From NCBI RefSeq assembly GCF_019721995.1, contig NZ_BLYC01000015.1, positions 1 through 64,000 of the forward strand: a stretch of 64,000 nt of DNA, written 5' to 3'. The notes beneath the pieces are model-generated. The model ran no database searches. It had not been told where the DNA came from and saw only the letters and a program-made list of their open reading frames with translations. A program made the position numbers and the translations under genes. Of the stretch, positions 1 through 64,000 are shown one piece after another. Source of the stretch: Bathymodiolus japonicus methanotrophic gill symbiont. GTDB taxonomy: Bacteria; Pseudomonadota; Gammaproteobacteria; Methylococcales; Methylomonadaceae. The stretch's first letter is position 1. Every line of letters begins with the position of its first letter.

Positions 1-2
1 TA

Positions 3-154
3 CTCGATGTTCAAGTTTTCAGCTATAACTGGGCTAAGAAAAGTAAATTTTTCCGGCTTTGTTTTATAAGTGATTGATTTACAATGATGTTGATGCTTTC
101 TTTGTCAGTAAAATTATAAATAAAATCAATCAGTTAAAAAACTTGAACATCGAG
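3..154. repeat. MITE M2, copy a (IS701-like ends)
   Basis: This 152-bp sequence has inverted ends CTCGATGTTCAAG / CTTGAACATCGAG and no open reading frame. The same sequence recurs inverted at 47903-48054. The ends match those of the IS701-like element at 2451, so that transposase probably mobilises it (inference). It lies just upstream of the broken exported-protein gene that starts at 185. Confidence 0.85.
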
Positions 155-347
155 TCTTAGACTGTTTTTATAGAGGGACTTGCTATGACACGTACTATCT
201 GGCTGTTTGTTTTACTAACTGAAGTTTCCCAATAATTATTTATGGTAAAATTGAAACTATGCTACAACTATATGAAAAAAATAGTCTTTTCATTCGTTTC
301 AAATGCTATTGCCTAAGGGGAATTAAGTAGGGGTTTGCTATAAACAT

Positions 348-1881
348 CATCAGTGTTCCCATTGAAAGAAGAAGTACCTAAACAAAGCAGCCTATAACCT
401 ACCTGAAGGTAGCACCACTCGAATATTTCCATCTTTTTGATTTTAATCACTTATAACAGCAAATAGACACTCTGTAGGCACCGTAAAAAAACAACAAATA
501 ATTTCAAATAAAGCTTGCAATTGCCGAAAAAATTTTTCTAAAAATTTCCGTTTTAATCACCTCATAAACGGATATCACCCATGCTTAAAGACCTACCACT
601 CTCTGAACATATTCACCAACACTGCAATGAAAGTATGGAACGTGCCCTGTTAGCAGAGCGTCATCCTTTGTGGGCTCGTTCATGCCCAGAGTTGAAGGAT
701 ATCGACTTTATTCGCCTTGGGTTATTACGCTGTATCAGTGTAGTCGATAGTGGTCGCCATTTCCTCCAAACCAATGAACAGATTTATGGCCAGCTGCTTC
801 CCCACTCAACGTATTTTAAATCACTGAAGTCGCATAGACGAACAAGTATGCTTGAGGCATTTGAACAGCAGAGCTACCATCTTCACTCTGAAACACTGCT
901 ATCGCAAGGCATTGATTATCTTAAAGCATTCCCAGAACTTGACGAATACACCATAGAAGCAGCGGATGGACATTTTATTGATCATGCCTGCCATACTGAA
1001 AAAAACAGCAAGGGGAAAGTTTATGCGGCCGGGGGGATTTACGCGTTGAATCTCAGAAGTGGGTTGCTCAGATTTCTTTGTCTGGTGACAAACGGAACTC
1101 AGAGGCATCAAGAAATACCTGTGTTACGAGATCATATTGAAAAGCAAAACAAGGGAAATAACAGCTCTCAGAAACATCTCTATGTCTACGATAAAGCCGT
1201 CACCGACTTTGTCTGGTGGGATCGGCAGAAACGACATGCTAATTACATGATTTCAATGCTAAAAGAAAATTCAATTGCGACTCTGGTTGAGTCTATCCCT
1301 TTTGACTCCCGCCATGAGATCAATACAGGGGTTGAAGCATACAGTGTGTACGAAAACAAGGGCATCAAATTTAACGTGGTGGATTACCGTGATCCAGAAA
1401 CCGGAAAACTTCACCGGTTTGTGACAACCTTGCCAATGACTATTAACCCTGGAACCATTGCCATGCTGTATTTCAAGCGATGGACGATTGAAAAGACATT
1501 CAATAACACTAAAAGTAATTTCAAGGAAACTAAAGCTTGGTCTTCCAATACCCGCTCACTTGAAAATCAAATGCGCCTGACTGCAATGAGCTATAATTTA
1601 ATGCGCGTATTTGAAGAGATTTCAAAAACACAACAGCCAGAATTGATTCATCCATCGGATAAAAAATATAGCGAGGCTCTGGAGATAAGGCAGCAACAGG
1701 CTCAAAAACGAGATCGTTTTGTGAATCCATTATTTTTCCAGGCAAGAATATCTCGTATCAGCTCGTATACCATTCGGGCAGTTCAAAACGCAATAATAAC
1801 AGGAATGTCTTTACAGTGCTTTATGAGCTCTCTTGTGGCGAGGTTAGTTTCACGGCCTCAATTGATAGGGGAACACTGATG
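348..1881 (+). mobile_element. IS4-family insertion sequence, copy 1 (complete)
   Basis: The 1534-bp element has ends CATCAGTGTTCCC / GGGGAACACTGATG and is flanked by the 8-bp target duplication ATAAACAT (340-347 and 1882-1889). It is inserted inside MITE M1. Seven more full or partial copies occur in this window. Copy 2 is almost identical, which points to recent activity. Confidence 0.95.
581..1879 (+). CDS. IS4-family transposase
   Basis: This 432-residue DDE transposase catalyses cut-and-paste movement of the surrounding IS. The IS4 signature Y-(2)-R-(3)-E-(6)-K is present in YFKRWTIEKTFNNTK near residue 300. A likely first catalytic Asp is in TIEAADGHF and a second in YVYDKAVTDF. The ORF is full length and its stop lies 2 bases before the element's right end. 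It differs from copy 2 (5334) by one residue (I/T in HQEIPVL). Family assignment is secure; the IS subgroup is not determined. Confidence 0.93.
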   Translation: MLKDLPLSEHIHQHCNESMERALLAERHPLWARSCPELKDIDFIRLGLLRCISVVDSGRHFLQTNEQIYGQLLPHSTYFKSLKSHRRTSMLEAFEQQSYHLHSETLLSQGIDYLKAFPELDEYTIEAADGHFIDHACHTEKNSKGKVYAAGGIYALNLRSGLLRFLCLVTNGTQRHQEIPVLRDHIEKQNKGNNSSQKHLYVYDKAVTDFVWWDRQKRHANYMISMLKENSIATLVESIPFDSRHEINTGVEAYSVYENKGIKFNVVDYRDPETGKLHRFVTTLPMTINPGTIAMLYFKRWTIEKTFNNTKSNFKETKAWSSNTRSLENQMRLTAMSYNLMRVFEEISKTQQPELIHPSDKKYSEALEIRQQQAQKRDRFVNPLFFQARISRISSYTIRAVQNAIITGMSLQCFMSSLVARLVSRPQLIGEH

Positions 1882-2450
1882 ATAAACATGGCAAAACCAC
1901 CTAAAATAAACCTCGATACACCAGCATTGTGTATTTCAGCTACTCAATAATTGGGAAACTTCAGTTTACTAACTCTGACGCCTCTAAGTGTAAACGCCTT
2001 ACCAGCTGAAAAAGTCCCAAAGCCATTACAACCCTGGGTAGACTGGGTGCTTGAAGATGACACTCAGCTGCATTGTCCTTTCTTTTATAATGATACAAAG
2101 ACAAAATACTGTGCGTGGCCTAGTCAACTTAATCTTGATATACAAAAGCAGCAGGGTAAATTTACCAGTAACTGGCAGATTTACAATAAAAGCTATATCA
2201 CCTTACCTGGCAATCCTGATCATTGGCCCCAAAATGTAACTGTTAACAATAAACCCGCCTTAGTCATCAGTTACAACAATAATCCTGCCATCAAGCTTGA
2301 TGCTGGACACTACCAGATACAAGCTTCATTTTTTTGGGACCATACCCCTGAAAGTCTTGCTATCCCCACACTTACGGGCATTATTTCAGTCCGAGTTCTT
2401 AATAAGAGCATTGCCTACCCTACTATAAAAAACCAACAACTTTGGTTTAA

Positions 2451-3983
2451 CTCGATGTTCAAGTTTTTGATATTGAGAAGGTAAAATCAGGTATTCTGAG
2501 GTTGTTGTAATTTTATCGGTGTAAGCCCATGTTAATGAATGCCCCAGCCACCTTTATCCAAAGCTATATTGACGATTTAAATGATGCGCTCAATCAGCTA
2601 AAACCCGGAGCCGCTTTGACACGGATTCAAGCCGCTTGGTTGGGCACTTGTTTAACGGGCATACTGCTAATGAACTCTGTTTGCTGGGCTAAGTTTGAGC
2701 GAGCAAGCCTTGGAGATTGCAAAGTAGCCGCATTATCCTGGGTGTTTCGTAAAGCAAGTATACCCTGGGACTGGTTGCTACGGGTGAGTGTGGTCTTAAT
2801 TTTAAAACGTTATGGCATTACTGAAGGTGTGTTGGCCTTTGATGAATCAGACCGAGCACGATCTAAGTCTACAAAACGTATTTATAAGGTTTACAAGCAG
2901 AAACACAAAGGCTCCGGCGGGTATGTTAATGGACAAACGATAGTATTATTGCTGCTAGTTACCTCATCCATTACAGTGCCTGTCGGTTTTTTCTTTTATA
3001 TGCCGGATCCAGCCTTAAAGCAGTGGGATAAAGAAGATAAACGGTTGAAAAAGAGCGGTATAGCAAAAAAAGATCGGCCTATTAAGCCTGAACGTGACAG
3101 TGCCTACCCGACCAAAACAGAGATTGCATTAGGCTTATTAAAAGAGTTTAAAGTTGCGCATAGCCTGATTAAAATTAAAGGCGTACTGGCTGATGCGCTG
3201 TATGGTGAAAAAGCCTTTATGGACGAAGCCGCTAAAGAATCTGGAGGCTCGCAGGTGATTAGCCAATTACGTAAAAACCAAAATATTGAATATAGAGGTA
3301 GAATAAGGTCAGTCGAGAGCTACTTTAATTCGATTAACAAAGGCATTGATCAGATAATACGTGTACGTGGCGGCAAAGAGATTAAAGTGACTGTCAGCAG
3401 TGCACGATTAAAGGTGAGTTCTCACAGTAAAAAACGCTTTGTCATTGCCTTAAAATATGACGGTGAAAACGACTATCGCTATTTAGTGGCGACAGACCTG
3501 ACTTGGCGCACACAAGATATTATTCAAGCCTATACGTTGAGATGGCTGATTGAGGTTTTCTTTGAGGACTGGAAGCTTTATGAAGGATGGGGGCGTGAGG
3601 CCAAACAATTAGATGAAGAGGGATCAAGCCGTGGCCTGATTCTGAGTCTTTTGTTTGACCATTGCCTTCTCCTTCACCCAGAGCAAATAGCCCGCATTGA
3701 AAGCAAACTACCTGCGTATACCGTAGGAAGCTTACAGCGCAAGTCTCAAATGGATGTACTGCTTGAGTTCATCACGTCATTGCTAGAGTTTCCAGATCCT
3801 GGTGATAAGCTGAAAGAGTTAGGTGAATTAATAAAGGATGTGTTTCAACTGATGCCATCAGGAAAACATATGATTGGCAGAGATTTAGGGCGCTTAGGGC
3901 CAACACCATCATTAAAGTATTGTTCTGCTGGGTGAAGGTAAGAGTTTGATGGCAATGGGATGGAAAAACTTGAACATCGAGTG
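2451..3983 (+). mobile_element. IS701/IS4-like insertion sequence, copy 1 (complete)
   Basis: The element has inverted ends CTCGATGTTCAAGTTTTT / AAAAACTTGAACATCGAG. TTAA occurs on both sides (2447-2450 and 3984-3987), which fits a 4-bp target duplication as in IS701. It interrupts the exported-protein gene, and removing it with one TTAA restores the frame. It is the only complete copy of this element here. Degraded copies lie at 27252, 40757 and 59285. Confidence 0.88.
2529..3935 (+). CDS. IS701/IS4-like transposase
   Basis: This 468-residue DDE transposase has an N-terminal DUF4277-like region with a catalytic Asp candidate in GVLAFDESDRARS (about residue 118), a second in GVLADALYGEKAF (about 224), and the C-terminal YREK-type motif YTLRWLIEVFFEDWK (about 339). 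This layout is typical of IS701 and related IS4 transposases. The start ATG follows GTGTAAGCCC with no strong Shine-Dalgarno, as usual for IS genes. It is the reference sequence for the broken copies in this window. Confidence 0.88.
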   Translation: MLMNAPATFIQSYIDDLNDALNQLKPGAALTRIQAAWLGTCLTGILLMNSVCWAKFERASLGDCKVAALSWVFRKASIPWDWLLRVSVVLILKRYGITEGVLAFDESDRARSKSTKRIYKVYKQKHKGSGGYVNGQTIVLLLLVTSSITVPVGFFFYMPDPALKQWDKEDKRLKKSGIAKKDRPIKPERDSAYPTKTEIALGLLKEFKVAHSLIKIKGVLADALYGEKAFMDEAAKESGGSQVISQLRKNQNIEYRGRIRSVESYFNSINKGIDQIIRVRGGKEIKVTVSSARLKVSSHSKKRFVIALKYDGENDYRYLVATDLTWRTQDIIQAYTLRWLIEVFFEDWKLYEGWGREAKQLDEEGSSRGLILSLLFDHCLLLHPEQIARIESKLPAYTVGSLQRKSQMDVLLEFITSLLEFPDPGDKLKELGELIKDVFQLMPSGKHMIGRDLGRLGPTPSLKYCSAG

Positions 3984-4150
3984 TTAAGCAAGGCGACAAG
4001 ATGCAATTTAAGATAGTTAGGCGCGGTGACCCTCAGCCCGAACCTAATAACTTATCTATCTCACGCGAACTATGGCTTGACTTTGACGGCACTGGCTACA
4101 CTGTACAAGACCAGATTAATGGCCAAATTACACACGGCTGGCGACTCGAT

Positions 4151-4445
4151 CGCTGAAAATCAGGGAAACGTAGCCTAAGCGAAGTGATGATTTTTAGTCC
4201 GCGATAGCCGTAGGGCCGTTGTTTTGTCGGAGTCTGAGCGTTAGCGAAGGTGGAGACAAAATAAAAGGCCATCCGACACGGCGTCAAGTCATTTGGAGCC
4301 TATGTTCCGACCCCTTGTTGGGTCGGGACGAGGTGACGAGGACGAATCGGGGCCGCCGGAGGCATAAGTGGTCGCGTTAAGTTTTTGCTGCTTGCTTGGG
4401 CTGGGATGCCCAAAACAAGCTTTCGCAAAAATAGCGACTCCCCGA
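4151..4445 (-). repeat. structured element A, copy 1
   Basis: This 295-bp copy lies in reverse orientation (CGCTGAAAAT at 4151 to CCCCGA at 4445). It splits the exported-protein gene between codons reading GAT and AGC, and removing exactly 295 bp restores a continuous frame with no duplicated bases. It contains several strong hairpins, such as CCGACCC/GGGTCGG and GCTTG...CAAGC. It encodes no transposase. Confidence 0.85.
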
Positions 4446-4616
4446 AGCCTTGCCGAAACCAGACTGGGGCAAGTGCTAGTAAATGGCCAGACACAATTAA
4501 TCACTTACTCGCAAAATAAAGAGTTGGAAGGCGTTGAACTTAGAAAAGGCAAACTACACCTTCGTGCCGATAGCCGGCTTGAAGGCAATATCTATCAGCT
4601 TAGCCTATCTTCGTGA

Positions 4617-5101
4617 CATATGCAGTCAATTTCCCATTATTTCAATGAGTTAAACTTTTCAATCGGCCCCAGTTGGCACTACAGGTTTCATATCAACGAT
4701 CGTTTTAACTTTTCCAATCGGGTCGGGGTTAATATTCAACGCAGTGTATATTTGTTTTTGTCTGGTTTCTGCTTTGCTTGTGGTTCGCAGGTGAATGATT
4801 GTATCGTTATCCGTGGGTAAAGTAATGGTCATGCGTTGCTGGGTCGACATCCTGTTGCGAATGCTTTCCCAGCTTAGATGGATGTCCTGCAATCTAAGTT
4901 GATAACGCAGCACATGTACCAGGTGGTAAGCTAATAATGTGATGAATAGGTGTCCGGTAACCCGCTCTTCTTTTTTGTGATAGACAGGGCGCAAGCCTAG
5001 CTCGGTTTTCAGGCTTCTAAAGGTCGCTTCAATCTCAGTCAGCATGGTATAGGTTAGCCATAACTGTTCTTCCGACCAGTCAGGGATATTCGTTCTTAGG
5101 C
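4617..5101 (-). pseudogene. IS1634-type transposase, C-terminal remnant
   Basis: On the minus strand this reads as the C-terminal part of an IS1634/IS4-like transposase. The segment LTEIEATFRSLKTELGLRP and the following HKKEERVTGHLFITLLAY pattern are characteristic of that family, where E and R in EATFRSLK belong to the catalytic C-terminal block. The N-terminal two thirds are missing, cut by IS4 copy 2 at 5102. The coding end is near 4659 and its left terminus truncates the exported-protein gene. Confidence 0.75.
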
Positions 5102-6634
5102 CATCAGTGTTCCCATTGAAAGAAGAAGTACCTAAACAAAGCAGCCTATAACCTACCTGAAGGTAGCACCACTCGAATATTTCCATCTTTTTGATTTTAA
5201 TCACTTATAACAGCAAATAGACACTCTGTAGGCACCGTAAAGAAACAACAAATAATTTCAAATAAAGCTTGCAATTGCCGAAAAAATTTTCTAAAAATTT
5301 CCGTTTTAATCACCTCATAAACGGATATCACCCATGCTTAAAGACCTACCACTCTCTGAACATATTCACCAACACTGCAATGAAAGTATGGAACGTGCCC
5401 TGTTAGCAGAGCGTCATCCTTTGTGGGCTCGTTCATGCCCAGAGTTGAAGGATATCGACTTTATTCGCCTTGGGTTATTACGCTGTATCAGTGTAGTCGA
5501 TAGTGGTCGCCATTTCCTCCAAACCAATGAACAGATTTATGGCCAGCTGCTTCCCCACTCAACGTATTTTAAATCACTGAAGTCGCATAGACGAACAAGT
5601 ATGCTTGAGGCATTTGAACAGCAGAGCTACCATCTTCACTCTGAAACACTGCTATCGCAAGGCATTGATTATCTTAAAGCATTCCCAGAACTTGACGAAT
5701 ACACCATAGAAGCAGCGGATGGACATTTTATTGATCATGCCTGCCATACTGAAAAAAACAGCAAGGGGAAAGTTTATGCGGCCGGGGGGATTTACGCGTT
5801 GAATCTCAGAAGTGGGTTGCTCAGATTTCTTTGTCTGGTGACAAACGGAACTCAGAGGCATCAAGAAACACCTGTGTTACGAGATCATATTGAAAAGCAA
5901 AACAAGGGAAATAACAGCTCTCAGAAACATCTCTATGTCTACGATAAAGCCGTCACCGACTTTGTCTGGTGGGATCGGCAGAAACGACATGCTAATTACA
6001 TGATTTCAATGCTAAAAGAAAATTCAATTGCGACTCTGGTTGAGTCTATCCCTTTTGACTCCCGCCATGAGATCAATACAGGGGTTGAAGCATACAGTGT
6101 GTACGAAAACAAGGGCATCAAATTTAACGTGGTGGATTACCGTGATCCAGAAACCGGAAAACTTCACCGGTTTGTGACAACCTTGCCAATGACTATTAAC
6201 CCTGGAACCATTGCCATGCTGTATTTCAAGCGATGGACGATTGAAAAGACATTCAATAACACTAAAAGTAATTTCAAGGAAACTAAAGCTTGGTCTTCCA
6301 ATACCCGCTCACTTGAAAATCAAATGCGCCTGACTGCAATGAGCTATAATTTAATGCGCGTATTTGAAGAGATTTCAAAAACACAACAGCCAGAATTGAT
6401 TCATCCATCGGATAAAAAATATAGCGAGGCTCTGGAGATAAGGCAGCAACAGGCTCAAAAACGAGATCGTTTTGTGAATCCATTATTTTTCCAGGCAAGA
6501 ATATCTCGTATCAGCTCGTATACCATTCGGGCAGTTCAAAACGCAATAATAACAGGAATGTCTTTACAGTGCTTTATGAGCTCTCTTGTGGCGAGGTTAG
6601 TTTCACGGCCTCAATTGATAGGGGAACACTGATG
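5102..6634 (+). mobile_element. IS4-family insertion sequence, copy 2 (complete)
   Basis: The element is 1533 bp with ends CATCAGTGTTCCC and GGGGAACACTGATG, nearly identical to copy 1. The flanks (CTTAGGC and GTCTTCAT) do not form a direct repeat. This implies that the flanking DNA has been rearranged since insertion, probably by recombination between IS4 copies. Confidence 0.93.
5334..6632 (+). CDS. IS4-family transposase (copy 2)
   Basis: This is a 432-residue protein, full length and identical to the transposase at 581 except for one I-to-T change. It carries the same Y-(2)-R-(3)-E-(6)-K motif near residue 300. It should be functional. It lies between the IS1634 remnant and the convergent pepN gene. 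Confidence 0.93.
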   Translation: MLKDLPLSEHIHQHCNESMERALLAERHPLWARSCPELKDIDFIRLGLLRCISVVDSGRHFLQTNEQIYGQLLPHSTYFKSLKSHRRTSMLEAFEQQSYHLHSETLLSQGIDYLKAFPELDEYTIEAADGHFIDHACHTEKNSKGKVYAAGGIYALNLRSGLLRFLCLVTNGTQRHQETPVLRDHIEKQNKGNNSSQKHLYVYDKAVTDFVWWDRQKRHANYMISMLKENSIATLVESIPFDSRHEINTGVEAYSVYENKGIKFNVVDYRDPETGKLHRFVTTLPMTINPGTIAMLYFKRWTIEKTFNNTKSNFKETKAWSSNTRSLENQMRLTAMSYNLMRVFEEISKTQQPELIHPSDKKYSEALEIRQQQAQKRDRFVNPLFFQARISRISSYTIRAVQNAIITGMSLQCFMSSLVARLVSRPQLIGEH

Positions 6635-6665
6635 GTCTTCATAGCCTTCTTGGTGAAAACAAATA

Positions 6666-9320
6666 TTAAGCTAGGCTTTTATTGGCAATTTCAAATACGT
6701 CTTTGGAGATGTTTTCAGTATTGATAATGCGCTCTAATTGTTGCTTCATAAGATCCTGCCGTTGTGTGTCAAACCTGCGCCACTGGGTTAAGGCACTGAC
6801 CATGCGCGAGGCAACTTGCGGGTTAAGGCTATTTAACGCAATCACCTGGTCGGCTAAAAATTGATAGCCCTGGCCATTTTTAGCATGGTAATGAAGCGCA
6901 TTAGCTTGACTAAAAGCTCCTACCAGAGAGCGAACCCTATTGGGGTTTTTTAAATCAAAGGCCGGGTGTTTTAATAAAGCTTGCACCACAGCAAAAGTGC
7001 CTGGCTGTGAACTCGACGCCTGCAAGCTAAACCACTTGTCAATAACCAGTGCTTCGTCTTGCCATTGCTGATAAAACTGTTGCAAACAATCCTGTTTTTT
7101 CGGATTGTTTGTGTTGACAATTGCACCCAGTGCGGCAACCTGGTCGGTCATTGTGTTTGCTTTGGCAAACTGCTCATTGTCTAGCTGATAACTGTCTTCG
7201 TTGTCTAGCTGGCTTAAATAATCCAGACACAGGTTTTTAATTCGTCGCCTGCCGATTGCTGTCGAGTTCAGCTCGCCACTTTCATCTTGGTGATGCTGTT
7301 GATAAAGAACCGTAAACTGATTGCTAAGCTGCTCCGCGAGAGTGCGTTTTAATAGCTGCCTTGCCTGATGAATGGCATCTACATCGACCACAGTCATTTG
7401 CTCAGCCAGATAATTTTCAGCAGGCAAAGAGAGCAGGCAAGCTAGATAAGAAAGATCTGTCCAGGATTGTTCCAGTATGCTCTTAAAGCTCTTGACTATG
7501 GTGGCGGGAATGCCGGTATTCTGGTCTTCTTTAATTGCTGCAATAAGCTGAAAAATGATGCTAGCGCTTAACTGTTGCCCTGCTTCCCAGCGATTAAAAC
7601 TATCATTATCGTACTGCAATAAAAATGCAAGCTCAGTAAGTGGGCGTGATACTTGTAACTTAACCGGAGCAGAAAAATCGCGCAATATTGAGATTATCGG
7701 TGTGCTGGGGACATTGTTGAAGACAAAGTTCTGCGTTTGATCGGTTAGCTCCAGTGTCAGCTCATTATTGATTGACGCTACCCCGGATACAGTGGCGTCC
7801 ATCATTGCCCCATCTGCGGCAAATAGTGCGACTTTAATGGGAATATGCAAAATCGCTGCATTTGCCTGACCTGGAATAGTCTGGCTTAAGGTGAGTGTCA
7901 ATGCCTGCAGGTTTTCATCATAATTCTTCTCAACCTTAATTGAGGGAGTTCCGGCCTGTGCATACCAGCGTCTGAACTGGCTCAAGTCTTTATCATTTGC
8001 ATCTTCCATTGCCTTAACAAAGTGTTCACAGGTGACAGCCTGGCCATCATGCCGCTGAAAATACAAATCAGCGCCTCGGTGAAAATTTTCAGTGCCTAAT
8101 AAAGTACGGATCATACGTACAACTTCCGCACCTTTTTCATACACTGTAAGGGTATAGAAATTATTAATTTCTATATATGCTTCAGGGCGTATTGGGTGGG
8201 CTAAAGGTCCAGCATCTTCAGCAAATTGACGGGTACGCAGCATATTAACATCATCGATACGCTTAACCGCTCTGGAGGTCTGATCGGCAGTAAATTCTTG
8301 ATCACGAAAAACTGTAAAGCCTTCTTTTAAACTTAATTGAAACCAGTCGCGGCAAGTAATGCGATTCCCCGTCCAGTTATGAAAATATTCATGCCCAATA
8401 ACCCCTTCTATATGCCCATAATCCATATCGGTCGCAGTACCGGGGCACGCCAGCACAAATTTGGTGTTAAAAATATTCAGCCCTTTATTTTCCATGGCTC
8501 CCATATTGAAATGCCCCACGGCAACGATCATATATAGGTCTAAATCATATTCACGCCCGTATACTTGTTCATCCCAGTGCATGGCATTTTTCAATGACTG
8601 CATGGCATGAGCGCATTTATCGATATCATGTGTTTCGACAAAAATTTGCAGGGTAATATTGCGACCGCTGATGCTAGTATAGTTATCTTCTATACATTCC
8701 AGTTGCCCGGCAACCAGCGCAAATAAATAACATGGTTTTTTAAACGGGTCTTCCCAGGTGACCCAGTGACGATTGTCAATTAATTCGCCATGTGCGATTT
8801 TATTACCATTAGATAATAAAACCGGATACTGAGTTTTATCGGCTATTAGCGTAGTGGTAAAGCGCGCCATTACATCAGGGCGATCAAGGAAAAAGGTGAT
8901 TTTGCGAAAGCCCTGTGCCTCACACTGAGTACATAACATATCATTAGAAACAAACAAGCCTTCCAGCGCACTATTGGCCTGCGGATTAATGGTATTTTCT
9001 ATAGCCAGGGTGAACGTGGTATTTTGTGGGACATCGGGAATGATTAATGATTCGTCTGTCAGCTCGAACTGATTATCCGTCAGCGCCACGCCATTTAACG
9101 CCACGCTGATTAAAGTGATATCTTCGCCTAATAGTTCTAATGGGGCCTGTTTAGTTTTATTATCCGGGTTATGCGTAATCGTTAATCGGGAGACCACGCG
9201 AGTATATTCGGCTTCAAGAATAAAATTTAAATCAACCGTTTCAACTAGATATTTAGGCTGCTGATAATCTTTAAGGTAAATGGTTTGAGGCTTGACTTCC
9301 TGCGTGTGTTTATTGTTCAT
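6666..9320 (-). CDS. pepN: aminopeptidase N (M1 metallopeptidase)
   Basis: This is a full-length 884-residue PepN, a zinc aminopeptidase that removes N-terminal residues from peptides in the cytoplasm. The substrate-binding exopeptidase motif GAMEN is at residues 274-278. The zinc site HEYFH is at 310-314, with the third ligand Glu at about 333 in SLKEGF, so all catalytic residues are present. Length and order match the proteobacterial PepN family (about 870-885 aa), including the C-terminal helical domain. The stop lies only about 30 bases from IS4 copy 2, but the C-terminus looks complete. No partner gene is coupled to it; the DUF423 gene upstream (9397) is separated by 76 bases. Confidence 0.97.
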   Translation of the reverse strand: MNNKHTQEVKPQTIYLKDYQQPKYLVETVDLNFILEAEYTRVVSRLTITHNPDNKTKQAPLELLGEDITLISVALNGVALTDNQFELTDESLIIPDVPQNTTFTLAIENTINPQANSALEGLFVSNDMLCTQCEAQGFRKITFFLDRPDVMARFTTTLIADKTQYPVLLSNGNKIAHGELIDNRHWVTWEDPFKKPCYLFALVAGQLECIEDNYTSISGRNITLQIFVETHDIDKCAHAMQSLKNAMHWDEQVYGREYDLDLYMIVAVGHFNMGAMENKGLNIFNTKFVLACPGTATDMDYGHIEGVIGHEYFHNWTGNRITCRDWFQLSLKEGFTVFRDQEFTADQTSRAVKRIDDVNMLRTRQFAEDAGPLAHPIRPEAYIEINNFYTLTVYEKGAEVVRMIRTLLGTENFHRGADLYFQRHDGQAVTCEHFVKAMEDANDKDLSQFRRWYAQAGTPSIKVEKNYDENLQALTLTLSQTIPGQANAAILHIPIKVALFAADGAMMDATVSGVASINNELTLELTDQTQNFVFNNVPSTPIISILRDFSAPVKLQVSRPLTELAFLLQYDNDSFNRWEAGQQLSASIIFQLIAAIKEDQNTGIPATIVKSFKSILEQSWTDLSYLACLLSLPAENYLAEQMTVVDVDAIHQARQLLKRTLAEQLSNQFTVLYQQHHQDESGELNSTAIGRRRIKNLCLDYLSQLDNEDSYQLDNEQFAKANTMTDQVAALGAIVNTNNPKKQDCLQQFYQQWQDEALVIDKWFSLQASSSQPGTFAVVQALLKHPAFDLKNPNRVRSLVGAFSQANALHYHAKNGQGYQFLADQVIALNSLNPQVASRMVSALTQWRRFDTQRQDLMKQQLERIINTENISKDVFEIANKSLA

Positions 9321-9396
9321 GGTGTTCTATATATACTAAATTTCGCATTGTCATGATTGCAATTTTGATGCAAGTGGCCGGTCTGTTCGTGGGTGT

Positions 9397-9786
9397 TTAG
9401 GTATTGCCTGATTTGTATGCCCTATAAGCAAAAAGGCTAACGAGTAGCCAGGCGCTTAAAAAACAGAGTCCACCAATCGGAGTAATCATTCCTAGCCATT
9501 TTATACCGGATAAGCTGAGTACATACAGGCTTCCCGAAAATAAAATAATGCCGGCAAACATTAGCCAGCCAGCATAAACGACTATGTGTTGATCGGGATT
9601 TTGCTGCCTGAGCAGAGCAATAATGCCCAGGCCTAAAGCATGCCACATCTGATAAGTTACAGCTGTTTTGTAGACGGCCAGCATATCAGGGGCTAACACG
9701 GCTTTTAAGGCATGTGCGCCAAACGCGCCCATGGTTACAGCAAGGAATGCGCTGACAGCGCTTAATAATAAAAAGACAGGGTGCAT
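9397..9786 (-). CDS. DUF423 family small membrane protein
   Basis: This 129-residue integral membrane protein has four hydrophobic segments. It begins MHPVFLLLSAVSAFLAVTMGAFGAHALK, a pattern with the GAFGAHALK block that is diagnostic of DUF423 (the YgdD-like family). The function of the family is not established. The start codon overlaps the stop of the upstream moaB-like gene (TAATG at 9784-9788), so the two are probably co-transcribed and translationally coupled. Identity as DUF423 is firm. Confidence 0.9.
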   Translation of the reverse strand: MHPVFLLLSAVSAFLAVTMGAFGAHALKAVLAPDMLAVYKTAVTYQMWHALGLGIIALLRQQNPDQHIVVYAGWLMFAGIILFSGSLYVLSLSGIKWLGMITPIGGLCFLSAWLLVSLFAYRAYKSGNT

Positions 9787-10313
9787 TATTTTTCCAGTAA
9801 ACGTGGCATTAATTGTACAAGATTACATGGTTTGGTGCGAAAGTCTAATTGTTCGCTTATTAAACTGTCCCAGGCAGTACGACATGCGCTGGATGAGCCT
9901 GGCAGGCAAAAAATATATGTTGCATTAGCTACGCCGGCAATAGCGCGGGATTGAATGGTGGAGGTTTTTATCTGTTGATAAGATAGCATTCTAAATACCT
10001 CGCCAAAGCCGTCCAGTGTTTTATCCAGCAAGGGTGAAAATGCTTCAGGAGTGCCATCTCTGCCTGTAACACCAGTACCGCCGGTACTGATAATAACATT
10101 GACCTGTTGATCGGCGATCCAGTTGGATGCTACGGCGCGGATCTGGTAAATATCATCTGCAACAATCTTTTTTGCATACAGTTTATGGTCTGCTTGTAGC
10201 AGTCGTTCAACCAGAGTTTTTCCGGAGATATCTTCGGCTTCGCCGCGTGTGTCGGAAACAGTCAGGATTGCTATATTAAGAGGAAGAAATTGCTTGTCAG
10301 TCGGGTGTATCAT
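9786..10313 (-). CDS. moaB: molybdenum cofactor biosynthesis protein B (MoaB/MogA fold)
   Basis: This 175-residue MoCF-domain protein acts on molybdopterin in molybdenum cofactor assembly (adenylylation in MogA; a related role proposed for MoaB). The motifs are LTVSDTRGEAEDISGKTL near the N-terminus and the substrate-binding STGGTGVTGRDGTPEAF at about 80-97. Both are characteristic, and the length is usual for MoaB. It is followed directly by the DUF423 gene with a one-base overlap. MoaB and MogA are hard to separate by eye; the length and TGRDGTPEA pattern favour MoaB. Confidence 0.9.
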   Translation of the reverse strand: MIHPTDKQFLPLNIAILTVSDTRGEAEDISGKTLVERLLQADHKLYAKKIVADDIYQIRAVASNWIADQQVNVIISTGGTGVTGRDGTPEAFSPLLDKTLDGFGEVFRMLSYQQIKTSTIQSRAIAGVANATYIFCLPGSSSACRTAWDSLISEQLDFRTKPCNLVQLMPRLLEK

Positions 10314-10675
10314 ACTTGTCTGTTGAAAAGCCTGGGAAAAAAGAAATCATATGCTGCTATCTTACCTGTAAAGATCTGTCATAAACAGGCTTTGAATATG
10401 CAAGCCTTTGCAATTATCAATAAAAATATTGCTAGTGATGACATTCGATTATAATCCAAGCTTATGGATAAAAGCCAGATTACAATCCCGCACCTTAATA
10501 ACAGCCTTCCGCGCCTACCATTGAAGAGTTTCTATGTCTGTAAATCCCAAATCAGAACAAGGTCTAGCGCTACGTAAATTGTTCCCCCTGGCAACCATGC
10601 CAGCACAGCAGTTTAAAGAATTATGCGCTGATTGCGATGTGACAGAAGCAGCTAAGGGCAGTTTTTTATTTAATA

Positions 10676-10970
10676 TCGGGGAGTCGCTATTTTTGCGAAA
10701 GCTTGTTTTGGGCATCCCAGCCCAAGCAAGCAGCAAAAACTTAACGCGACCACTTATGCCTCCGGCGGCCCCGATTCGTCCTCGTCACCTCGTCCCGACC
10801 CAACAAGGGGTCGGAACATAGGCTCCAAATGACTTGACGCCGTGTCGGATGGCCTTTTATTTTGTCTCCTCCTTCGCTAACGCTCAGACTCCGACAAAAT
10901 AACGGCCCTACGGCTATCGCGGACTAAAAATCATCACTTCGCTTAGGCTCCGTTTCCCTGATTTTCAGCG
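10676..10970 (+). repeat. structured element A, copy 2
   Basis: This copy is 295 bp, TCGGGGAGTCGC to GATTTTCAGCG. The flanks TTTAATA and TAGGTGAT rejoin to FNIGD, which fits the cyclic-nucleotide-binding fold, so there is no target duplication. The inserted frame gives the tail ESLFLRKLVLGIPAQ... until a stop. It carries the CCCTGATTTTCAGCG right-end variant. Confidence 0.88.
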
Positions 10971-11401
10971 TAGGTGATGCAACAGAGTCATTTATTTATC
11001 TGATTGGTGGCACAATTTCTATAGAGGCCGATGACTTCATACTTGAAACAATAAAGGCCGGGACCGATGCGGCAAAATTTGCATTGGCGCATCAGTTCCC
11101 GCGTAAGGTATCTTCTCGCGCCCTTGATCATGTAAGCTTTATTCGTTTGCAACTTAATGTATTGGATAAAACAAATATAGATTATAACGAACTAGAAAAC
11201 GTGTATAAAGTTGAAAATGATGACAACGAAGCTGATGCATCTACAGATTGGCTAGCTGCTCTGCTGCAGTCGCCGGTGTTTCAGCGCTTGCCTGCAGTAA
11301 ATTTACAGCAGGTTTTGATGAGTCTGGAAGAGGTCAAATTCACTAAAGGTGAGGTGATCTTTCAGCAAGGTGATATAGGGGATTATTGTTTTCTCCTGAA
11401 T

Positions 11402-12654
11402 TCAAGTCATAAGTACATAACCCAATAAATTTTTCATATCTATCCCAGTCAGCTCTTCAAATACCTCATAAGGTGTTTTGTAATTGAGACACTTTTTAGG
11501 GCGACTATTTAGCTTATCAACGGCTATAAAAACCTCAGGGAAATACTGTCTTAATAAGCCATTAGCATTCTCATTTTGCCCTCTTTCCCAAGAGCTGTAG
11601 GGAGTCGCAAAATACGTATCACAACCTAGTGCTTCTGCTATTTTTTCATGCATGGTAAACTCTTTCCCGTTATCAAAAGTAATTGTTTTAACAAAGCTTT
11701 TTATAGGATCAAGCATTAAAATAGTTGCGTCTAATACATATTGAGCCTTTTTCCCCGCTAAAGGGAAGGCCAACCGTAATTTAGAGACTCGCTCATCCAA
11801 CGTTACAATCGCCCCTTTGTGATTTTTCCCAATGATTGTATCTGCCTCCCAATCACCTATACGCTTACGGTTGTTGACCTCTTCAGGACGCTCATCTATA
11901 TCGACTCTATTAGGGATTCCTGTCCTATTATGGGCTGACCCATACCGCTTGCGATAGGTTTTGTTCTGATGCCGAAGATGCTTGTATAGTTCACCCCCTG
12001 CCTTTTGTCCGCCAGAATATGCTGGTAGATTGTTTCATGATGAAGACTAATTATACCCTCTTGTTTTAACCGCCCTGCAATCTGCTCAGGACTCCAGTCA
12101 TCCTCAATGCGAACATTAACAATGCCTTTTATTTCATCCGTTAATTTAACCTCTTTAGGCTTGTTTTTGTGTCGTTCTTGGGCAAAATCTTCTGCTTGTT
12201 TATGCCTGTAGCCTCTTTGACCTGTATTGCGTTTAATCTCGCGTGAAATATTGCTTTGGCTTTGTTCTAAGGCTTCTGCTATTTTATTCTGTGAAGTTCC
12301 CTTTTTTAATTCAATCGCTGAAAATCAGGGAAACGTAGCCTAAGCGAAGTGATGATTTTTAGTCCGCGATAGCCGTAGGGCCGTTGTTTTGTCGGAGTCT
12401 GAGCGTTAGCGAAGGTGGAGACAAAATAAAAGGCCATCCGACACGGCGTCAAGTCATTTGGAGCCTTGTTCCGACCCCTTGTTGGGTCGGGACGAGGTGA
12501 CGAGGACGAATCGGGGCCGCCGGAGGCATAAGTGGTCGCGTTAAGTTTTTGCTGCTTGCTTGGGCTGGGATGCCCAAAACAAGCTTTCGCAAAAATAGCG
12601 ACTCCCCGATTCTATATAATATCTTTCTTCAGGACATAGGTGTGTATAGCTCAT
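11402..12654 (-). pseudogene. IS30-family transposase, frameshifted and interrupted
   Basis: On the minus strand the protein starts at 12654 (MSYTHLCPEERYYIE) and is cut by element A at 12609-12316. It continues IELKKGTSQNKIAEALEQ (the helix-turn-helix), then the IS30 blocks DDWSPEQIAGRL and HHETIYQHI. A frameshift occurs near 12010 before RIGDWEADTIIGKNHKGA and TFDNGKEFTMHEKIAEAL, the first two DDE Asp regions, and it ends with TPYSSWERGQNENANGLLRQYFP, which carries the catalytic Glu. Compared with the fragment at 42254 it also lacks about 36 bases (KVMELIDVTIKE). It cannot encode an active enzyme. Confidence 0.9.
12316..12609 (-). repeat. structured element A, copy 3 (inside IS30)
   Basis: This 294-bp copy is in reverse orientation. 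The flanks rejoin as TATATAGAA + ATTGAATTAAAA, restoring YIEIELKKG of the IS30 transposase N-terminus without added or lost bases. It proves that element A moved after IS30 had inserted. It has the same right-end variant as copies 1 and 2. Confidence 0.9.
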
Positions 12655-13612
12655 TTGTAGCCTCTGTAAATTGTTTGGTAGCTGTTTACTTTACACCTAT
12701 GTCTTGTCTTAATTCAACAGGTGTTAGTCTAGCCAATACTTGCAGAGGGTTATGCACTTATTATACGAATTCAGGTCTAATTAAAAAAGGGCGCTGCTCA
12801 TTAAGCCGCAAAGCCTCAGACCAGACCAAGGAAATAATATATCAGGAGCTCTCTGCCGGTGATACTTTTGGTGAACAGGAGATACTCCTGGACGAACCTA
12901 GAAATATGACAGTCACTGCTGTTTCGGATATGCAGGCATCGCGTATTGATGCAGAGCGCTTTATCAAGTTTATTAAGTTTCCGGCACTAAAATATATTGA
13001 TTACAAGGATTTAGAGCTGGAGCGAGAGCAAGATCCAGACCTATTGGTTTTAGACATACATTCTGTAGAAGAGTACAAAAAAAGCCATATAGAAGGTAGC
13101 CATAATGTCCCTTTTTTCAGGCTACGCTTGTCTATCAATGAGTTGAAGCAGGCGCAAGCCAGGATTGTTGTTTGTGCGGATAGCAGGTTGAGTGAAGCGG
13201 CGGCTTTTGAGTTGATTAAGCAAGGTGTGAATGCGCTAGTCTTAAATGACGGCATGCAAAGTACAGTGAAGCAAGCAGTTGCAGCAATAGCAGAAGATGA
13301 GGCCGAGCACGCGACCCAGGATAGTGAAGAGCCAGAGAGCGCGGCTTTGAGTAGTGTGGAAATCAGCCTGCAAGAGAAAAACCAGATCCTGGCTGCAGAG
13401 AATGAGCGCCTGAACTCTGAATTGACTTTATTTAAAAAGCAATGCCGACTACTGTATAAGCAAGCGGAGAAATTAAAAGCAGCATTGGATAAGCTTCGAT
13501 GGGCTAGTAAGCCATGACAACCCCAGAGGATTGTCGAGCTTACTCTACCAATAAAACTTTATAGCCCACTAGCGATTACAGCTAAAGACTGTACCGGATC
13601 GGCAAAAAAGAG

Positions 13613-13768
13613 TTATTTAATTTTTGATTCTTTGTACATGACATGTTTACGAACAACAGGATCAAATTTTTTGATTTCCATTTTTTCTGGCATAGTACGC
13701 TTATTTTTATCGGTAGTATAAAAATGACCAGTACCTGCTGAAGAAACTAATTTTATTTTATCGCGCAT
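13613..13768 (-). CDS. rpmG: 50S ribosomal protein L33
   Basis: This 51-residue protein ([17 protein letters not shown]... ending VMYKESKIK) matches bacterial L33 over its whole length, including [18 protein letters not shown]. It binds the 50S subunit near the E site. Of the zinc-binding cysteines of the C+ form none are present, so this is a C-minus L33. It lies 11 bases downstream of rpmB with AGGAG-like TAAGGAGTAAT before the ATG, the usual rpmB-rpmG operon. Confidence 0.96.
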
Positions 13769-13779
13769 GATATTACTCC

Positions 13780-14016
13780 TTAAACTTTTTCGCCACGTTG
13801 ACGCATTTCTGCTAATACAGTATCGATACCTTTCTTATCAATGATACGCATACCTTTTGCTGATAATCTTAAACGTATCCATCTATTCTCACTTTCTACC
13901 CAGAACTTATGATGGTGCAAGTTAGGATTAAAGCGTCTTCTGGTTCTGTTTTTTGCGTGAGATACATTGTTTCCGGTAACTGGGCGCTTACCCGTTACTT
14001 GACAAATTTTTGACAT
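13780..14016 (-). CDS. rpmB: 50S ribosomal protein L28
   Basis: This 78-residue protein begins [21 protein letters not shown], the hallmark of L28. It is followed by [15 protein letters not shown] and ends in [16 protein letters not shown]. The length is standard (77-78 aa). It is the first gene of the rpmB-rpmG pair; the ATG follows AGAGGAATATC, a good ribosome-binding site. It is a large-subunit structural protein and appears intact and conserved. Confidence 0.97.
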
Positions 14017-14363
14017 GATATTCCTCTAATGTGCCTTTATTCAAAGTTAGCCGAACTTTATATCAAATTTTTCAGGCTAGGTAAACAATAATTTAATTAT
14101 TTTCTTGATATAATCACGCGCATCGACTAAAAAACACGCTATACTCAAGCTAGTAGAGCATCCCTTAAAATTCAACTGATTATGAACCGTAATAGACACA
14201 AAAGCTTAATGCTATAAAGTTGTTAATTTTGTTACCGGGTGCTGTACTAGCTAATAATGCTAAAAAATTTAGCTGCTTACTGGGCAATGGCACCCTTTAA
14301 TTATATAGAGATAATACATGTCCTGCCTTGTAGCTTATCCCATTTATCAAAGAGATTACTATC
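14017..14363. other. intergenic region between divergent rpmB and gshB
   Basis: These 347 bases separate two divergent transcription units, so promoters for both must lie here. AT-rich runs are visible but I cannot assign -35/-10 boxes with confidence. No ORF, repeat or insertion element was seen. Confidence 0.5.
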
Positions 14364-15365
14364 GTGACAATTAAAATTGGCATAGTCATGGATTCGATTG
14401 ACCACATCAATATTAACAAAGACACCAGCTTTGCCATGCTACTGGAAGCACAGGCGCGTGACTGGGAATTGTATTATATGCAAATGGAGGATTTATTTTT
14501 ACGCAAAGGTAAAGCCTATGCCAAGATCCGGAAAATACAGGTGCAGCGCGATGCAAGGGACTGGTACCAGATTATCAGTGAGCAAACCCTGGCGCTGGAT
14601 TCATTAGATTGCATTATTATGCGTAAAGATCCACCGGTTGATCAGGAATATATCTATGCGACGCATATATTGGAGCTGGCTGAGCAACAGGGCGTGTATG
14701 TAGTCAATAAACCGCAGTCTTTACGTGATGCCAATGAGAAACTCTATACCGCCTGGTTTCCACAGTGCTGTGCGGATACGCTAGTCACACGCCGCGCCGA
14801 TTTGATTCGCGAGTTTCTTGCAGAACATCAGGATATTATCTTAAAGCCGCTAGATGGTATGGGCGGCGCTTCGATCTTTCATTTACGTAGCAATGATCCA
14901 AATATCAGCGTGATTATTGAGATGATTACTGAGCATGGTCAGCGACATGTGATGGGGCAAAAATATTTAGCAGAAATAAAACAGGGCGATAAGCGTATCT
15001 TGATTGTTAATGGCGAAGCCATTCCCTACGCGTTGGCGCGTATTCCTGCGCAGGGTGAAACCCGTGGCAACCTGGCTGCAGGAGGGTTTGCACAAGGCCA
15101 GCCATTAAGCGAGCGTGATGCCTGGATTGCCGGGCAAGTAGGCCCGACCTTAAAAGCAAAAGGCCTGATGTTTGTGGGTATAGATGTGATTGGCGATTAT
15201 TTAACTGAAATCAATGTGACCAGCCCTACCTGTGTGCAAGAACTGGATAAGCAGTTTGGTATTAATATCTGTGCAAAATTGATGGATCATATCGAAGCAG
15301 AAATCGCTAAAACCTACAGGCGCGCCATGCTACCTCACGAAATTCCGGGACTCCTGTCGCCGTAA
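14364..15365 (+). CDS. gshB: glutathione synthetase with an element-B-encoded C-terminal tail
   Basis: GshB joins gamma-glutamylcysteine and glycine with ATP to make glutathione in the cytoplasm. The N-terminal domain (KIGIVMDSIDHININKDTSF) and the ATP-grasp domain (IILKPLDGMGGASIF; LIVNGEAIPYALARIPA; EINVTSPTCVQEL, a metal-binding Asn region) are complete. The start ATG at 14364 is a GTGACA-type region: the annotated start codon is GTG followed by ACAATTAAAATT. At about residue 318 the frame enters element B and adds a foreign tail RRAMLPHEIPGLLSP. Family members are about 315-320 residues, so the enzyme is probably functional. The next gene, tonB-like, is its usual neighbour in gammaproteobacteria. 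Confidence 0.94.
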   Translation: MTIKIGIVMDSIDHININKDTSFAMLLEAQARDWELYYMQMEDLFLRKGKAYAKIRKIQVQRDARDWYQIISEQTLALDSLDCIIMRKDPPVDQEYIYATHILELAEQQGVYVVNKPQSLRDANEKLYTAWFPQCCADTLVTRRADLIREFLAEHQDIILKPLDGMGGASIFHLRSNDPNISVIIEMITEHGQRHVMGQKYLAEIKQGDKRILIVNGEAIPYALARIPAQGETRGNLAAGGFAQGQPLSERDAWIAGQVGPTLKAKGLMFVGIDVIGDYLTEINVTSPTCVQELDKQFGINICAKLMDHIEAEIAKTYRRAMLPHEIPGLLSP

Positions 15366-15576
15366 TTCGTTCACCTACGCAGCGAATAGGAGATGCTCCA
15401 GCCGCCCTGCGTCCGCCACAGACTGAGCACAAAGCAGCTCAGTCATGGCTACCACAAATGGCTCTACGGCTATTCGGGATAAAATTTTAGCCTCCCTCGC
15501 GCGCTATCGCGCACTTCGGATTGGCAAATTTCCCTGCGCCTTCTGGAGACTATCAGCCCGTCCGGGGCTGACAGCG
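15317..15576 (+). repeat. structured element B, copy 1 (divergent right half)
   Basis: The copy begins CAGGCGCGCC and follows the element B consensus for its first third, then diverges. Its right end is CTGACAGCG and not GATTTTCAGCG. It lies exactly between gshB and the tonB-like gene and ends 5 bases before the latter's ATG. It probably replaced the native gshB stop codon. Confidence 0.75.
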
Positions 15577-15581
15577 GTCGC

Positions 15582-16448
15582 ATGACAGAACACGTATTTC
15601 AACGCCCCTCGCCTTTATCTAATGATGATACCCTGCTAATCAGCTTGTTTTTTGCTGCAGCGATTCATGCGTTGCTTATATTAGGCATAAATTTTAGCAA
15701 GCCCAAGGCAGATAAAAGCAGTAAGCCCATTGCGATTACCCTGGTAAGCCGGGAAGCAAAAAAAGCGCCTAAAAAAGCTGAGTTTCTAGCGCAAAATAAT
15801 CAGCTAGGCGCAGGGGAGAAACGCGATAAGCCAACTCCAAAGGTGCGCAAACAAAGCAGCAATGGTCGCAGGAAAAATAAGCCACCCGCGCAGAAAATGA
15901 AGCCTAGGCAGAGTGTTATGCGTAAGCGCGTCATTACTCAAAAAAGTGCGGTAGAAAAAAATCATAAGATGCAAAAAACCGAGCAAACTAGTAAAGTAAA
16001 TCGGCCAAAATTATCTATGGATGTGCTGCGCCAGCAACTTACACAACTGGGTGAAAAAATTCGCTACAAAAAACCCAGCAGTGACCAGAAGCGCATAAAA
16101 TTTATCAATTCAGTTAGCACGCATAAATACCTTGCTGCACAGTATATTACTGACTGGCAGCGTAAAATAGAAAATATGGGTAATCTAAATTACCCGGCAA
16201 TAGCAAAACGACCAGGTTTTTCCAGTTCGCTCACCATGTATGTGGGTATCAAACCCGATGGTAGTATATACAGTATGCGTATTAGCAAATCATCCGGCTA
16301 TCCAGCACTGGATCAGGCAGCGAAACGCATTGTTCGTATAAGCGCACCTTTCCCGCCTTTACCCAAAGCATTACTTCAGGAAGTCGATGTTTTAGTCATT
16401 ACCCGTGTGTGGAAATTTTCTGATGAATCAGGGTTGTATACGCGATAA
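15582..16448 (+). CDS. TonB-family energy transducer
   Basis: This 288-residue protein has one N-terminal membrane anchor (LLISLFFAAAIHALLILGINF, about residues 18-40). A long lysine-rich periplasmic linker follows, then a C-terminal TonB_C domain (about 205-285: MYVGIKPDGSIYSMRISKSSGYPALDQAA) carrying the family YP and SSG signatures. Such proteins transmit the proton-motive force to outer-membrane receptors. The gene sits next to gshB, where a tonB paralogue is commonly found. Element B ends 5 bases upstream, so the native 5' region has been replaced and no Shine-Dalgarno is obvious; expression may be altered. Confidence 0.88.
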   Translation: MTEHVFQRPSPLSNDDTLLISLFFAAAIHALLILGINFSKPKADKSSKPIAITLVSREAKKAPKKAEFLAQNNQLGAGEKRDKPTPKVRKQSSNGRRKNKPPAQKMKPRQSVMRKRVITQKSAVEKNHKMQKTEQTSKVNRPKLSMDVLRQQLTQLGEKIRYKKPSSDQKRIKFINSVSTHKYLAAQYITDWQRKIENMGNLNYPAIAKRPGFSSSLTMYVGIKPDGSIYSMRISKSSGYPALDQAAKRIVRISAPFPPLPKALLQEVDVLVITRVWKFSDESGLYTR

Positions 16449-16571
16449 GCGGTAGGCCAATAGCAACATAGCATTCTTTAATTCCTCCTTAATATTAACG
16501 TTCTTTGCTGCAAATACAGTAATTATTTTATGGCTATTGTCAGCTAATAAAAAAGGGCGTATTGTTGTAAA

Positions 16572-16775
16572 CTGAAGTTTCCCAATTATTGAGTAGCTGA
16601 AATACACAATGCTGGTGTATCGAGGTTTATTTTAGGTGGTTTTGCCATGTTTATAGCAAACCCCTACTTAATTCCCCTTAGGCAATAGCATTTGAAACGA
16701 ATGAAAAGACTATTTTTTTCATATAGTTGTAGCATAGTTTCAATTTTACCATAAATAATTATTGGGAAACTTCAG
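16572..16775. repeat. MITE M1, copy b
   Basis: This intact 204-bp copy has ends CTGAAGTTTCCCAAT and ATTGGGAAACTTCAG and is flanked by the 7-bp direct repeat TTGTAAA. It is intergenic, downstream of the TonB-like gene. No ORF. Confidence 0.9.
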
Positions 16776-16801
16776 TTGTAAATATAACAAAATTCTAATT
16801 C

Positions 16802-17078
16802 TGCGAAAGCTTGTTTTGGGCATCCCAGCCCAAGCAAGCAGCAAAAACTTAACGCGACCACTTATGCCTCCGGCGGCCCCGATTCGTCCTCGTCACCTTG
16901 TCCCGACCCAACAAGGGGTCGGAACATAGGCTCCAAATGACTTGACGCCGTGTCGGATGGCCTTTTATTTTGTCTCCACCTTCGCTAACGCTCAGACTCC
17001 GACAAAACAACGGCCCTACGGCTATCGCGGACTAAAAATCTTCACTTCGCTAAAGCTCCGTTTCCAGGATTTTCAGCG
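16802..17078 (+). repeat. structured element A, copy 4 (left end missing)
   Basis: This copy lacks the first 17-18 bases of element A (GGGGAGTCGCTATTTTT) and ends with GATTTTCAGCG. Its right flank opens in the middle of a multicopper oxidase, with no matching gene on the left. It therefore marks a deletion or rearrangement breakpoint. Confidence 0.85.
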
Positions 17079-17834
17079 GATGAAAGTGACGAAGATGGGT
17101 TAAGCTATTTGCATGGCATGCACGGTAGAATGCTGGGTTTTTTAGGTGATAGCATTTTAGTCAATGGCACGCCTAATGCCGAATTCTCGGTGAAATCGCG
17201 CGCTTATCGTTTTCGGGCTGTTAATGGGTCCAACTCACGCATATATAAACTGGGCTGGGATGATGGTACACCTCTGACTGCAATTGGAACCGATGGCGGC
17301 TTGCTGGAAAAACCGGTAACGCTACCCTATATCATGCTGGCATCAGGAGAACGGGTCGATTTATGGCTGGATTTTAGCGGTAGATCTGTAGGCTCTAAAC
17401 TGGTGATGTACAGTCTGCCTTTTGAAGGTGCAATGCCACCGATGATAGGAAAAAAACGTCTGGGGAAAAAATCTGTTGCTAAGCAAATGGGCGGTGGTAT
17501 GCGTGGCGGCATGGGCGGAGGAATGATGGCTGGTGGTCTGGGCCAGGGCGATAAATTTGCTATAGCAACTTTCAAAGTCGTTGAGAAAGTTAGTGATTCT
17601 CCTGCCTTACCAAAAACACTAGTGCCCTTCCAGCGATTAACCGAGCGAGATGTGGATAATAAAAGCCAGCCTATTCCGATAGGTATTTCGATGAAACCCA
17701 TGCGCCCAATGTTAAATGGTAAATCCTTTGCCATGAACAGGGTGCTAGATTTTGAGCGCGTAGCATTAGGCTCGACCAAAAAGATAAAAATCTTCCATGA
17801 CCACGGCTCCATGAAAATGGATGACGACAAGAAA
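17079..17834 (+). pseudogene. multicopper oxidase, internal fragment
   Basis: The frame reads DESDEDGLSYLHGMHGRMLGFLGDSILVNGTPNAEF, then RAYRFRAVNGSNSRIYKL, which is the second cupredoxin-domain region of CueO/CopA-like oxidases. A glycine/methionine-rich segment follows (MGGGMRGGMGGGMMAGG). Both the N-terminal domain with the first copper ligands and the C-terminal HCH motif are missing, because the fragment is bounded on both sides by element A (16802-17078 and 17835-18129). The enzyme would have oxidised Cu(I) or other substrates in the periplasm. It is not functional. Confidence 0.85.
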
Positions 17835-18129
17835 TCGGGGAGTCGCTATTTTTGCGAAAGCTTGTTTTGGGCATCCCAGCCCAAGCAAGCAGCAAAAACT
17901 TAACGCGACCACTTATGCCTCCGGCGGCCCCGATTCGTCCTCGTCACCTCGTCCCGACCCAACAAGGGGTCGGAACATAGGCTCCAAATGACTTGACGCC
18001 GTGTCGGATGGCCTTTTATTTTGTCTCCACCTTCGCTAACGCTCAGACTCCGACAAAACAACGGCCCTACGGCTATCGCGGACTAAAAATCTTCACTTCG
18101 CTAAAGCTCCGTTTCCAGGATTTTCAGCG
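17835..18129 (+). repeat. structured element A, copy 5
   Basis: This is a full 295-bp copy. The left flank is multicopper oxidase and the right flank is an M20 amidohydrolase, so the two sides were never one gene. It is best explained by recombination between two element A copies. Confidence 0.9.
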
Positions 18130-19042
18130 ATGGCCGCGAAACCGGAGTGATGCATGCCTGCGGACATGATGTGCATATGACTAATATTATTGGTGCTGCC
18201 TGCTACCTGGCGAGTCATCGCTCGTTGTGGCAAGGAACGCTGATGCTAGTGGGGCAACCTGCAGAAGAAAAGGGTGCGGGAGCGCGGGCTATACTGGAAG
18301 ACGGTCTTTTTAAGCGCTTTCCCAAACCTGATTTTGCAATCGCATTGCATGCCTCCCCAACTCTGGCGACTGGAAAAATCGGTATACGCTCCGGATTCAG
18401 TATGGCTAATGTCGATACTGTCGAAATAACTCTGTACGGCAAGGGCGGACATGGTGCTTATCCGCATACTGCAAATGACCCGATTATTCAGGCTGCGCAA
18501 TTGGTAATGGAGTTACAAACCATTGTCAGTCGAGAGATCGACCCGGTGACACTACTGAACTTAAATTGACGGTGCGCAGCTTTTCCGCAGAGGTGCGCGA
18601 ACATTTGCTAGCAGCAATAGAGCGCAAGGCGCTTGCCGTCGCGATTAGTAATAATGCACTAGAACCTCTAATTCAAATTAGTAAAGGTACGCCATCGCTA
18701 TATAATGATCCTGAATTATCAGCTCGCCTTACGCGTGTCTTGAAGCAACAGTTGGGACAAGATAATGTTGAGCTATCTGCAATGTCGATGGGTGGTGAGG
18801 ACTTCAGTCGTTACGGCAAAGCTGGAGTTCCAAGCCTGATGTACTTGCTGGGTGCAGTCAGCGTGCAACGTTTGGATGACTATGCAGACAAAAACGAATC
18901 ACCACCTTCGCTACATTCATCCAGATTTTATCCGGATATAGAGGCGAGCTTGATAACGGGTATCAACACGATGGTGTCAGCAGTGCTTGAATTGCTGCAA
19001 CCTGCAGATCAGAAGGAAGGCCAAGGAAAACTAAGTGAATAA
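18130..19042 (+). pseudogene. M20-family amidohydrolase, 5'-truncated with internal deletion
   Basis: The frame starts inside the zinc-site motif (GVMHACGHDVHMTN, with Cys/His metal ligands). It continues GQPAEEKGAGARAILEDGLF and GKGGHGAYPHTANDPI (dimerisation domain). Near 18555 about 25 codons are missing and the frame shifts (DPVTLLN then LKLTVRSFSAEV). The rest runs through MSMGGEDFSRYGKAGVP to the end. The family (hippurate hydrolase, N-acyl-amino-acid hydrolase) cleaves amide bonds. The N-terminal roughly 100 residues are gone at the element A junction. Confidence 0.85.
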
Positions 19043-19648
19043 GATATTGATTGCATGAGAGGTACTATTAATCATTGCATAAGTTCAGACATCTTGACTC
19101 GGTGATCAGTAAAAACGACCGAAACCAAAAAAATAAACAGCATACTATAACATCACCATCAAATAGTACTAACAATCCTCTAAAGAAATGAAAGTGGTAC
19201 CAATCTGAGTTAAACTAAGCACTAATATCATGTGAGGAATCGATCTAATGCAACCGCTCATGCCCCCAATAATTCCTCAGGGTACTACCGTTATCAATGC
19301 TCAGGTCAGTGTTGATAGCCAAAATGATGAATGGTTTTATTTTCCCGGTGGTATACCGGTCTATTCTCACCAGATCGACAATTAAAAATTATGTAGACAT
19401 CTCACCTCTGAACTTATCAATGCCGGATCCTGCCTCTCTAGCAATATTATCACAACCTTTGGTATCTCTACGAGTAGCGTCATGCGCTCATTAAGACAAC
19501 TATGTGAAAAAGGAGCCTATATAATACTCCCCCATTGTCCAGACCAATTTATTAAATAGTTAAGATAGCCCTTCCCTTTTTATATTAATAATTTGTTATT
19601 ATTGCGCCGCAGGCGTTTTGATACTACTCTTTGCCGACTGCGGTGAAA

Positions 19649-19753
19649 TGTGGTCAAAGGGTGAATTAGTGTGGGTAAGTTCGTGGGAAACGGCTTTATC
19701 GTTTTCCATCAGCTTATCCACACGTTCCGTAGGAAATTCACGCTTTGACCACA
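19649..19753. repeat. long imperfect hairpin within the IS3 left non-coding region
   Basis: About 105 bases fold back on themselves: TGTGGTCAAAG...CTTTGACCACA form the outer stem, GTGTGGGTAAG...CTTATCCACAC the middle, GGGAAACG...CGTTTTCC the inner stem. It lies between the IS3 left end and orfB. A hairpin with similar words (TTATCCAC, CAAAGGGTG) occurs at 58788-58864. Confidence 0.65.
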
Positions 19754-19775
19754 TGGAGTCCGCCTGCAGGGACTC

Positions 19776-20544
19776 TCACGTATAGACCGTTTTTTTATAA
19801 TAAACCTCCGCTGGCGTTCGATAGTCCAAGGACTGATGAATTCGCCTGTGATTGTAAAATTCAAAATAGTCTTTCAGCCCTAAATATGCTTCATTCACTG
19901 TCTGAAAGTCATTCAGATAGACCTTTTCATACTTGACTGATCGCCACAATCGTTCAACAAAAATATTATCCAATGCGCGGCCTCTGCCATCCATGCTAAC
20001 ACGGATTCCTTTCTCCAATAAGGGCTGCTATGCAAAAGTCTGCGTCCATTGTCGTACTTAACGCCCAATTAAGTACATATCGGCTATGCCAGTCAATAAT
20101 GGCCATCAGATAGACAAAACCATGCTTCATGCGGATGTAGGTAATATCCGTACTCCAGAGCTGATTGCATCGCTCGATCTGCAGGTTTCTCAGTAAATAA
20201 GGATAGATCTTATGCTCTGAGTTGCCCTGACTTAGTCTTGGCTTTGGATATACCGCTTCCAGCCCCATCTGCCTTAGTAACCGTCTCACTCGCTTCGGAT
20301 TGACCTGGTGCCCTTGAGATCTCAAATGCTCCGTCATTTTCAAGACACCGTAAAAGGGTGTTTCGGTATATTGTTTATCCAATTCATGCATCAGCATCAG
20401 CATCAGGGTATAGTCATCTATGCCAACGGGTCGGTAATATAAACTTGACCTGTTGATGCTCAACAAGCAACACTGCTTTCTGACACTTAACTCTGAATGA
20501 CCTGGCTCTATCCACATTTTTCGAGTCGCAAGTGGAAGAGTCAT
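19776..20544 (-). pseudogene. IS3 orfB transposase, frameshifted
   Basis: This is the catalytic subunit of an IS3-type transposase. The N-terminal part (MTLPLATRKMWIEPGHSELSVRKQCCLL, then LWSTDITYIRMKHGFVYLMAIIDWHSR with the first DDE Asp) ends near 20010 in a frameshift. The downstream frame carries SMDGRGRALDNIFVERLWRSVKYEKVYL, holding the second Asp region and the catalytic Glu. Both pieces together match full-length OrfB (about 270-280 aa). One base change near 20010-20030 separates them. Confidence 0.88.
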
Positions 20545-20819
20545 AGATTTTTTTTTAGAAAATCATTCTCTACTTCCAGTTGCCCTATCTGCTTGTACAG
20601 ATCGTCAACTAAAGCCTGCTGGTCATTATCCTGTTGTTTCCTTTTAGTCGAGAATGCTTCAGGAATAACCTCTAATACAGCTTTTTTCCAATTGTTGATT
20701 TGTGTTGCATGAATACCATATTTCGCGGTAATTTCAGCTCTTGTCTTTTCCCCTTTTAGTACGTCTAATACCACTTTTACTTTGGTTTGCGTGCTATGCT
20801 TCTTCCGATTTATGGTCAT
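20541..20819 (-). CDS. IS3 orfA (transposase N-terminal DNA-binding protein)
   Basis: This 92-residue protein has a helix-turn-helix (TRAEITAKYGIHATQINNWKKAVLE) and a C-terminal leucine zipper (LVDDLYKQIGQLEVENDFLKKN), the usual OrfA architecture. The stop overlaps the orfB start (ATGA at 20541-20544), consistent with coupled or frameshifted OrfAB production. Confidence 0.88.
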   Translation of the reverse strand: MTINRKKHSTQTKVKVVLDVLKGEKTRAEITAKYGIHATQINNWKKAVLEVIPEAFSTKRKQQDNDQQALVDDLYKQIGQLEVENDFLKKNL

Positions 20820-21152
20820 TTCTTAATCCTCAGTTTTGAGGGCAAGATTCTATCTTAAATGCTGGTCTAGTTTTTGGGGATCATTATACTATTCATTTTT
20901 GAACCCCGTCCATCCCGGAAAGGAGGACCTATCTATCACCTGATGTTTTGGAGCAAGCACAGCAGTATTTAGATCAAGGCATGACGTCTAACTAAGCCGC
21001 TAATAAATTAGGCATCCCGCGCATATACTTTTAGAAAAGCGGTCAGTGATGGGCGTTTAAAAAAGGGAAAAGATAACAAAAGTGTAAACTGGCGCATGAA
21101 AAGTACTTAAGATTGCTATAAACAACATGACTAACTCGCTATAAAGTTCATT

Positions 21153-21911
21153 ATGCAAGAAATAAAACTCAGTATTATTATTATCACCAAAAATGAGCAA
21201 GATTTAATTCGCGACTGCTTGCAATCAATTTCCTGGGCTGATGAAATTATTGTCGTCGACTCTGGTAGTGATGATAATACCTTGGATATTTGTCGGGAAT
21301 ATACCCAGCATATCCTTATTAATAAGCAATGGCAGGGGTTTGGTTATCAAAAAAATCTGGCATTACAGCAAGCAACAGGAGACTGGGTGTTTTCTATTGA
21401 TGCAGATGAGCGAGTAACGCCAGAACTTAAACAACAGATCCAGCAAACGATTAAATCTGGCCGGCATATAGCCATAGCCTATGAAATACCAAGACTGACT
21501 TATTTTCTGGGCAAAGAAATGCGCCACGGTGGCTGGTGGCCTGACTACGTATTGCGCTTGTTTATACGTGAAAATGCTAAATTTAGTCAGGACATAGTTC
21601 ATGAACGAGTATTAATAGAGGGCGATGTAGGTCAGCTCAATAGTCCATTAATACATCATAGCTATACAAGTCTGGAGCAAGTTTTAGTTAAAAATGATCA
21701 ATACTCCACTGCTGCTGCAATAAAAGCGCATGCTCAAGGCAAACAAAGTAGCTTAGGCAAAGCTTTAGTCCGATCTAACTGGACATTTGTGCGAGCCTAT
21801 ATTCTTCGTGCCGGTTTTCTAGATGGGAAAGAAGGTTTTATTGCGGCACTGAGTAAGGCAGAAGAAACTTATTATCGCCAGTTAAAGTTAAGCTATATGA
21901 GTAAAAAATGA
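21153..21911 (+). CDS. family 2 glycosyltransferase (WaaE/KdtX-like)
   Basis: This 252-residue GT-A enzyme probably transfers a sugar to the LPS inner core at the cytoplasmic face of the inner membrane. The N-terminus KLSIIIITKNEQDLIRDCLQSISWADEIIVVDSGSDDNT is the classic GT2 opening, and the DxD-type motif is in FSIDADERV at about residue 88. The WGFGYQKNLAL and GGWWPDYVLRLF blocks fit the WaaE/KdtX family, whose length is about 250. It precedes the flippase and other glycan genes, so it belongs to the surface-polysaccharide locus. Substrate specificity cannot be read from sequence. Confidence 0.85.
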   Translation: MQEIKLSIIIITKNEQDLIRDCLQSISWADEIIVVDSGSDDNTLDICREYTQHILINKQWQGFGYQKNLALQQATGDWVFSIDADERVTPELKQQIQQTIKSGRHIAIAYEIPRLTYFLGKEMRHGGWWPDYVLRLFIRENAKFSQDIVHERVLIEGDVGQLNSPLIHHSYTSLEQVLVKNDQYSTAAAIKAHAQGKQSSLGKALVRSNWTFVRAYILRAGFLDGKEGFIAALSKAEETYYRQLKLSYMSKK

Positions 21912-22647
21912 AATTAAAAAACATGCAGGATACACATTTACGTCATCAAATAAGGCGCAGACCTTTCATTTCATATTCAAGGCATCAGTGTTCCCATTGA
22001 AAGAAGAAGTACCTAAACAAAGCAGCCTATAACCTACCTGAAGGTAGCACCACTCGAATATTTCCATCTTTTTGATTTTAATCACTTATAACAGCAAATA
22101 GACACTCTGTAGGCACCGTAAAAAAACAACAAATAATTTCAAATAAAGCTTGCATTTGCCGAAAAAAAATTTTCTAAAAATTTCCGTTTTAATCACCTCA
22201 TAAACGGATATCACCCATGCTTAAAGACCTACCACTCTCTGAACATATTCACCAACACTGCAATGAAAGTATGGAACGTGCCCTGTTAGCAGAGCGTCAT
22301 CCTTTGTGGGCTCGTTCATGCCCAGAGTTGAAGGATATCGACTTTATTCACCTTGGGTTATTACGCTGTATCAGTGTAGTCGATAGTGGTCGCCATTTCC
22401 TCCAAACCAATGAACAGATTTATGGCCAGCTGCTTCCCCACTCAACGTATTTTAAATCACTGAAGTCGCATAGACGAACAAGTATGCTTGAGGCATTTGA
22501 ACAGCAGAGCTATCATCTTCACGCTGAAACACTGCTATCGCAAGACATTGATTATCTTAAAGCATTCCCGGAACTTGACGAATACACCATAGAAGCAGCG
22601 GATGGACATTTTATTGATCATACCTGCCATACTGAAAAAAACAGCAA

Positions 22648-22927
22648 CAGGCGCGCCATGCTACCTCACGAAATTCCGGGACTCCTGTCGCCATAATTCG
22701 TTCACCTACGCAGCGGATGGGAGATGCCCTGAACGCCCTGCGTCCGCAACGACTACGCACAAAAGCCGCTTCGTCATTACTACCTCACTGGCTGGACGGC
22801 TATTCGTAATGCAATTCTTGCTCCTCTCGCGTGCTGCTAGCACACGTCGAATCAGCGAATTGCCCTGTCGCCTTTCAGGGACTAAAAATCACCACTTCGC
22901 TAAGCTCCGTTTCCATGATTTTCAGCG
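22648..22927 (+). repeat. structured element B, copy 2 (inside IS4)
   Basis: This 280-bp copy runs CAGGCGCGCC to GATTTTCAGCG. Comparison with intact IS4 copies shows the flanks AACAGCAA and GGGGAAAG are directly adjacent in the uninterrupted sequence, so the insertion left no target duplication. A central hairpin GCAATTC...GAATTGC with a nested CGTGCT/AGCACG-type stem is present. Confidence 0.92.
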
Positions 22928-23587
22928 GGGGAAAGTTTATGCGGCCGGGGGGATTTACGCGTTGAATCTCAGAAGTGGGTTGCTCAGATTTCTTTGTCTA
23001 GTGACAAACGGAACTCAGAGGCATCAAGAAATACCTGTGTTACGAGATCATATTGAAAAGCAAAACAAGGGAAATAACAGCTCTCAGAAACATCTCTATG
23101 TCTACGATAAAGCCGTCACCGACTTTGTCTGGTGGGATCGGCAGAAACGACATGCTAATTACATGATTTCAATGCTAAAAGAAAATTCAATTGCGACTCT
23201 GGTTGAGTCTATCCCTTTTGACTCCCGCCATGAGATCAATACAGGGGTTGAAGCATACAGTGTGTACGAAAACAAGGGCATCAAATTTAACGTGGTGGAT
23301 TACCGTGATCCAGAAACCGGAAAACTTCACCGGTTTGTGACAACCTTGCCAATGACCATTAACCCTGGAACCATTGCCATGCTGTATTTCAAGCGATGGA
23401 CGATTGAAAAGACATTCAATAACACTAAAAGTAATTTCTCAAGGAAACTAAAGCTTGGTCTTCCAATACCCGCTCACTTGAAAATCAAATGCGCCTGACT
23501 GCAATGAGCTATAATTTAATGCGCGTGTTTGAAGAGATTTCAAAAACACAACAGCCAGAATTGATTCATCCATCGGATAAAAAATAT

Positions 23588-23596
23588 GGCGCGCCT
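23588..23596. other. 9-bp footprint of element B left end at a deletion
   Basis: GGCGCGCCT, the inverted left terminus of element B, sits at the join of a deletion of about 60 bases in IS4 copy 3. Intact IS4 copies lack it. It looks like a residue of a lost element B copy. Confidence 0.5.
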
Positions 23597-23825
23597 GTAT
23601 TTTTCCAGGCAAGAATATCTCGTATCAGCTCGTATACCATTCGGGCAGTTCAAAACGCAATAATAACAGGAATGTCTTTACAGTGCTTTATGAGCTCTCT
23701 TGTGGCGAGGTTAGTTTCACGGCCTCAATTGATAGGGGAACACTGATGATTCAAGGTGCAAGCTGACCCAAGTTTGTCATCCTGCATAATAGCGTAACCG
23801 TGACCACACGAAGTATCTATTTATA

Positions 23826-25196
23826 ATGCTAAAAAAACAAAAATCCCGTAGTAAAACCAGGCACACTGCTTCGACTAATCGGCGCATATTTTCTGGCATG
23901 GCAGTCGTTGCGGTAATGACCTTAGTCGTCAAGCTGATGGCAGCAGCTAAAGAGCTGGTGATTGCCGACTATTTTGGTACCGGCGATATGGTTGATGCCT
24001 TTCTATTTGCCTATCTTTTACCCGCCTTTGCCATCAATGTATTGTCAGGCTCATTTAGTGCTGCAATGATGCCCACCTATATTCGCACTCGTGAAAATCA
24101 GGGTATACAAGCAGCAAATAAGTTATTTTCTTCGCTGATGCTGGTAGGTGTATTGTTCTTGCTAGTGGCAGCGGGGATCTTGGCGGTATTTGCGCCTACG
24201 ATACTATCGATACTAGGATCAGGCTTTAATGAGCAGACTATGCTGCTTACCCAGACACTTTTTTACTGGTTATTGCCTGTTCTAGTATTCACAGGGATCG
24301 GCCAGCTTTTTGCCACCATTATCAATGCGAGAGAACGTTTTGCAACAGTCGCCCTGGCTCCTGCCCTGACTCCGATATGTATGGTTATTGCGTTAATCAC
24401 CCTGACTGATGAATGGGGTATTTTTGCTTTAGCGGAAGGAGCTGTGCTTGGTGCCGCGCTAGAATTACTGGTACTGATAATTGCAGCGGTGCGTAAGAAT
24501 ATCCCTGTGTTACCTAGATGGCATGGCATGACGGAAGAGTTGCGCACAGTGATTGGCCAATATACACCCATGATCGCAGGGGCATTTTTAATGAGTGGCA
24601 CGGGGCTGGTGGACCAATCCATGGCAGCGATGCTAGAGCCTGGCAGTGTTGCCACACTTAATTATGCCAATAAGGTGGTGGCCATGATCTTAAGTATTGG
24701 CTCCATGGCGTTGGGTACGGCCGTACTCCCCCATTTTTCACGTCTGGTAGGGCATAAAGACTGGGTGGGCTTGCGCCATACCTTTAGAACATATGCATGG
24801 TTAATTGTCTTTATCAGTGTGCCTGCTACCGTGTTATTGTTTCTTTTTTCACAGCCTATTATTCAATTGTTATTTGAAAGAGGCGCATTTACCTCTGCTG
24901 ATACTCGGCTTGTATCTCAGGTACAGGCATACTACCTATTACAATTACCTTTTTATATGTTGGGGATATTGGGTGTGAGGTTGATTAGTGCGATGACAAA
25001 AAATGATATTCTAATGAAAATTGCGGCCGTTAGTTTAATTATCAATATTGCAGGCAATTACCTGTTTATGCAACATTTCGGCGTTGCTGGCATTGCCTTG
25101 TCTACTGCGATGGTATATTTCATATCGACTATTATGATATTGATCTTTTTAAACAAATCAATAGTCGCTAGTGCAGCACTAGTGTCAAAAACCTGA
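23826..25196 (+). CDS. MurJ/MviN-type lipid-linked oligosaccharide flippase
   Basis: This 456-residue membrane protein has about 12-14 hydrophobic segments. The MurJ signature FSGMAVVAVMTLVVKLMAAAKELVIADYFGTGDMVDAFLFAYLLPAFAINVLSGSF is near the N-terminus. It moves lipid-linked sugars across the inner membrane. At 456 residues it is shorter than house-keeping MurJ (about 510), and it lies among glycosyltransferases, so a polysaccharide-locus flippase is more likely than the peptidoglycan enzyme. It is complete, with start ATG at 23826 soon after the IS4 copy, so its native promoter may be lost or replaced. Confidence 0.85.
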   Translation: MLKKQKSRSKTRHTASTNRRIFSGMAVVAVMTLVVKLMAAAKELVIADYFGTGDMVDAFLFAYLLPAFAINVLSGSFSAAMMPTYIRTRENQGIQAANKLFSSLMLVGVLFLLVAAGILAVFAPTILSILGSGFNEQTMLLTQTLFYWLLPVLVFTGIGQLFATIINARERFATVALAPALTPICMVIALITLTDEWGIFALAEGAVLGAALELLVLIIAAVRKNIPVLPRWHGMTEELRTVIGQYTPMIAGAFLMSGTGLVDQSMAAMLEPGSVATLNYANKVVAMILSIGSMALGTAVLPHFSRLVGHKDWVGLRHTFRTYAWLIVFISVPATVLLFLFSQPIIQLLFERGAFTSADTRLVSQVQAYYLLQLPFYMLGILGVRLISAMTKNDILMKIAAVSLIINIAGNYLFMQHFGVAGIALSTAMVYFISTIMILIFLNKSIVASAALVSKT

Positions 25197-25245
25197 AGTC
25201 GTGAAATACTCCCAAAACTGTCACCGTCTATTCTAGGAGCTTGAA

Positions 25246-26058
25246 ATGGATGCGAAAAATAAACAAGAAAAACCAGGTATAACGAATAAAAATTATTGGG
25301 ATTCAATCTATGCCAATGGAAACTCGAACGAATTATTGTTATTAGATGAGTATAAAAGGGACTATAAGCAATATTGCGATAAATTAATAATGGATAAAAT
25401 TATCGAGTTCTACGGTGAGGGAAGCATTCTTGAGATTGGGGCTGGTAATTCTGACTGGATAATTAGAGTCATCAACGAGCTAAAGCCACCCTATTGCGCA
25501 GGACTTGACTATTCTGAAGAGGGCTGCCAGTTGCTTGAAGAAAAATCAAAAGCAAATGGTGTCAATATTGATGTGGTTCATGCAGATATGTTTTCACCAC
25601 CAGTAGGCCTGATTAAGAAATTTAATTTTGTGATGAGTTTTGGTGTAGTTGAACACTTCAAAGATTTAGCTGAGGTACTTAGCGTAATTAGTCAGTATTC
25701 AATACCAGGTGGGCTGATATTCTCAATAATTCCAAATATGGCAGGCGTTAATGGCGTTTTAACACGATTATGGGATAAAGAAATATATGATATGCATGTG
25801 CCGCACGATCTTCCTTCATTTATTGACGGCCACCGTGCTGCTGGCTTAGATGTATTGTGGGGAGACTACCTGGGATCATCCAATTTTAGTGTGGTATCTT
25901 CATGTTTTAAAGAGCAGAAGAGCTTTAATTTTTTTATTTACAAACAACTCACCCGCATTTCAAAAGCATCGTGGTTTTTTGAGTCTCATATAAAAGAGCT
26001 TCCTGTTAGCAAGGCATTTTCACCCTATATTCTTATTGTAAGCAGAGTACCTAAATGA
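25246..26058 (+). CDS. class I SAM-dependent methyltransferase
   Basis: This 270-residue protein has the Rossmann methyltransferase core. Motif I is SILEIGAGNSDW (about residues 62-73) and the acidic motif II is GLDYSEEG. A loop like FVMSFGVVEHFKD (about 129-141) is typical of class I sugar or lipid methyltransferases. It probably methylates a glycan component; the substrate is unknown. The stop overlaps the next gene's start (ATGA at 26055-26058), indicating translational coupling to the GT4 gene. RBS GGAGCTTG is upstream. Confidence 0.8.
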   Translation: MDAKNKQEKPGITNKNYWDSIYANGNSNELLLLDEYKRDYKQYCDKLIMDKIIEFYGEGSILEIGAGNSDWIIRVINELKPPYCAGLDYSEEGCQLLEEKSKANGVNIDVVHADMFSPPVGLIKKFNFVMSFGVVEHFKDLAEVLSVISQYSIPGGLIFSIIPNMAGVNGVLTRLWDKEIYDMHVPHDLPSFIDGHRAAGLDVLWGDYLGSSNFSVVSSCFKEQKSFNFFIYKQLTRISKASWFFESHIKELPVSKAFSPYILIVSRVPK

Positions 26059-27161
26059 GGCTCATACTGTTCATTCACTCGCTTTCCTCTGGCGGAGCTG
26101 AACGAGCCAGCACCAATCTTGCCAATTACTGGGCTGACAAAGGCTGGCATATTACTCTTGTTACTATGACCGGGTGTGAACAGGACTTTTACCAGCTACA
26201 TCCGGATATTCAGCGTATCGCCTTATGTCTTGACGCGGAAAGTTCCGGACTATTGACGGCAATCCAAAGCAATGTCCAGCGCACCAAAGCCCTGCGTAAC
26301 GTACTTAAACAGCAGCAACCTGATGTTGCACTTGCTATTATGACGACTGCTAATATATTGCTGGCACTGGCTGCAAGGGGGCTAAATATTACGGTGATAG
26401 GTTCTGAGCGTATTCATCCTCCAATGTTACCTCTGGGCAGAGCATGGGAGTGGTTACGCAAGCGTAGCTATCGTCACCTGGATGCCGTCACCGCATTGAC
26501 AGAGGAGACAGCCCTCTGGCTAAAGGCAGAGACATTCGCACAATATGTACCCATAATTCCAAATGCCGTTACCTACCCGATCGCTATACACTCACCCAGA
26601 GTTAGTCCTAATATTGCGAAAGGCGAAAACTTTAAGCTTATAGCCGTTGGGAGACTGTCTCCACAAAAAGGATTTAACCGCCTATTATCTGCTTTTGCAG
26701 TATTAGCCTCCCGCTTTCCTGATTGGAGCTTAATTATTCTTGGCGAAGGCTCTTGTCGGAATTCACTGGAAAAGCAACGAGCTGAACTAATGCTTGAGCA
26801 GCGAGTTTTATTTCCAGGGGCAGTTGGTAATCTGGGAGAATGGTACGAAACTGCAGATTTGTATGTGATGAGTTCACTTTTTGAAGGTTTTCCCAACACT
26901 CTAGTCGAAGCCATGGCCTATGGCCTACCTGTGGTAAGTGTTGATTGTGATACCGGCCCACGCGATATTATCCATGATAAAGTTGATGGTTTGTTAGTGC
27001 CACAAAATAATCATCAGGCATTAGTCGAAGCATTAGCCGTGCTGATGAGTGATAAAATATTACGTCAGCAATATGCAGCCCAGGCTATTGAAATTCGAGA
27101 CAGGCTATCCATGCAAAAAATTGCCGGGATGTGGGAAGGTTTATTTTTCGACGTGTGCTAG
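26055..27161 (+). CDS. family 4 glycosyltransferase with altered C-terminus
   Basis: This 368-residue GT-B enzyme has the N-terminal acceptor domain opening LFIHSLSSGGAERASTNLAN. Its C-terminal donor domain has KLIAVGRLSPQKGFNRLL and the EX7E motif in SLFEGFPNTLVEAMAYGLPVVSVD (about residues 278-300). It transfers a sugar from a nucleotide donor to a membrane-bound glycan precursor. The last codons (FFDVC) come from a truncated element B at about 27148, which replaced the native end, though few residues seem lost. It overlaps the methyltransferase gene by 4 bases. Confidence 0.88.
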   Translation: MRLILFIHSLSSGGAERASTNLANYWADKGWHITLVTMTGCEQDFYQLHPDIQRIALCLDAESSGLLTAIQSNVQRTKALRNVLKQQQPDVALAIMTTANILLALAARGLNITVIGSERIHPPMLPLGRAWEWLRKRSYRHLDAVTALTEETALWLKAETFAQYVPIIPNAVTYPIAIHSPRVSPNIAKGENFKLIAVGRLSPQKGFNRLLSAFAVLASRFPDWSLIILGEGSCRNSLEKQRAELMLEQRVLFPGAVGNLGEWYETADLYVMSSLFEGFPNTLVEAMAYGLPVVSVDCDTGPRDIIHDKVDGLLVPQNNHQALVEALAVLMSDKILRQQYAAQAIEIRDRLSMQKIAGMWEGLFFDVC

Positions 27162-27251
27162 CAGCACGCGAGAGGAGCAAGAATTGCCCTGTCGCCTATC
27201 AGGGACTAAAAATCACCACTTCGCTAAGCTACGTTTCCATGATTTTCAGCG
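27148..27251 (+). repeat. structured element B, copy 6 (truncated, hairpin arm inverted)
   Basis: Only the right portion remains. The first part (CGACGTGTGCTAGC...CAAGAATT) is the reverse complement of the hairpin segment of other B copies, joined to the normal right part (GCCCTGTCGCC to GATTTTCAGCG). The hairpin was flipped within the element. It sits between the GT4 gene and a 3'-truncated IS701-like copy. Confidence 0.8.
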
Positions 27252-28471
27252 TTTGAGACTTGCGCTGTAAGCTTCCTACGGTATACGCAGGTAGTTTGCT
27301 TTCAATGCGGGCTATTTGCTCTGGGTGAAGGAGAAGGCAATGGTCAAACAAAAGACTCAGAATCAGGCCACGGCTTGATCCTTCTTCATCTAATTGTTTG
27401 GCCTCACGCCCCCATCCTTCATAAAGCTTCCAGTCCTCAAAGAAAACCTCAATCAGCCATCTCAACGTATAGGCTTGAATAATATCTTGTGTGCGCCAAG
27501 TCAGGTCTGTCGCCACTAAATAGCGATAGTCGTTTTCACCGTCATATTTTAAGGCAATGACAAAGCGTTTTTTACTGTGAGAACTCACCTTTAATCGTGC
27601 ACTGCTGACAGTCACTTTAATCTCTTTGCCGCCACGTACACGTATTATCTGATCAATGCCTTTGTTAATCGAATTAAAGTAGCTCTCGACTGACCTTATT
27701 CTACCTCTATATTCAATATTTTGGTTTTTACGTAATTGGCTAATCACCTGCGAGCCTCCAGATTCTTTAGCGGCTTCGTCCATAAAGGCTTTTCACCATA
27801 CAGCGCATCAGCCAGTACGCCTTTAATTTTAATCAGGCTATGCGCAACTTTAAACTCTTTTAATAAGCCTAATGCAATCTCTGTTTTGGTCGGGTAGGCA
27901 CTGTCACGTTCAGGCTTAATAGGCCGGTCTTTTTTTGCTATACCGCTCTTTTCAACCGTTTATCTTCTTTATCCCACTGCTTTAAGGCTGGATCCGGCAT
28001 ATAAAAGAAAAAACCGACAGGCACTGTAATGGATGAGGTAACTAGCAGCAATAATACTATCGTTTGTCCATTAACATACCCGCCGGAGCCTTTGTGTTTC
28101 TGCTTGTAAACCTTATAAATACGTTTTGTAGACTTAGATCGTGCTCGGTCTGATTCATCAAAGGCCAACACACCTTCAGTAATGCCATAACGTTTTAAAA
28201 TTAAGACCACACTCACCCGTAGCAACCAGTCCCAGGGTATACTTGCTTTACGAAACACCCAGGATAATGCGGCTACTTTGCAATCTCCAAGGCTTGCTCG
28301 CTCAAACTTAGCCCAGCAAACAGAGTTCATTAGCAGTATGCCCGTTAAACAAGTGCCCAACCAAACGGCTTGAATCCGTGTCAAAGCGGCTCCGGGTTTT
28401 AGCTGATTGAGCGCATCATTTAAATCGTCAATATAGCTTTGGATAAAGGTGGCTGGGGCATTCATTAACAT
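27252..28471 (-). pseudogene. IS701-like transposase, frameshifted and truncated
   Basis: The protein matches the 468-residue transposase from MLMNAPATFIQ to KRLKRAV, where a one-base loss near 27955 (KRLKKSGIAKK against KRLKRAV) shifts the frame. The alignment recovers further on (MDEAAKESGG onward) until SLQRKSQTLK, where element B begins. There is also a defect near 27783 (lost base before ATGGACGAAGCC). It is inactive. Confidence 0.9.
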
Positions 28472-28549
28472 GGGATTACACCGATAAAATTACAACAACC
28501 TTAGAATACCTGATTTTACCTTCTCAATATCAAAAATTTGAACATCGAG
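27252..28549 (-). mobile_element. IS701-like insertion sequence, copy 2 (3'-truncated)
   Basis: The minus-strand copy has an intact left end (CATCGAG at 28549 in plus orientation). It ends at the element B junction at 27252, losing the last third of the transposase and the right terminal repeat. Element B probably mediated the truncation. Confidence 0.9.
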
Positions 28550-28781
28550 TGATATCACTCCACCAGGGTCAGGACATCTCAGCACGAAGAAGTGAACTTA
28601 TCAGTTATCTATGGGGGAAAGAGGTATTACCGTCATCGCTACCCACCGTTATTGAGAAGCAATTTACAGATAAGCGTTATGCAGGTATTGCATCTCTGCA
28701 TCATATAGAAAAACTCGTTATTAGCATGGAATTCGGTCTTGATTCACTTGTCTATCATTTCATGCCAAAAAAACCAAATAA
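28550..28781 (+). pseudogene. unidentified gene fragment
   Basis: An open frame reads VISLHQGQDISARRSELISYLWGKEVLPSS and ends AWNS-like FHFMPKKPNN at MITE M1. The 5' end is cut by the IS701-like copy and the 3' end by MITE M1, whose flanks here do not match each other. I do not recognise the family. Its codon use resembles neighbouring genes, so it is probably a remnant of a polysaccharide-locus gene. Confidence 0.45.
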
Positions 28782-28985
28782 CTGAAGTTTCCCAATTATT
28801 GAGTAGCTGAAATACACAATGCTGGTGCATCGAGGTTTATTTTAGGTGGTTTTGCCATGTTTATAGCAAACCCCTACTTAATTCCCCTTAGGCAATAGCA
28901 TTTGAAACGAATGAAAAGACTATTTTTTTCATATAGTTGTAGCATAGTTTCAATTTTACCATAAATAATTATTGGGAAACTTCAG
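28782..28985. repeat. MITE M1, copy c
   Basis: This is an intact 204-bp copy. The flanks (CAAATAA and TTATGAA) do not form a direct repeat, unlike copies a, b and f. One side has therefore been exchanged by recombination. Confidence 0.9.
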
Positions 28986-29108
28986 TTATGAAAGATTCTT
29001 CTCTTCTGAAATTTGATGATTAAGCCTAAGCCTTGGCTGTTAAAATTGGTATAAGTACAAGATAATGCTCCTTATAATAAATGTAGTAGAAATGTTATTA
29101 GCAGAAAC

Positions 29109-30251
29109 ATGAAAAAAATTATTTTCTTTATTCGCGCACTGGATGCCGGCGGTGCCGAACGACAACTAGTGGTCACCGCTAAAGGCCTGGCAGAGCGAGG
29201 ATATAAAGTAACAGTGCTTACTTTCTACAGTGGTGGCTTTTATGCGCATGAATTTGCCGATACAAAAGTAACACTATTAAGCTTACACAAAAAAGGACGC
29301 TGGGATCTTCTTGGGTTTTTGTTGCGTTTAATCCGGGTGTTACGCCAGCAACCCCCTGATGTTATTTATAGCTATTTAGGGGTAGCCAATATACTTTCTG
29401 TACTTATAAACCCCTTTATTCCTGACACCCGGGTGGCCTGGGGGGTACGCGCTTCTAATATGAATCTGGAGGAATATGACTGGTTATCTCGCTGGAGCTA
29501 TCGCCTTGAATGCAGACTATCGCGGTTTGCGGACATCATCATTGCCAATTCACATGCCGGATTAAAATTTGCGGTGGCACATGGCTTTCCTGGAAAAAAA
29601 ATAACTGTTATCCCTAATGGTATCAATACTGAACGCTACTACCCTGACAAGCTGGCGGGTGAAGCATTACGTAAAGCATGGGGTGTAGCTGAGAATGAAC
29701 TATTAATTGGGGTGGTAGGGCGTATTGATCCTATGAAAGGTCATGCTGTTTTCCTTGAGGCAGCGGCACTTGGGCAGCGGAAACACAAGCAGCTACGTTT
29801 TGTCTGCGTAGGCGCAGGCGAGGCGGAGTACGAAAAGTCCATGCACCAAACGGCAACTGACCAGGGCCTAGATAATGTGCTGATCTGGGCGGGGCGGCAT
29901 GCTGATATGCACGCTGTGTATAATGCTCTTGATATTGCTTCCTTATCATCTTTATATGGTGAAGGGTTCCCAAATGTACTCGGCGAGGCAATGGCATGTG
30001 GTACAACTTGCGTAGCTACTGATGTGGGAGATTCAGCCCTAGTCATTGGCAATACGGGGCGCGTGATGCCAGCAAATAATAGCCAAGCATTATTTACGGC
30101 ATGGAATGAGCTACTTTTGCTTGAAAGCGAGGATTTTACGCGACTCTCCCAGCAGGCGCGTAAGCGGGTTATTAATGAATTTAGCGTAAAGTCGCTACTA
30201 GACAGGACTGAGAGGACATTGTTCAGTGAAAAAAGTAATGGCCTAAGATAA
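29109..30251 (+). CDS. family 4 glycosyltransferase
   Basis: This 380-residue GT-B protein opens KKIIFFIRALDAGGAERQLVVTAKGLAERGYKVTVLTFYSGG, typical of GT4 enzymes of exopolysaccharide loci. The donor domain contains IGVVGRIDPMKGHAVFLEAAAL and the EX7E motif in LYGEGFPNVLGEAMACGTTCVATDVGDSALV (about residues 282-310). It is likely a step in building a repeat unit on a lipid carrier at the cytoplasmic face. It is closely similar in motif spacing to the GT4 at 31557, so the two may be paralogues. The ATG at 29109 follows a weak GCAGAAAC site. Confidence 0.87.
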   Translation: MKKIIFFIRALDAGGAERQLVVTAKGLAERGYKVTVLTFYSGGFYAHEFADTKVTLLSLHKKGRWDLLGFLLRLIRVLRQQPPDVIYSYLGVANILSVLINPFIPDTRVAWGVRASNMNLEEYDWLSRWSYRLECRLSRFADIIIANSHAGLKFAVAHGFPGKKITVIPNGINTERYYPDKLAGEALRKAWGVAENELLIGVVGRIDPMKGHAVFLEAAALGQRKHKQLRFVCVGAGEAEYEKSMHQTATDQGLDNVLIWAGRHADMHAVYNALDIASLSSLYGEGFPNVLGEAMACGTTCVATDVGDSALVIGNTGRVMPANNSQALFTAWNELLLLESEDFTRLSQQARKRVINEFSVKSLLDRTERTLFSEKSNGLR

Positions 30252-30297
30252 TCGATAAAATGAAAGGCAAGGACTATATCGAAATAGGTGATCACTT

Positions 30298-31560
30298 ATG
30301 AGCTTTGAAAAAGATAAAAATAACCGCAGCTTTTCAGCTGAAATATTCTTAATCATCATGGCATTCTGGATTGGTAGTTACGCCTATTATCAAATGTTTC
30401 TGAGCTATAAATTCAAACCCTTATACAGCTACCTGCTTATCATTTTTTTCACTTGTTTCTGGGTGATAACTCAACGCATCTTATATCCCGCGAGGCTAGA
30501 GCCAATAGATCAGGGACTTAAAAGTATAGGCGTATGGATGGGTCTATATACTTTATGGACTAGCATCACTTATTTATATTCATCCCAAAGCAGCATTGCG
30601 ACAGAGAGCCTGATAGTAGCACTGGAAGGAGCAGCTCTTTTTACGTGTTTTGTGTTGCTGGTGAATCATTCAGTTCGCGTAATAGAATTAGCTACAGTTC
30701 TTGCCATTTTGGCATTGGCTGGGTCAGCAATGTGCCTATGGGATTTTATTGAGCTAACTTTTAGCACTGTTACAGGACGAGGCGCTGGATTCTACAGCAA
30801 CCCGACCATTGCAGGCGATATTATTGCCTTAACTATGGTTGGCGGTTTTTTGCTTGTTCCCAATCGTTTGAAATGGAGTTACATTGCATTCTGTGGACTG
30901 GGGGTGCTGGTAACATTCTCCAGGGCTTCCTGGCTATCCTGGGGGGTGGCAGTTATAGGGCTAAGCATCCTGAGGTACGCTGATGGCGAAAGACGTTTGC
31001 GCTGGATGATAATATTGTCGATCACTGCGTTTATTGTTTTACTTTTACTTGCTCTTTTTTCCGGGGTGACGGAAGGTATTATCAATAAACTGAATCTGCA
31101 GCAATATATGACTATGGATACATTCAGCAGGCTGGGTATTGGTAAAGCCTCATTAGAAAATTTCTCAGCAAGTAGCCGATGGGATATAGCGAAGTTTTCG
31201 ATAAATATGATCAGGGAGGCTCCTTTTTTCGGTTACGGTATTGGCTATACGAAAGAGTGGGCGATGATCGAGACGCACAATATGTATTTGCAACAATGGC
31301 TGGAAGGAGGATTCATTCAGCTTGCCTTGTATATAGGCTTGCTGGTATTAATGTGGAAGATGGCCTCGTGCTTAGGAAAAATCATGCTTGTGCAAATTGC
31401 TCTCAACAGTTTGTTTACGCATAATAACCTTGAGCACCCCGCTGTATTGCTGTTATTTGCATTTATTATTGGTACGCGGCTGGTTGCTTCAAAGCCCTCA
31501 ACACAACGACAAGTCGATATGCAAAGTTCAGATAATCAATTACCTACAGCTACAATATGA
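30298..31560 (+). CDS. O-antigen ligase / Wzy-type polymerase
   Basis: This 420-residue polytopic protein has about 11-12 membrane segments and a periplasmic loop with the Wzy_C signature FFGYGIGYTKEWAMIETHNMYLQQWLEGGF (about residues 308-340). The His-Asn pair lies where ligases place their catalytic loop. It either ligates polysaccharide to lipid A-core or polymerises repeat units at the periplasmic face; sequence alone cannot separate these. Its stop overlaps the next gene's ATG (ATGA at 31557-31560), so it is coupled with the following GT4. Confidence 0.85.
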   Translation: MSFEKDKNNRSFSAEIFLIIMAFWIGSYAYYQMFLSYKFKPLYSYLLIIFFTCFWVITQRILYPARLEPIDQGLKSIGVWMGLYTLWTSITYLYSSQSSIATESLIVALEGAALFTCFVLLVNHSVRVIELATVLAILALAGSAMCLWDFIELTFSTVTGRGAGFYSNPTIAGDIIALTMVGGFLLVPNRLKWSYIAFCGLGVLVTFSRASWLSWGVAVIGLSILRYADGERRLRWMIILSITAFIVLLLLALFSGVTEGIINKLNLQQYMTMDTFSRLGIGKASLENFSASSRWDIAKFSINMIREAPFFGYGIGYTKEWAMIETHNMYLQQWLEGGFIQLALYIGLLVLMWKMASCLGKIMLVQIALNSLFTHNNLEHPAVLLLFAFIIGTRLVASKPSTQRQVDMQSSDNQLPTATI

Positions 31561-32684
31561 AAGTACTGCATATTATTACTGGCCTAACCACTGGTGGCGC
31601 AGAACGTGCGCTATACAATTTATTGCAGGGCGGCTTAAGCACAAAATTTGATAGCCATGTAATCTCAATGACTGATGCAGGTACTTTCGGGCCTCTGATT
31701 AAAGCATTAGGTGTGCTCGTCACAACACTGGAAATGCCTGCAGGGCGGCCTACATTGGCAGGCTTATTAAAACTACGAAATATCGTAAAAACATTACAAC
31801 CAGATGTCATTCAAGGCTGGATGTATCACGGTAATCTGGCGGCAACTCAAGCATGCTCCATGCTTTCGGAAAGAGCCGCCCTAGTCTGGAATATCCGTCA
31901 GACTTTATATCAGATTGGCAATGAAAAGTTTTTGACCCGGCAAGTTATCAGAGCAAACCGGTTTTTTTCTAAAGCCCCGGATGCATTGCTATACAATAGT
32001 CAACTTTCACGACAGCAGCATGAGGCTTTTGGCTTTGCGAGTAAGAATGGGCAGGTGATTGCTAATGGAATTGATCTGCAGCGGTTTCGTTTTTCTCAGG
32101 ATGCACGACAGAGCATACGCTCCGAGTTAACTATTCCTGTAGAAGCTTTGGTAGTCGGACATGTAGCCCGGTTACACCCGATGAAGGATCATGCTAATTT
32201 TTTACAGGCAGCAGAGATAATTGCCTTGCAACACGCTAATGTTCATTTTGTACTAAGTGGTCGGGGTGTTTGCATGGAAAACGCCAGCCTTAGACAGCAA
32301 ATTCCTGGGACATTACAAGATAGGTTTCACCTGCTAGGCGAGCGTAGTGATGTGGCCGATTTAATGAGCGCCATCGATGTTCTTTGTCTTTGTAGCGCCT
32401 GGGGGGAAGGCTTTCCGAATGTTTTAGGTGAAGCGATGGCGGTTGCCGTGCCTTGTATTGCAACCGATGTAGGGGATAGTGGATTGCTTATTGGCGACTA
32501 TGGTGCCATCGTACCTCCTAGAGATAAAACAGCGCTTGCGGCTGGGATTGAATCACTGCTTACTTTGCCTCTTACTGAGCGGCGATTGCTAGGGGAGCAG
32601 GCGCGTAGACGAATTGAAGATAATTTCACCCTGAGTGAAATTGTTGGGCAGTATGTTGATTTGTATCACAATTTAAAAATGTAA
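31557..32684 (+). CDS. family 4 glycosyltransferase
   Basis: This 375-residue GT-B enzyme opens MKVLHIITGLTTGGAERALYNLLQGG. The donor domain has VVGHVARLHPMKDHANFLQAAEI and the EX7E motif in AWGEGFPNVLGEAMAVAVPCIATDVGDSGLLIG (about residues 280-312). It is translationally coupled to the O-antigen ligase by a 4-base overlap, so it acts in the same polysaccharide pathway. It is full length with no visible damage. Confidence 0.88.
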   Translation: MKVLHIITGLTTGGAERALYNLLQGGLSTKFDSHVISMTDAGTFGPLIKALGVLVTTLEMPAGRPTLAGLLKLRNIVKTLQPDVIQGWMYHGNLAATQACSMLSERAALVWNIRQTLYQIGNEKFLTRQVIRANRFFSKAPDALLYNSQLSRQQHEAFGFASKNGQVIANGIDLQRFRFSQDARQSIRSELTIPVEALVVGHVARLHPMKDHANFLQAAEIIALQHANVHFVLSGRGVCMENASLRQQIPGTLQDRFHLLGERSDVADLMSAIDVLCLCSAWGEGFPNVLGEAMAVAVPCIATDVGDSGLLIGDYGAIVPPRDKTALAAGIESLLTLPLTERRLLGEQARRRIEDNFTLSEIVGQYVDLYHNLKM

Positions 32685-32789
32685 AATTAATTAACCTTCT
32701 CTCGGTCAGGATTGCATTGTTATAGTGGGCTGATTTTTATCGAGGGGATGAAGGTTGGAACTTTCTTATAGAAAAACCAGGAATAGATA

Positions 32790-34721
32790 ATGTGTGGCAT
32801 AGTTGGTTATTGGGATAAGCGGGGGGCAGATGTCTCTATCGTTGAGCAGATGGCTTTGCGTATTCAACATAGAGGTCCTGATGGTGCTGGAACCTGGCTG
32901 AATACAGGGGGAGATTTAGCAATGGCGCATCGCCGCCTGGCCATTATTGACCTTTCGCCTGCAGGGCATCAGCCGATGAACTCTCCCTGTGGTCGTTATA
33001 CACTGGTGTTTAATGGTGAGATCTATAATCACCCTGAGTTACGAAAAGATTTAGAACGTGAAGGCGGGCATTTTGCCTGGAAGGGACACTCAGATACCGA
33101 GACTCTATTAGCAGCATTACGCCATTGGGGGCTAGAAAAAACACTGCAACGCATCAATGGTATGTTTGCCTTTGCCCTGTGGGATAGCACTGAGAGCAGC
33201 CTTTTTCTGGCGCGTGATCGTATGGGCGAAAAGCCACTTTATTATGGTAATAATAACGGCCGGTTTTTATTTGGCTCCGAATTAAAAGCATTTAATGCAC
33301 ACCCGCAATGGCAGCCCGAGATAGACCGCAATGCCTTAACATTATTTCTGCGTCATAGCAGTGTGCCGACACCCTGGAGCATTTACCAGGGAATTAATAA
33401 ACTGCCACCGGCTCACTACGTAGTCATTCGTGATGCAGGTAATCAAGTTTCCGAACCTCAGTGTTACTGGAATTTGGCAGAGCTTGCAGAGCAAGGTATC
33501 GCGATGCAAGGCAAAACAGATGCCAAGGGTCTGGTTGATGAATTAGATACACTGCTACGGGATGCAGTTCATAGTCGTATGGCGGCCGATGTTCCTTTAG
33601 GGACTTTTTTATCGGGAGGCTATGATTCAACCATAGTGGCTGCATTGATGCAGGCGCAGTCGTCACGCCCGGTAAAAACCTTTACCATTGGCTTTCATGA
33701 GCAAGGCTATAACGAGGCTGTTCATGCTCAGGCGGTAGCAAAGCATCTGGGTACCGAGCATACCGAGCTGTATGTTACACCAGAGGAAGCCATGGCGGTT
33801 ATTCCGCGACTACCTACAATCTGGGATGAACCATTTGCCGATTCATCACAAATTCCTACCTTGCTGGTCAGTCAACTGGCGCGCAAACATGTCACAGTAA
33901 GTCTATCTGGTGATGGAGGAGATGAGCTATTCTGTGGCTATAATCGTTATACTCAGGGTTATCAGATATGGCATAAGCTACAAATGCTACCTATACCCGT
34001 TCGCCAATTTATCGGAACGATGATGCAGATTTTCCCTGCAGCTCCGCTGGAATATTTACTAGGTTTTCTACCCAAAAGCCTACAGATTCCACATTTAGCT
34101 GACCGTCTGCCTAAACTGACGGATGTCGTAAAAGAGGCTTCTGGCGAATCTTATTATCACCGCCTGGTATCTCACTGGAAAACGCCTGACCAGATTGTGC
34201 TGGGGGCGACTGAACCGAAAACACTGTTTAATCACCCTGAGCAAATGCCAAAACTAACGGACTTTCGTGAGCAGATGATGTATCTCGATAGCCTGACTTA
34301 TTTGCCCGATGATATTTTAACCAAGGTAGATAGAGCGAGTATGGCGGTTAGCCTAGAAGCCCGGGTTCCATTACTGGATCACCGTGTAGTAGAGTTTGCC
34401 TGGAAGGTACCTATGCCACTTAAATACCGAGATGGTAAAGGGAAATTGCTGCTGCGCGAAGTATTATACCGTTATGTGCCGCGTGAGCTGATGGAACGGC
34501 CAAAAATGGGCTTTGGTGTGCCCATCGAGCACTGGCTGCAAGGGCCTTTGCGCGACTGGGCAGACGCTTTTCTGGATGAAAAACGACTCAAAGAAGAAGG
34601 TTTCTTTGACCCCGCCCCAATCCGCAAGATGTGGCAAGAGCATGCTAGCGGAAAGCGTCGCTGGCATTATTATTTATGGGATATTTTGATGTTTCAGGCC
34701 TGGCTGGAAAATCAGCGGTGA
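32790..34721 (+). CDS. asnB: asparagine synthase (glutamine-hydrolysing)
   Basis: This 643-residue amidotransferase has an N-terminal Ntn glutaminase domain with nucleophile Cys2 (MCGIVGY), RIQHRGPDG and NGEIYNHPELR. The C-terminal synthetase domain has the ATP PP-loop FLSGGYDSTIVAAL (about residues 273-286) and SLSGDGGDELFCGYNRY. It converts aspartate to asparagine, or amidates a sugar acid in polysaccharide loci. Most homologues have V or L where this has Y in SGGYDS, which deserves a check. It sits among glycosyltransferases, the usual place for glycan-linked AsnB paralogues. RBS is weak. Confidence 0.93.
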   Translation: MCGIVGYWDKRGADVSIVEQMALRIQHRGPDGAGTWLNTGGDLAMAHRRLAIIDLSPAGHQPMNSPCGRYTLVFNGEIYNHPELRKDLEREGGHFAWKGHSDTETLLAALRHWGLEKTLQRINGMFAFALWDSTESSLFLARDRMGEKPLYYGNNNGRFLFGSELKAFNAHPQWQPEIDRNALTLFLRHSSVPTPWSIYQGINKLPPAHYVVIRDAGNQVSEPQCYWNLAELAEQGIAMQGKTDAKGLVDELDTLLRDAVHSRMAADVPLGTFLSGGYDSTIVAALMQAQSSRPVKTFTIGFHEQGYNEAVHAQAVAKHLGTEHTELYVTPEEAMAVIPRLPTIWDEPFADSSQIPTLLVSQLARKHVTVSLSGDGGDELFCGYNRYTQGYQIWHKLQMLPIPVRQFIGTMMQIFPAAPLEYLLGFLPKSLQIPHLADRLPKLTDVVKEASGESYYHRLVSHWKTPDQIVLGATEPKTLFNHPEQMPKLTDFREQMMYLDSLTYLPDDILTKVDRASMAVSLEARVPLLDHRVVEFAWKVPMPLKYRDGKGKLLLREVLYRYVPRELMERPKMGFGVPIEHWLQGPLRDWADAFLDEKRLKEEGFFDPAPIRKMWQEHASGKRRWHYYLWDILMFQAWLENQR

Positions 34722-34746
34722 CAGATTAAATTGACTGCAGCAAACA

Positions 34747-35865
34747 ATGACAAAGAAAACAATTGCAATTGTCCTCAATGCATCCTGGAATTTATTTAAC
34801 TTCAGACTGAACCTGATTCGCAGTATCGAAAAGGCAGGCTATAAAGTCGTGTTAATTGCCCCTTATGATCAATATAGTGATATTTTAAAAAAAGAATTTA
34901 CATATCATGATATTTATATTAGTAATCAAGGTACAAATCCTAAAGAAGATATAAAAACCTTTATCCAGTTTTATCGACTTTATAAACACATAAAGCCAGA
35001 TATTGTTTTACATTACACCATCAAGCCCAATATTTATGGGACGCTAGCGAGTTATTTTTTGGGTATTCAATGCATTAACAATATTGCTGGTTTAGGTACA
35101 CTTTTTATCAAGCACAACTTTGTGACAAGCATTGCAAAAGGGCTATATAAATACTCTCAATCTAAAGCCGACAAAATATTTTTTCAAAATGCTGATGATT
35201 TTAAGCTTTTTACGGATAAAGGATTAGTAGAAAAGTCAAAGTGTGATATTTTGCCCGGGAGTGGCGTGGATTTAGAAAAGTTTAAGCCAGTTACGACTAT
35301 AAAAAATGATAAAGTGTTTCGCTTTTTACTTATTTCAAGAATGCTTTGGGACAAGGGGGTAAAAGAATATGTTGAAGCGGCAAAAATTATAAAAGAAAAA
35401 TATCCGCATGTTGAATTTCAATTACTGGGTTTTCTAGATGTAGAAAATAAAGCCGCAATTTCTAAACAGCAAATGGACAATTGGGTGGATGATGATGATG
35501 TACAATACTTAGGGGTAAGTGATCATGTTCAACAGGAAATTGCGCAAGCTGATTGTATAGTTTTACCTTCTTTTTACCGGGAAGGTACGCCAAGAACCTT
35601 GCTTGAAAGTGCGAGCATGGCAAAGCCCATAGTGACTACAGATAATGTGGGTTGCAGAGATGTGGTCGATGATGGCATCAATGGTTTTTTGTGTAAAACG
35701 AGAGATACTGGAGATCTGGTACAAAAACTGGGAATGATGCTGAACCTTAGTGTAGAGGAAAGAGTTCAAATGGGAAATAAGGGTAGAGAAAAAATGCAAA
35801 GACAATTTGATGAGCAATTTGTTATCAATAAATATTTAGATGCAATCAATAAACTGTGTGCTTAA
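34747..35865 (+). CDS. family 4 glycosyltransferase (PglA/WbpT-like)
   Basis: This 372-residue GT-B protein opens TIAIVLNASWNLFNFRLNLIRSIEKAGYKVVLIAPYDQY, a pattern of transferases that add HexNAc or uronamide residues in glycan loci. The donor domain has FLLISRMLWDKGVKEYVEAAK and the EX7E motif in YREGTPRTLLESASMAKPIVTTDNVGCRDVVDDG. It is noticeably richer in AT and Lys/Asn codons than its neighbours, suggesting separate acquisition. It begins 25 bases after asnB, so it is probably co-transcribed. The acceptor is unknown. Confidence 0.85.
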   Translation: MTKKTIAIVLNASWNLFNFRLNLIRSIEKAGYKVVLIAPYDQYSDILKKEFTYHDIYISNQGTNPKEDIKTFIQFYRLYKHIKPDIVLHYTIKPNIYGTLASYFLGIQCINNIAGLGTLFIKHNFVTSIAKGLYKYSQSKADKIFFQNADDFKLFTDKGLVEKSKCDILPGSGVDLEKFKPVTTIKNDKVFRFLLISRMLWDKGVKEYVEAAKIIKEKYPHVEFQLLGFLDVENKAAISKQQMDNWVDDDDVQYLGVSDHVQQEIAQADCIVLPSFYREGTPRTLLESASMAKPIVTTDNVGCRDVVDDGINGFLCKTRDTGDLVQKLGMMLNLSVEERVQMGNKGREKMQRQFDEQFVINKYLDAINKLCA

Positions 35866-35937
35866 ATCAAACGTTAATATTTATTAGTGTAGCGAAAAAA
35901 CGTAACCCGTCAACACATTGATTTATGGGAAAATTCT

Positions 35938-35974
35938 GGGTTAGCTTATCGCGCTTTGCTTGATAAGCTAACCC
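35938..35974. repeat. perfect 13-bp-stem hairpin
   Basis: GGGTTAGCTTATC and GATAAGCTAACCC flank an 11-base loop after the last GT4. No T-run follows, so it may be a REP-like repeat or an RNA-end stabiliser, not a canonical terminator. Confidence 0.6.
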
Positions 35975-36197
35975 TGCCTACAAATGCAAGCTATTGTTTG
36001 TTAATATTTAATACTTAAGTAAGCAGTATTGGAAACGGGGGCTTTAGCTCCGTTAACTCCGTACTCTGAATTAAATGCTCCGTATCCGTGAACGTGCGAA
36101 GTACATACACAGTCCTGGTGACAAAGAGAAACATGAGAAATAGTGCTGAGCATTTATTTCCGCTTTAATAGTTAAATAAATTTATGGTTATAATTTG

Positions 36198-36467
36198 ATG
36201 AATATTCTGGGAATTTCAGCTGCACTATCATGATAGTGCAGCTGCCTTTTTAAAAGACGGGGAGATCATTGCCGCAGCGCAGGCAATTGCTTATTGTCTG
36301 CAAGAAGCTGGCATCAATCTGGATGATGTAGATTATGTGGTGTTTTATGATAAGCCGTTACTCAAATTTGAACGTTTATTAGAAACATATCTTGCCTATG
36401 CGCCTCGCGGCTTACGTTCTTTTCTTGTGGCAATGCCTGTCTGGTTAAAAGAAAAGCTATATTTGAA
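36198..36467 (+). pseudogene. carbamoyltransferase, N-terminal remnant
   Basis: The frame opens MNILGIS and, after a short frameshift, reads CSAAFLKDGEIIAAAQ, a match to the NodU/CmcH carbamoyltransferase N-terminus (normally NILGISAYYHDSAA...KDGEIIAAAQEERFTRKKHD). About 15 codons after AAAQ are missing. It then continues AIAYCLQEAGINLDDVDYVVFYDKPLLKFERLLETYLA and ends at MITE M1. The intact enzyme would add carbamoyl groups to sugars. It is dead, with three defects. Confidence 0.82.
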
Positions 36468-36521
36468 CTGAAGTTTCCCAATAATTATTTATGGTAAAAT
36501 TGAAAATATGCTACAACTATA

Positions 36522-37945
36522 GTTTCTCAGATAAATAATTTCCAAATTTGGAGCGCTTAAACTTAGGCGGTAACAACGAAATCTTCCCGCAATTTTTGCA
36601 TAACACAAATCACTTTACTGGCATCATGCATATAAGTGTTAAAAGTTTGCACAACTGAATCATGAAGATCTTCAAAAGTTTTAAAATACTTCATATGAGT
36701 CGAATCGCGTTTCGTATTTTTCCATAATTTCTCAATCGGATTAAAATCCGGCGAGAACGCAGGGAGACGTTCTACTGTCAAACGATCTACATTAGCTAAC
36801 TTAAATTCCTTAATAACACCGCTTCCATGATACGGGGCACCATCTTCAATTAGAATAATCTTGCCTTTATAATAAGCCAGCAATTGTGTTAAAAACTCAA
36901 CATAGCTTTCACCATTAAAACGCCCAGATGTTTCAGCGTGTTGTAATATCATTGGCTTATAACTCTCGATTAAGACGTTGTCGGCAATAGAATATATCGC
37001 TTCCATAAAAAGCTTCTGTGTTGGATATTTCTCATTTTTTAAGCTTTTAAGAATAGCTAAAAATTCTTGAGGCAGCCCAGCTTCTTTTAAAAGTCTAAGT
37101 GACTTTGGTTTTATCTCATAAGCCAATGATTCTCGGTATTGAAAACTCCCTCCTTCGAGTTCGATCGTACCAAACATTTTCAACCCTTTTCGAATCCCTG
37201 ATGTTTTCACTGTGGGTTGCTCTCCTATTGGAGCCCAGGTTCGTGCCAATGAACCCCACATAGCAAATGACACCTCATCACCGAATAAAACGACACTCTT
37301 TTCTTCTACCGCCTTTTCCATAATGGCAGGCAATGTTTCTTCCAGCCACGTTTTTCTTTCAAGCTCGTACTTTTCTTCTTCTTGGCGATCAGTCACAAAA
37401 CGAGCTTTTTGATAACTGAAGCCCAGTTTTTTCATTAGGCTTGATAAGTAGTTCAAGTTATAACGAACTTCAAATTTTAACCAAATAAGCTCGGCAATCA
37501 TCGCAGTATTCCATATTCCACAATGAAATCCATTGTCTTCTGGGCCTTTCTTTATCAACTCAACCAATTTATTTTTCTGGTCTTTAGTTAACTTTGACTT
37601 CCGACCACGTCCTTGATAGTGTTGCCCTATTAACCAACCGACACCTTTATGCATGAATGTTTTCAGCCAATTTATAATGGTTTTTTCACAGACTCCCATT
37701 AGGCGTGCTATTTCTTTGATTCCCATGCATTCACTGAACCAGAGTAGAGCTTGAGTTAATCGACATAAACAAATATTACTTAGCTTGAGAGCTGTCGCCA
37801 TATTTTTTTTTAGTCGGTCTACAATTGACTTTGAAAAAGTGAGGGATACCCTTTTTGACTGTTTCCGTTAGTGTTGGGACGAAAATTATAAGCCAGTTTC
37901 CCCTCTGTCGTTTTTGTTTGTTCGTAAATTAATTTTCTGAAAGTC
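36522..37945 (-). mobile_element. IS630-family insertion sequence
   Basis: The element has imperfect ends (GTTTCTCAGATAAATAATTT / complement of AAATTAATTTTCTGAAAGTC) with TA on both sides, as expected for IS630/Tc1-mariner elements. It is the only copy in the window and is intact. Confidence 0.88.
36563..37801 (-). CDS. IS630-family transposase
   Basis: This 412-residue protein starts with a paired helix-turn-helix (MGIKEIARLMGVCEKTIINWLKTF). The DDE domain contains VVLFGDEVSFAMWGS (first Asp, about residue 177), IILIEDGAPYHGSGVIKEF (second Asp, about 320) and LPAFSPDFNPIEKLWKNTKRD (catalytic Glu, about 352). These are the diagnostic IS630 blocks. It is full length and unbroken, probably active. 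Confidence 0.95.
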   Translation of the reverse strand: MATALKLSNICLCRLTQALLWFSECMGIKEIARLMGVCEKTIINWLKTFMHKGVGWLIGQHYQGRGRKSKLTKDQKNKLVELIKKGPEDNGFHCGIWNTAMIAELIWLKFEVRYNLNYLSSLMKKLGFSYQKARFVTDRQEEEKYELERKTWLEETLPAIMEKAVEEKSVVLFGDEVSFAMWGSLARTWAPIGEQPTVKTSGIRKGLKMFGTIELEGGSFQYRESLAYEIKPKSLRLLKEAGLPQEFLAILKSLKNEKYPTQKLFMEAIYSIADNVLIESYKPMILQHAETSGRFNGESYVEFLTQLLAYYKGKIILIEDGAPYHGSGVIKEFKLANVDRLTVERLPAFSPDFNPIEKLWKNTKRDSTHMKYFKTFEDLHDSVVQTFNTYMHDASKVICVMQKLREDFVVTA

Positions 37946-38122
37946 TATATATGAAAAAAAATAGTCTTTTCATTCGTTTCAAATGCTATTGCCTAAGGGG
38001 AATTAAGTAGGGGTTTGCTATAAACATGGCAAAACCACCTAAAATAAACCTCGATACACCAGCATTGTGTATTTCAGCTACTCAATAATTGGGAAACTTC
38101 AGTTTTATAAGGAGAGTAGGCC

Positions 38123-38558
38123 ATGCAAATCACCGCAGAACTCGACAATCAACGTGTAAAAAGATTACACAGCTTAGAAAAATCATTTAAAAAAAGCACC
38201 TCTGAGCTTATAGCCCTCGCAATTGATGAAATTTATAACCAAAGTAAGTCACAAACCGAAGGTGAAAAAGTTTTAGATATTGTAACTACTCAGCGTATTT
38301 TTTAACTTTAAAATCAAATGGATATATTTTAATTTAACCTGACTTTAGTCATTTTCACCTTTAAAAAGGGGTGAAAATTGGGCTAAAATTCAGAGAGATA
38401 CATTAATTATTATTTTAAATCAATCTGTTATGAGTTTAAATTACGCTGAGTAGTTACTAGATATTTTACAAAAAACAGGATTTTTAGGCAGTATGCCAGA
38501 TGTGAGTGACTTATCAGAAAACTATAAAGACCATTTAGACTGGAGCGATAAAGTATGA
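38123..38558 (+). pseudogene. VapB-type antitoxin interrupted by MITE M3
   Basis: The frame starts MQITAELDNQRVKRLHSLEKSFKKSTSELIALAIDEIY, a ribbon-helix-helix DNA-binding domain of the CopG/VapB type. At 38281 it is split by M3, which is flanked by an 8-bp repeat TAGATATT. It resumes as LQKTGFLGSMPDVSDLSENYKDHLDWSDKV, the toxin-binding tail. The stop overlaps the vapC start (ATGA at 38555-38558). Before insertion it would have encoded an antitoxin of about 90 residues. The truncated ORF stops at residue 60 inside M3. Confidence 0.85.
38282..38457. repeat. MITE M3 (IS66 ends)
   Basis: This 176-bp element has ends GTAACTACTCAGCGTA / TACGCTGAGTAGTTAC and an 8-bp target duplication TAGATATT (38274-38281, 38458-38465). 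The ends equal those of the IS66 copy at 45148-47145, so IS66 transposase probably moves it. Confidence 0.9.
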
Positions 38559-39274
38559 TCATCACCGATAGCGGTTTTTGGGTGGCTTTAGTTAATCCTG
38601 ATGATAAGCACCATCAAATCGCTATCAATACTTTGGCAACAATCAATGAGCCGCTTATCACAACGTATCCCGTGATGACTGAAGTCGGGGAGTCGCTATT
38701 TTTGCGAAAGCTTGTTTTGGGCATCCCAGCCCAAGCAAGCAGCAAAAACTTAACGCGACCACTTATGCCTCCGGCGGCCCCGATTCGTCCTCGTCACCTT
38801 GTCCCGACCCAACAAGGGGTCGGAACATAGGCTCCAAATGACTTGACGCCGTGTCGGATGGCCTTTTATTTTGTCTCCACCTTCGCTAACGCTCAGACTC
38901 CGACAAAACAACGGCCCTACGGCTATCGCGGACTAAAAATCTTCACTTCGCTAAAGCTCCGTTTCCAGGATTTTCAGCGTATGCCATTTGTTGCTTAAAC
39001 GTCGAGGAACACATTCGATATGCTGGCGTTTATGGATAGCTACCAGCAGAATGCATTCAGTGTTTTTCAAATTGAAACCTTGTTGGCGGATAAACAAAGA
39101 ATAGTTGCATTAATGAGGCAATACGCTGATCTGCCAATGGACTTAGCCGATGCTTCTTTAGTTTTATTGGCGGAACATTTAGGACATGGCCGGATTTTAA
39201 GCACAGATCAACGCGACTTTCATACCTATCGTTGTAAAAACACCAAGCCTTTCTCTAATTTATTATATTCATAA
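38555..39274 (+). pseudogene. VapC-type PIN-domain toxin, split by element A
   Basis: The frame starts MIITDSGFWVALVNPDDKHHQIA, the PIN-domain opening with the first catalytic Asp at residue 5. It runs to TEV at 38684, where element A enters. After 38979 it resumes CHLLLKRRGTHS, then a 2-base insertion (CGATATG against expected CGATG) shifts it. The rest (MLAFMDSYQQ... ADASLVLLAEHLGHGRILSTDQRDF) carries the later acidic residues of the nuclease site. The intact toxin would cleave RNA. Both toxin and antitoxin are disabled. Confidence 0.85.
38685..38979 (+). repeat. structured element A, copy 6
   Basis: This is a full 295-bp copy. The flanks GAAG and TATGCC rejoin to GAAGTATGCC (EVC), in frame with the PIN-domain toxin, with no target duplication. 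The read-through tail is the same ESLFLRKLVLGIPAQ... as in copy 2. Confidence 0.9.
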
Positions 39275-39301
39275 ACTCATTTAAGCCAGATAAACCAAGC
39301 T

Positions 39302-39447
39302 ATGTCAGCACTCTTGATTAAAGCACTTATTCCTCTTTTACCCCGCTTTGCCGAAGAAGAAGGTGATTTTTACACTGTTAAGCGTGCCGATTTGATTAAT
39401 TTACTTTGTTTGCAGGCTGGTACTGAATTATCCGTTGCTGAAAATAC
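39302..39447 (+). pseudogene. unidentified gene, 5' fragment cut by IS4
   Basis: An open frame MSALLIKALIPLLPRFAEEEGDFYTVKRADLINLL...LSVAEN runs without a stop into IS4 copy 4 at 39448. The downstream part is lost. The family is not recognised. Confidence 0.4.
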
Positions 39448-40083
39448 CATCAGTGCTCCCATTGAAAGAAGAAGTACCTAAACAAAGCAGCCTATAACCT
39501 ACCTGAATGTAGCACCACTCGAATATTTCCATCTTTTTGATTTTAATCACTTATAACAGCAAATAGACACTCTGTAGGCACCGTAAAAAAACAACAAATA
39601 ATTTCAAATAAAGCTTGCAATTGCCGAAGAATTTTTCTAAAAAATTCCGTTTTAATCACCTCATAAACGGATATCACCCATGCTTAAAGACCTACCACTC
39701 TCTGAACATATTCACCAACACTGCAATGAAAGTATGGAACGTGCCCTGTTAGCAGAGCGTCATCCTTTGTGGTCTCGTTCATGCCCAGAGTTGAAGGATA
39801 TCGACTTTATTCGCCTTGGGTTATTACGCTGTATCAGTGTAGTCGATAGTGGTCGCCATTTCCTCCAAACCAATGAACAGATTTATGGCCAGCTGCTTCC
39901 CCACTCAACGTATTTTAAATCACTGAAGTCGCATAGACGAACAAGTATGCTTGAGGCATTTGAACAGCAGAGCTATCATCTTCACTCTGAAACACTGCTA
40001 TCGCAATGCATTGATTATCTTAAAGCATTCCCGGAACTTGACGAATACACCATAGAAGCAGCGGATGGACATTTTATTGATCA
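39448..40083 (+). mobile_element. IS4-family insertion sequence, copy 4 (5' part only)
   Basis: The left end is CATCAGTGCTCCC, with one difference from the other copies. The transposase frame (39680 onward, MLKDLPLSEHI to GHFIDH) is cut at 40083 by an IS3-type element and ends in the chimeric tail PPCQDSFRLI. Three quarters of the element are missing. Confidence 0.9.
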
Positions 40084-40756
40084 CCCCCCGTGTCAGGATA
40101 GTTTTCGCCTTATTTGAAAAATAATAACTCAAACAAGGGGCGGAAAAATAAAACCATGACAACTCAATACCCAAAAGAAAGAAAAGATGCCATCATTAAC
40201 AAAATGCTTCCCCCCTTAAATATGAGCGTACCTGAATTAGCTAAGGCCGAAAATATTCCTTACGGAACGCTGTATACGTGGAAGCAAACTTATGTTGATA
40301 AGAAGTGCAAAAACACTAAAAACACAAGCCATTCTCCTATACAGTGGACAGCCGAGAGAAAATTATCAGCCATTATAGAAACAAGTACCCTGAGCGAGCA
40401 AGAGTGTAATGAATATTGTCGTACACATGGGCTTTATAAAGCTGAACTTGAGTCCTGGAAGACCCATTTTATTAAAGGATCAGAGCAAAACGTGACGCAA
40501 GAAAAAAACAGATAAAAACGTATTAAAACAATTACGTAGTGAAAACAAAAAATTAAAGAAAGAGCTTAATCGCAAAGAGAAAGCACTTGCAGAAACAGCG
40601 GCCTTATTGGTGCTTAGAAAAAAGCTGGATGCGCTCTGGGAGGAAAACGAGGACGCTTAATTCCTCACTCAGAGCGCGTAAATTATGTCACATGGATCAA
40701 TGAAGCCATTGGACAAGGTGCCAGAAAGGGCAAAGCCTGTGATATTGTTGGTATCA
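40084..40756 (+). pseudogene. IS3-type element remnant (orfA plus start of orfB)
   Basis: After a left end GTGTCAGGATAG-like sequence, orfA starts at 40156 (MTTQYPKERKDAIINKMLPP) and carries two helix-turn-helix stretches (SVPELAKAENIPYGTLYTWK; TLSEQECNEYCRTHGL). At 40503 an A-rich run (GAAAAAAAC) changes frame into a coiled coil ENKKLKKELNRKEKALAETAALLVLRKK ending near 40660. OrfB begins IPHSERVNYVTWINEAIG and is cut at 40756 by an IS701-like copy. The A run could be a programmed frameshift site or a mutation. Confidence 0.7.
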
Positions 40757-41220
40757 CTCGATGTTCAAGTTTTTGATATTGAGAAGGTAAAATCAGGTAT
40801 TCTGAGGTTGTTGTAATTTTATCGGTGTAAGCCCATGTTAATGAATGCCCCAGCCACCTTTATCCAAAGCTATATTGACGATTTAAATGATGCGCTCAAT
40901 CAGCTAAAACCCGGAGCCGCTTTGACACGGATTCAAGCCGCTTGGTTGGGCACTTGTTTAACGGGCATACTGCTAATGAACTCTGTTTGCTGGGCTAAGT
41001 TTGAGCGAGCAAGCCTTGGAGATTGCAAAGTAGCCGCATTATCCTGGGTGTTTCGTAAAGCAAGTATACCCTGGGACTGGTTGCTACGGGTGAGTGTGGT
41101 CTTAATTTTAAAACGTTATGGCATTACTGAAGGTGTGTTGGCCTTTGATGAATCAGACCGAGCACGATCTAAGTCTACAAAACGTATCTATAAGGTTTAC
41201 AAGCAGAAACAGGTAGTGGG

Positions 41221-41748
41221 TTAAATCTGTGTTTTTGCATGAATATCCCTGCCAAATTCCACCTTATTTATTAACAGACCAATCACAATATCATGCATTT
41301 TCTCTAACTTAGAGAAGCAGATTGTTCGACGAGTTAATCGTTTTATCCATGCTCTAAAATTCAAGTTTTTACGTTCAATTTTTTGGGTGTTTTTCTTACC
41401 TATTTCATGTTTCTCAGCATCGAGATGACGTTCATAAGCGCCCCAGTCATCGGTGTAATAACGACTGATATTTAAAGGCAAAAGTAACGCTTTTAATTCT
41501 TTGAAAACAATGTCCTTACGCTTGCCAAAAACATAAGCGAGTACCGTGTTGGTTTTATGATCAACAGCATGCCATAGCCAGCGTTGATTGCTTTTATTTC
41601 CTACAAAAGACCACTGTTCATCCATTTCGGCTTCATCACAGCAGACCTGTTCTAGTCTGACTTCCAATGGTTTCCCTTGATCAAAGGTCTGAAAAAGAGG
41701 GTTCACTTGAACAAGACTGTTTTCTTTGTTTTTTAAAGTACGAGTCAC
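41221..41748 (-). CDS. IS1 transposase, catalytic part (InsB)
   Basis: This 175-residue reading frame carries the DDE blocks of IS1: EMDEQWSFVGNKSNQRWLWHAVD (first Asp), SRYYTDDWGAYERHLDAEKHEIGK (second Asp) and the hallmark IERKNLNFRAWIKRLTRRTICFSK with the catalytic Glu. In IS1 it is made as an InsAB fusion by ribosomal frameshifting. It is complete, but the partner insA is frameshifted in this copy, so activity is doubtful. Confidence 0.9.
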   Translation of the reverse strand: MTRTLKNKENSLVQVNPLFQTFDQGKPLEVRLEQVCCDEAEMDEQWSFVGNKSNQRWLWHAVDHKTNTVLAYVFGKRKDIVFKELKALLLPLNISRYYTDDWGAYERHLDAEKHEIGKKNTQKIERKNLNFRAWIKRLTRRTICFSKLEKMHDIVIGLLINKVEFGRDIHAKTQI

Positions 41749-41755
41749 CGTATTT

Positions 41756-42010
41756 TTATTGTGATTTTAAGAACCCTAGCCGTGTCTCGAGTGCCACTAC
41801 TATTGATAGCCATTTCGACAACGTGTTCTTTGGTTCCAAATTCACATGCTTTATAACAATATTCCAACATGAAGGTTTGGTTGAGCAAGCTGTGGTCTGG
41901 CAACGATATCGCTGCACACCACGATCGCTACTACCTGATTTCATCAGGTTGGAATTAGTACAGTTAGGGCAGGTGATTTCTTGATAATATTTCATGAGGG
42001 AATTATGCAA
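41756..42010 (-). pseudogene. IS1 insA, frameshifted
   Basis: InsA is the DNA-binding half of the IS1 transposase, with a zinc-finger N-terminus (EITCPNCTNSNLMKSGSSDRGVQRYRCQTTAC). Relative to the second partial copy at 42514, bases are missing near 41874, changing NTFMLEYCYKACEFGTKEHVV into KPSCWNIVIKHVNLEPKN. The helix-turn-helix that should follow is out of frame. Confidence 0.82.
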
Positions 42011-42253
42011 TAAATCACTTTCTTATTCTATTGCTCTCATGCTAAACACAGGTTTAACCACTACCCAGAAACACAAAGCTCCGGCGGGTATGTTAATGGA
42101 CAAACGATAGTATTATTGCTGCTAGTTACCTCATCCATTACAGTGCCTGTCGGTTTTTTCTTTTATATGCCGGATCCAGCCTTAAAGCAGTGGGAAAAAG
42201 AGATAACGGTTGAAAAAGAGGGGTATAGCAAAAAAAGATCGGCCTATTAAGCC

Positions 42254-42513
42254 TGATACGTATTTTTCGACTCCCTACAGCTCTTGGGAAAGAGGGCAAA
42301 ATGAGAATGCTAATGGCTTATTAAGACAGTATTTCCCTAAAGTAATGGAGTTGATTGATGTTACGATAAAAGAGGTTTTTATAGCCGTTGATAAGCTAAA
42401 TAGTCGCCCTAAAAAGTGTCTCAATTACAAAACACCTTATGAGGTATTTGAAGGGCTGACTGGGATAGATATGAAAAATTTATTGGGTTATGCACTTATG
42501 AATTGAATTCAGG
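42254..42513 (+). pseudogene. IS30 3'-terminal fragment
   Basis: It encodes TYFSTPYSSWERGQNENANGLLRQYFPKVMELIDVTIKEVFIAVDKLNSRPKKCLNYKTP, the catalytic-Glu end of the IS30 transposase, and terminates with GAATTCAGG, the IS30 end. It retains a 12-codon stretch missing from the copy at 11402. It is inserted in the mosaic between two IS701-like segments. Confidence 0.88.
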
Positions 42514-42819
42514 TGATTTTAAGAACCCTAGCCGTGTCTCGAGTGCCACTACTATTGATAGCCATTTCGACAACGTGTTCTTTGGTTCCAAATTCACATG
42601 CTTTATAACAATATTCCAACATGAAGGTGTTGGTTGAGCAAGCTGTGGTCTGGCAACGATATCGCTGCACACCACGATCGCTACTACCTGATTTCATCAG
42701 GTTGGAATTAGTACAGTTAGGGCAGGTGATTTCTTGATAATATTTCATGAGGGAATTATGCAATAAATCACTTTCTTATTCTATTGCTCTCATGCTAAAC
42801 ACAGGTTTAACCCACTACC
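42514..42819 (-). pseudogene. IS1 right-end fragment with intact insA start
   Basis: It nearly duplicates 41761-42065. It encodes MHNSLMKYYQEITCPNC... with the unshifted continuation NTFMLEYCYKACEFGTKEHVVEMA and stops at the IS30 junction. The terminal repeat reads CCCACTACCC. This is part of a tandem duplication of IS1 plus IS701 sequence. Confidence 0.85.
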
Positions 42820-43597
42820 CAGAAACACAAAGGCTCCGGCGGGTATGTTAATGGACAAACGATAGTATTATTGCTGCTAGTTACCTCATCCATTACAGTG
42901 CCTGTCGGTTTTTTCTTTTATATGCCGGATCCAGCCTTAAAGCAGTGGGATAAAGAAGATAAACGGTTGAAAAAGAGGGGTATAGCAAAAAAAGATCGGC
43001 CTATTAAGCCTGAACGTGACAGTGCCTACCCGACCAAAACAGAGATTGCATTAGGCTTATTAAAAGAGTTTAAAGTTGCGCATAGCCTGATTAAAATTAA
43101 AGGCGTACTGGCTTGATGCGCTGTATGGTGAAAAAGCCTTTATGGACGAAGCCGCTAAAGAATCTGGAGGCTCGCAGGTGATTAGCCAATTACGTAAAAA
43201 CCAAAATATTGAATATAGAGGTAGAATAAGGTCAGTCGAGAGCTACTTTAATTCGATTAACAAAGGCATTGATCAGATAATACGCGTACGTGGCGGCAAA
43301 GAGATTAAAGTGACTGTCAGCAGTGCACGATTAAAGGTGAGTTCTCACAGTAAAAAACGCTTTGTCATTGCCTTAAAATATGACGGTGAAAACGACTATC
43401 GCTATTTAGTGGCGACAGACCTGACTTGGCGCACACAAGATATTATTCAAGCCTATACGTTGAGATGGCTGATTGAGGTTTTCTTTGAGGACTGGAAGCT
43501 TTATGAAGGATGGGGGCGTGAGGCCAAACAATTAGATGAAGAGGGATCAAGCCGTGGCCTGATTCTGAGTCTTTTGTTTGACCATTGCCTTCTCCTA

Positions 43598-43635
43598 ATA
43601 ATAAATTAAGCGAATATGAGCGACTTGCTATTTTA
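43598..43635 (+). other. sliver of an IS3-type orfB
   Basis: About 38 bases between the broken IS701-like copy and element A read NNKLSEYERLAILR, similar to the N-terminal helix of IS3 OrfB proteins. It is too short to be certain. Confidence 0.3.
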
Positions 43636-43929
43636 CGGGGAGTCGCTATTTTTGCGAAAGCTTGTTTTGGGCATCCCAGCCCAAGCAAGCAGCAAAAACT
43701 TAACGCGACCACTTATGCCTCCGGCGGCCCCGATTCGTCCTCGTCACCTCGTCCCGACCCAACAAGGGGTCGGAACATAGGCTCCAAATGACTTGACGCC
43801 GTGTCGGATGGCCTTTTATTTTGTCTCCACCTTCGCTAACGCTCAGACTCCGACAAAACAACGGCCCTACGGCTATCGCGGACTAAAAATCTTCACTTCG
43901 CTAAAGCTCCGTTTCCAGGATTTTCAGCG
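43636..43929 (+). repeat. structured element A, copy 7
   Basis: This is a full copy of 294 bp. The left flank is an IS3-like sliver and the right flank is internal IS4 sequence, so it joins two unrelated fragments and marks a recombination joint. Confidence 0.9.
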
Positions 43930-44339
43930 GCGGCCGGAGGGATTTACGCGTTGAATCTCAGAAGTGGGTTGCTCAGATTTCTTTGTCTGGTGACAAACGG
44001 AACTCAGAGACATCAAGAAATACCTGTGTTACGAGATCATATTGAAAAGCAAAACAAGGGAAATAACAGCTCTCAGAAACATCTCCATGTCTACGATAAA
44101 GCCGTCACCGACTTTGTCTGGTGGGATCGGCAGAAACGACATGCTAATTACATGATTTCAATGCTAAAAGAAAATTCAATTGCGACTCTGGTTGAGTCTA
44201 TCCCTTTTGACTCCCGCCATGAGATCAATACAGGGGTTGAAGCATACAGTGTGTACGAAAACAAGGGCATCAAATTTAACGTGGTGGATTACCGTGATCC
44301 AGAAACCGGAAAACTTCACCGGTTTGTGACAACCTTGCC
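43930..44339 (+). pseudogene. IS4 transposase, internal fragment
   Basis: It matches residues from GGIYALNLRSGLL to RFVTTLP of the IS4 transposase, bounded by element A on the left and element B on the right. There is no start, YREK motif or end. The read-through frame ends in the element B tail RRAMLPHEIPGLLSP. Confidence 0.92.
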
Positions 44340-44619
44340 CAGGCGCGCCATGCTACCTCACGAAATTCCGGGACTCCTGTCGCCATAATTCGTTCACCTA
44401 CGCAGCGGATGGGAGATGCCCTGAACGCCCTGCGTCCGCAACGACTACGCACAAAAGCCGCTTCGTCATTACTACCTCACTGGCTGGACGGCTATTCGGA
44501 ATGCAATTCTTGCTCCTCTCGCGTGCTGCTAACACACGTCGAATCAGCGAATTGCCCTGTCGCCTATCAGGGACTAAAAATCACCACTTCGCTAAGCTCC
44601 GTTTCCATGATTTTCAGCG
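44340..44619 (+). repeat. structured element B, copy 3
   Basis: This full 280-bp copy runs CAGGCGCGCC to GATTTTCAGCG and is nearly identical to copies 2 and 4. The left flank is IS4 and the right flank is unrelated intergenic DNA before the phd-like gene. Confidence 0.9.
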
Positions 44620-44828
44620 ATTGTAATGCAACCGTAAACAGATGCAACTAAATAGTTACTAAATGAATACTACGAACAATAAGAACCGTTTGCCGGGCAA
44701 GCCCATGGTAAACAGCGATATTAAGCTTCAGAATTATTATATTCGGGGCACTATAAGGCTCGTTGATAGCACGATGTTCAGTAGAACGTCGCTGTTATGC
44801 TTACTTAGTAGCAGCTGTTAACAGGTGC

Positions 44829-44834
44829 TATAAT
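44829..44834 (+). promoter_or_regulatory. probable -10 box of the phd-like antitoxin gene
   Basis: TATAAT preceded by TG (TGCTATAAT) forms an extended -10 box 31 bases before the antitoxin ATG. The -35 region is not clear. Confidence 0.45.
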
Positions 44835-44865
44835 CAGGACTGTTTGAACACTTAAGGACTAATCG

Positions 44866-45138
44866 ATGCAAACAAAATTTTCAGAAGATGTCGTCCCTCT
44901 GTCAGATCTAAAAATAAACCCGGGAAAAATTGTTAAACGAGCTAAAGATACTCGACGCCCCATTTTACTTACTAGTCGGGGTCGAGGAGTAGCTGTAGTT
45001 CAGGGGCTTGAAGAGTATGAATGCCATGAAGAAGAAATTCAATTCATGAAGGCCGTTGCTCAAGGGCTAGTGGAAATTGGAGATGGCAACGTAACCACGC
45101 TTGAGGATGTAAAGAGGAAATTAGTAATTAGTAAGTGA
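44866..45138 (+). CDS. Phd/YefM-family antitoxin, orphan
   Basis: This 90-residue protein begins MQTKFSEDVVPLSDLKINPGKIVKRAKDTRRPILLTSRGRGVAVVQGLEEYE. That is the Phd/YefM fold, which binds DNA and represses its own operon through the N-terminal part and neutralises a RelE/ParE-type toxin through the C-terminal tail (family knowledge). The gene looks complete, including a C-terminal tail TLEDVKRKLVISK. The toxin gene expected immediately downstream is absent: the IS66 left end starts 10 bases after the stop and its other side lies in an IS4 remnant. Confidence 0.82.
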   Translation: MQTKFSEDVVPLSDLKINPGKIVKRAKDTRRPILLTSRGRGVAVVQGLEEYECHEEEIQFMKAVAQGLVEIGDGNVTTLEDVKRKLVISK

Positions 45139-45163
45139 AGATATTTTGTAACTACTCAGCGTA

Positions 45164-45454
45164 CGCTTAAAATCAGGGAAACGGAGCCTAAGCGGAGTGA
45201 TGATTTTTAGTCTCTGGTAGGCGACAGGGCAATTCGCTGATCCGAAGTGCGCTAGTAGCGCGCGAGGGAGGCAAGAATTGCATTCCGAATAGCCGTCCAG
45301 CCATTTGAGGTAGACTTAACTGAGCAGGGTTTTGTGCGTAGTTGAGTAGTTGAGACGGACGCAGGGCGACCAGGGCATCTCCCATTCGCTGCGTAGGCGA
45401 ATGAATGTTGGTGACAGGAGTCCCAGAATGTTGTGAGGTAGCATGGCGCGCCTG
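45164..45454 (-). repeat. structured element B, copy 5 (diverged)
   Basis: This copy is in reverse orientation inside the IS66 left region, about 291 bp. Its left end is CAGGCGCGCC (in the element's own direction) and its right end GATTTTAAGCG in place of GATTTTCAGCG. It is more diverged than copies 2-4, so it is older. Confidence 0.85.
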
Positions 45455-45699
45455 AATAATTAAAAAAGTTCTTGACAGGGTTTTAGTCTGGTTTTTGTGA
45501 TTTTTAGTAAACTGCCCAACAGTCGATTAATCCACGCTTTATTGCTTCTATCGCTATAGTCATCACAAAATGTCCCCTTAAACATCTACGACCTCGAAGA
45601 ACTTTTTTATTCGCCTTACAATCGCTTAAAACAAGGAAAATTCGGGATTTAAAACCCATGAGATAATAAGCCTGTCCTTAAAGCAATACAGGTTACCCT

Positions 45700-47110
45700 T
45701 TGAAAATAGACTTCATCGATGTTGATTCCGCAATCAGTCATGCCAAACAGTTACTTGAAACTGAGCGTGATATATCGCCTGCGCTAAAATCAGCACTGGA
45801 AGTGATTCTATTATTAGTCACGGTATTACTCAATCGAGTGACACTGAACAGCAAAAATAGCAGTAAACCACCTGCAAGTGATCCCCAACCGTAAAAAAGG
45901 GAATCGAAAAAAATCAGATAAGCCTTCTGGCGGACAAAAATCGCATGTCGGCACGACACTTCAAAAAATAGATGACCCGGATGAAATCGAGATCATTACC
46001 ATTGATCGCCGTACCTTGCCAAAAGGGCGATACACGGCAGATGGCTTTGAAACACGCCAGGTATTCGATATTGATATCTCAAGGGTAGTGACAGAATACC
46101 AGGCGCAACGGTTGATAAATGGAAAAGGTCAGTGTTTTATCGCTCCTTTTCCAGATGAGGTTACTAAGGCTGCGCAATATGGTAATGGGATAAAAGCCCA
46201 TGTGGTTTATCTTTCGCAATATCAGTTATTGCCCTACAACCGAATACAGGAGTATTTCGCTGATCAATTAGGTATGCCGATTAGTGAAGGCTCTATCTAT
46301 AATTTCAATGAACTGGCCTATGAGAAGTTGGCTGGGTTTGAAACTATCAGTAAAGAACACTTAGTCGAATCAGCGTGCATTCATGCGGATGAAACAGGCA
46401 TTAATATTAATGGTAAGCGCCATTGGCTACATGGGGCCTCCAATGTTCAGTGGACACACTTCTTTCCCCATGCCAAACGTGGCACAGAGGCAATGAATGA
46501 CATTGGTATTTTACCCCATTTTCATGGGATTTTATGTCATGATCATTGGAAGCCCTACTATAAATATGATTGTACTCATTCGCTTTGTAATGCACATCAT
46601 TTGAGGGAATTAACGCGCGCCTGGGAGCAGGATAAACAGGAGTGGGCGCTTGAAATGAAACGACTACTTGAAAAAATGAATGATGCCGTCAATGAAGCAG
46701 GTGGCATGCTACTACATAAAGAAGCAGAAAAATGGAAGGTACAATACAGAGAATTACTTGGCAAAGCGGAGATCGAATGCCCACCACCCGATAAGCCTAA
46801 AGAAGTAAAACGGGAGCGAATAAAACGCAGTAAAGCTAGAAACTTACTGGAAAGGCTGATTAATTATGAAGAGGATGTCTTGCGCTTCATGACAAATACC
46901 TGGGTGCCATTTACCAATAATGCCGCAGAAAATTCGATTCGGATGACCAAGGTTCAACAGAAAATATCCGGCTGCTTTCGTAGTACCAAGGGTGCAGAGA
47001 TATTTTGTCGTGTCAGAGGGTATTTATCAACGTGCCGTAAACAAGGTCTAAGTGCAACTCAGGCAATGACCTTGGTCTTTGAGGGAAAGTTACCTGAATT
47101 TGCTTTATAA
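45700..47110 (+). pseudogene. IS66-family transposase, frameshifted
   Basis: The N-terminal part (45700-45894, ending SKNSSKPPASDPQP) is separated by one extra C near 45883 from the rest, which reads DPNRKKGNRKKSDKPSGGQKSHVGTTLQ. The long downstream frame carries a zinc-finger-free linker, the catalytic domain (IHADETGININGKRHWLHGASN, first Asp; GILCHDHWKPYYKY, second Asp; LCNAHHLRELT; TNNAAENSIRMTKVQQKISGCFRS, the Glu). The IS66 accessory ORFs tnpA and tnpB are absent, as in the ISBst12-type subgroup. Confidence 0.9.
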
Positions 47111-47145
47111 TTTCATTGAACTACTCAGCTTCGCTGAGTAGTTAC

Positions 47146-47608
47146 ATTTAAAATACGTTGAGCGGGGAAGCAGCTGGCCATAAATCTGTTCATTGGTTTG
47201 GAGGAAATGGCGACCACTATCGACTACACTGATACAGCGTAATAACCCAAGGCGAATAAAGTCGATATCCTTCAACTCTGGGCATGAACGAGCCCACAAA
47301 GGATGACGCTCTGCTAACAGGGCACGTTCCATACTTTCATTGCAGTGTTGGTGAATATGTTCAGAGAGTGGTAGGTCTTTAAGCATGGGTGATATCCGTT
47401 TATGAGGTGATTAAAACGAAAATTTTTTCGGCAATTGCAAGCTTTATTTGAAATTATTTGTTGTTTTTTTACGGTGCCTACAGAGTGTCTATTTACTGTT
47501 ACTAAGTGATTAAAATCAAAAAGACGGAAATATTCGAGTGGTGCTACCTTCAGGTAGGTTATAGGCTGCTTTGTTTAGGTACTTCTTCTTTCAATGGGAA
47601 CACTGATG
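47146..47608 (-). mobile_element. IS4-family insertion sequence, copy 6 (5' part only)
   Basis: The minus-strand copy has its left end at 47608 and transposase start MLKDLPLSEHI at 47386. It is cut at 47146 by IS66, so only about 80 codons remain. It interrupts the cyclase-like gene fragment at 47609. Confidence 0.92.
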
Positions 47609-47752
47609 GGAAGCGATAAGAATCTCGGATGACTTGTTATAGTTTTGGCAGCTTAAGATGCCACCAAAAACGATAATCAAAGTAATAAATAAGGAACTGG
47701 TGGTAAAGTGTAGCGAGTAGGTGGAGCGTTTTTTGGCTTGCAATTTAGTCAT
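47609..47752 (-). pseudogene. membrane sensor protein (cyclase/HD-type), N-terminal fragment
   Basis: A frame starts at 47752 with a good ribosome-binding site (CAGGAGATGAC) and reads MTKLQAKKRSTYSLHF...LFITLIIVFGGILSCQNYNKSSEILIAS, then enters IS4 copy 6. The membrane anchor and following helix resemble N-termini of adenylate cyclase or HD-GYP sensor proteins. The rest is missing, so the family call is tentative. Confidence 0.5.
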
Positions 47753-47836
47753 CTCCTGAGGTTGGGGTCGACTACGATTTAAGTGATTGGGAGTGTTGGT
47801 TGAACGATGGATTGAGGGTTAAATAACATCAGAAAC

Positions 47837-47881
47837 CTGTAGGGTGTGCTGAGGCACAAAGCGAATCACCCCACCCTACAG
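47837..47881. repeat. REP-like hairpin
   Basis: CTGTAGGGTG...CACCCTACAG with GC-rich centre forms a stem-loop of a type scattered between genes of many gammaproteobacteria. It lies between the cyclase fragment and MITE M2. Confidence 0.65.
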
Positions 47882-47902
47882 AATACATGATTTCAGCTAT
47901 TA

Positions 47903-48054
47903 CTCGATGTTAAAGTTTTTTAACTGATTGATTTTATTGATAATTTTACTGACAAAGAAAGCATCAACATCATTGTAAATCAATCACTTATAAAACAAAG
48001 CCGGAAAAATTTACTTTTCTTAGCCCAGTTATAGCTGAAAACTTGAACATCGAG
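47903..48054. repeat. MITE M2, copy b
   Basis: This 152-bp copy is inverted relative to copy a (one end has CTCGATGTTAAAG) and flanked by TATTA on both sides. It lies just downstream of the TPR gene's stop. Confidence 0.88.
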
Positions 48055-48118
48055 TATTAATAAATCCTGGTTTCTATATCAAATAAATAACAGCTGGATA
48101 ATTTTTAACCTGGCTTTA

Positions 48119-49348
48119 TTAACTGCTCACATCCGAAGAGATAAACTTTAGCCATTGTTGTGCAGATTTTCTGGTTTTCGCGTATTTCATTGCATTATCA
48201 AATGCACTCCTGGCAGATTTTAGCTGTCCGCTTTCAAAATAGCTAATCCCCAGTAAAATATAAGCTTCCTCAGTTTGCTTTAAGCCGCCCTTTTTAAGTG
48301 CTTTTTTAATTGCAACCACTGCGTCCTGCCATTTCTCCTGTTCGACATGGATTCGTCCAAGCTGCAGATATAAATCACCTTTATCATGTAAGGTAGATGC
48401 CTGTTCCAGGGCATTAATTGCATGTGTATATTCACGCGCAGTTGTCCAGGCACTGGCAAGTAATTCCCAGTTTTTCGCAGTGGATTTGACGCGCCCGGCA
48501 TCAAGTTCCCTGGCTAATAATGAAGCTGCCTGATAAGGCTGTTTGTTATATAGAAATAAATTAAATAATTGTATGATTTCAGGTTCGCTAGCAAGAAAGC
48601 CTTTATTATAAGCAAGATTGTTGATTGTTAATGCACGTTCATATTGTTGCAATTGCTGGTAAATCGATGTGAGTTGTTGCCAGTAATCTTTGTTATCCGG
48701 GTACAGCGAGATCAGGCGGCGTAATACTATCGCTGCTTGTGGGTAGTTTTCCAGCTCGTAATACAGAGCAAGGTTGAGTTGTAACCAGCTTGCTTTAGGT
48801 TTTTTGGCGTGTTTGATAACATGCTCAATATAAGGCAGGGCTTTGCGATACTGCTTTAATTGTGCATAGGCATTCGCTAACAAAACTCTGACTTGCGTAT
48901 TAGTTGTATCCGGTTGCTTTACAAGCCACGGCTCTAATATAGCGACCGCATTTTTATAATGCTCTATTGCCATATATAATTGCCCCAGATTTAACAAAGC
49001 CTCCTGTTGCTGTTCAGCGTTTAGGGCTTGAGTTGCCAAGGCTTGTTCTAAGAGGCTGGTAGCTTTTTGATGTTTATTTTCCAGTGCGTAAACAGCGCCC
49101 AGACTGCGTAGTGCGATAGCTTGTGCATAGCTGTTTTTTTTGACCTCAGCAAGCACTTTTTCTAATCTTGTACGTGCCTTAGCGTATTCCTGTTTGGCAA
49201 TTAACTGTTCGGCCTTATTCAACTGCTTATAAGCCCAGGGAGAAATAGTGGTAGATTTTTCCGATTCGGCATAGAGCGCAGTTGAAGCGCCACATAGACT
49301 TAGCGCTAACAAGCTGATTTTCAGGCTAATACGGATAGATTTTTTCAT
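48119..49348 (-). CDS. periplasmic TPR protein of a TonB2-type system (TtpC-like partner)
   Basis: This 409-residue protein has a signal peptide (LLALSLCGASTALYAES) and about ten TPR repeats (for example AQIALRSLGAVYALENKHQKATSLLEQAL and LNLGQLYMAIEHYKNAVAILEPWL). The family is the TPR lipoprotein-like partner at the end of Vibrio-type TonB2 clusters, thought to help energy transfer to outer-membrane receptors. It is the last gene of the operon, overlapping the TonB stop by 4 bases (ATGA at 49345-49348). It is intact. Confidence 0.85.
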   Translation of the reverse strand: MKKSIRISLKISLLALSLCGASTALYAESEKSTTISPWAYKQLNKAEQLIAKQEYAKARTRLEKVLAEVKKNSYAQAIALRSLGAVYALENKHQKATSLLEQALATQALNAEQQQEALLNLGQLYMAIEHYKNAVAILEPWLVKQPDTTNTQVRVLLANAYAQLKQYRKALPYIEHVIKHAKKPKASWLQLNLALYYELENYPQAAIVLRRLISLYPDNKDYWQQLTSIYQQLQQYERALTINNLAYNKGFLASEPEIIQLFNLFLYNKQPYQAASLLARELDAGRVKSTAKNWELLASAWTTAREYTHAINALEQASTLHDKGDLYLQLGRIHVEQEKWQDAVVAIKKALKKGGLKQTEEAYILLGISYFESGQLKSARSAFDNAMKYAKTRKSAQQWLKFISSDVSS

Positions 49349-49989
49349 CGGGAGAGGTTAAATTTTAAAGTTTGCGCTGCCCGTTGCTCATATGCCTCAC
49401 CGGCGATAATGTGAGGTTTAAATTTCCAGCGCCTGATAGCTTTCAGTGCTGCACGATTAAAGATAGAGCCAGGATGAGATGCAATAACGACCGCATCTTT
49501 GACCTTACCTTCTGTAGTAATGGTAAATTCAACTTTTACCCAGCCCTCAATATGGCGGTTAGCCGCGCGCATAGGGTAAGTTGGAGGGATTCTAACCAGG
49601 GGAATGACATTAGTGCTGATTTCTCCCTTAGCTATTTGCAATCCGGTCAGCATTGAACCGCCAAAGCTACTGCTTTGCATGGGGATATCCAGCTTAGGCA
49701 TATCCAGCTTAGGCATATCCATAGTGGGTATGTCAGTCTGTTTTAGCTGGACACTGCGCATTTTTAATTTAGGCTGTTGCGGACGCTCAGTTGGTTTGGG
49801 CTTTTCTGGAACCAGACGATCCTTGCTTTGAATTTTTGTATCGCGCTTAAAACGCACAAACTCAGTTAAGTGCAAGTCACTGGTTTTTTTTAAGCTCTGC
49901 TGATTATGACTAATCATAGTATGCATCGCCCAGAATAAAACCAGAGAGATGGCAATTCCAGCAAACAGTGAGAGTGCAAAACGGTTCAC
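49345..49989 (-). CDS. TonB2-type energy transducer
   Basis: This 214-residue protein has an N-terminal membrane anchor (FALSLFAGIAISLVLFWAMHTMI), a proline- and charge-rich linker with a KLDMPKLDIP repeat, and a C-terminal TonB_C domain (YPMRAANRHIEGWVKVEFTITTEGKVKDAVVIASHPGSIFNRAALKAIRRWKFKP). It carries proton-motive energy from ExbB/ExbD to outer-membrane receptors. Shortness and gene order match the TonB2 group and differ from TonB1. It overlaps both neighbours by 4 bases, so translation is coupled through the operon. Confidence 0.92.
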   Translation of the reverse strand: MNRFALSLFAGIAISLVLFWAMHTMISHNQQSLKKTSDLHLTEFVRFKRDTKIQSKDRLVPEKPKPTERPQQPKLKMRSVQLKQTDIPTMDMPKLDMPKLDIPMQSSSFGGSMLTGLQIAKGEISTNVIPLVRIPPTYPMRAANRHIEGWVKVEFTITTEGKVKDAVVIASHPGSIFNRAALKAIRRWKFKPHIIAGEAYEQRAAQTLKFNLSR

Positions 49990-50399
49990 TGTGATTCCGA
50001 CTCGGTAGCAATTGCCGGGTTCATAATGCCTGCTAAACGTATTTGATCAATGACCTGGACTAAGGCCTGGGTTTTAGTGTCTTTGTCTGCGGCAATAATC
50101 ACCGAGCCTAGCGGGTTTTCCATATGCAGGCGCGCGACATTAGCGCGCACGGCGCGAAAATCAACCAGGCGTTTATCGATCCAGACATCACCATTGGCTC
50201 TAATGCCGACAATGATATTGGCCTGTGCCTTGCTTACGCCGGTAGATGCGCTAGGGCGGTTAACATCAATCCCCGATTCTTTAACAAATGAAGTGGTGAC
50301 GATAAAGAAAATCAACATGATAAAGACAATATCCAGCATGGGAGTCATATCAATATCGGCATTATGTTCTGATGAGGAACGATTAGCTCTGCGGCGCAT
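49986..50399 (-). CDS. exbD: ExbD/TolR-family proton-channel subunit
   Basis: This 137-residue protein has one N-terminal membrane helix with the proton-carrying Asp in DIDMTPMLDIVFIMLIFFIVTTSFV (about residues 15-40) and a periplasmic domain. It works with ExbB to turn proton flow into motion of TonB. The stop overlaps the TonB gene (4 bases). A REP-like hairpin at 50423-50491 lies between it and the upstream exbB gene. Confidence 0.93.
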   Translation of the reverse strand: MRRRANRSSSEHNADIDMTPMLDIVFIMLIFFIVTTSFVKESGIDVNRPSASTGVSKAQANIIVGIRANGDVWIDKRLVDFRAVRANVARLHMENPLGSVIIAADKDTKTQALVQVIDQIRLAGIMNPAIATESESQ

Positions 50400-50422
50400 A
50401 TTTTTTATCTCAATTGAATATC

Positions 50423-50491
50423 TGTAGAGCGGAATTCAGTCCGCTAGTTTAAATACTGCAATGGAAAGGACGGACTAAAGTCCGCTCTACA
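50423..50491. repeat. REP/BIME-like inverted repeat between exbB and exbD
   Basis: TGTAGAGCGGA and TCCGCTCTACA form long arms, each containing an internal palindrome around GGACT/AGTCC. It fits an intercistronic REP-type hairpin that could set the ratio of upstream to downstream mRNA. No insertion signature was seen. Confidence 0.7.
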
Positions 50492-50504
50492 AGGGGTGTT
50501 ATAT

Positions 50505-51029
50505 TTAATGGTATTTAAGTAAATCCGCCAGATGATGCGATTCATCACTGACACGTTCTTCGATAAGCTTACTGAAATACAGTCCGGTGATGGCAATAAC
50601 CATCCCTGCCATGGTCGGGATGGTTGCCTGCGACACACCTGTTGCCATTGCTCGAGCATTACCGGTACCCGTGACTGCCATGACATCAAACACATGAATC
50701 ATCCCGGTTACCGTACCCAATAAACCCAGTAACGGGCATAAGGCAATCAGCACCTTGATAATCGCAACGCCACGATTCATCTGCAATAAACCCTGTGAAA
50801 TTAATTCCCGGCGTATAAATAAAGCATAGCTAGAATTTTTATCTTCACGTTGCTCCCAATCTGCCAGACAGTTTGCTTTTAGCTGCGGATAATTTTGCTG
50901 AAAAAATATCAGTCGCTCGATTATCAGGCACCATAAACAGATGGAAACCAGTAAAATCGGCCATAAAACATCACCGCCCGAATACAGGAAGTTACGAATA
51001 TCTTCAAAAAACGCGAGTTGCCTAGGCAT
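50505..51029 (-). CDS. exbB: ExbB-type MotA/TolQ/ExbB proton channel protein (short)
   Basis: This 174-residue protein has three hydrophobic segments (DVLWPILLVSICLWCLIIERLIFF; IKVLIALCPLLGLLGTVTGMIHVFDVM; TIPTMAGMVIAITGLYFS), the MotA_ExbB domain with the GLLGTVTGM motif. It is the short ExbB of a TonB2-type complex, working with ExbD. The stop lies upstream of a hairpin and the start ATG at 51029 shares its base with the stop of the upstream gene. Confidence 0.92.
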   Translation of the reverse strand: MPRQLAFFEDIRNFLYSGGDVLWPILLVSICLWCLIIERLIFFQQNYPQLKANCLADWEQREDKNSSYALFIRRELISQGLLQMNRGVAIIKVLIALCPLLGLLGTVTGMIHVFDVMAVTGTGNARAMATGVSQATIPTMAGMVIAITGLYFSKLIEERVSDESHHLADLLKYH

Positions 51030-52357
51030 TACTTACCCGCACGTCGGCTCATGATGCCGGCACTTTGTTCATCAAGAATTTGTACTAATTCCTTGCTGCG
51101 CGAGGACAGTAAGTTATGCAGAAACAATAATGGGATAGCAACACATAAACCCAGCATAGTGGTCACCAGCGCCTGAGAAATTCCATCCGCCATTAGCTTG
51201 GGATCTCCGGTGCCGAACAAGCTAATTGATTGAAATGTTGCAATCATCCCGGTAACTGTACCCAGCAAACCTAATAACGGCGCGACAGCAGCAAAAAGTT
51301 TAATCATAGATATTCCTTTCTCCAGCTTGGGCACTTCGCGGGTAATGGCTTCATCCAGAATAAGTTCCAGTGTTGCCGTATCTTCTATTGAACTTTGTTC
51401 TGTGGCATATAAAACTCGACCCAGAGGGTTATCAGCAGAAGCAGTTTCACTATCCATTTGCTGCTGCATTTTTTTGCTTATGTTTGCCAGAATAAATAAA
51501 CGTAATATGGCATAAATAAATCCCAGTGCACCTAGCATCAGAATAATATAACCGACCACCCCACCTTGTTGAATACGCTCCTGGGTATTAGGCGTTTGAA
51601 TCAGCATGCTGAGCATCACACCACGAGTGGGGTCTATACCTAGTGGTGCCGGTGAAGAATCTGCATGGCTAAAATCATCAATTAAATCCAGATATCTGTC
51701 TTCCGGCTGGCGTGCCAGGCTGGTGAGTACCTTTGTTTCCGGTGAATAACGTAAATATCCACCGTTGGCAATAGCATTAAATGCCCCGATACGAATAATT
51801 TCAGCTTCCTGTCTATTGCCGCTAGCACTCTGAATCTGTTGCTTGAAGCGCACGACTTTGCCTGATTCCGTCATTTCATGTTGCAGGGTGAGCCACAGGT
51901 TTTCTAGTCGATCTATCGTAGGTAGTGCTTTGCTTTCAATCAGGCTGTCGAGCGCTTCACCACGACCAGGGTATTGAGCCGAGACCATAGAGTGGAGCAG
52001 GTCGGCTTTTAAATCCCCAGCCGCTTGCCTGGCTACACCAAATAGCTCACCTAGTTCGCCACTGCGTGATTTTAATTGCGCAGCAAATTTAGCGAGTAGC
52101 TCTTCATTGCTTTCCAGTTGCGTTTTTAACTGGGCACTGAGCTTTTTTTGCTTATGCAGTTCCGCATTAGCTGCTTGTAGTAATTGCTGCTGATTTTGTT
52201 TTTCAGTCAGAAATTTTGCTTCTCGGCTACGGTTGATCTTGCGTTCAAGTATTTGCCGCTGCTTAACATCAAGCAGTAGCTTATCCAGATCGTTACTGCC
52301 GGACCATGCAGAATTACAGGTTAAAATTGCCAGCAAAAAACTGATAACTATTTTCAT
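51029..52357 (-). CDS. TolQ/ExbB-domain protein with long N-terminal extension
   Basis: This 442-residue protein has a signal peptide (MKIVISFLLAILTCNSAWS), a coiled-coil periplasmic region (about residues 30-130), and a C-terminal MotA_ExbB domain. That domain has GYIILMLGALGFIYAIL and LFAAVAPLLGLLGTVTGMIATFQSI (about 355-380). The architecture is that of TtpC (TonB2-associated ExbB paralogue) in Vibrio, which is required for TonB2 function. The stop overlaps exbB, and the gene overlaps the DUF3450 gene by 4 bases. It is intact. Confidence 0.9.
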   Translation of the reverse strand: MKIVISFLLAILTCNSAWSGSNDLDKLLLDVKQRQILERKINRSREAKFLTEKQNQQQLLQAANAELHKQKKLSAQLKTQLESNEELLAKFAAQLKSRSGELGELFGVARQAAGDLKADLLHSMVSAQYPGRGEALDSLIESKALPTIDRLENLWLTLQHEMTESGKVVRFKQQIQSASGNRQEAEIIRIGAFNAIANGGYLRYSPETKVLTSLARQPEDRYLDLIDDFSHADSSPAPLGIDPTRGVMLSMLIQTPNTQERIQQGGVVGYIILMLGALGFIYAILRLFILANISKKMQQQMDSETASADNPLGRVLYATEQSSIEDTATLELILDEAITREVPKLEKGISMIKLFAAVAPLLGLLGTVTGMIATFQSISLFGTGDPKLMADGISQALVTTMLGLCVAIPLLFLHNLLSSRSKELVQILDEQSAGIMSRRAGK

Positions 52358-53133
52358 TGCTTAGCCTCCGCAGCTGTTGGTGCCGGTAAGGTCAATAAAT
52401 CGGGAGCTGCTTCTTTACGCGCTATGCGTAATCCCTGACGTATAGGATTGCGATATTCACCGAGTAATTGCTCCCAGCGCTTTAGGGAGTTATTCCAGTA
52501 GCCGGTTTCACTGCCATCAAGGCGTTGATAGTACAGGGCAACACGACCTAGGCGTAAAAAATCAACCGAGCTGGTTTCGCCTTCAAGTTGTATATTGGCG
52601 CGATAGGCTTCTATGGTATTACCGTAATCATTTTCTATTTGATAGGCTTCGATAATGCGACGAAACTTTTCTGCATTAGTCACATCCGCCCGGGTCATCA
52701 TCGCTTTTAAGCGCTCAACACGCTCACTGCGTTCTGCAGGCAAGAAGGGGATATCCAGCTGAATAAATTGCTCCAGACTCTGCTGCATATTCAGGATCAA
52801 TGGCACAATTTCTTGCTGGGTCGTTTCGATTTGCTCCAGTTGCTGTGTATACGAGATCTTTTCCAGTTCCTGTGATTCAAGTAATGCTTGTAAATGCTGA
52901 TTATAAGTTAGTAAAGTCTTTGTTTGTCGCGTTACTGAGCGATATTGCTCTAACATCTTACGCGTCCGGTCATCTAGTCCGTCTATATTCATTTGCGATT
53001 TTTTAGCGCTGTTCTGAATAGAATTTTCAACTTGTATGGTTTTGGAAAGAGTATCTGCAGAGATGGAAACAGATACTAGACTGAGAACAGAACACGCCAG
53101 TAGAGTCTGGCATTTACGGGATAAAAAAAGCAT
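52354..53133 (-). CDS. DUF3450 family periplasmic protein
   Basis: This 259-residue protein with a signal peptide (LLACSVLSLVSVSISADT) is mostly helical, with coiled coil at about 60-130 (YRSVTRQTKTLLTYNQHLQALLESQE). DUF3450 is always found beside ExbB-like genes in TonB2-type clusters and is probably a structural or regulatory part of that complex (family knowledge; function not proven). It opens the operon here. The C-terminal part (FLRLGRVALYYQRLDGSETGYWN) matches the family. Confidence 0.88.
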   Translation of the reverse strand: MLFLSRKCQTLLACSVLSLVSVSISADTLSKTIQVENSIQNSAKKSQMNIDGLDDRTRKMLEQYRSVTRQTKTLLTYNQHLQALLESQELEKISYTQQLEQIETTQQEIVPLILNMQQSLEQFIQLDIPFLPAERSERVERLKAMMTRADVTNAEKFRRIIEAYQIENDYGNTIEAYRANIQLEGETSSVDFLRLGRVALYYQRLDGSETGYWNNSLKRWEQLLGEYRNPIRQGLRIARKEAAPDLLTLPAPTAAEAKQ

Positions 53134-53446
53134 ATAAATTAAAGGGGGGAGTTACTTCTGAAGAAAAGTTATGCAAAACTTTACCACAGTCAGCACAAAA
53201 CTCAATGGGTTATATCACCTGTTTTTTCTACTCTAAAGCTTTGGCATTGCCAAAAACAGAGACTGACAATGCTAAAGCTGCAGACTGTTTTTAGAAGCGA
53301 TACCCGAGCCTGATGTGTCTTTTCGTTCCACAATCGCACTACAAAAAACATCGCAGCCAACTATGCGTTTGTTTTACTAACACGAATGTGAAACCAAAAT
53401 CCTGCACCATACCTTCCGGTATTTTTAAATCCTTACTCCTTAAAAA
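53134..53446. other. intergenic region with the TonB2 operon promoter
   Basis: These 313 bases precede the minus-strand DUF3450 start and end at MITE M1. A short inverted pair AAAACAGAG...CTGTTTTT is seen near 53257-53291. The promoter must lie here, but no clear boxes or Fur-like site were identified. Confidence 0.4.
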
Positions 53447-53649
53447 CTGAAGTTTCCCAATTATTGAGTAGCTGAAATACACCATGCTGGTGTATCGAGG
53501 TTTATTTTAGGTGGTTTTGCCATGTTTATAGCAAACCCCTACTTAATTCCCCTTAGGCAATAGCATTTGAAACGAATGAAAAGACTATTTTTTCATATAG
53601 TTGTAGCATAGTTTCAATTTTACCATAAATAATTATTGGGAAACTTCAG
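53447..53649. repeat. MITE M1, copy e
   Basis: This 203-bp copy is flanked by near-identical 8-base sequences (CTTAAAAA and CTTATAAA). It lies immediately downstream of the DUF5765 gene stop. Confidence 0.88.
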
Positions 53650-54235
53650 CTTATAAAGAGTCACTGATGGTGCGCTTATAAAAAGGCCAGGTTTGAACAT
53701 GCAAATACTTTCTAATCGGCGTTTTAATAACCGATACACATAATACGATGGAAAACAGGCACCATACGGCAGCATATTCATTAAGGTCATCAGTGGTTAT
53801 GTCTGAAATCCAGGGGCCGACCACATAATGAAAGGCAACAAATCGCCAAGAGCCATAGATAACCGGCATAACAAAAGCCGCTAAAATATAGACAAATACA
53901 TGTAAGCCCCAGTCAAAACCAAATAGCCATGCACCAGAAACAGAGCAAACCTGATCGCCACAAAAACCTTCTGTGCCAATAATACACAGACCTGCCCAGG
54001 CAAATGGAAACATTTTAACAATCATCGCAACGGCAGCTACCGCGCATAAGGTATACGCAGTGGTTCTGATTTTTAGTTTGACACTTTCGGGTATAAAGTA
54101 CATCGCCACCATATTGACAAAAAATGGCTGAAAGGCGACATGCAGATAGCCAAACAGCGTCATCACCTGATTCATCGGGGAACTACATTCATCAATATAA
54201 ACATAGGTCGCAGCTTGCAATAACTCCATTAATCA

Positions 54236-55829
54236 TCAGTGTTCCCCTATCAATTGAGGCCGTGAAACTAACCTCGCCACAAGAGAGCTCATAAAGCACT
54301 GTAAAGACATTCCTGTTATTATTGCGTTTTGAACTGCCCGAATGGTATACGAGCTGATACGAGATATTCTTGCCTGGAAAAATAATGGATTCACAAAACG
54401 ATCTCGTTTTTGAGCCTGTTGCTGCCTTATCTCCAGAGCCTCGCTATATTTTTTATCCGATGGATGAATCAATTCTGGCTGTTGTGTTTTTGAAATCTCT
54501 TCAAACACGCGCATTAAATTATAGCTCATTGCAGTCAGGCGCATTTGATTTTCAAGTGAGCGGGTATTGGAAGACCAAGCTTTAGTTTCCTTGAAATTAC
54601 TTTTAGTGTTATTGAATGTCTTTTCAATCGTCCATCGCTTGAAATACAGCATGGCAATGGTTCCAGGGTTAATAGTCATTGGCAAGGTTGTCACAAACCG
54701 GTGAAGTTTTCCGGTTTCTGGATCACGGTAATCCACCACGTTAAATTTGATGCCCTTGTTTTCGTACACACTGTATGCTTCAACCCCTGTATTGATCTCA
54801 TGGTGGGAGTCAAAAGGGATAGACTCAACCAGAGGCGCAATTGAATTTTCTTTTAGCATTGAAATCATGTAATTAGCATGTCGTTTCTGCCGATCCCACC
54901 AGACAAAGTCGGTGACGGCTTTATCGTAGACATAGAGATGTTTCTGAGAGCTGTTATTTCCCTTGTTTTGCTTTTCAATATGATCTCGTAACACAGGTAT
55001 TTCTTGATGCCTCTGAGTTCCGTTTGTCACCAGACAAAGAAATCTGAGCAACCCACTTCTGAGATTCAACGCGTAAATCCCCCCGGCCGCATAAACTTTC
55101 CCCTTGCTGTTTTTTTCAGTATGGCAGGCATGATCAATAAAATGTCCATCCGCTGCTTCTATGGTGTATTCGTCAAGTTCCGGGAATGCTTTAAGATAAT
55201 CAATGCCTTACGTCGGGGAGTCGCTATTTTTGCGAAAGCTTGTTTTGGGCATCCCAGCCCAAGCAAGCAGCAAAAACTTAACGCGACCACTTATGCCTCC
55301 GGCGGCCCCGATTCGTCCTCGTCACCTCGTCCCGACCCAACAAGGGGTCGGAACATAGGCTCCAAATGACTTGACGCCGTGTCGGATGGCCTTTTATTTT
55401 GTCTCCACCTTCGCTAACGCTCAGACTCCGACAAAACAACGGCCCTACGGCTATCGCGGACTAAAAATCTTCACTTCGCTAAAGCTCCGTTTCCAGGATT
55501 TTCAGCGATAGCAGTGTTTCAGCGTGAAGATGATAGCTCTGCTGTTCAAATGCCTCAAGCATACTTGTTCGTCTATGCGACTTCAGTGATTTAAAATACG
55601 TTGAGTGGGGAAGCCGCTGGCCATAAATCTGTTCATTGGTTTGGAGGAAATGGCGACCACTATCGACTACACTGATACAGCGTAATAACCCAAGGCGAAT
55701 AAAGTCGATATCCTTCAACTCTGGGCATGAACGAGACCACAAAGGATGACGCTCTGCTAACAGGGCACGTTCCATACTTTCATTGCAGTGTTGGTGAATA
55801 TGTTCAGAGAGTGGTAGGTCTTTAAGCAT
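54236..55829 (-). pseudogene. IS4-family transposase, split by element A (copy 7)
   Basis: The N-terminal part (MLKDLPLSEHI to AETLLS, start 55829) and the rest (from the ALRR/LKAFPELDE region through the YREK motif to the end at 54236) are both preserved. Removing element A gives an uninterrupted 432-residue frame. It must have been functional until the insertion. Confidence 0.92.
55213..55507 (+). repeat. structured element A, copy 8 (inside IS4)
   Basis: This 295-bp copy is opposite to the transposase direction. Comparison with intact IS4 copies shows CCTTGCG and ATAGCAG are adjacent in the target. Here the left flank reads CCTTACG and the right ATAGCAG, one substitution and no duplication. 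This is among the best tests of the insertion chemistry. Confidence 0.93.
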
Positions 55830-56427
55830 GGGTGATATCCGTTTATGAGGTGATTAAAACGGAAATTTTTAGAAAAATTTTCTCGGCAATTGCCAGCTTT
55901 ATTTGAAATTATTTGTTGTTTTTTTACGGTGCCTACAGAGTGTCTATTTGCTGTTATAAGTGATTAAAATCAAAAAGATGGAAATATTCGAGTGGTGCTA
56001 CATTCAGGTAGGTTATAGGCTGCTTTGTTTAGGTACTTCTTCTTTCAATGGGAACACTGATGCCATTAATGCGAAATAAATTAATGGAATCCATAATTCT
56101 TTAGACTCCCCTTTTACCGCAATATAAGCAGCAGTACCCAGCCCGGCAACGGCTAAAACTGCTGACGCTTCTCCACTCCAACACATACCAAACCCTCTTG
56201 ACGTTCTCTCCATTATAAAAAGCAGCGAATTATACCTTATTCCATTAAATTAAAACCTATTAATATTGTGCTTTTTATCGGTATCTAGATAAATTATGGG
56301 GCAGGATTTAAGTTGCTTCACGGAAAAACAGAAAGCATTAAAGTTTACTGTCCTGTATATTTATGTGCAAATAGAAAATTTATACTAAAATACACCTTTT
56401 ATTTTTCAGATAGAATAAGCACTAGCT

Positions 56428-57414
56428 ATGTCAGAGAGCAGTTCAAGCGATAGCCTTATCGCCATACAACATTTAAAAACCTTTATTGGTGAGCAAATTA
56501 TTGGCCAGGATGTGTTAATCGAGCGCATGCTAATTGCCTTGCTTGCAGATGGACATATCCTGGTTGAAGGGGCGCCCGGGCTAGCAAAAACTCGCGCAAT
56601 AAATGCGTTAAGCAAAGGCATACAGGCGGACTTTCACCGTGTGCAATTTACCCCTGATTTATTACCTGCCGACTTAACCGGTACCGAAATATATCGCCCC
56701 GAGCAAGGCAGTTTTGAATTTCAGAAAGGACCATTGTTTCATAACCTGGTCTTAGCGGATGAAATTAATCGCTCTCCAGCCAAGGTACAGGCGGCTTTAC
56801 TAGAAGCCATGGCGGAACGGCAAATTACTGTGGGCGGAACAACTTATCCGTTACCACCTCTATTTTTGGTGATGGCTACCCAGAACCCGATCGAACAAGA
56901 AGGCACCTACCCCTTACCTGAAGCGCAGTTAGACCGGTTTTTACTACATGTAAAAATTGATTATCCACAGGCAGAACATGAAAAGCTTATTCTGCGCCTG
57001 GCGCGTAATGAAGCTATGCAAGATAATCTAGCTGAAAAACAAGGCCTGCAAGCAATTAGTCAGGAAAGCCTGTTTGCCGCACGTCAGGAAGTACTAAATA
57101 TATATATGGCAGATAGTCTGGAAGATTATTTATTACAAATTATTCTTGCCACTCGGAATCCGGCGGCTTATGGAGAAGATTTAGCGAGCTGGGTACAGTA
57201 CGGTGCCAGTCCACGCGCAAGTATTGCACTGGATCGATGTGCACGTGCTAAAGCCTGGTTAAGTGGCAAGGATTTTGTTGCACCTGAAGATATCCAGAAC
57301 ATGGCTTTTGATGTGTTACGTCATCGGGTGATTTTATCTTATGAAGCAGAAGCGGAAGGGATAAGCAGTGATGATTTTATTCAGCAATTAATTGCCAGGA
57401 TTGCCGTGCCCTAA
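56428..57414 (+). CDS. MoxR-family AAA+ ATPase
   Basis: This 328-residue MoxR ATPase has Walker A GAPGLAKT at residues 48-55, Walker B in LVLADEINR (about 107-115), and the sensor/insert segment MATQNPIEQEGTYPLPEAQLDRF (about 148-170). MoxR proteins act as chaperones for maturing metal or vWA-containing complexes (family knowledge). It precedes a DUF58 gene, the canonical moxR-DUF58 pair, with repeat D between them. It is complete; start ATG at 56428. Confidence 0.93.
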   Translation: MSESSSSDSLIAIQHLKTFIGEQIIGQDVLIERMLIALLADGHILVEGAPGLAKTRAINALSKGIQADFHRVQFTPDLLPADLTGTEIYRPEQGSFEFQKGPLFHNLVLADEINRSPAKVQAALLEAMAERQITVGGTTYPLPPLFLVMATQNPIEQEGTYPLPEAQLDRFLLHVKIDYPQAEHEKLILRLARNEAMQDNLAEKQGLQAISQESLFAARQEVLNIYMADSLEDYLLQIILATRNPAAYGEDLASWVQYGASPRASIALDRCARAKAWLSGKDFVAPEDIQNMAFDVLRHRVILSYEAEAEGISSDDFIQQLIARIAVP

Positions 57415-57416
57415 AT

Positions 57417-57652
57417 CTAGAAACCGTGGCTGACCGCTATATAACACTATAAGTGACTGAATATTACATATGAATGCAAATACTTGTCACCTGTTGGGTG
57501 AATATACCTCGCTTCACGGTTTTGTGAATAAATTTGAGGGCGAAATACTGCGTTACAGCGCTGGCCAAGAACTACGGCCATTGACTAAGAGCCGTGCCTT
57601 GCCTTTCGCACTCAGGTTTTCCACAAAATCCGTATTCAACTGAGGCCTCTAG
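57417..57652. repeat. repeat D, copy 1, between moxR and DUF58
   Basis: This element of about 236 bp starts CTAGAAACCG and ends CAACTGAGGCCTCTAG, with imperfect inverted ends. It shares its first 120 bases with D copy 2 (GACCGCTATATAACA; CTGAATATTACA; ACTTGTC.CCTGTTGGGTG; GTTTTGTGAATAAA). It ends 4 bases before the DUF58 ATG, and TGAGG inside its right end can act as the ribosome-binding site. Confidence 0.75.
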
Positions 57653-57656
57653 CTTA

Positions 57657-58541
57657 ATGGAAAAACAAGAAAAAAGTGAATTAGTCAGCGTAAACCTGGG
57701 CATGCTAATCAAGCTTGCCAGACCCGCTGCCTCACTAAAACTGTTTCGCTCCCGTATACGTGCGCCACAGAGTGGTGGATATTTATCTCGTGCCAAGGGA
57801 CGAGGTATGGAATTTGACGAAGTACGCATGTATCAACCGGGCGACGATATACGTAGTATCGACTGGCGGATCACCGCGCGCACTGGAAAGCCGCATACCA
57901 AGTTATTTCGTGAGGAACGTGAGCGCCCGGTGTTTATCTCGGTAGATTATCGAGCCTCGATGCAGTTTGCCACACGGGGCGTTTTCAAAGCAGTGCAGGC
58001 GGCAAAATTGGCCGGGCTATTAGCCTGGATTGCAGAGCGACATGGTGATCGGATTGGGGGGCAGATATTTACCGATACCGCTTGCAGGGAATTAAAGCCG
58101 CAAAATGGCAGACAGGCAGTCTTGCATTTTTTTAATGCACTGGTTAAAACCGAAAGTAAACAGAGCCCTATAAATCTAGAGCAGGTTATCGGGCGTTTAA
58201 CCCATCATGTAAAGCCTGGAAGCCTAGTTTATATCATCAGTGATTTTCGGGGCATAAACCATCGAACTGAAAATCATCTGGCGAAACTTGCAAAGCACTG
58301 CGAGGTGATTATGATTCTGGTTTATGACCCGCTAGAAAGTCAATTGCCAGGCAAAGGTCGTTACCGGTTTACCGATCGGATTAGCGATATAGTGGTTGAT
58401 ACCAGTGATACGCAACGGATATTGAACTACCAGAAAAAATTTCAACAGCATTATGATAATTTAAAAATGCTGGCAAAAAAACTGAATATCCGCTTAATAC
58501 GCTGCGCTAGTAATGAAAAACCAGCGGAAGTGCTGAGATAA
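57657..58541 (+). CDS. DUF58 domain protein (MoxR partner)
   Basis: This 294-residue protein (start ATG 57657, MEKQEKSELVSVNLGMLIKLARP) contains the DUF58 core GRGMEFDEVRMYQPGDDIRSIDWRITARTGKPHTKLFREERERPVFISVDYRASM. A vWA-like half follows with VYIISDFRGIN and a C-terminal VYDPLE block. DUF58 proteins work with MoxR, often in assembly of membrane-bound or metal-loaded enzymes. An upstream in-frame extension to 57594 exists but runs through repeat D, so the start at 57657 is preferred. Confidence 0.88.
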   Translation: MEKQEKSELVSVNLGMLIKLARPAASLKLFRSRIRAPQSGGYLSRAKGRGMEFDEVRMYQPGDDIRSIDWRITARTGKPHTKLFREERERPVFISVDYRASMQFATRGVFKAVQAAKLAGLLAWIAERHGDRIGGQIFTDTACRELKPQNGRQAVLHFFNALVKTESKQSPINLEQVIGRLTHHVKPGSLVYIISDFRGINHRTENHLAKLAKHCEVIMILVYDPLESQLPGKGRYRFTDRISDIVVDTSDTQRILNYQKKFQQHYDNLKMLAKKLNIRLIRCASNEKPAEVLR

Positions 58542-58603
58542 GATTAATAGCAAGTCACTTAATTTACTGTTACTATCGGATACAACCCATATATTCGGTC
58601 TCT

Positions 58604-58624
58604 AACAGAGGCTTTTTTGCCTCA
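58604..58624 (+). terminator. possible terminator after DUF58
   Basis: CAGAGGC and GCCTC-type arms enclose TTTTTT, so the T-run sits inside the loop; a weak terminator candidate 63 bases after the DUF58 stop. Confidence 0.35.
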
Positions 58625-58787
58625 GGACTCCTGATGAATCTATTCGCATACTTTTTGACCCTACCAGCCTAACGGTCTCGCAATGGACTCTCTGGGTTGC
58701 ACGGGTTCTGTAAAAGTATCGGTCTGACCTGTTGTTGTCATCAATATTGGTTAACTTGCCTCCGCAATCTTGGTTACTCGGTTATCT

Positions 58788-58864
58788 CAGGGTTATCCAC
58801 GCTTTGTCCACAGACGAAGAGCCCTCCTAGCTCGCAGTCGGTGGGCAAAGGGTGGGTAACCCTG
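58788..58864. repeat. long hairpin beside IS1111
   Basis: CAGGGTTATCCACGCTTTG and CAAAGGGTGGGTAACCCTG pair over about 19 bases with a few mismatches. It is near the end of the IS1111 fragment and shares words with the hairpin at 19649. Confidence 0.65.
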
Positions 58865-58878
58865 CTTATGCACTCTAA

Positions 58879-59284
58879 CTATGTCAGAGCTGCATCATAT
58901 TCTTTATCCTGACTCGCCATCGCCCACAGTATTCGGGCATTTTTATTGGCCAGCGCAACGGCGGCTTTATTAAATCCACGCCGCTCAATGAGTGCTTGTA
59001 GCCATAGGCTTAATTTATCTTTTTTACCACTACAGTGCTTTAACACCGATCGTGCTCCATGAATTAACATCATACGAATATAGCGGTTACCTCGCTTACT
59101 AATTCCTAAATAAACCTGATTATCACCACTGCTATGTTGTCTCGGAACAATCCCTAAGCTGGCTGCATAATCTCGGCTACTCTGATAGCTTTTACCTGTC
59201 CCTATGTCTGAGGCAATGATGGTGGCTGTTATTGCCCCAATACCTGGCACATCAAGAAAACGCTGGCTTAACTGATTGCTATTA
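58879..59284 (-). pseudogene. IS110/IS1111 transposase, C-terminal fragment
   Basis: The minus-strand frame reads PGIGAITATIIASDIGTGKSYQSSRDYAASLGIVPRQHSSGDNQVYLGISKRGNRYIRMMLIHGA. This is the C-terminal Transposase_20 domain with the PGIG and the conserved Ser of IS1111 elements. The N-terminal DEDD domain is lost to the IS701-like copy at 59285. The N-terminal fragment of a related element occurs at 63305. Confidence 0.9.
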
Positions 59285-59978
59285 CTCGATGTTCAAGTTT
59301 TTGATATTGAGAAGGTAAAATCAGGTATTCTGAGGTTGTTGTAATTTTACCGGTGTAAGCCCATGTTAATGAATGCCCCAGCCACCTTTATCCAAAGCTA
59401 TATTGACGATTTAAATGATGCGCTCAATCAGCTAAAACCCGGAGCCGCTTTGACACGGATTCAAGCCGCTTGGTTGGGCACTTGTTTAACGGGCATACTG
59501 CTAATGAACTCTGTTTACTGGGCTAAGTTTGAGCGAGCAAGCCTTGGAGATTGCAAAGTAGCCGCATTATCCTGGGTGTTTCGTAAAGCAAGTATACCCT
59601 GGGACTGGTTGCTACGGGTGAGTGTGGTCTTAATTTTAAAACGTTATGGCATTACTGAAGGTGTGTTGGCCTTTGATGAATCAGACCGAGCACGATCTAA
59701 GTCTACAAAACGTATTTATAAAGTTTACAAGCAGAAACACAAAGGCTCCGGCGGGTATGTTAATGGACAAACGATAGTATTATTGCTGCTAGTTACCTCA
59801 TCCATTACAGTGCCTGTCGGTTTTTTCTTTTATATGCCGGATCCAGCCTTAAAGCAGTGGGATAAAGAAGATAAACGGTTGAAAAAGAGCGGTATAGCAA
59901 AAAAAAGATCGGCCTATTAAGCCTGAACGTGACAGTGCCTACCCGACCAAAACAGAGATTGCATTAGGCTTATTAAAG
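59285..59978 (+). mobile_element. IS701-like insertion sequence, copy 5 (5' part only)
   Basis: The left end is CTCGATGTTCAAG. The transposase from 59363 is identical to copy 1 up to a homopolymer change (eight A instead of seven near 59900) that ends it at 59920. The DNA similarity stops at 59978 at the edge of repeat E. The right half of the element is missing. Confidence 0.9.
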
Positions 59979-59984
59979 TACCTG

Positions 59985-60444
59985 GCGCAGGATTTTTATT
60001 CGTATTCAAGGCTTAGAAACAGACACATAGCCTGCTACGTATAGTTACTATAGCGCAGAAGACGGATAAAAAGACAAGCCAGTTGTTTAAGTTATTCCTG
60101 CACGTTCCTTAGTCTACGTGTAAAATTTAGCTTTATCTGCTGTAGTTAGTTGGCTACAATTAGCCATACGAAATTGTTACTACAGCTGCTTTCATCATGC
60201 GAATGAAAAAGCTAAAGATCGTCATGAAGTGTAAACTATTGCTATTCGTAGGATAGGGCGATACTTGAAAATTTAGCTGACATTACCAGCTTAGTGAGGG
60301 TGCAAGGCATCGTACAATAAGGGAGATGGAAACACACTTCATCCAAAACTGCTGGTCTTTTTGTCCGTCTTCTGCGTTATAGTAACTTTACGTAGCCTGC
60401 TATGCGCCTGTTACTACGTCTTGAATACAAACAAAAATCCTGCT
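59985..60444. repeat. repeat E, about 460 bp with long inverted arms
   Basis: The first 90 bases (GCAGGATTTTTATTCGTATTCAAG... to CAGAAGACGG.TAAAAAGAC) are the imperfect reverse complement of the last 90 (GTCTTTTTGTCCGTCTTCTGCG... to CAAAAATCCTGC). The middle holds no convincing ORF. It looks like a MITE or a decayed long-inverted-repeat element; no transposase is associated. Confidence 0.78.
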
Positions 60445-60542
60445 AATTACTGGACAATTATTTATTTCCTGCTCCCTTATCCCTTTTACACTCTATGCAA
60501 ATATTCATATTAAGCTTTGAATCGATAGTAGGTTTTCATATC

Positions 60543-60687
60543 CCTAGAAACCGCAGTTGACCGCTATATAACATTGTAAACGGCTGAATATTACACTAAT
60601 GATCGTAAAAACTTGTCTCCTGTTGGGTGGAGTGTCCTCCGCTGCACAGTTTTGTGAATAAACCTGTACTCAACTGCAGTTTCTGGG
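60543..60687. repeat. repeat D, copy 2, upstream of hldD
   Basis: About 145 bp with inverted ends (CCTAGAAACCGCAGTTGA and TCAACTGCAGTTTCTGGG). It shares about 120 bases with copy 1. It ends about 64 bases before the hldD start codon. Confidence 0.78.
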
Positions 60688-60750
60688 TTTAACCGGGCGC
60701 TATTTAGCCCTACTCTCATTTTTACAACAAACACACCAAGGCTAATAGCT

Positions 60751-61695
60751 ATGATTATTGTCACAGGCGGTGCTGGATTTATCGGCAGCAATATTGTTAA
60801 AACGCTTAATCAGCAGGGGCGTACTGATATTATTATTGTTGACGATTTAAGCGACGGCACTAAGTTTCGTAATATTGTTGACTGTGATATCGCTGATTAC
60901 TGGGATAAAGATGACTTTATCAAAAGAGTACAAACAAAAACGGATCTACCTGACAATATAGAGGTTATTTTCCACGAGGGGGCATGCTCCGCTACCACAG
61001 AGTGGGACGGTAAATATATGATGCAGAATAATTATGAGTATTCCAAACGCTTATTACATTACTGTCTGGATCATTCAGTTGCTTTTATATACGCTTCTTC
61101 GGCTGCAACCTATGGAAGCATAAAGCAGTTTACCGAAAGCCGAGAATATGAAGGGCCACTCAATGTCTATGGCTATTCAAAATGGCAATTTGACCAATAT
61201 GTGCGCAGCCTGAATCTGGGTGTTGGCACTCAGGTTGTCGGCCTACGTTATTTTAATGTCTACGGTCCACGCGAACAGCATAAAGGCAGCATGGCTAGTG
61301 TTGCTTTTCATTTACATAATCAGCTGTTAAAAGGTGAAAATCCCAAGCTGTTTAAAGGTTGGGATGGATACGAGGATGGCGGACAATTACGCGATTTTAT
61401 CTATATAGCGGATGTTGTTGCAGTTAATCTCTGGCTATTTGCACACTCGGAAGTCAGTGGCATTTTTAATGTCGGCACAAGCCGTGCGCAATCTTTTAAA
61501 GATGTAGCCGAAGCGGTTATCAAATTTCATCGACAAGGCAAGATCGAATATATCCCTTTTCCAGATCACCTAAAAGGCAGCTATCAAAGTTATACACAGG
61601 CCGATATGACTAAGCTACGTGCAGCGGGTTATGACGCACCGTTTAAAACCGTACAGGAAGGCGTTGCTTTATATCTAGCCTGGTTAAGTCAATAG
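60751..61695 (+). CDS. hldD: ADP-L-glycero-D-manno-heptose 6-epimerase
   Basis: This 314-residue NAD(P)-dependent short-chain epimerase converts ADP-D,D-heptose to ADP-L,D-heptose for the LPS inner core. The Rossmann motif [11 protein letters not shown] is at residues 4-14 and the catalytic pair Tyr140/Lys144 is in [29 protein letters not shown] is the family-specific substrate block. Length and motifs match HldD/RfaD. No operon partners are close; upstream sits repeat D. It links functionally to the glycan locus at 21-36 kb. Confidence 0.97.
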
Positions 61696-61703
61696 TAAAA
61701 AAC

Positions 61704-61749
61704 TAAGGAACGCAGCGCACCATTGTCGTGTGATGCACTTCGTTCCTCA
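61704..61749. repeat. hairpin downstream of hldD
   Basis: AAGGAACGCAGCGCA and TGCACTTCGTTCCT form a stem of about 15 bp with two mismatches, 8 bases after the hldD stop. There is no T-run; a REP-like or 3'-end stabilising hairpin. Confidence 0.55.
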
Positions 61750-61932
61750 GAACATCCTACAAGTTTTGGGTTTTATTTTGACCTGCTACCTACATATAAA
61801 AAGTCAATAGCCTTGAATATTGTCTCCCTACAGGAAACAAACTAACAATAATTTCGCATATTGTGTAGCTTTTAATGTACTGTATATTAACGATCAGTTA
61901 GCTAATTATTCTATAACAGACAAGGCAGGTTG

Positions 61933-62299
61933 ATGACGGAATATCAAAAAGATATTTTAGTGGGTTTTTTATTCGTTGCAGGTATTTTAAGTATCTGAAG
62001 TTTCCCAATAATTATTTATGGTAAAATTGAAACTATGCTACAACTATATGAAAAAAATAGTCTTTTCATTCGTTTCAAATGCTATTGCCTAAGGGGAATT
62101 AAGTAGGGGTTTGCTATAAACATGGCAAAACCACCTAAAATAAACCTCGATACACCAGCATTGTGTATTTCAGCTACTCAATAATTGGGAAACTTCAGTT
62201 TTAAGTATTATCTCTGGCGCTTTTATTATCACGCTAATACTAGTTACAGGAATCGTGTTTTTGAGCACAGTTCGACGCATCTGTCCCGTAGAAAATTAA
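61933..62299 (+). pseudogene. small single- or two-helix membrane protein, split by MITE M1
   Basis: Rejoined across M1 (61995-62198, with the 10-bp repeat TTTTAAGTAT) the frame reads MTEYQKDILVGFLFVAGILS then IISGAFIITLILVTGIVFLSTVRRICPVEN, about 50 residues with two hydrophobic segments. No family is recognised. It would have been a small inner-membrane protein; a terminator follows at 62454. Confidence 0.6.
61995..62198. repeat. MITE M1, copy f
   Basis: This intact 204-bp copy is flanked by TTTTAAGTAT on both sides. Excision restores the small membrane protein frame. Confidence 0.9.
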
Positions 62300-62453
62300 G
62301 TTACACCTTATAAACTAGAGCAACTCTTATTTTAGCTTAATGGATAGCATGACTGTAAGTTACGTGATTAAATTAACAACTTCAGTCGCCTATTAATCCG
62401 TCAAAAATAGGCGCTACTCATGTTCTTCCTCGTGATATGTTTATCTTTATAAT

Positions 62454-62485
62454 GCCTGTTGCAGCGAGGCAGCAGGCTTTTTTTT
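62454..62485 (+). terminator. rho-independent terminator
   Basis: GCCTGTTGC and GCAGCAGGC pair around AGCGAG and are followed by nine T residues. It serves the plus-strand small membrane gene. Confidence 0.75.
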
Positions 62486-62514
62486 CGCGCAAAAATACGA
62501 CTCTATAGATTAGG

Positions 62515-63211
62515 CTATTTGCAGGTTTCTGTGCCAAACGAATCTTTATAGCACTTGATCAGCTTGCCCGAACTATCCCGGTAAGTTGTATTATCAAAAG
62601 CATCCGTTCTCCCTTTAACAGGCGCGCCATGCTACCTCACGAAATTCTGGGACTCCTGTCGCCATAATTCGTTCACCTACGCAGCGGATGGGAGATGCCC
62701 TGAACGCCCTGCGTCCGCAACGACTACGCACAAAAGCCGCTTCGTCATTACTACCTCACTGGCTGGACGGCTATTCGGAATGCAATTCTTGCTCCTCTCG
62801 CGTGCTGCTAGCACACGTCGAATCAGCGAATTGCCCTGTCGCCTATCAGGGGCTAAAAATCACCACTTCGCTAAGCTCCGTTTCCATGATTTTCAGCGTA
62901 AGATTACCATCCTTGCCACGCCAGGCTTTATTGCCAAAAGAGTCTTCTTTGCCACGAATTTTACCCGTACCATCCCGGTAAGTTATATTGCCGAATGAAT
63001 CCCTAACCCCGGTCATGGTATTTCCTTTATTATCGCGCCAGGTTTCATTACCCGAAGAATCCGTGCGCCCAAACCAAGTGTTGCCGTTATTATCCTGACA
63101 GGTCTTGTTAGCATAGGAATCCGTGTGGCAGCGCATTTCTGGAGGGTTCGCATTTGCACTTAAAGCCACGCTTGTTAATACTGTTAATGCAATAAACTTT
63201 GCTTTGTTCAT
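62515..63211 (-). pseudogene. secreted protein with GN-x-T-x-R-D repeats, split by element B
   Basis: The frame starts at 63211 with a signal peptide (FIALTVLTSVALSANA). It carries about five 19-20-residue repeats (GRTDSSGNETWRDNKGNTMT, GVRDSFGNITYRDGTGKIR, and so on). Element B (62619-62898) interrupts it after KDGNL. The remainder reads VKGRTDAFDNTTYRDSSGKLIKCYKDSFGTETCK and stops at 62515. Reading GNLVKG across the joint restores the 20-residue period. It is a small exported protein of unknown function. Confidence 0.75.
62619..62898 (+). repeat. structured element B, copy 4
   Basis: This 280-bp copy runs CAGGCGCGCC to GATTTTCAGCG, opposite to the repeat-protein gene. The joint is clean to within one to three bases (a TTA/T ambiguity), consistent with no true target duplication. 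Confidence 0.88.
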
Positions 63212-63304
63212 TTTAAATCACCTTAACTGATGATATGGACTCCTCTCCCGCCAACAGTGTCATAATGCACCTAAGAGTAATAACGGAGCAAAGAGGAGCC
63301 CGAC

Positions 63305-63798
63305 ATGAATAATAGCGTAATTGGATTGGATATAGCAAAAAATATTTTTCACATGTATACATTTGATGAAAAAAAATCACAACCTGTTAAGAAAAAGCTA
63401 AAACGAGCTGAGCTTTTAATATTTTTTGCAAATTATCCAGTGAGCTTAATTGGAATAGAAGCCTGTGACGGAGCTCATCACTGGGCAAGAGAGTTAACTA
63501 AACAAGGGCATGAAGTCATTTTGCTTAATGCCCGTCATGTAAAGGGTTTTGTGGTGGGGAACAAAAATGACTTTAATGATGCCGCTGCTATATTTGATGC
63601 GGGTACCCGTCCAAATAAGCGCACAGTGTCGATAAAAACGATTGAACAGCAAGACATTCAACTTGTTCATAGAATACGTGAAGGCCTTGTTGGCAAACGT
63701 ACTGCGCTGGTTAATCAAGTGCGAGGGCTACTCAGTGAAAGAGGCATTGTTATTCCTAAAGGTATAAAGAAAGTAAGAGTAGAATTACCGTTGATTTT
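63305..63798 (+). pseudogene. IS1111-type transposase, N-terminal fragment cut by IS4
   Basis: The frame from 63305 reads MNNSVIGLDIAKNIFHMYTFDEKKSQPVKKKLKRAELLIFFANYPVSLIGIEACDGAHHWARELTKQGHEVILLNARHVKGFV. That is the DEDD_Tnp domain of IS110/IS1111 with its first acidic residue in GLDIAK. Gly-Asn-Lys-Asn-Asp in VVGNKNDFNDAAAI is the third acidic block. It ends at 63798 where IS4 copy 8 enters. The upstream region 63242-63304 would be the element's 5' end. Confidence 0.88.
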
Positions 63799-64000
63799 CA
63801 TCAGTGTTCCCCTATCAATTGATGCCGTGAAACTAACCTCGCCACAAGAGAGCTCATAAAGCACTGTAAAGACATTCCTGTTATTATTGCGTTTTGAACT
63901 GCCCGAATGGTATACGAGCTGATACGAGATATTCTTGCCTGGAAAAATAATGGATTCACAAAACGATCTCGTTTTTGAGCCTGTTGCTGCCTTATCTCCA
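63799..64000 (-). mobile_element. IS4-family insertion sequence, copy 8 (runs off the window)
   Basis: The minus-strand end CATCAGTGTTCCCC is at 63799 and the sequence equals the 3' part of the IS4 transposase up to the window edge. It interrupts the IS1111 fragment. Confidence 0.9.

Follow-up and report, generated by a model that had tools for sequence, protein, structure and literature searches.

The window, by which we mean the whole 64,000-nucleotide stretch of DNA analysed, comes from a methane-oxidising gill symbiont (G000, 4.97 Mb) and holds short repeated elements at fourteen places, all confirmed by alignment, which a preliminary description had divided into eight copies of a family A and six of a family B. 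Strands are given here for the top strand of that description, which ends in CAGCG; the best-folding strand is the opposite one, here called the bottom strand, which begins with CGCTG and a hairpin. All eight A copies proved real, and seven are full length, at 4151..4445 (-), 10676..10970 (+), 12316..12609 (-; empty site found), 17835..18129 (+), 38685..38979 (+; also folded), 43636..43929 (+), and 55213..55507 (+; within a repeated insertion sequence, empty site at window position 901), while the eighth, first placed near 16802, is damaged at its left end and keeps A positions 10-293 (16795..17078, +). Family B was correctly named at 22648..22927 (+; within a repeated insertion sequence, empty site at window position 1011), 44340..44619 (+; full length, also folded), and 62619..62898 (+; full length), and 27147..27251 (no strand assigned) is a broken, rearranged B copy made of two inverted pieces. 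The other two supposed B copies had to be reassigned: 15317..15576 (+) belongs to a family C that resembles B on the left but has another hairpin at its right end, which terminates in GGGCTGACAGCG, and 45164..45454 (-) to a family D, a diverged B-type (84% to B). The right end thought to be common to all copies is present at 13 of the 14 places and absent from the C copy. As first described, the elements are richer in GC than their surroundings (53.6% in A and B elements versus 42.5% in the window), no terminal inverted repeats were seen in their alignments, and no driver lies in the window; alignments and folds showed near-terminal palindromes in elements that are too short to encode a transposase and contain no transposase gene.

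Searching the genome and its relatives, as the preliminary description had proposed, revealed at least five related families, A to E, with element lengths of 260-307 nt (about 280). Family E, located outside the window in G000, joins an A-like left part to a third right-end hairpin, and the first hairpin of the bottom strand can apparently be exchanged as a whole, three unrelated stems occurring within one genome. In the 1.66 Mb of G000 used for copy counting there are 426 full-length copies of families A-D, and 85 full A copies are 97-100% identical to the A reference. This is a very successful bacterial repeat, amounting to about 8% of the DNA read from one genome (A-D matches, 8.2% of the 1.66 Mb). 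Over all of G000, the right-end motif at up to three mismatches is matched 491 times forward and 521 times in reverse (1,012 in total), and a reversed control pattern not once on either strand, an abundance that exceeds chance. Related elements are also carried by cultured methanotrophs, Methylotuvimicrobium buryatense among them, and by deep-sea mussel symbionts, and near-identical copies occur in genome G022. Four plasmid records carry family A and one carries family C; four stretches of viral contigs were matched in the element search, and family A found no match in phage records.

The elements are mobile, as had been suggested, and their insertion is clean. For 55 of 153 full copies, an uninterrupted version of the two flanks exists elsewhere, with nothing duplicated or missing, a count that includes two pairs representing the same copies in overlapping loci (L006 and L007) and at least two sites with flank identity below 90%. 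At these empty sites B and C show a gap of 0, and the gap of A consists of just the element's own two variable bases, with one A copy one base off. In 417 of 425 copies the insertion point is followed, after three intervening bases, by a G, and this G at +4 of the top strand, which is a C at -4 of the bottom strand, is present at 200 of 205 unique sites, where the base composition of the left flank is close to background. A C at -4 is likewise found at the other element end in 204 of 205 copies, a figure that reflects two unrelated end sequences only. Equal flank words of at least 5 bases are not enriched as they would be with target duplication, and the combination of inverted ends and target duplication of a known insertion sequence was not seen; 3-base flank words agree at 11 of 205 sites versus 4.5 expected. 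The elements seem to be selected against inside genes, because only 77 of 192 lie within long stop-free runs versus 2,125 of 3,000 random points, and the same rarity led us to reject harmless, intron-like splicing behavior.

It is on the bottom strand that the elements fold better, and a conserved fold with compensatory changes spans the whole element. In 16 B-type sequences, G.T and A.C pairs number 146 versus 4 on the bottom strand and 39 versus 44 on the top strand, so that G.U-type pairs occupy about 12% of the bottom-strand cells (146 of 1,304), and covariation lies above 500 of 500 shuffles in both the A-type and the B-type alignments. Four homologs (L078-5019, L119, L189, and L177) and near-duplicates were left out of the pair counts; the stored B-type alignment has 1 of its 16 rows dropped (L127), and from the stored A-type alignment 7 of 22 rows were dropped by hand (L065, L068, L071, L133, L143, L167, and L176), diverged rows among them. 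Taken singly, a B copy folds no better than its shuffles, with z 0.05 and 1.04 for the two strands (DNA 0.34); the B-type fold is supported by the alignment. The structure-model search that had been recommended brought no known family to light: Rfam at gathering scores matched nothing in the window, a stretch comprising an A copy and a B copy gave one chance match only (E 1.7) at E up to 5, and neither search matched domain V or another group II intron structure.

Both orientations occur in G000, as previously noted, and there is in addition a strong bias. On the 11 G000 contigs with a skew above 0.02, a cutoff picked after the data had been seen, 273 of 346 copies have their bottom strand on the G-rich strand, independently of the direction of open reading frame matches; on all contigs together the count is 312 of 426.

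The strand-specific fold, the orientation bias with GC skew, and the one-sided target rule point to a single-strand mechanism, and we consider it moderately probable that these are nonautonomous single-strand mobile elements moved by an HUH/Y1-like enzyme in trans, as for the PATEs of Haloquadratum walsbyi. The strand taken would be the bottom strand. An enzyme of this type would cut it three bases downstream of a C at each end, at 5'-CNNN|CGCTG... at the first end and at ...CCNN|flank at the last; the folded strand would then be released or copied and joined into single-stranded target DNA directly after a CNNN, the target being mostly the lagging-strand template, with no base gained or lost. 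What we infer here is the HUH/Y1 chemistry, the single-stranded intermediate, and the use of the lagging-strand template, the last of which is described for IS608 and ISDra2 (PMC6006769). The target rule and the orientation are clear enough for such chemistry to be predicted.

The preliminary description had already favored a single-strand element driven in trans, and fold, orientation, and target rule agree with it, but a search among Y1, IscB, TnpB, and reverse transcriptase genes yielded no driver, which counts against the Y1 reading. Family-model searches found the shared element ends at none of these loci examined, including the tnpA and reverse transcriptase genes that were to be tested for such ends, and no distinguishable subclass of the four is intact in every element-bearing genome tested. 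Y1_Tnp has 22 matches in G000, of which one is intact and of REP type (C5:60392-61057); the others, as far as read, are fragments of IS200/IS605-type genes, the most complete of which (L045) is interrupted by an in-frame stop close to the beginning. All seven other element-bearing genomes searched match Y1_Tnp, and in two element-bearing genomes (G041 and G044) only REP-type Y1 proteins, and no IS200-type TnpA, were seen. Relatives of the G000 REP-type protein are found in 29 of 41 genomes, where presence does not track element number, and the TnpAREP genes are bordered by palindromes of their own, which differ from those of the elements; this, like the fragmentation of IS200-type TnpA in G000, speaks against the Y1 reading. 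In G008 and wino1 the IS200-type elements have mapped ends unlike those of our elements, and plasmid pINp10 has an intact IS200, again with different ends of its own, 1.3 kb from an element. At L221 in G008, pieces of B flank an IS200 copy on either side. This arrangement was considered as a driver-bearing element and rejected, since the IS200 proved to have inserted independently and tRNA-like sequence intervenes.

Further points weigh against a Y1 enzyme. A fold of the whole element exceeds what such an enzyme should need, and the targets of IS200/IS605 elements are tetranucleotides, so that the one-base rule is looser. Orientation agrees with skew in only 8 of 15 copies on contig C5, which has the strongest skew of all, and in 12 of 18 pieces in G008, a second species with a mixed result. 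The driver may be an unrecognized enzyme or may recently have been lost; PATEs moved even though one strain has its IS200-type transposases as pseudogenes (PMC3119063).

A different possibility, to which we give modest weight, is that the machinery reads the whole-length nucleic acid fold and not just the two ends, and would be an unrecognized enzyme class with a target rule of about one base; in its favor, the first hairpin is replaceable, and the 260-307 nt fold is kept across genera. The same covarying fold, with its G.U-type pairs on one strand, would also suit the RNA-based element that the preliminary description had allowed for: transcription of the bottom strand would yield a structured RNA of about 280 nt, and a reverse transcriptase acting in trans would turn it back into DNA, much as for a SINE. 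We regard this as unlikely. RVT_1 (PF00078) is matched in 9 of 10 element-bearing genomes, and some group II introns also show a lagging-strand bias, but G022 has near-identical copies and no RVT_1 match, no Rfam family was matched, and reverse transcription gives no reason for a C at -4 at both ends. Partial copies are mostly nested insertions or deletions, self-standing one-end truncations being few and both ends usually complete, which also argues against this route. Among the partial copies there was no extended element in which both ends enclose a transposase or another gene, a form that the preliminary description had suggested looking for; the one gene within element ends is a group II intron in Methylotuvimicrobium, sited in a hairpin loop. 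It is present in three element copies, sense with the bottom strand, as RNA-mediated movement would have it, and looks like a passenger. Element pieces were also found near reverse transcriptase genes.

Rolling-circle movement of the IS91 or Helitron kind, with a Y2 HUH enzyme, a precise end beside a fixed target word, an end hairpin, and no duplication, appears distinctly unlikely to us. The target rule of IS91 and Helitrons is one-sided and one of their ends carries a hairpin, which fits the elements, as do the clean joins; yet the targets of IS91 are specific tetranucleotides, whereas a single base is required here, and the left ends of the elements are precise too. Very improbable is a guide-RNA-only satellite of IscB or TnpB, in which the body would act as guide RNA and NNNG as target-adjacent motif, even though HEARO (IscB omega RNA) elements share with ours a structured, RNA-like body and fixed bases at a fixed distance on one flank. 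IscB (PF14239) is absent from G000 and from six element-bearing relatives (G004, G006, G008, G009, G015, and G022); a search of G000 alone gave 0 with a control that also gave 0 and was repeated over 121 genomes of the bacterial family, 19 of which have matches at loci lacking element ends. TnpB (PF07282) has no match in G000 and is matched in 1 of 10 element-bearing genomes, and the lack of an Rfam match again separates the elements from HEARO. That they are ordinary MITEs of a DDE-type insertion sequence is extremely improbable, since the numerous insertion sequence copies in window and genome, and the commonness of short transposase-free repeats in bacteria, stand against the lack of visible terminal inverted repeats and of target duplication, the clean joins, and the strand-specific fold.

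Returning to single-strand movement by an HUH/Y1-like enzyme, we recognized no description of these repeats in the open-access literature, and several known systems invite comparison. With IS200/IS605 elements they share one-sided clean insertion, end hairpins, and, clearly in G000 but not consistently in G008, an orientation bias that would suit the lagging-strand template, but the target word is a single base and no intact IS200/IS605 copy was seen in G000. PATEs likewise have no inverted repeats, near-end palindromes, no target duplication, many copies, and a length too short for a transposase, but their ends match IS605-type transposons, of which no counterpart was found at the loci read here, and a whole-element fold is not among the PATE features described in the portions of the source on which we draw (PMC3119063). 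In anatomy the elements are PATE-like; what is unusual is the fold of the entire element, a target rule of one base, their scale, and their spread over an order. Since the cultured M. buryatense has copies, the driver can be hunted directly; if found, it would either extend single-strand transposases to nearly target-free insertion or reveal a structure-reading enzyme. High copy number, single-strand palindromes, a loose cut-site rule, and (G/A)TAG words near both ends of the folding strand recall REP, BIME, and REPIN sequences, but our elements are about ten times longer, and the REP/RAYT cut falls at CT or CA while their junction lies three bases past C (PMC8266576). The end of the G000 REP-type gene, GTAGCGTCCCC, loosely resembles the ATAGCGACTCCCC of family A, a likeness that we noticed afterwards.

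The folded, transposase-free elements of the window belong to related families of 260-307 nt. Element sequence was found at all fourteen positions where the preliminary description had placed eight A and six B copies. The six are not one family, however: three are B, one is C (15317), one is D (45164), and one is a rearranged remnant (27147-27251). The right end thought to be common to all copies is present at 13 of the 14 places but not in C, which ends in another hairpin, and family E (three copies read) joins an A-like left part to a right-end hairpin of a third kind. Across the symbiont genome (G000; 4.97 Mb in 109 contigs, the window being contig 15), a search with the right-end motif CTAAAAATCNNNACTTCGCTAA gave 1,012 matches and none for its reversed control (up to three mismatches). 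Fifteen contigs (1,655,412 bases) hold 426 full copies (A 172, B 125, C 113, D 16), with A-D matches covering 8.2% of this DNA, and by scaling up the whole genome would hold about 1,280. The A-D copies look young, as their median identity to the reference copy (208 full copies) is 99.0% for A, 98.9% for B, 100% for C, and 95.9% for D. The window is also crowded with near-identical insertion sequences (at 528, 5281, 22164, 39627, and 55505 and at 2442, 40748, and 59276), many interrupted by one another or by elements. The C element at 15317 splits the apparent stop codon (TA|G) of ORF 14364-15365, by eye a glutathione-synthetase-type gene, and adds an element-encoded tail.

Of 153 full copies, 55 have their two flanks joined at another place in the fetched DNA, representing the empty site; two pairs in this count are the same copies fetched in overlapping loci. 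The join is exact for B and C, while for A two variable left bases turn out to be the element's own and one copy is 1 base off. These first two bases of A (83 copies, window and contigs C1-C3) are TC in 50, TT in 17, GC in 8, AC in 4, CG in 2, and AG and AT in 1 each; the bottom strand, which starts CGCTG, likewise varies in its final two bases in B-type relatives. There was no signal of target duplication, left and right flank words of at least 5 bases being equal no more often than expected. On the top strand, the base at +4 past the right end is G at 200 of 205 unique sites (2 bits) and in 417 of 425 copies of a larger set; at the unique sites C is rare at +1 and G at +5, both weak preferences, and the left flank is close to background composition. 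Read on the bottom strand, the target rule is C-N-N-N|CGCTG. At the opposite element end, C stands four bases from the junction in 204 of 205 copies (CCNN in A; CCTG in B, C, and D), which hints, weakly since only two unrelated end sequences lie behind it, that one enzyme might apply one rule to both ends and the target.

In consensus folds, helices span the entire element. The B-type terminal CGCCTG pairs with TAGGCG directly behind the first hairpin, which in G000 has three unrelated stems (AAAATC/GATTTT, TCAGCCC/GGGCTGA, and CCAGCC/GGCTGG) sharing the frame CGCTG...TAG. Solo hairpins of 48-49 nt (CGCTGAAAATC...GATTTTCAGCG) at C1:71277-71325 and C1:303494-303541 correspond to this first hairpin alone, with perfectly palindromic arms and flanking NNNG on both strands. 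RNAalifold consensus energies favor the bottom over the top strand (-136 versus -107 for 16 B-type sequences; -115 versus -94 for 22 A-type sequences). Because folding rules permit G.T but not A.C, the top strand, folded in the same way, serves as the control: the same B-type sequences have 146 G.T and 4 A.C on the bottom strand and 39 and 44 on the top, and the A-type 153 and 42 versus 50 and 45. In one alignment of 15 sequences per type, whose consensus structures came from the same alignments and are hence favored by the tests, 15 of 72 B-type and 20 of 63 A-type pairs changed on both sides, and 97.8% and 95.0% of alignment cells pair. Two-sided changes affected 52 cells versus 14.1 in shuffles (B-type) and 65 versus 22.4 (A-type), the covariation score was matched by none of 500 shuffles in either alignment, and the signal was lost when the partner column was slid by 1-3; the A-type measure of further pair types was not significant (reached in 218 of 500 shuffles). 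When sequences are folded singly, both strands of A (z of -3.96 bottom, -3.49 top) and of C (-4.46 and -3.55) far outperform shuffles, but those of B do not (0.05 and 1.04).

Where a contig's absolute GC skew exceeds 0.02, a cutoff picked after the fact, the bottom strand coincides with the G-rich strand in 273 of 346 full copies (11 contigs). It does so in 39 of 80 on the four contigs nearly without skew, including that of the window, and in 312 of 426 on all 15; on C5, which has the strongest skew, the count is only 8 of 15. On C1-C3, the bias is unaffected by ORFs (24:8 with an ORF on the G-rich strand, 37:8 with one on the other strand, and 95:20 with no long ORF). If the G-rich strand is taken to be the leading strand, as is usual, the bottom strand would lie on the lagging-strand template. 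IS608 and ISDra2 also use that template (PMC6006769). The complete genome G008 is mixed, with agreement in 10 of 11 pieces in the negative-skew half and 2 of 7 in the other. Its elements are near-uniform in orientation (15 of 18 sampled 20-kb pieces '+'; L304-L321) despite the change of skew sign, unlike those of G000.

The bottom strand is independently selected by its fold, by the one-sided target rule, and by the bias with skew. The best supported reading, toward which we lean, is single-strand transposition in which an HUH/Y1-like enzyme supplied in trans would act on the folded bottom strand. Its weak points are that the target rule is a single base, that the whole-element fold exceeds what such an enzyme should need, and that the driver was not found in the genes searched. 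The fold might aid the bottom strand in leaving the lagging-strand template; alternatively, RNA may be involved. The share of G.U pairs in the bottom-strand fold suggests RNA, although this fold may instead be that of a single DNA strand, and we regard RNA involvement as unlikely. Tests speak against the elements being DDE MITEs (neither inverted repeats nor duplication), group II introns, or satellites of a G000 IscB or TnpB nuclease: no IscB match was found in G000, G004, G006, G008, G009, G015, or G022 (19 of 121 family genomes match), and TnpB occurs in 1 of 10 element-bearing genomes.

The preliminary description had pointed to tnpA (Y1) or reverse transcriptase genes, and no driver emerged among the Y1, IscB, TnpB, and reverse transcriptase genes of the element-bearing genomes tested. 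Reverse transcriptase is present in 9 of 10 such genomes, with none found in G022. The Y1 proteins of G000 comprise IS200/IS605-type genes in pieces (L045-L051, L223-L229), several cut by or adjoining A, B, or C elements, and one intact REP-type (TnpAREP-like) gene; in G041 and G044, two of seven further genomes with elements, REP-type Y1 proteins alone were seen. The REP-type genes read have their own bordering palindromes, and similar proteins occur in relatives nearly without elements. At L081/L052 (G000 C5), L082, and L083, AAAGGGTAGCGTCCCCTTT palindromes flank the REP-type Y1 gene; GTAGCGTCCCC is loosely like the family A end ATAGCGACTCCCC.

The elements resemble palindrome-associated transposable elements (PATEs) in lacking inverted repeats, duplication, and a transposase and in having palindromes near their ends; we found nothing that ties them to a transposon of IS605 type and therefore call them PATE-like rather than PATEs. 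Haloquadratum PATEs pose a similar missing-driver puzzle, with strain-specific insertions although all IS200-type transposases of one strain are pseudogenes (PMC3119063). REPs are about 10-fold shorter and have their junction at a CT or CA dinucleotide, in contrast to three bases past C here (PMC8266576).

Right-end motif matches number 149, 88, 19, 17, and 15 in same-genus relatives (G006, G015, G004, G008, and G016) and 13 in G022, from another genus; since 0-6 matches per genome arise with the reversed control, low counts elsewhere carry little weight. Complete elements of like anatomy (273-307 nt among homologs kept) occur in relatives' loci, the most diverged being about 70% identical to A, and by eye 20 of 22 copies have G four bases beyond the right end (L074 lacks it; L067 is ambiguous). 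A similarity scan found at least 50 matching stretches in named genomes; among the matches listed are Methylotuvimicrobium, Methylomicrobium, Methylomonas, Methylicorpusculum, Methyloprofundus, methanotrophic and thiotrophic Bathymodiolus symbionts, a Cycloclasticus symbiont, a Methylophaga MAG, and others, with binning errors possible for MAGs. Matches also occur on plasmids from Methylobacter, Methylomonas, and Methyloprofundus. The loop of the first hairpin is interrupted between CTTGGA and AACGGAGCG by a complete group II intron (Rfam RF01999 and RF00029; L272:740-2627, same place in L279 and L287) in Methylotuvimicrobium buryatense (G041); the intron has the same sense as the bottom strand. 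The point is identical in three copies whose left flanks differ (the third is masked on its far side), and the intron seems to be a passenger homing into the repeat.
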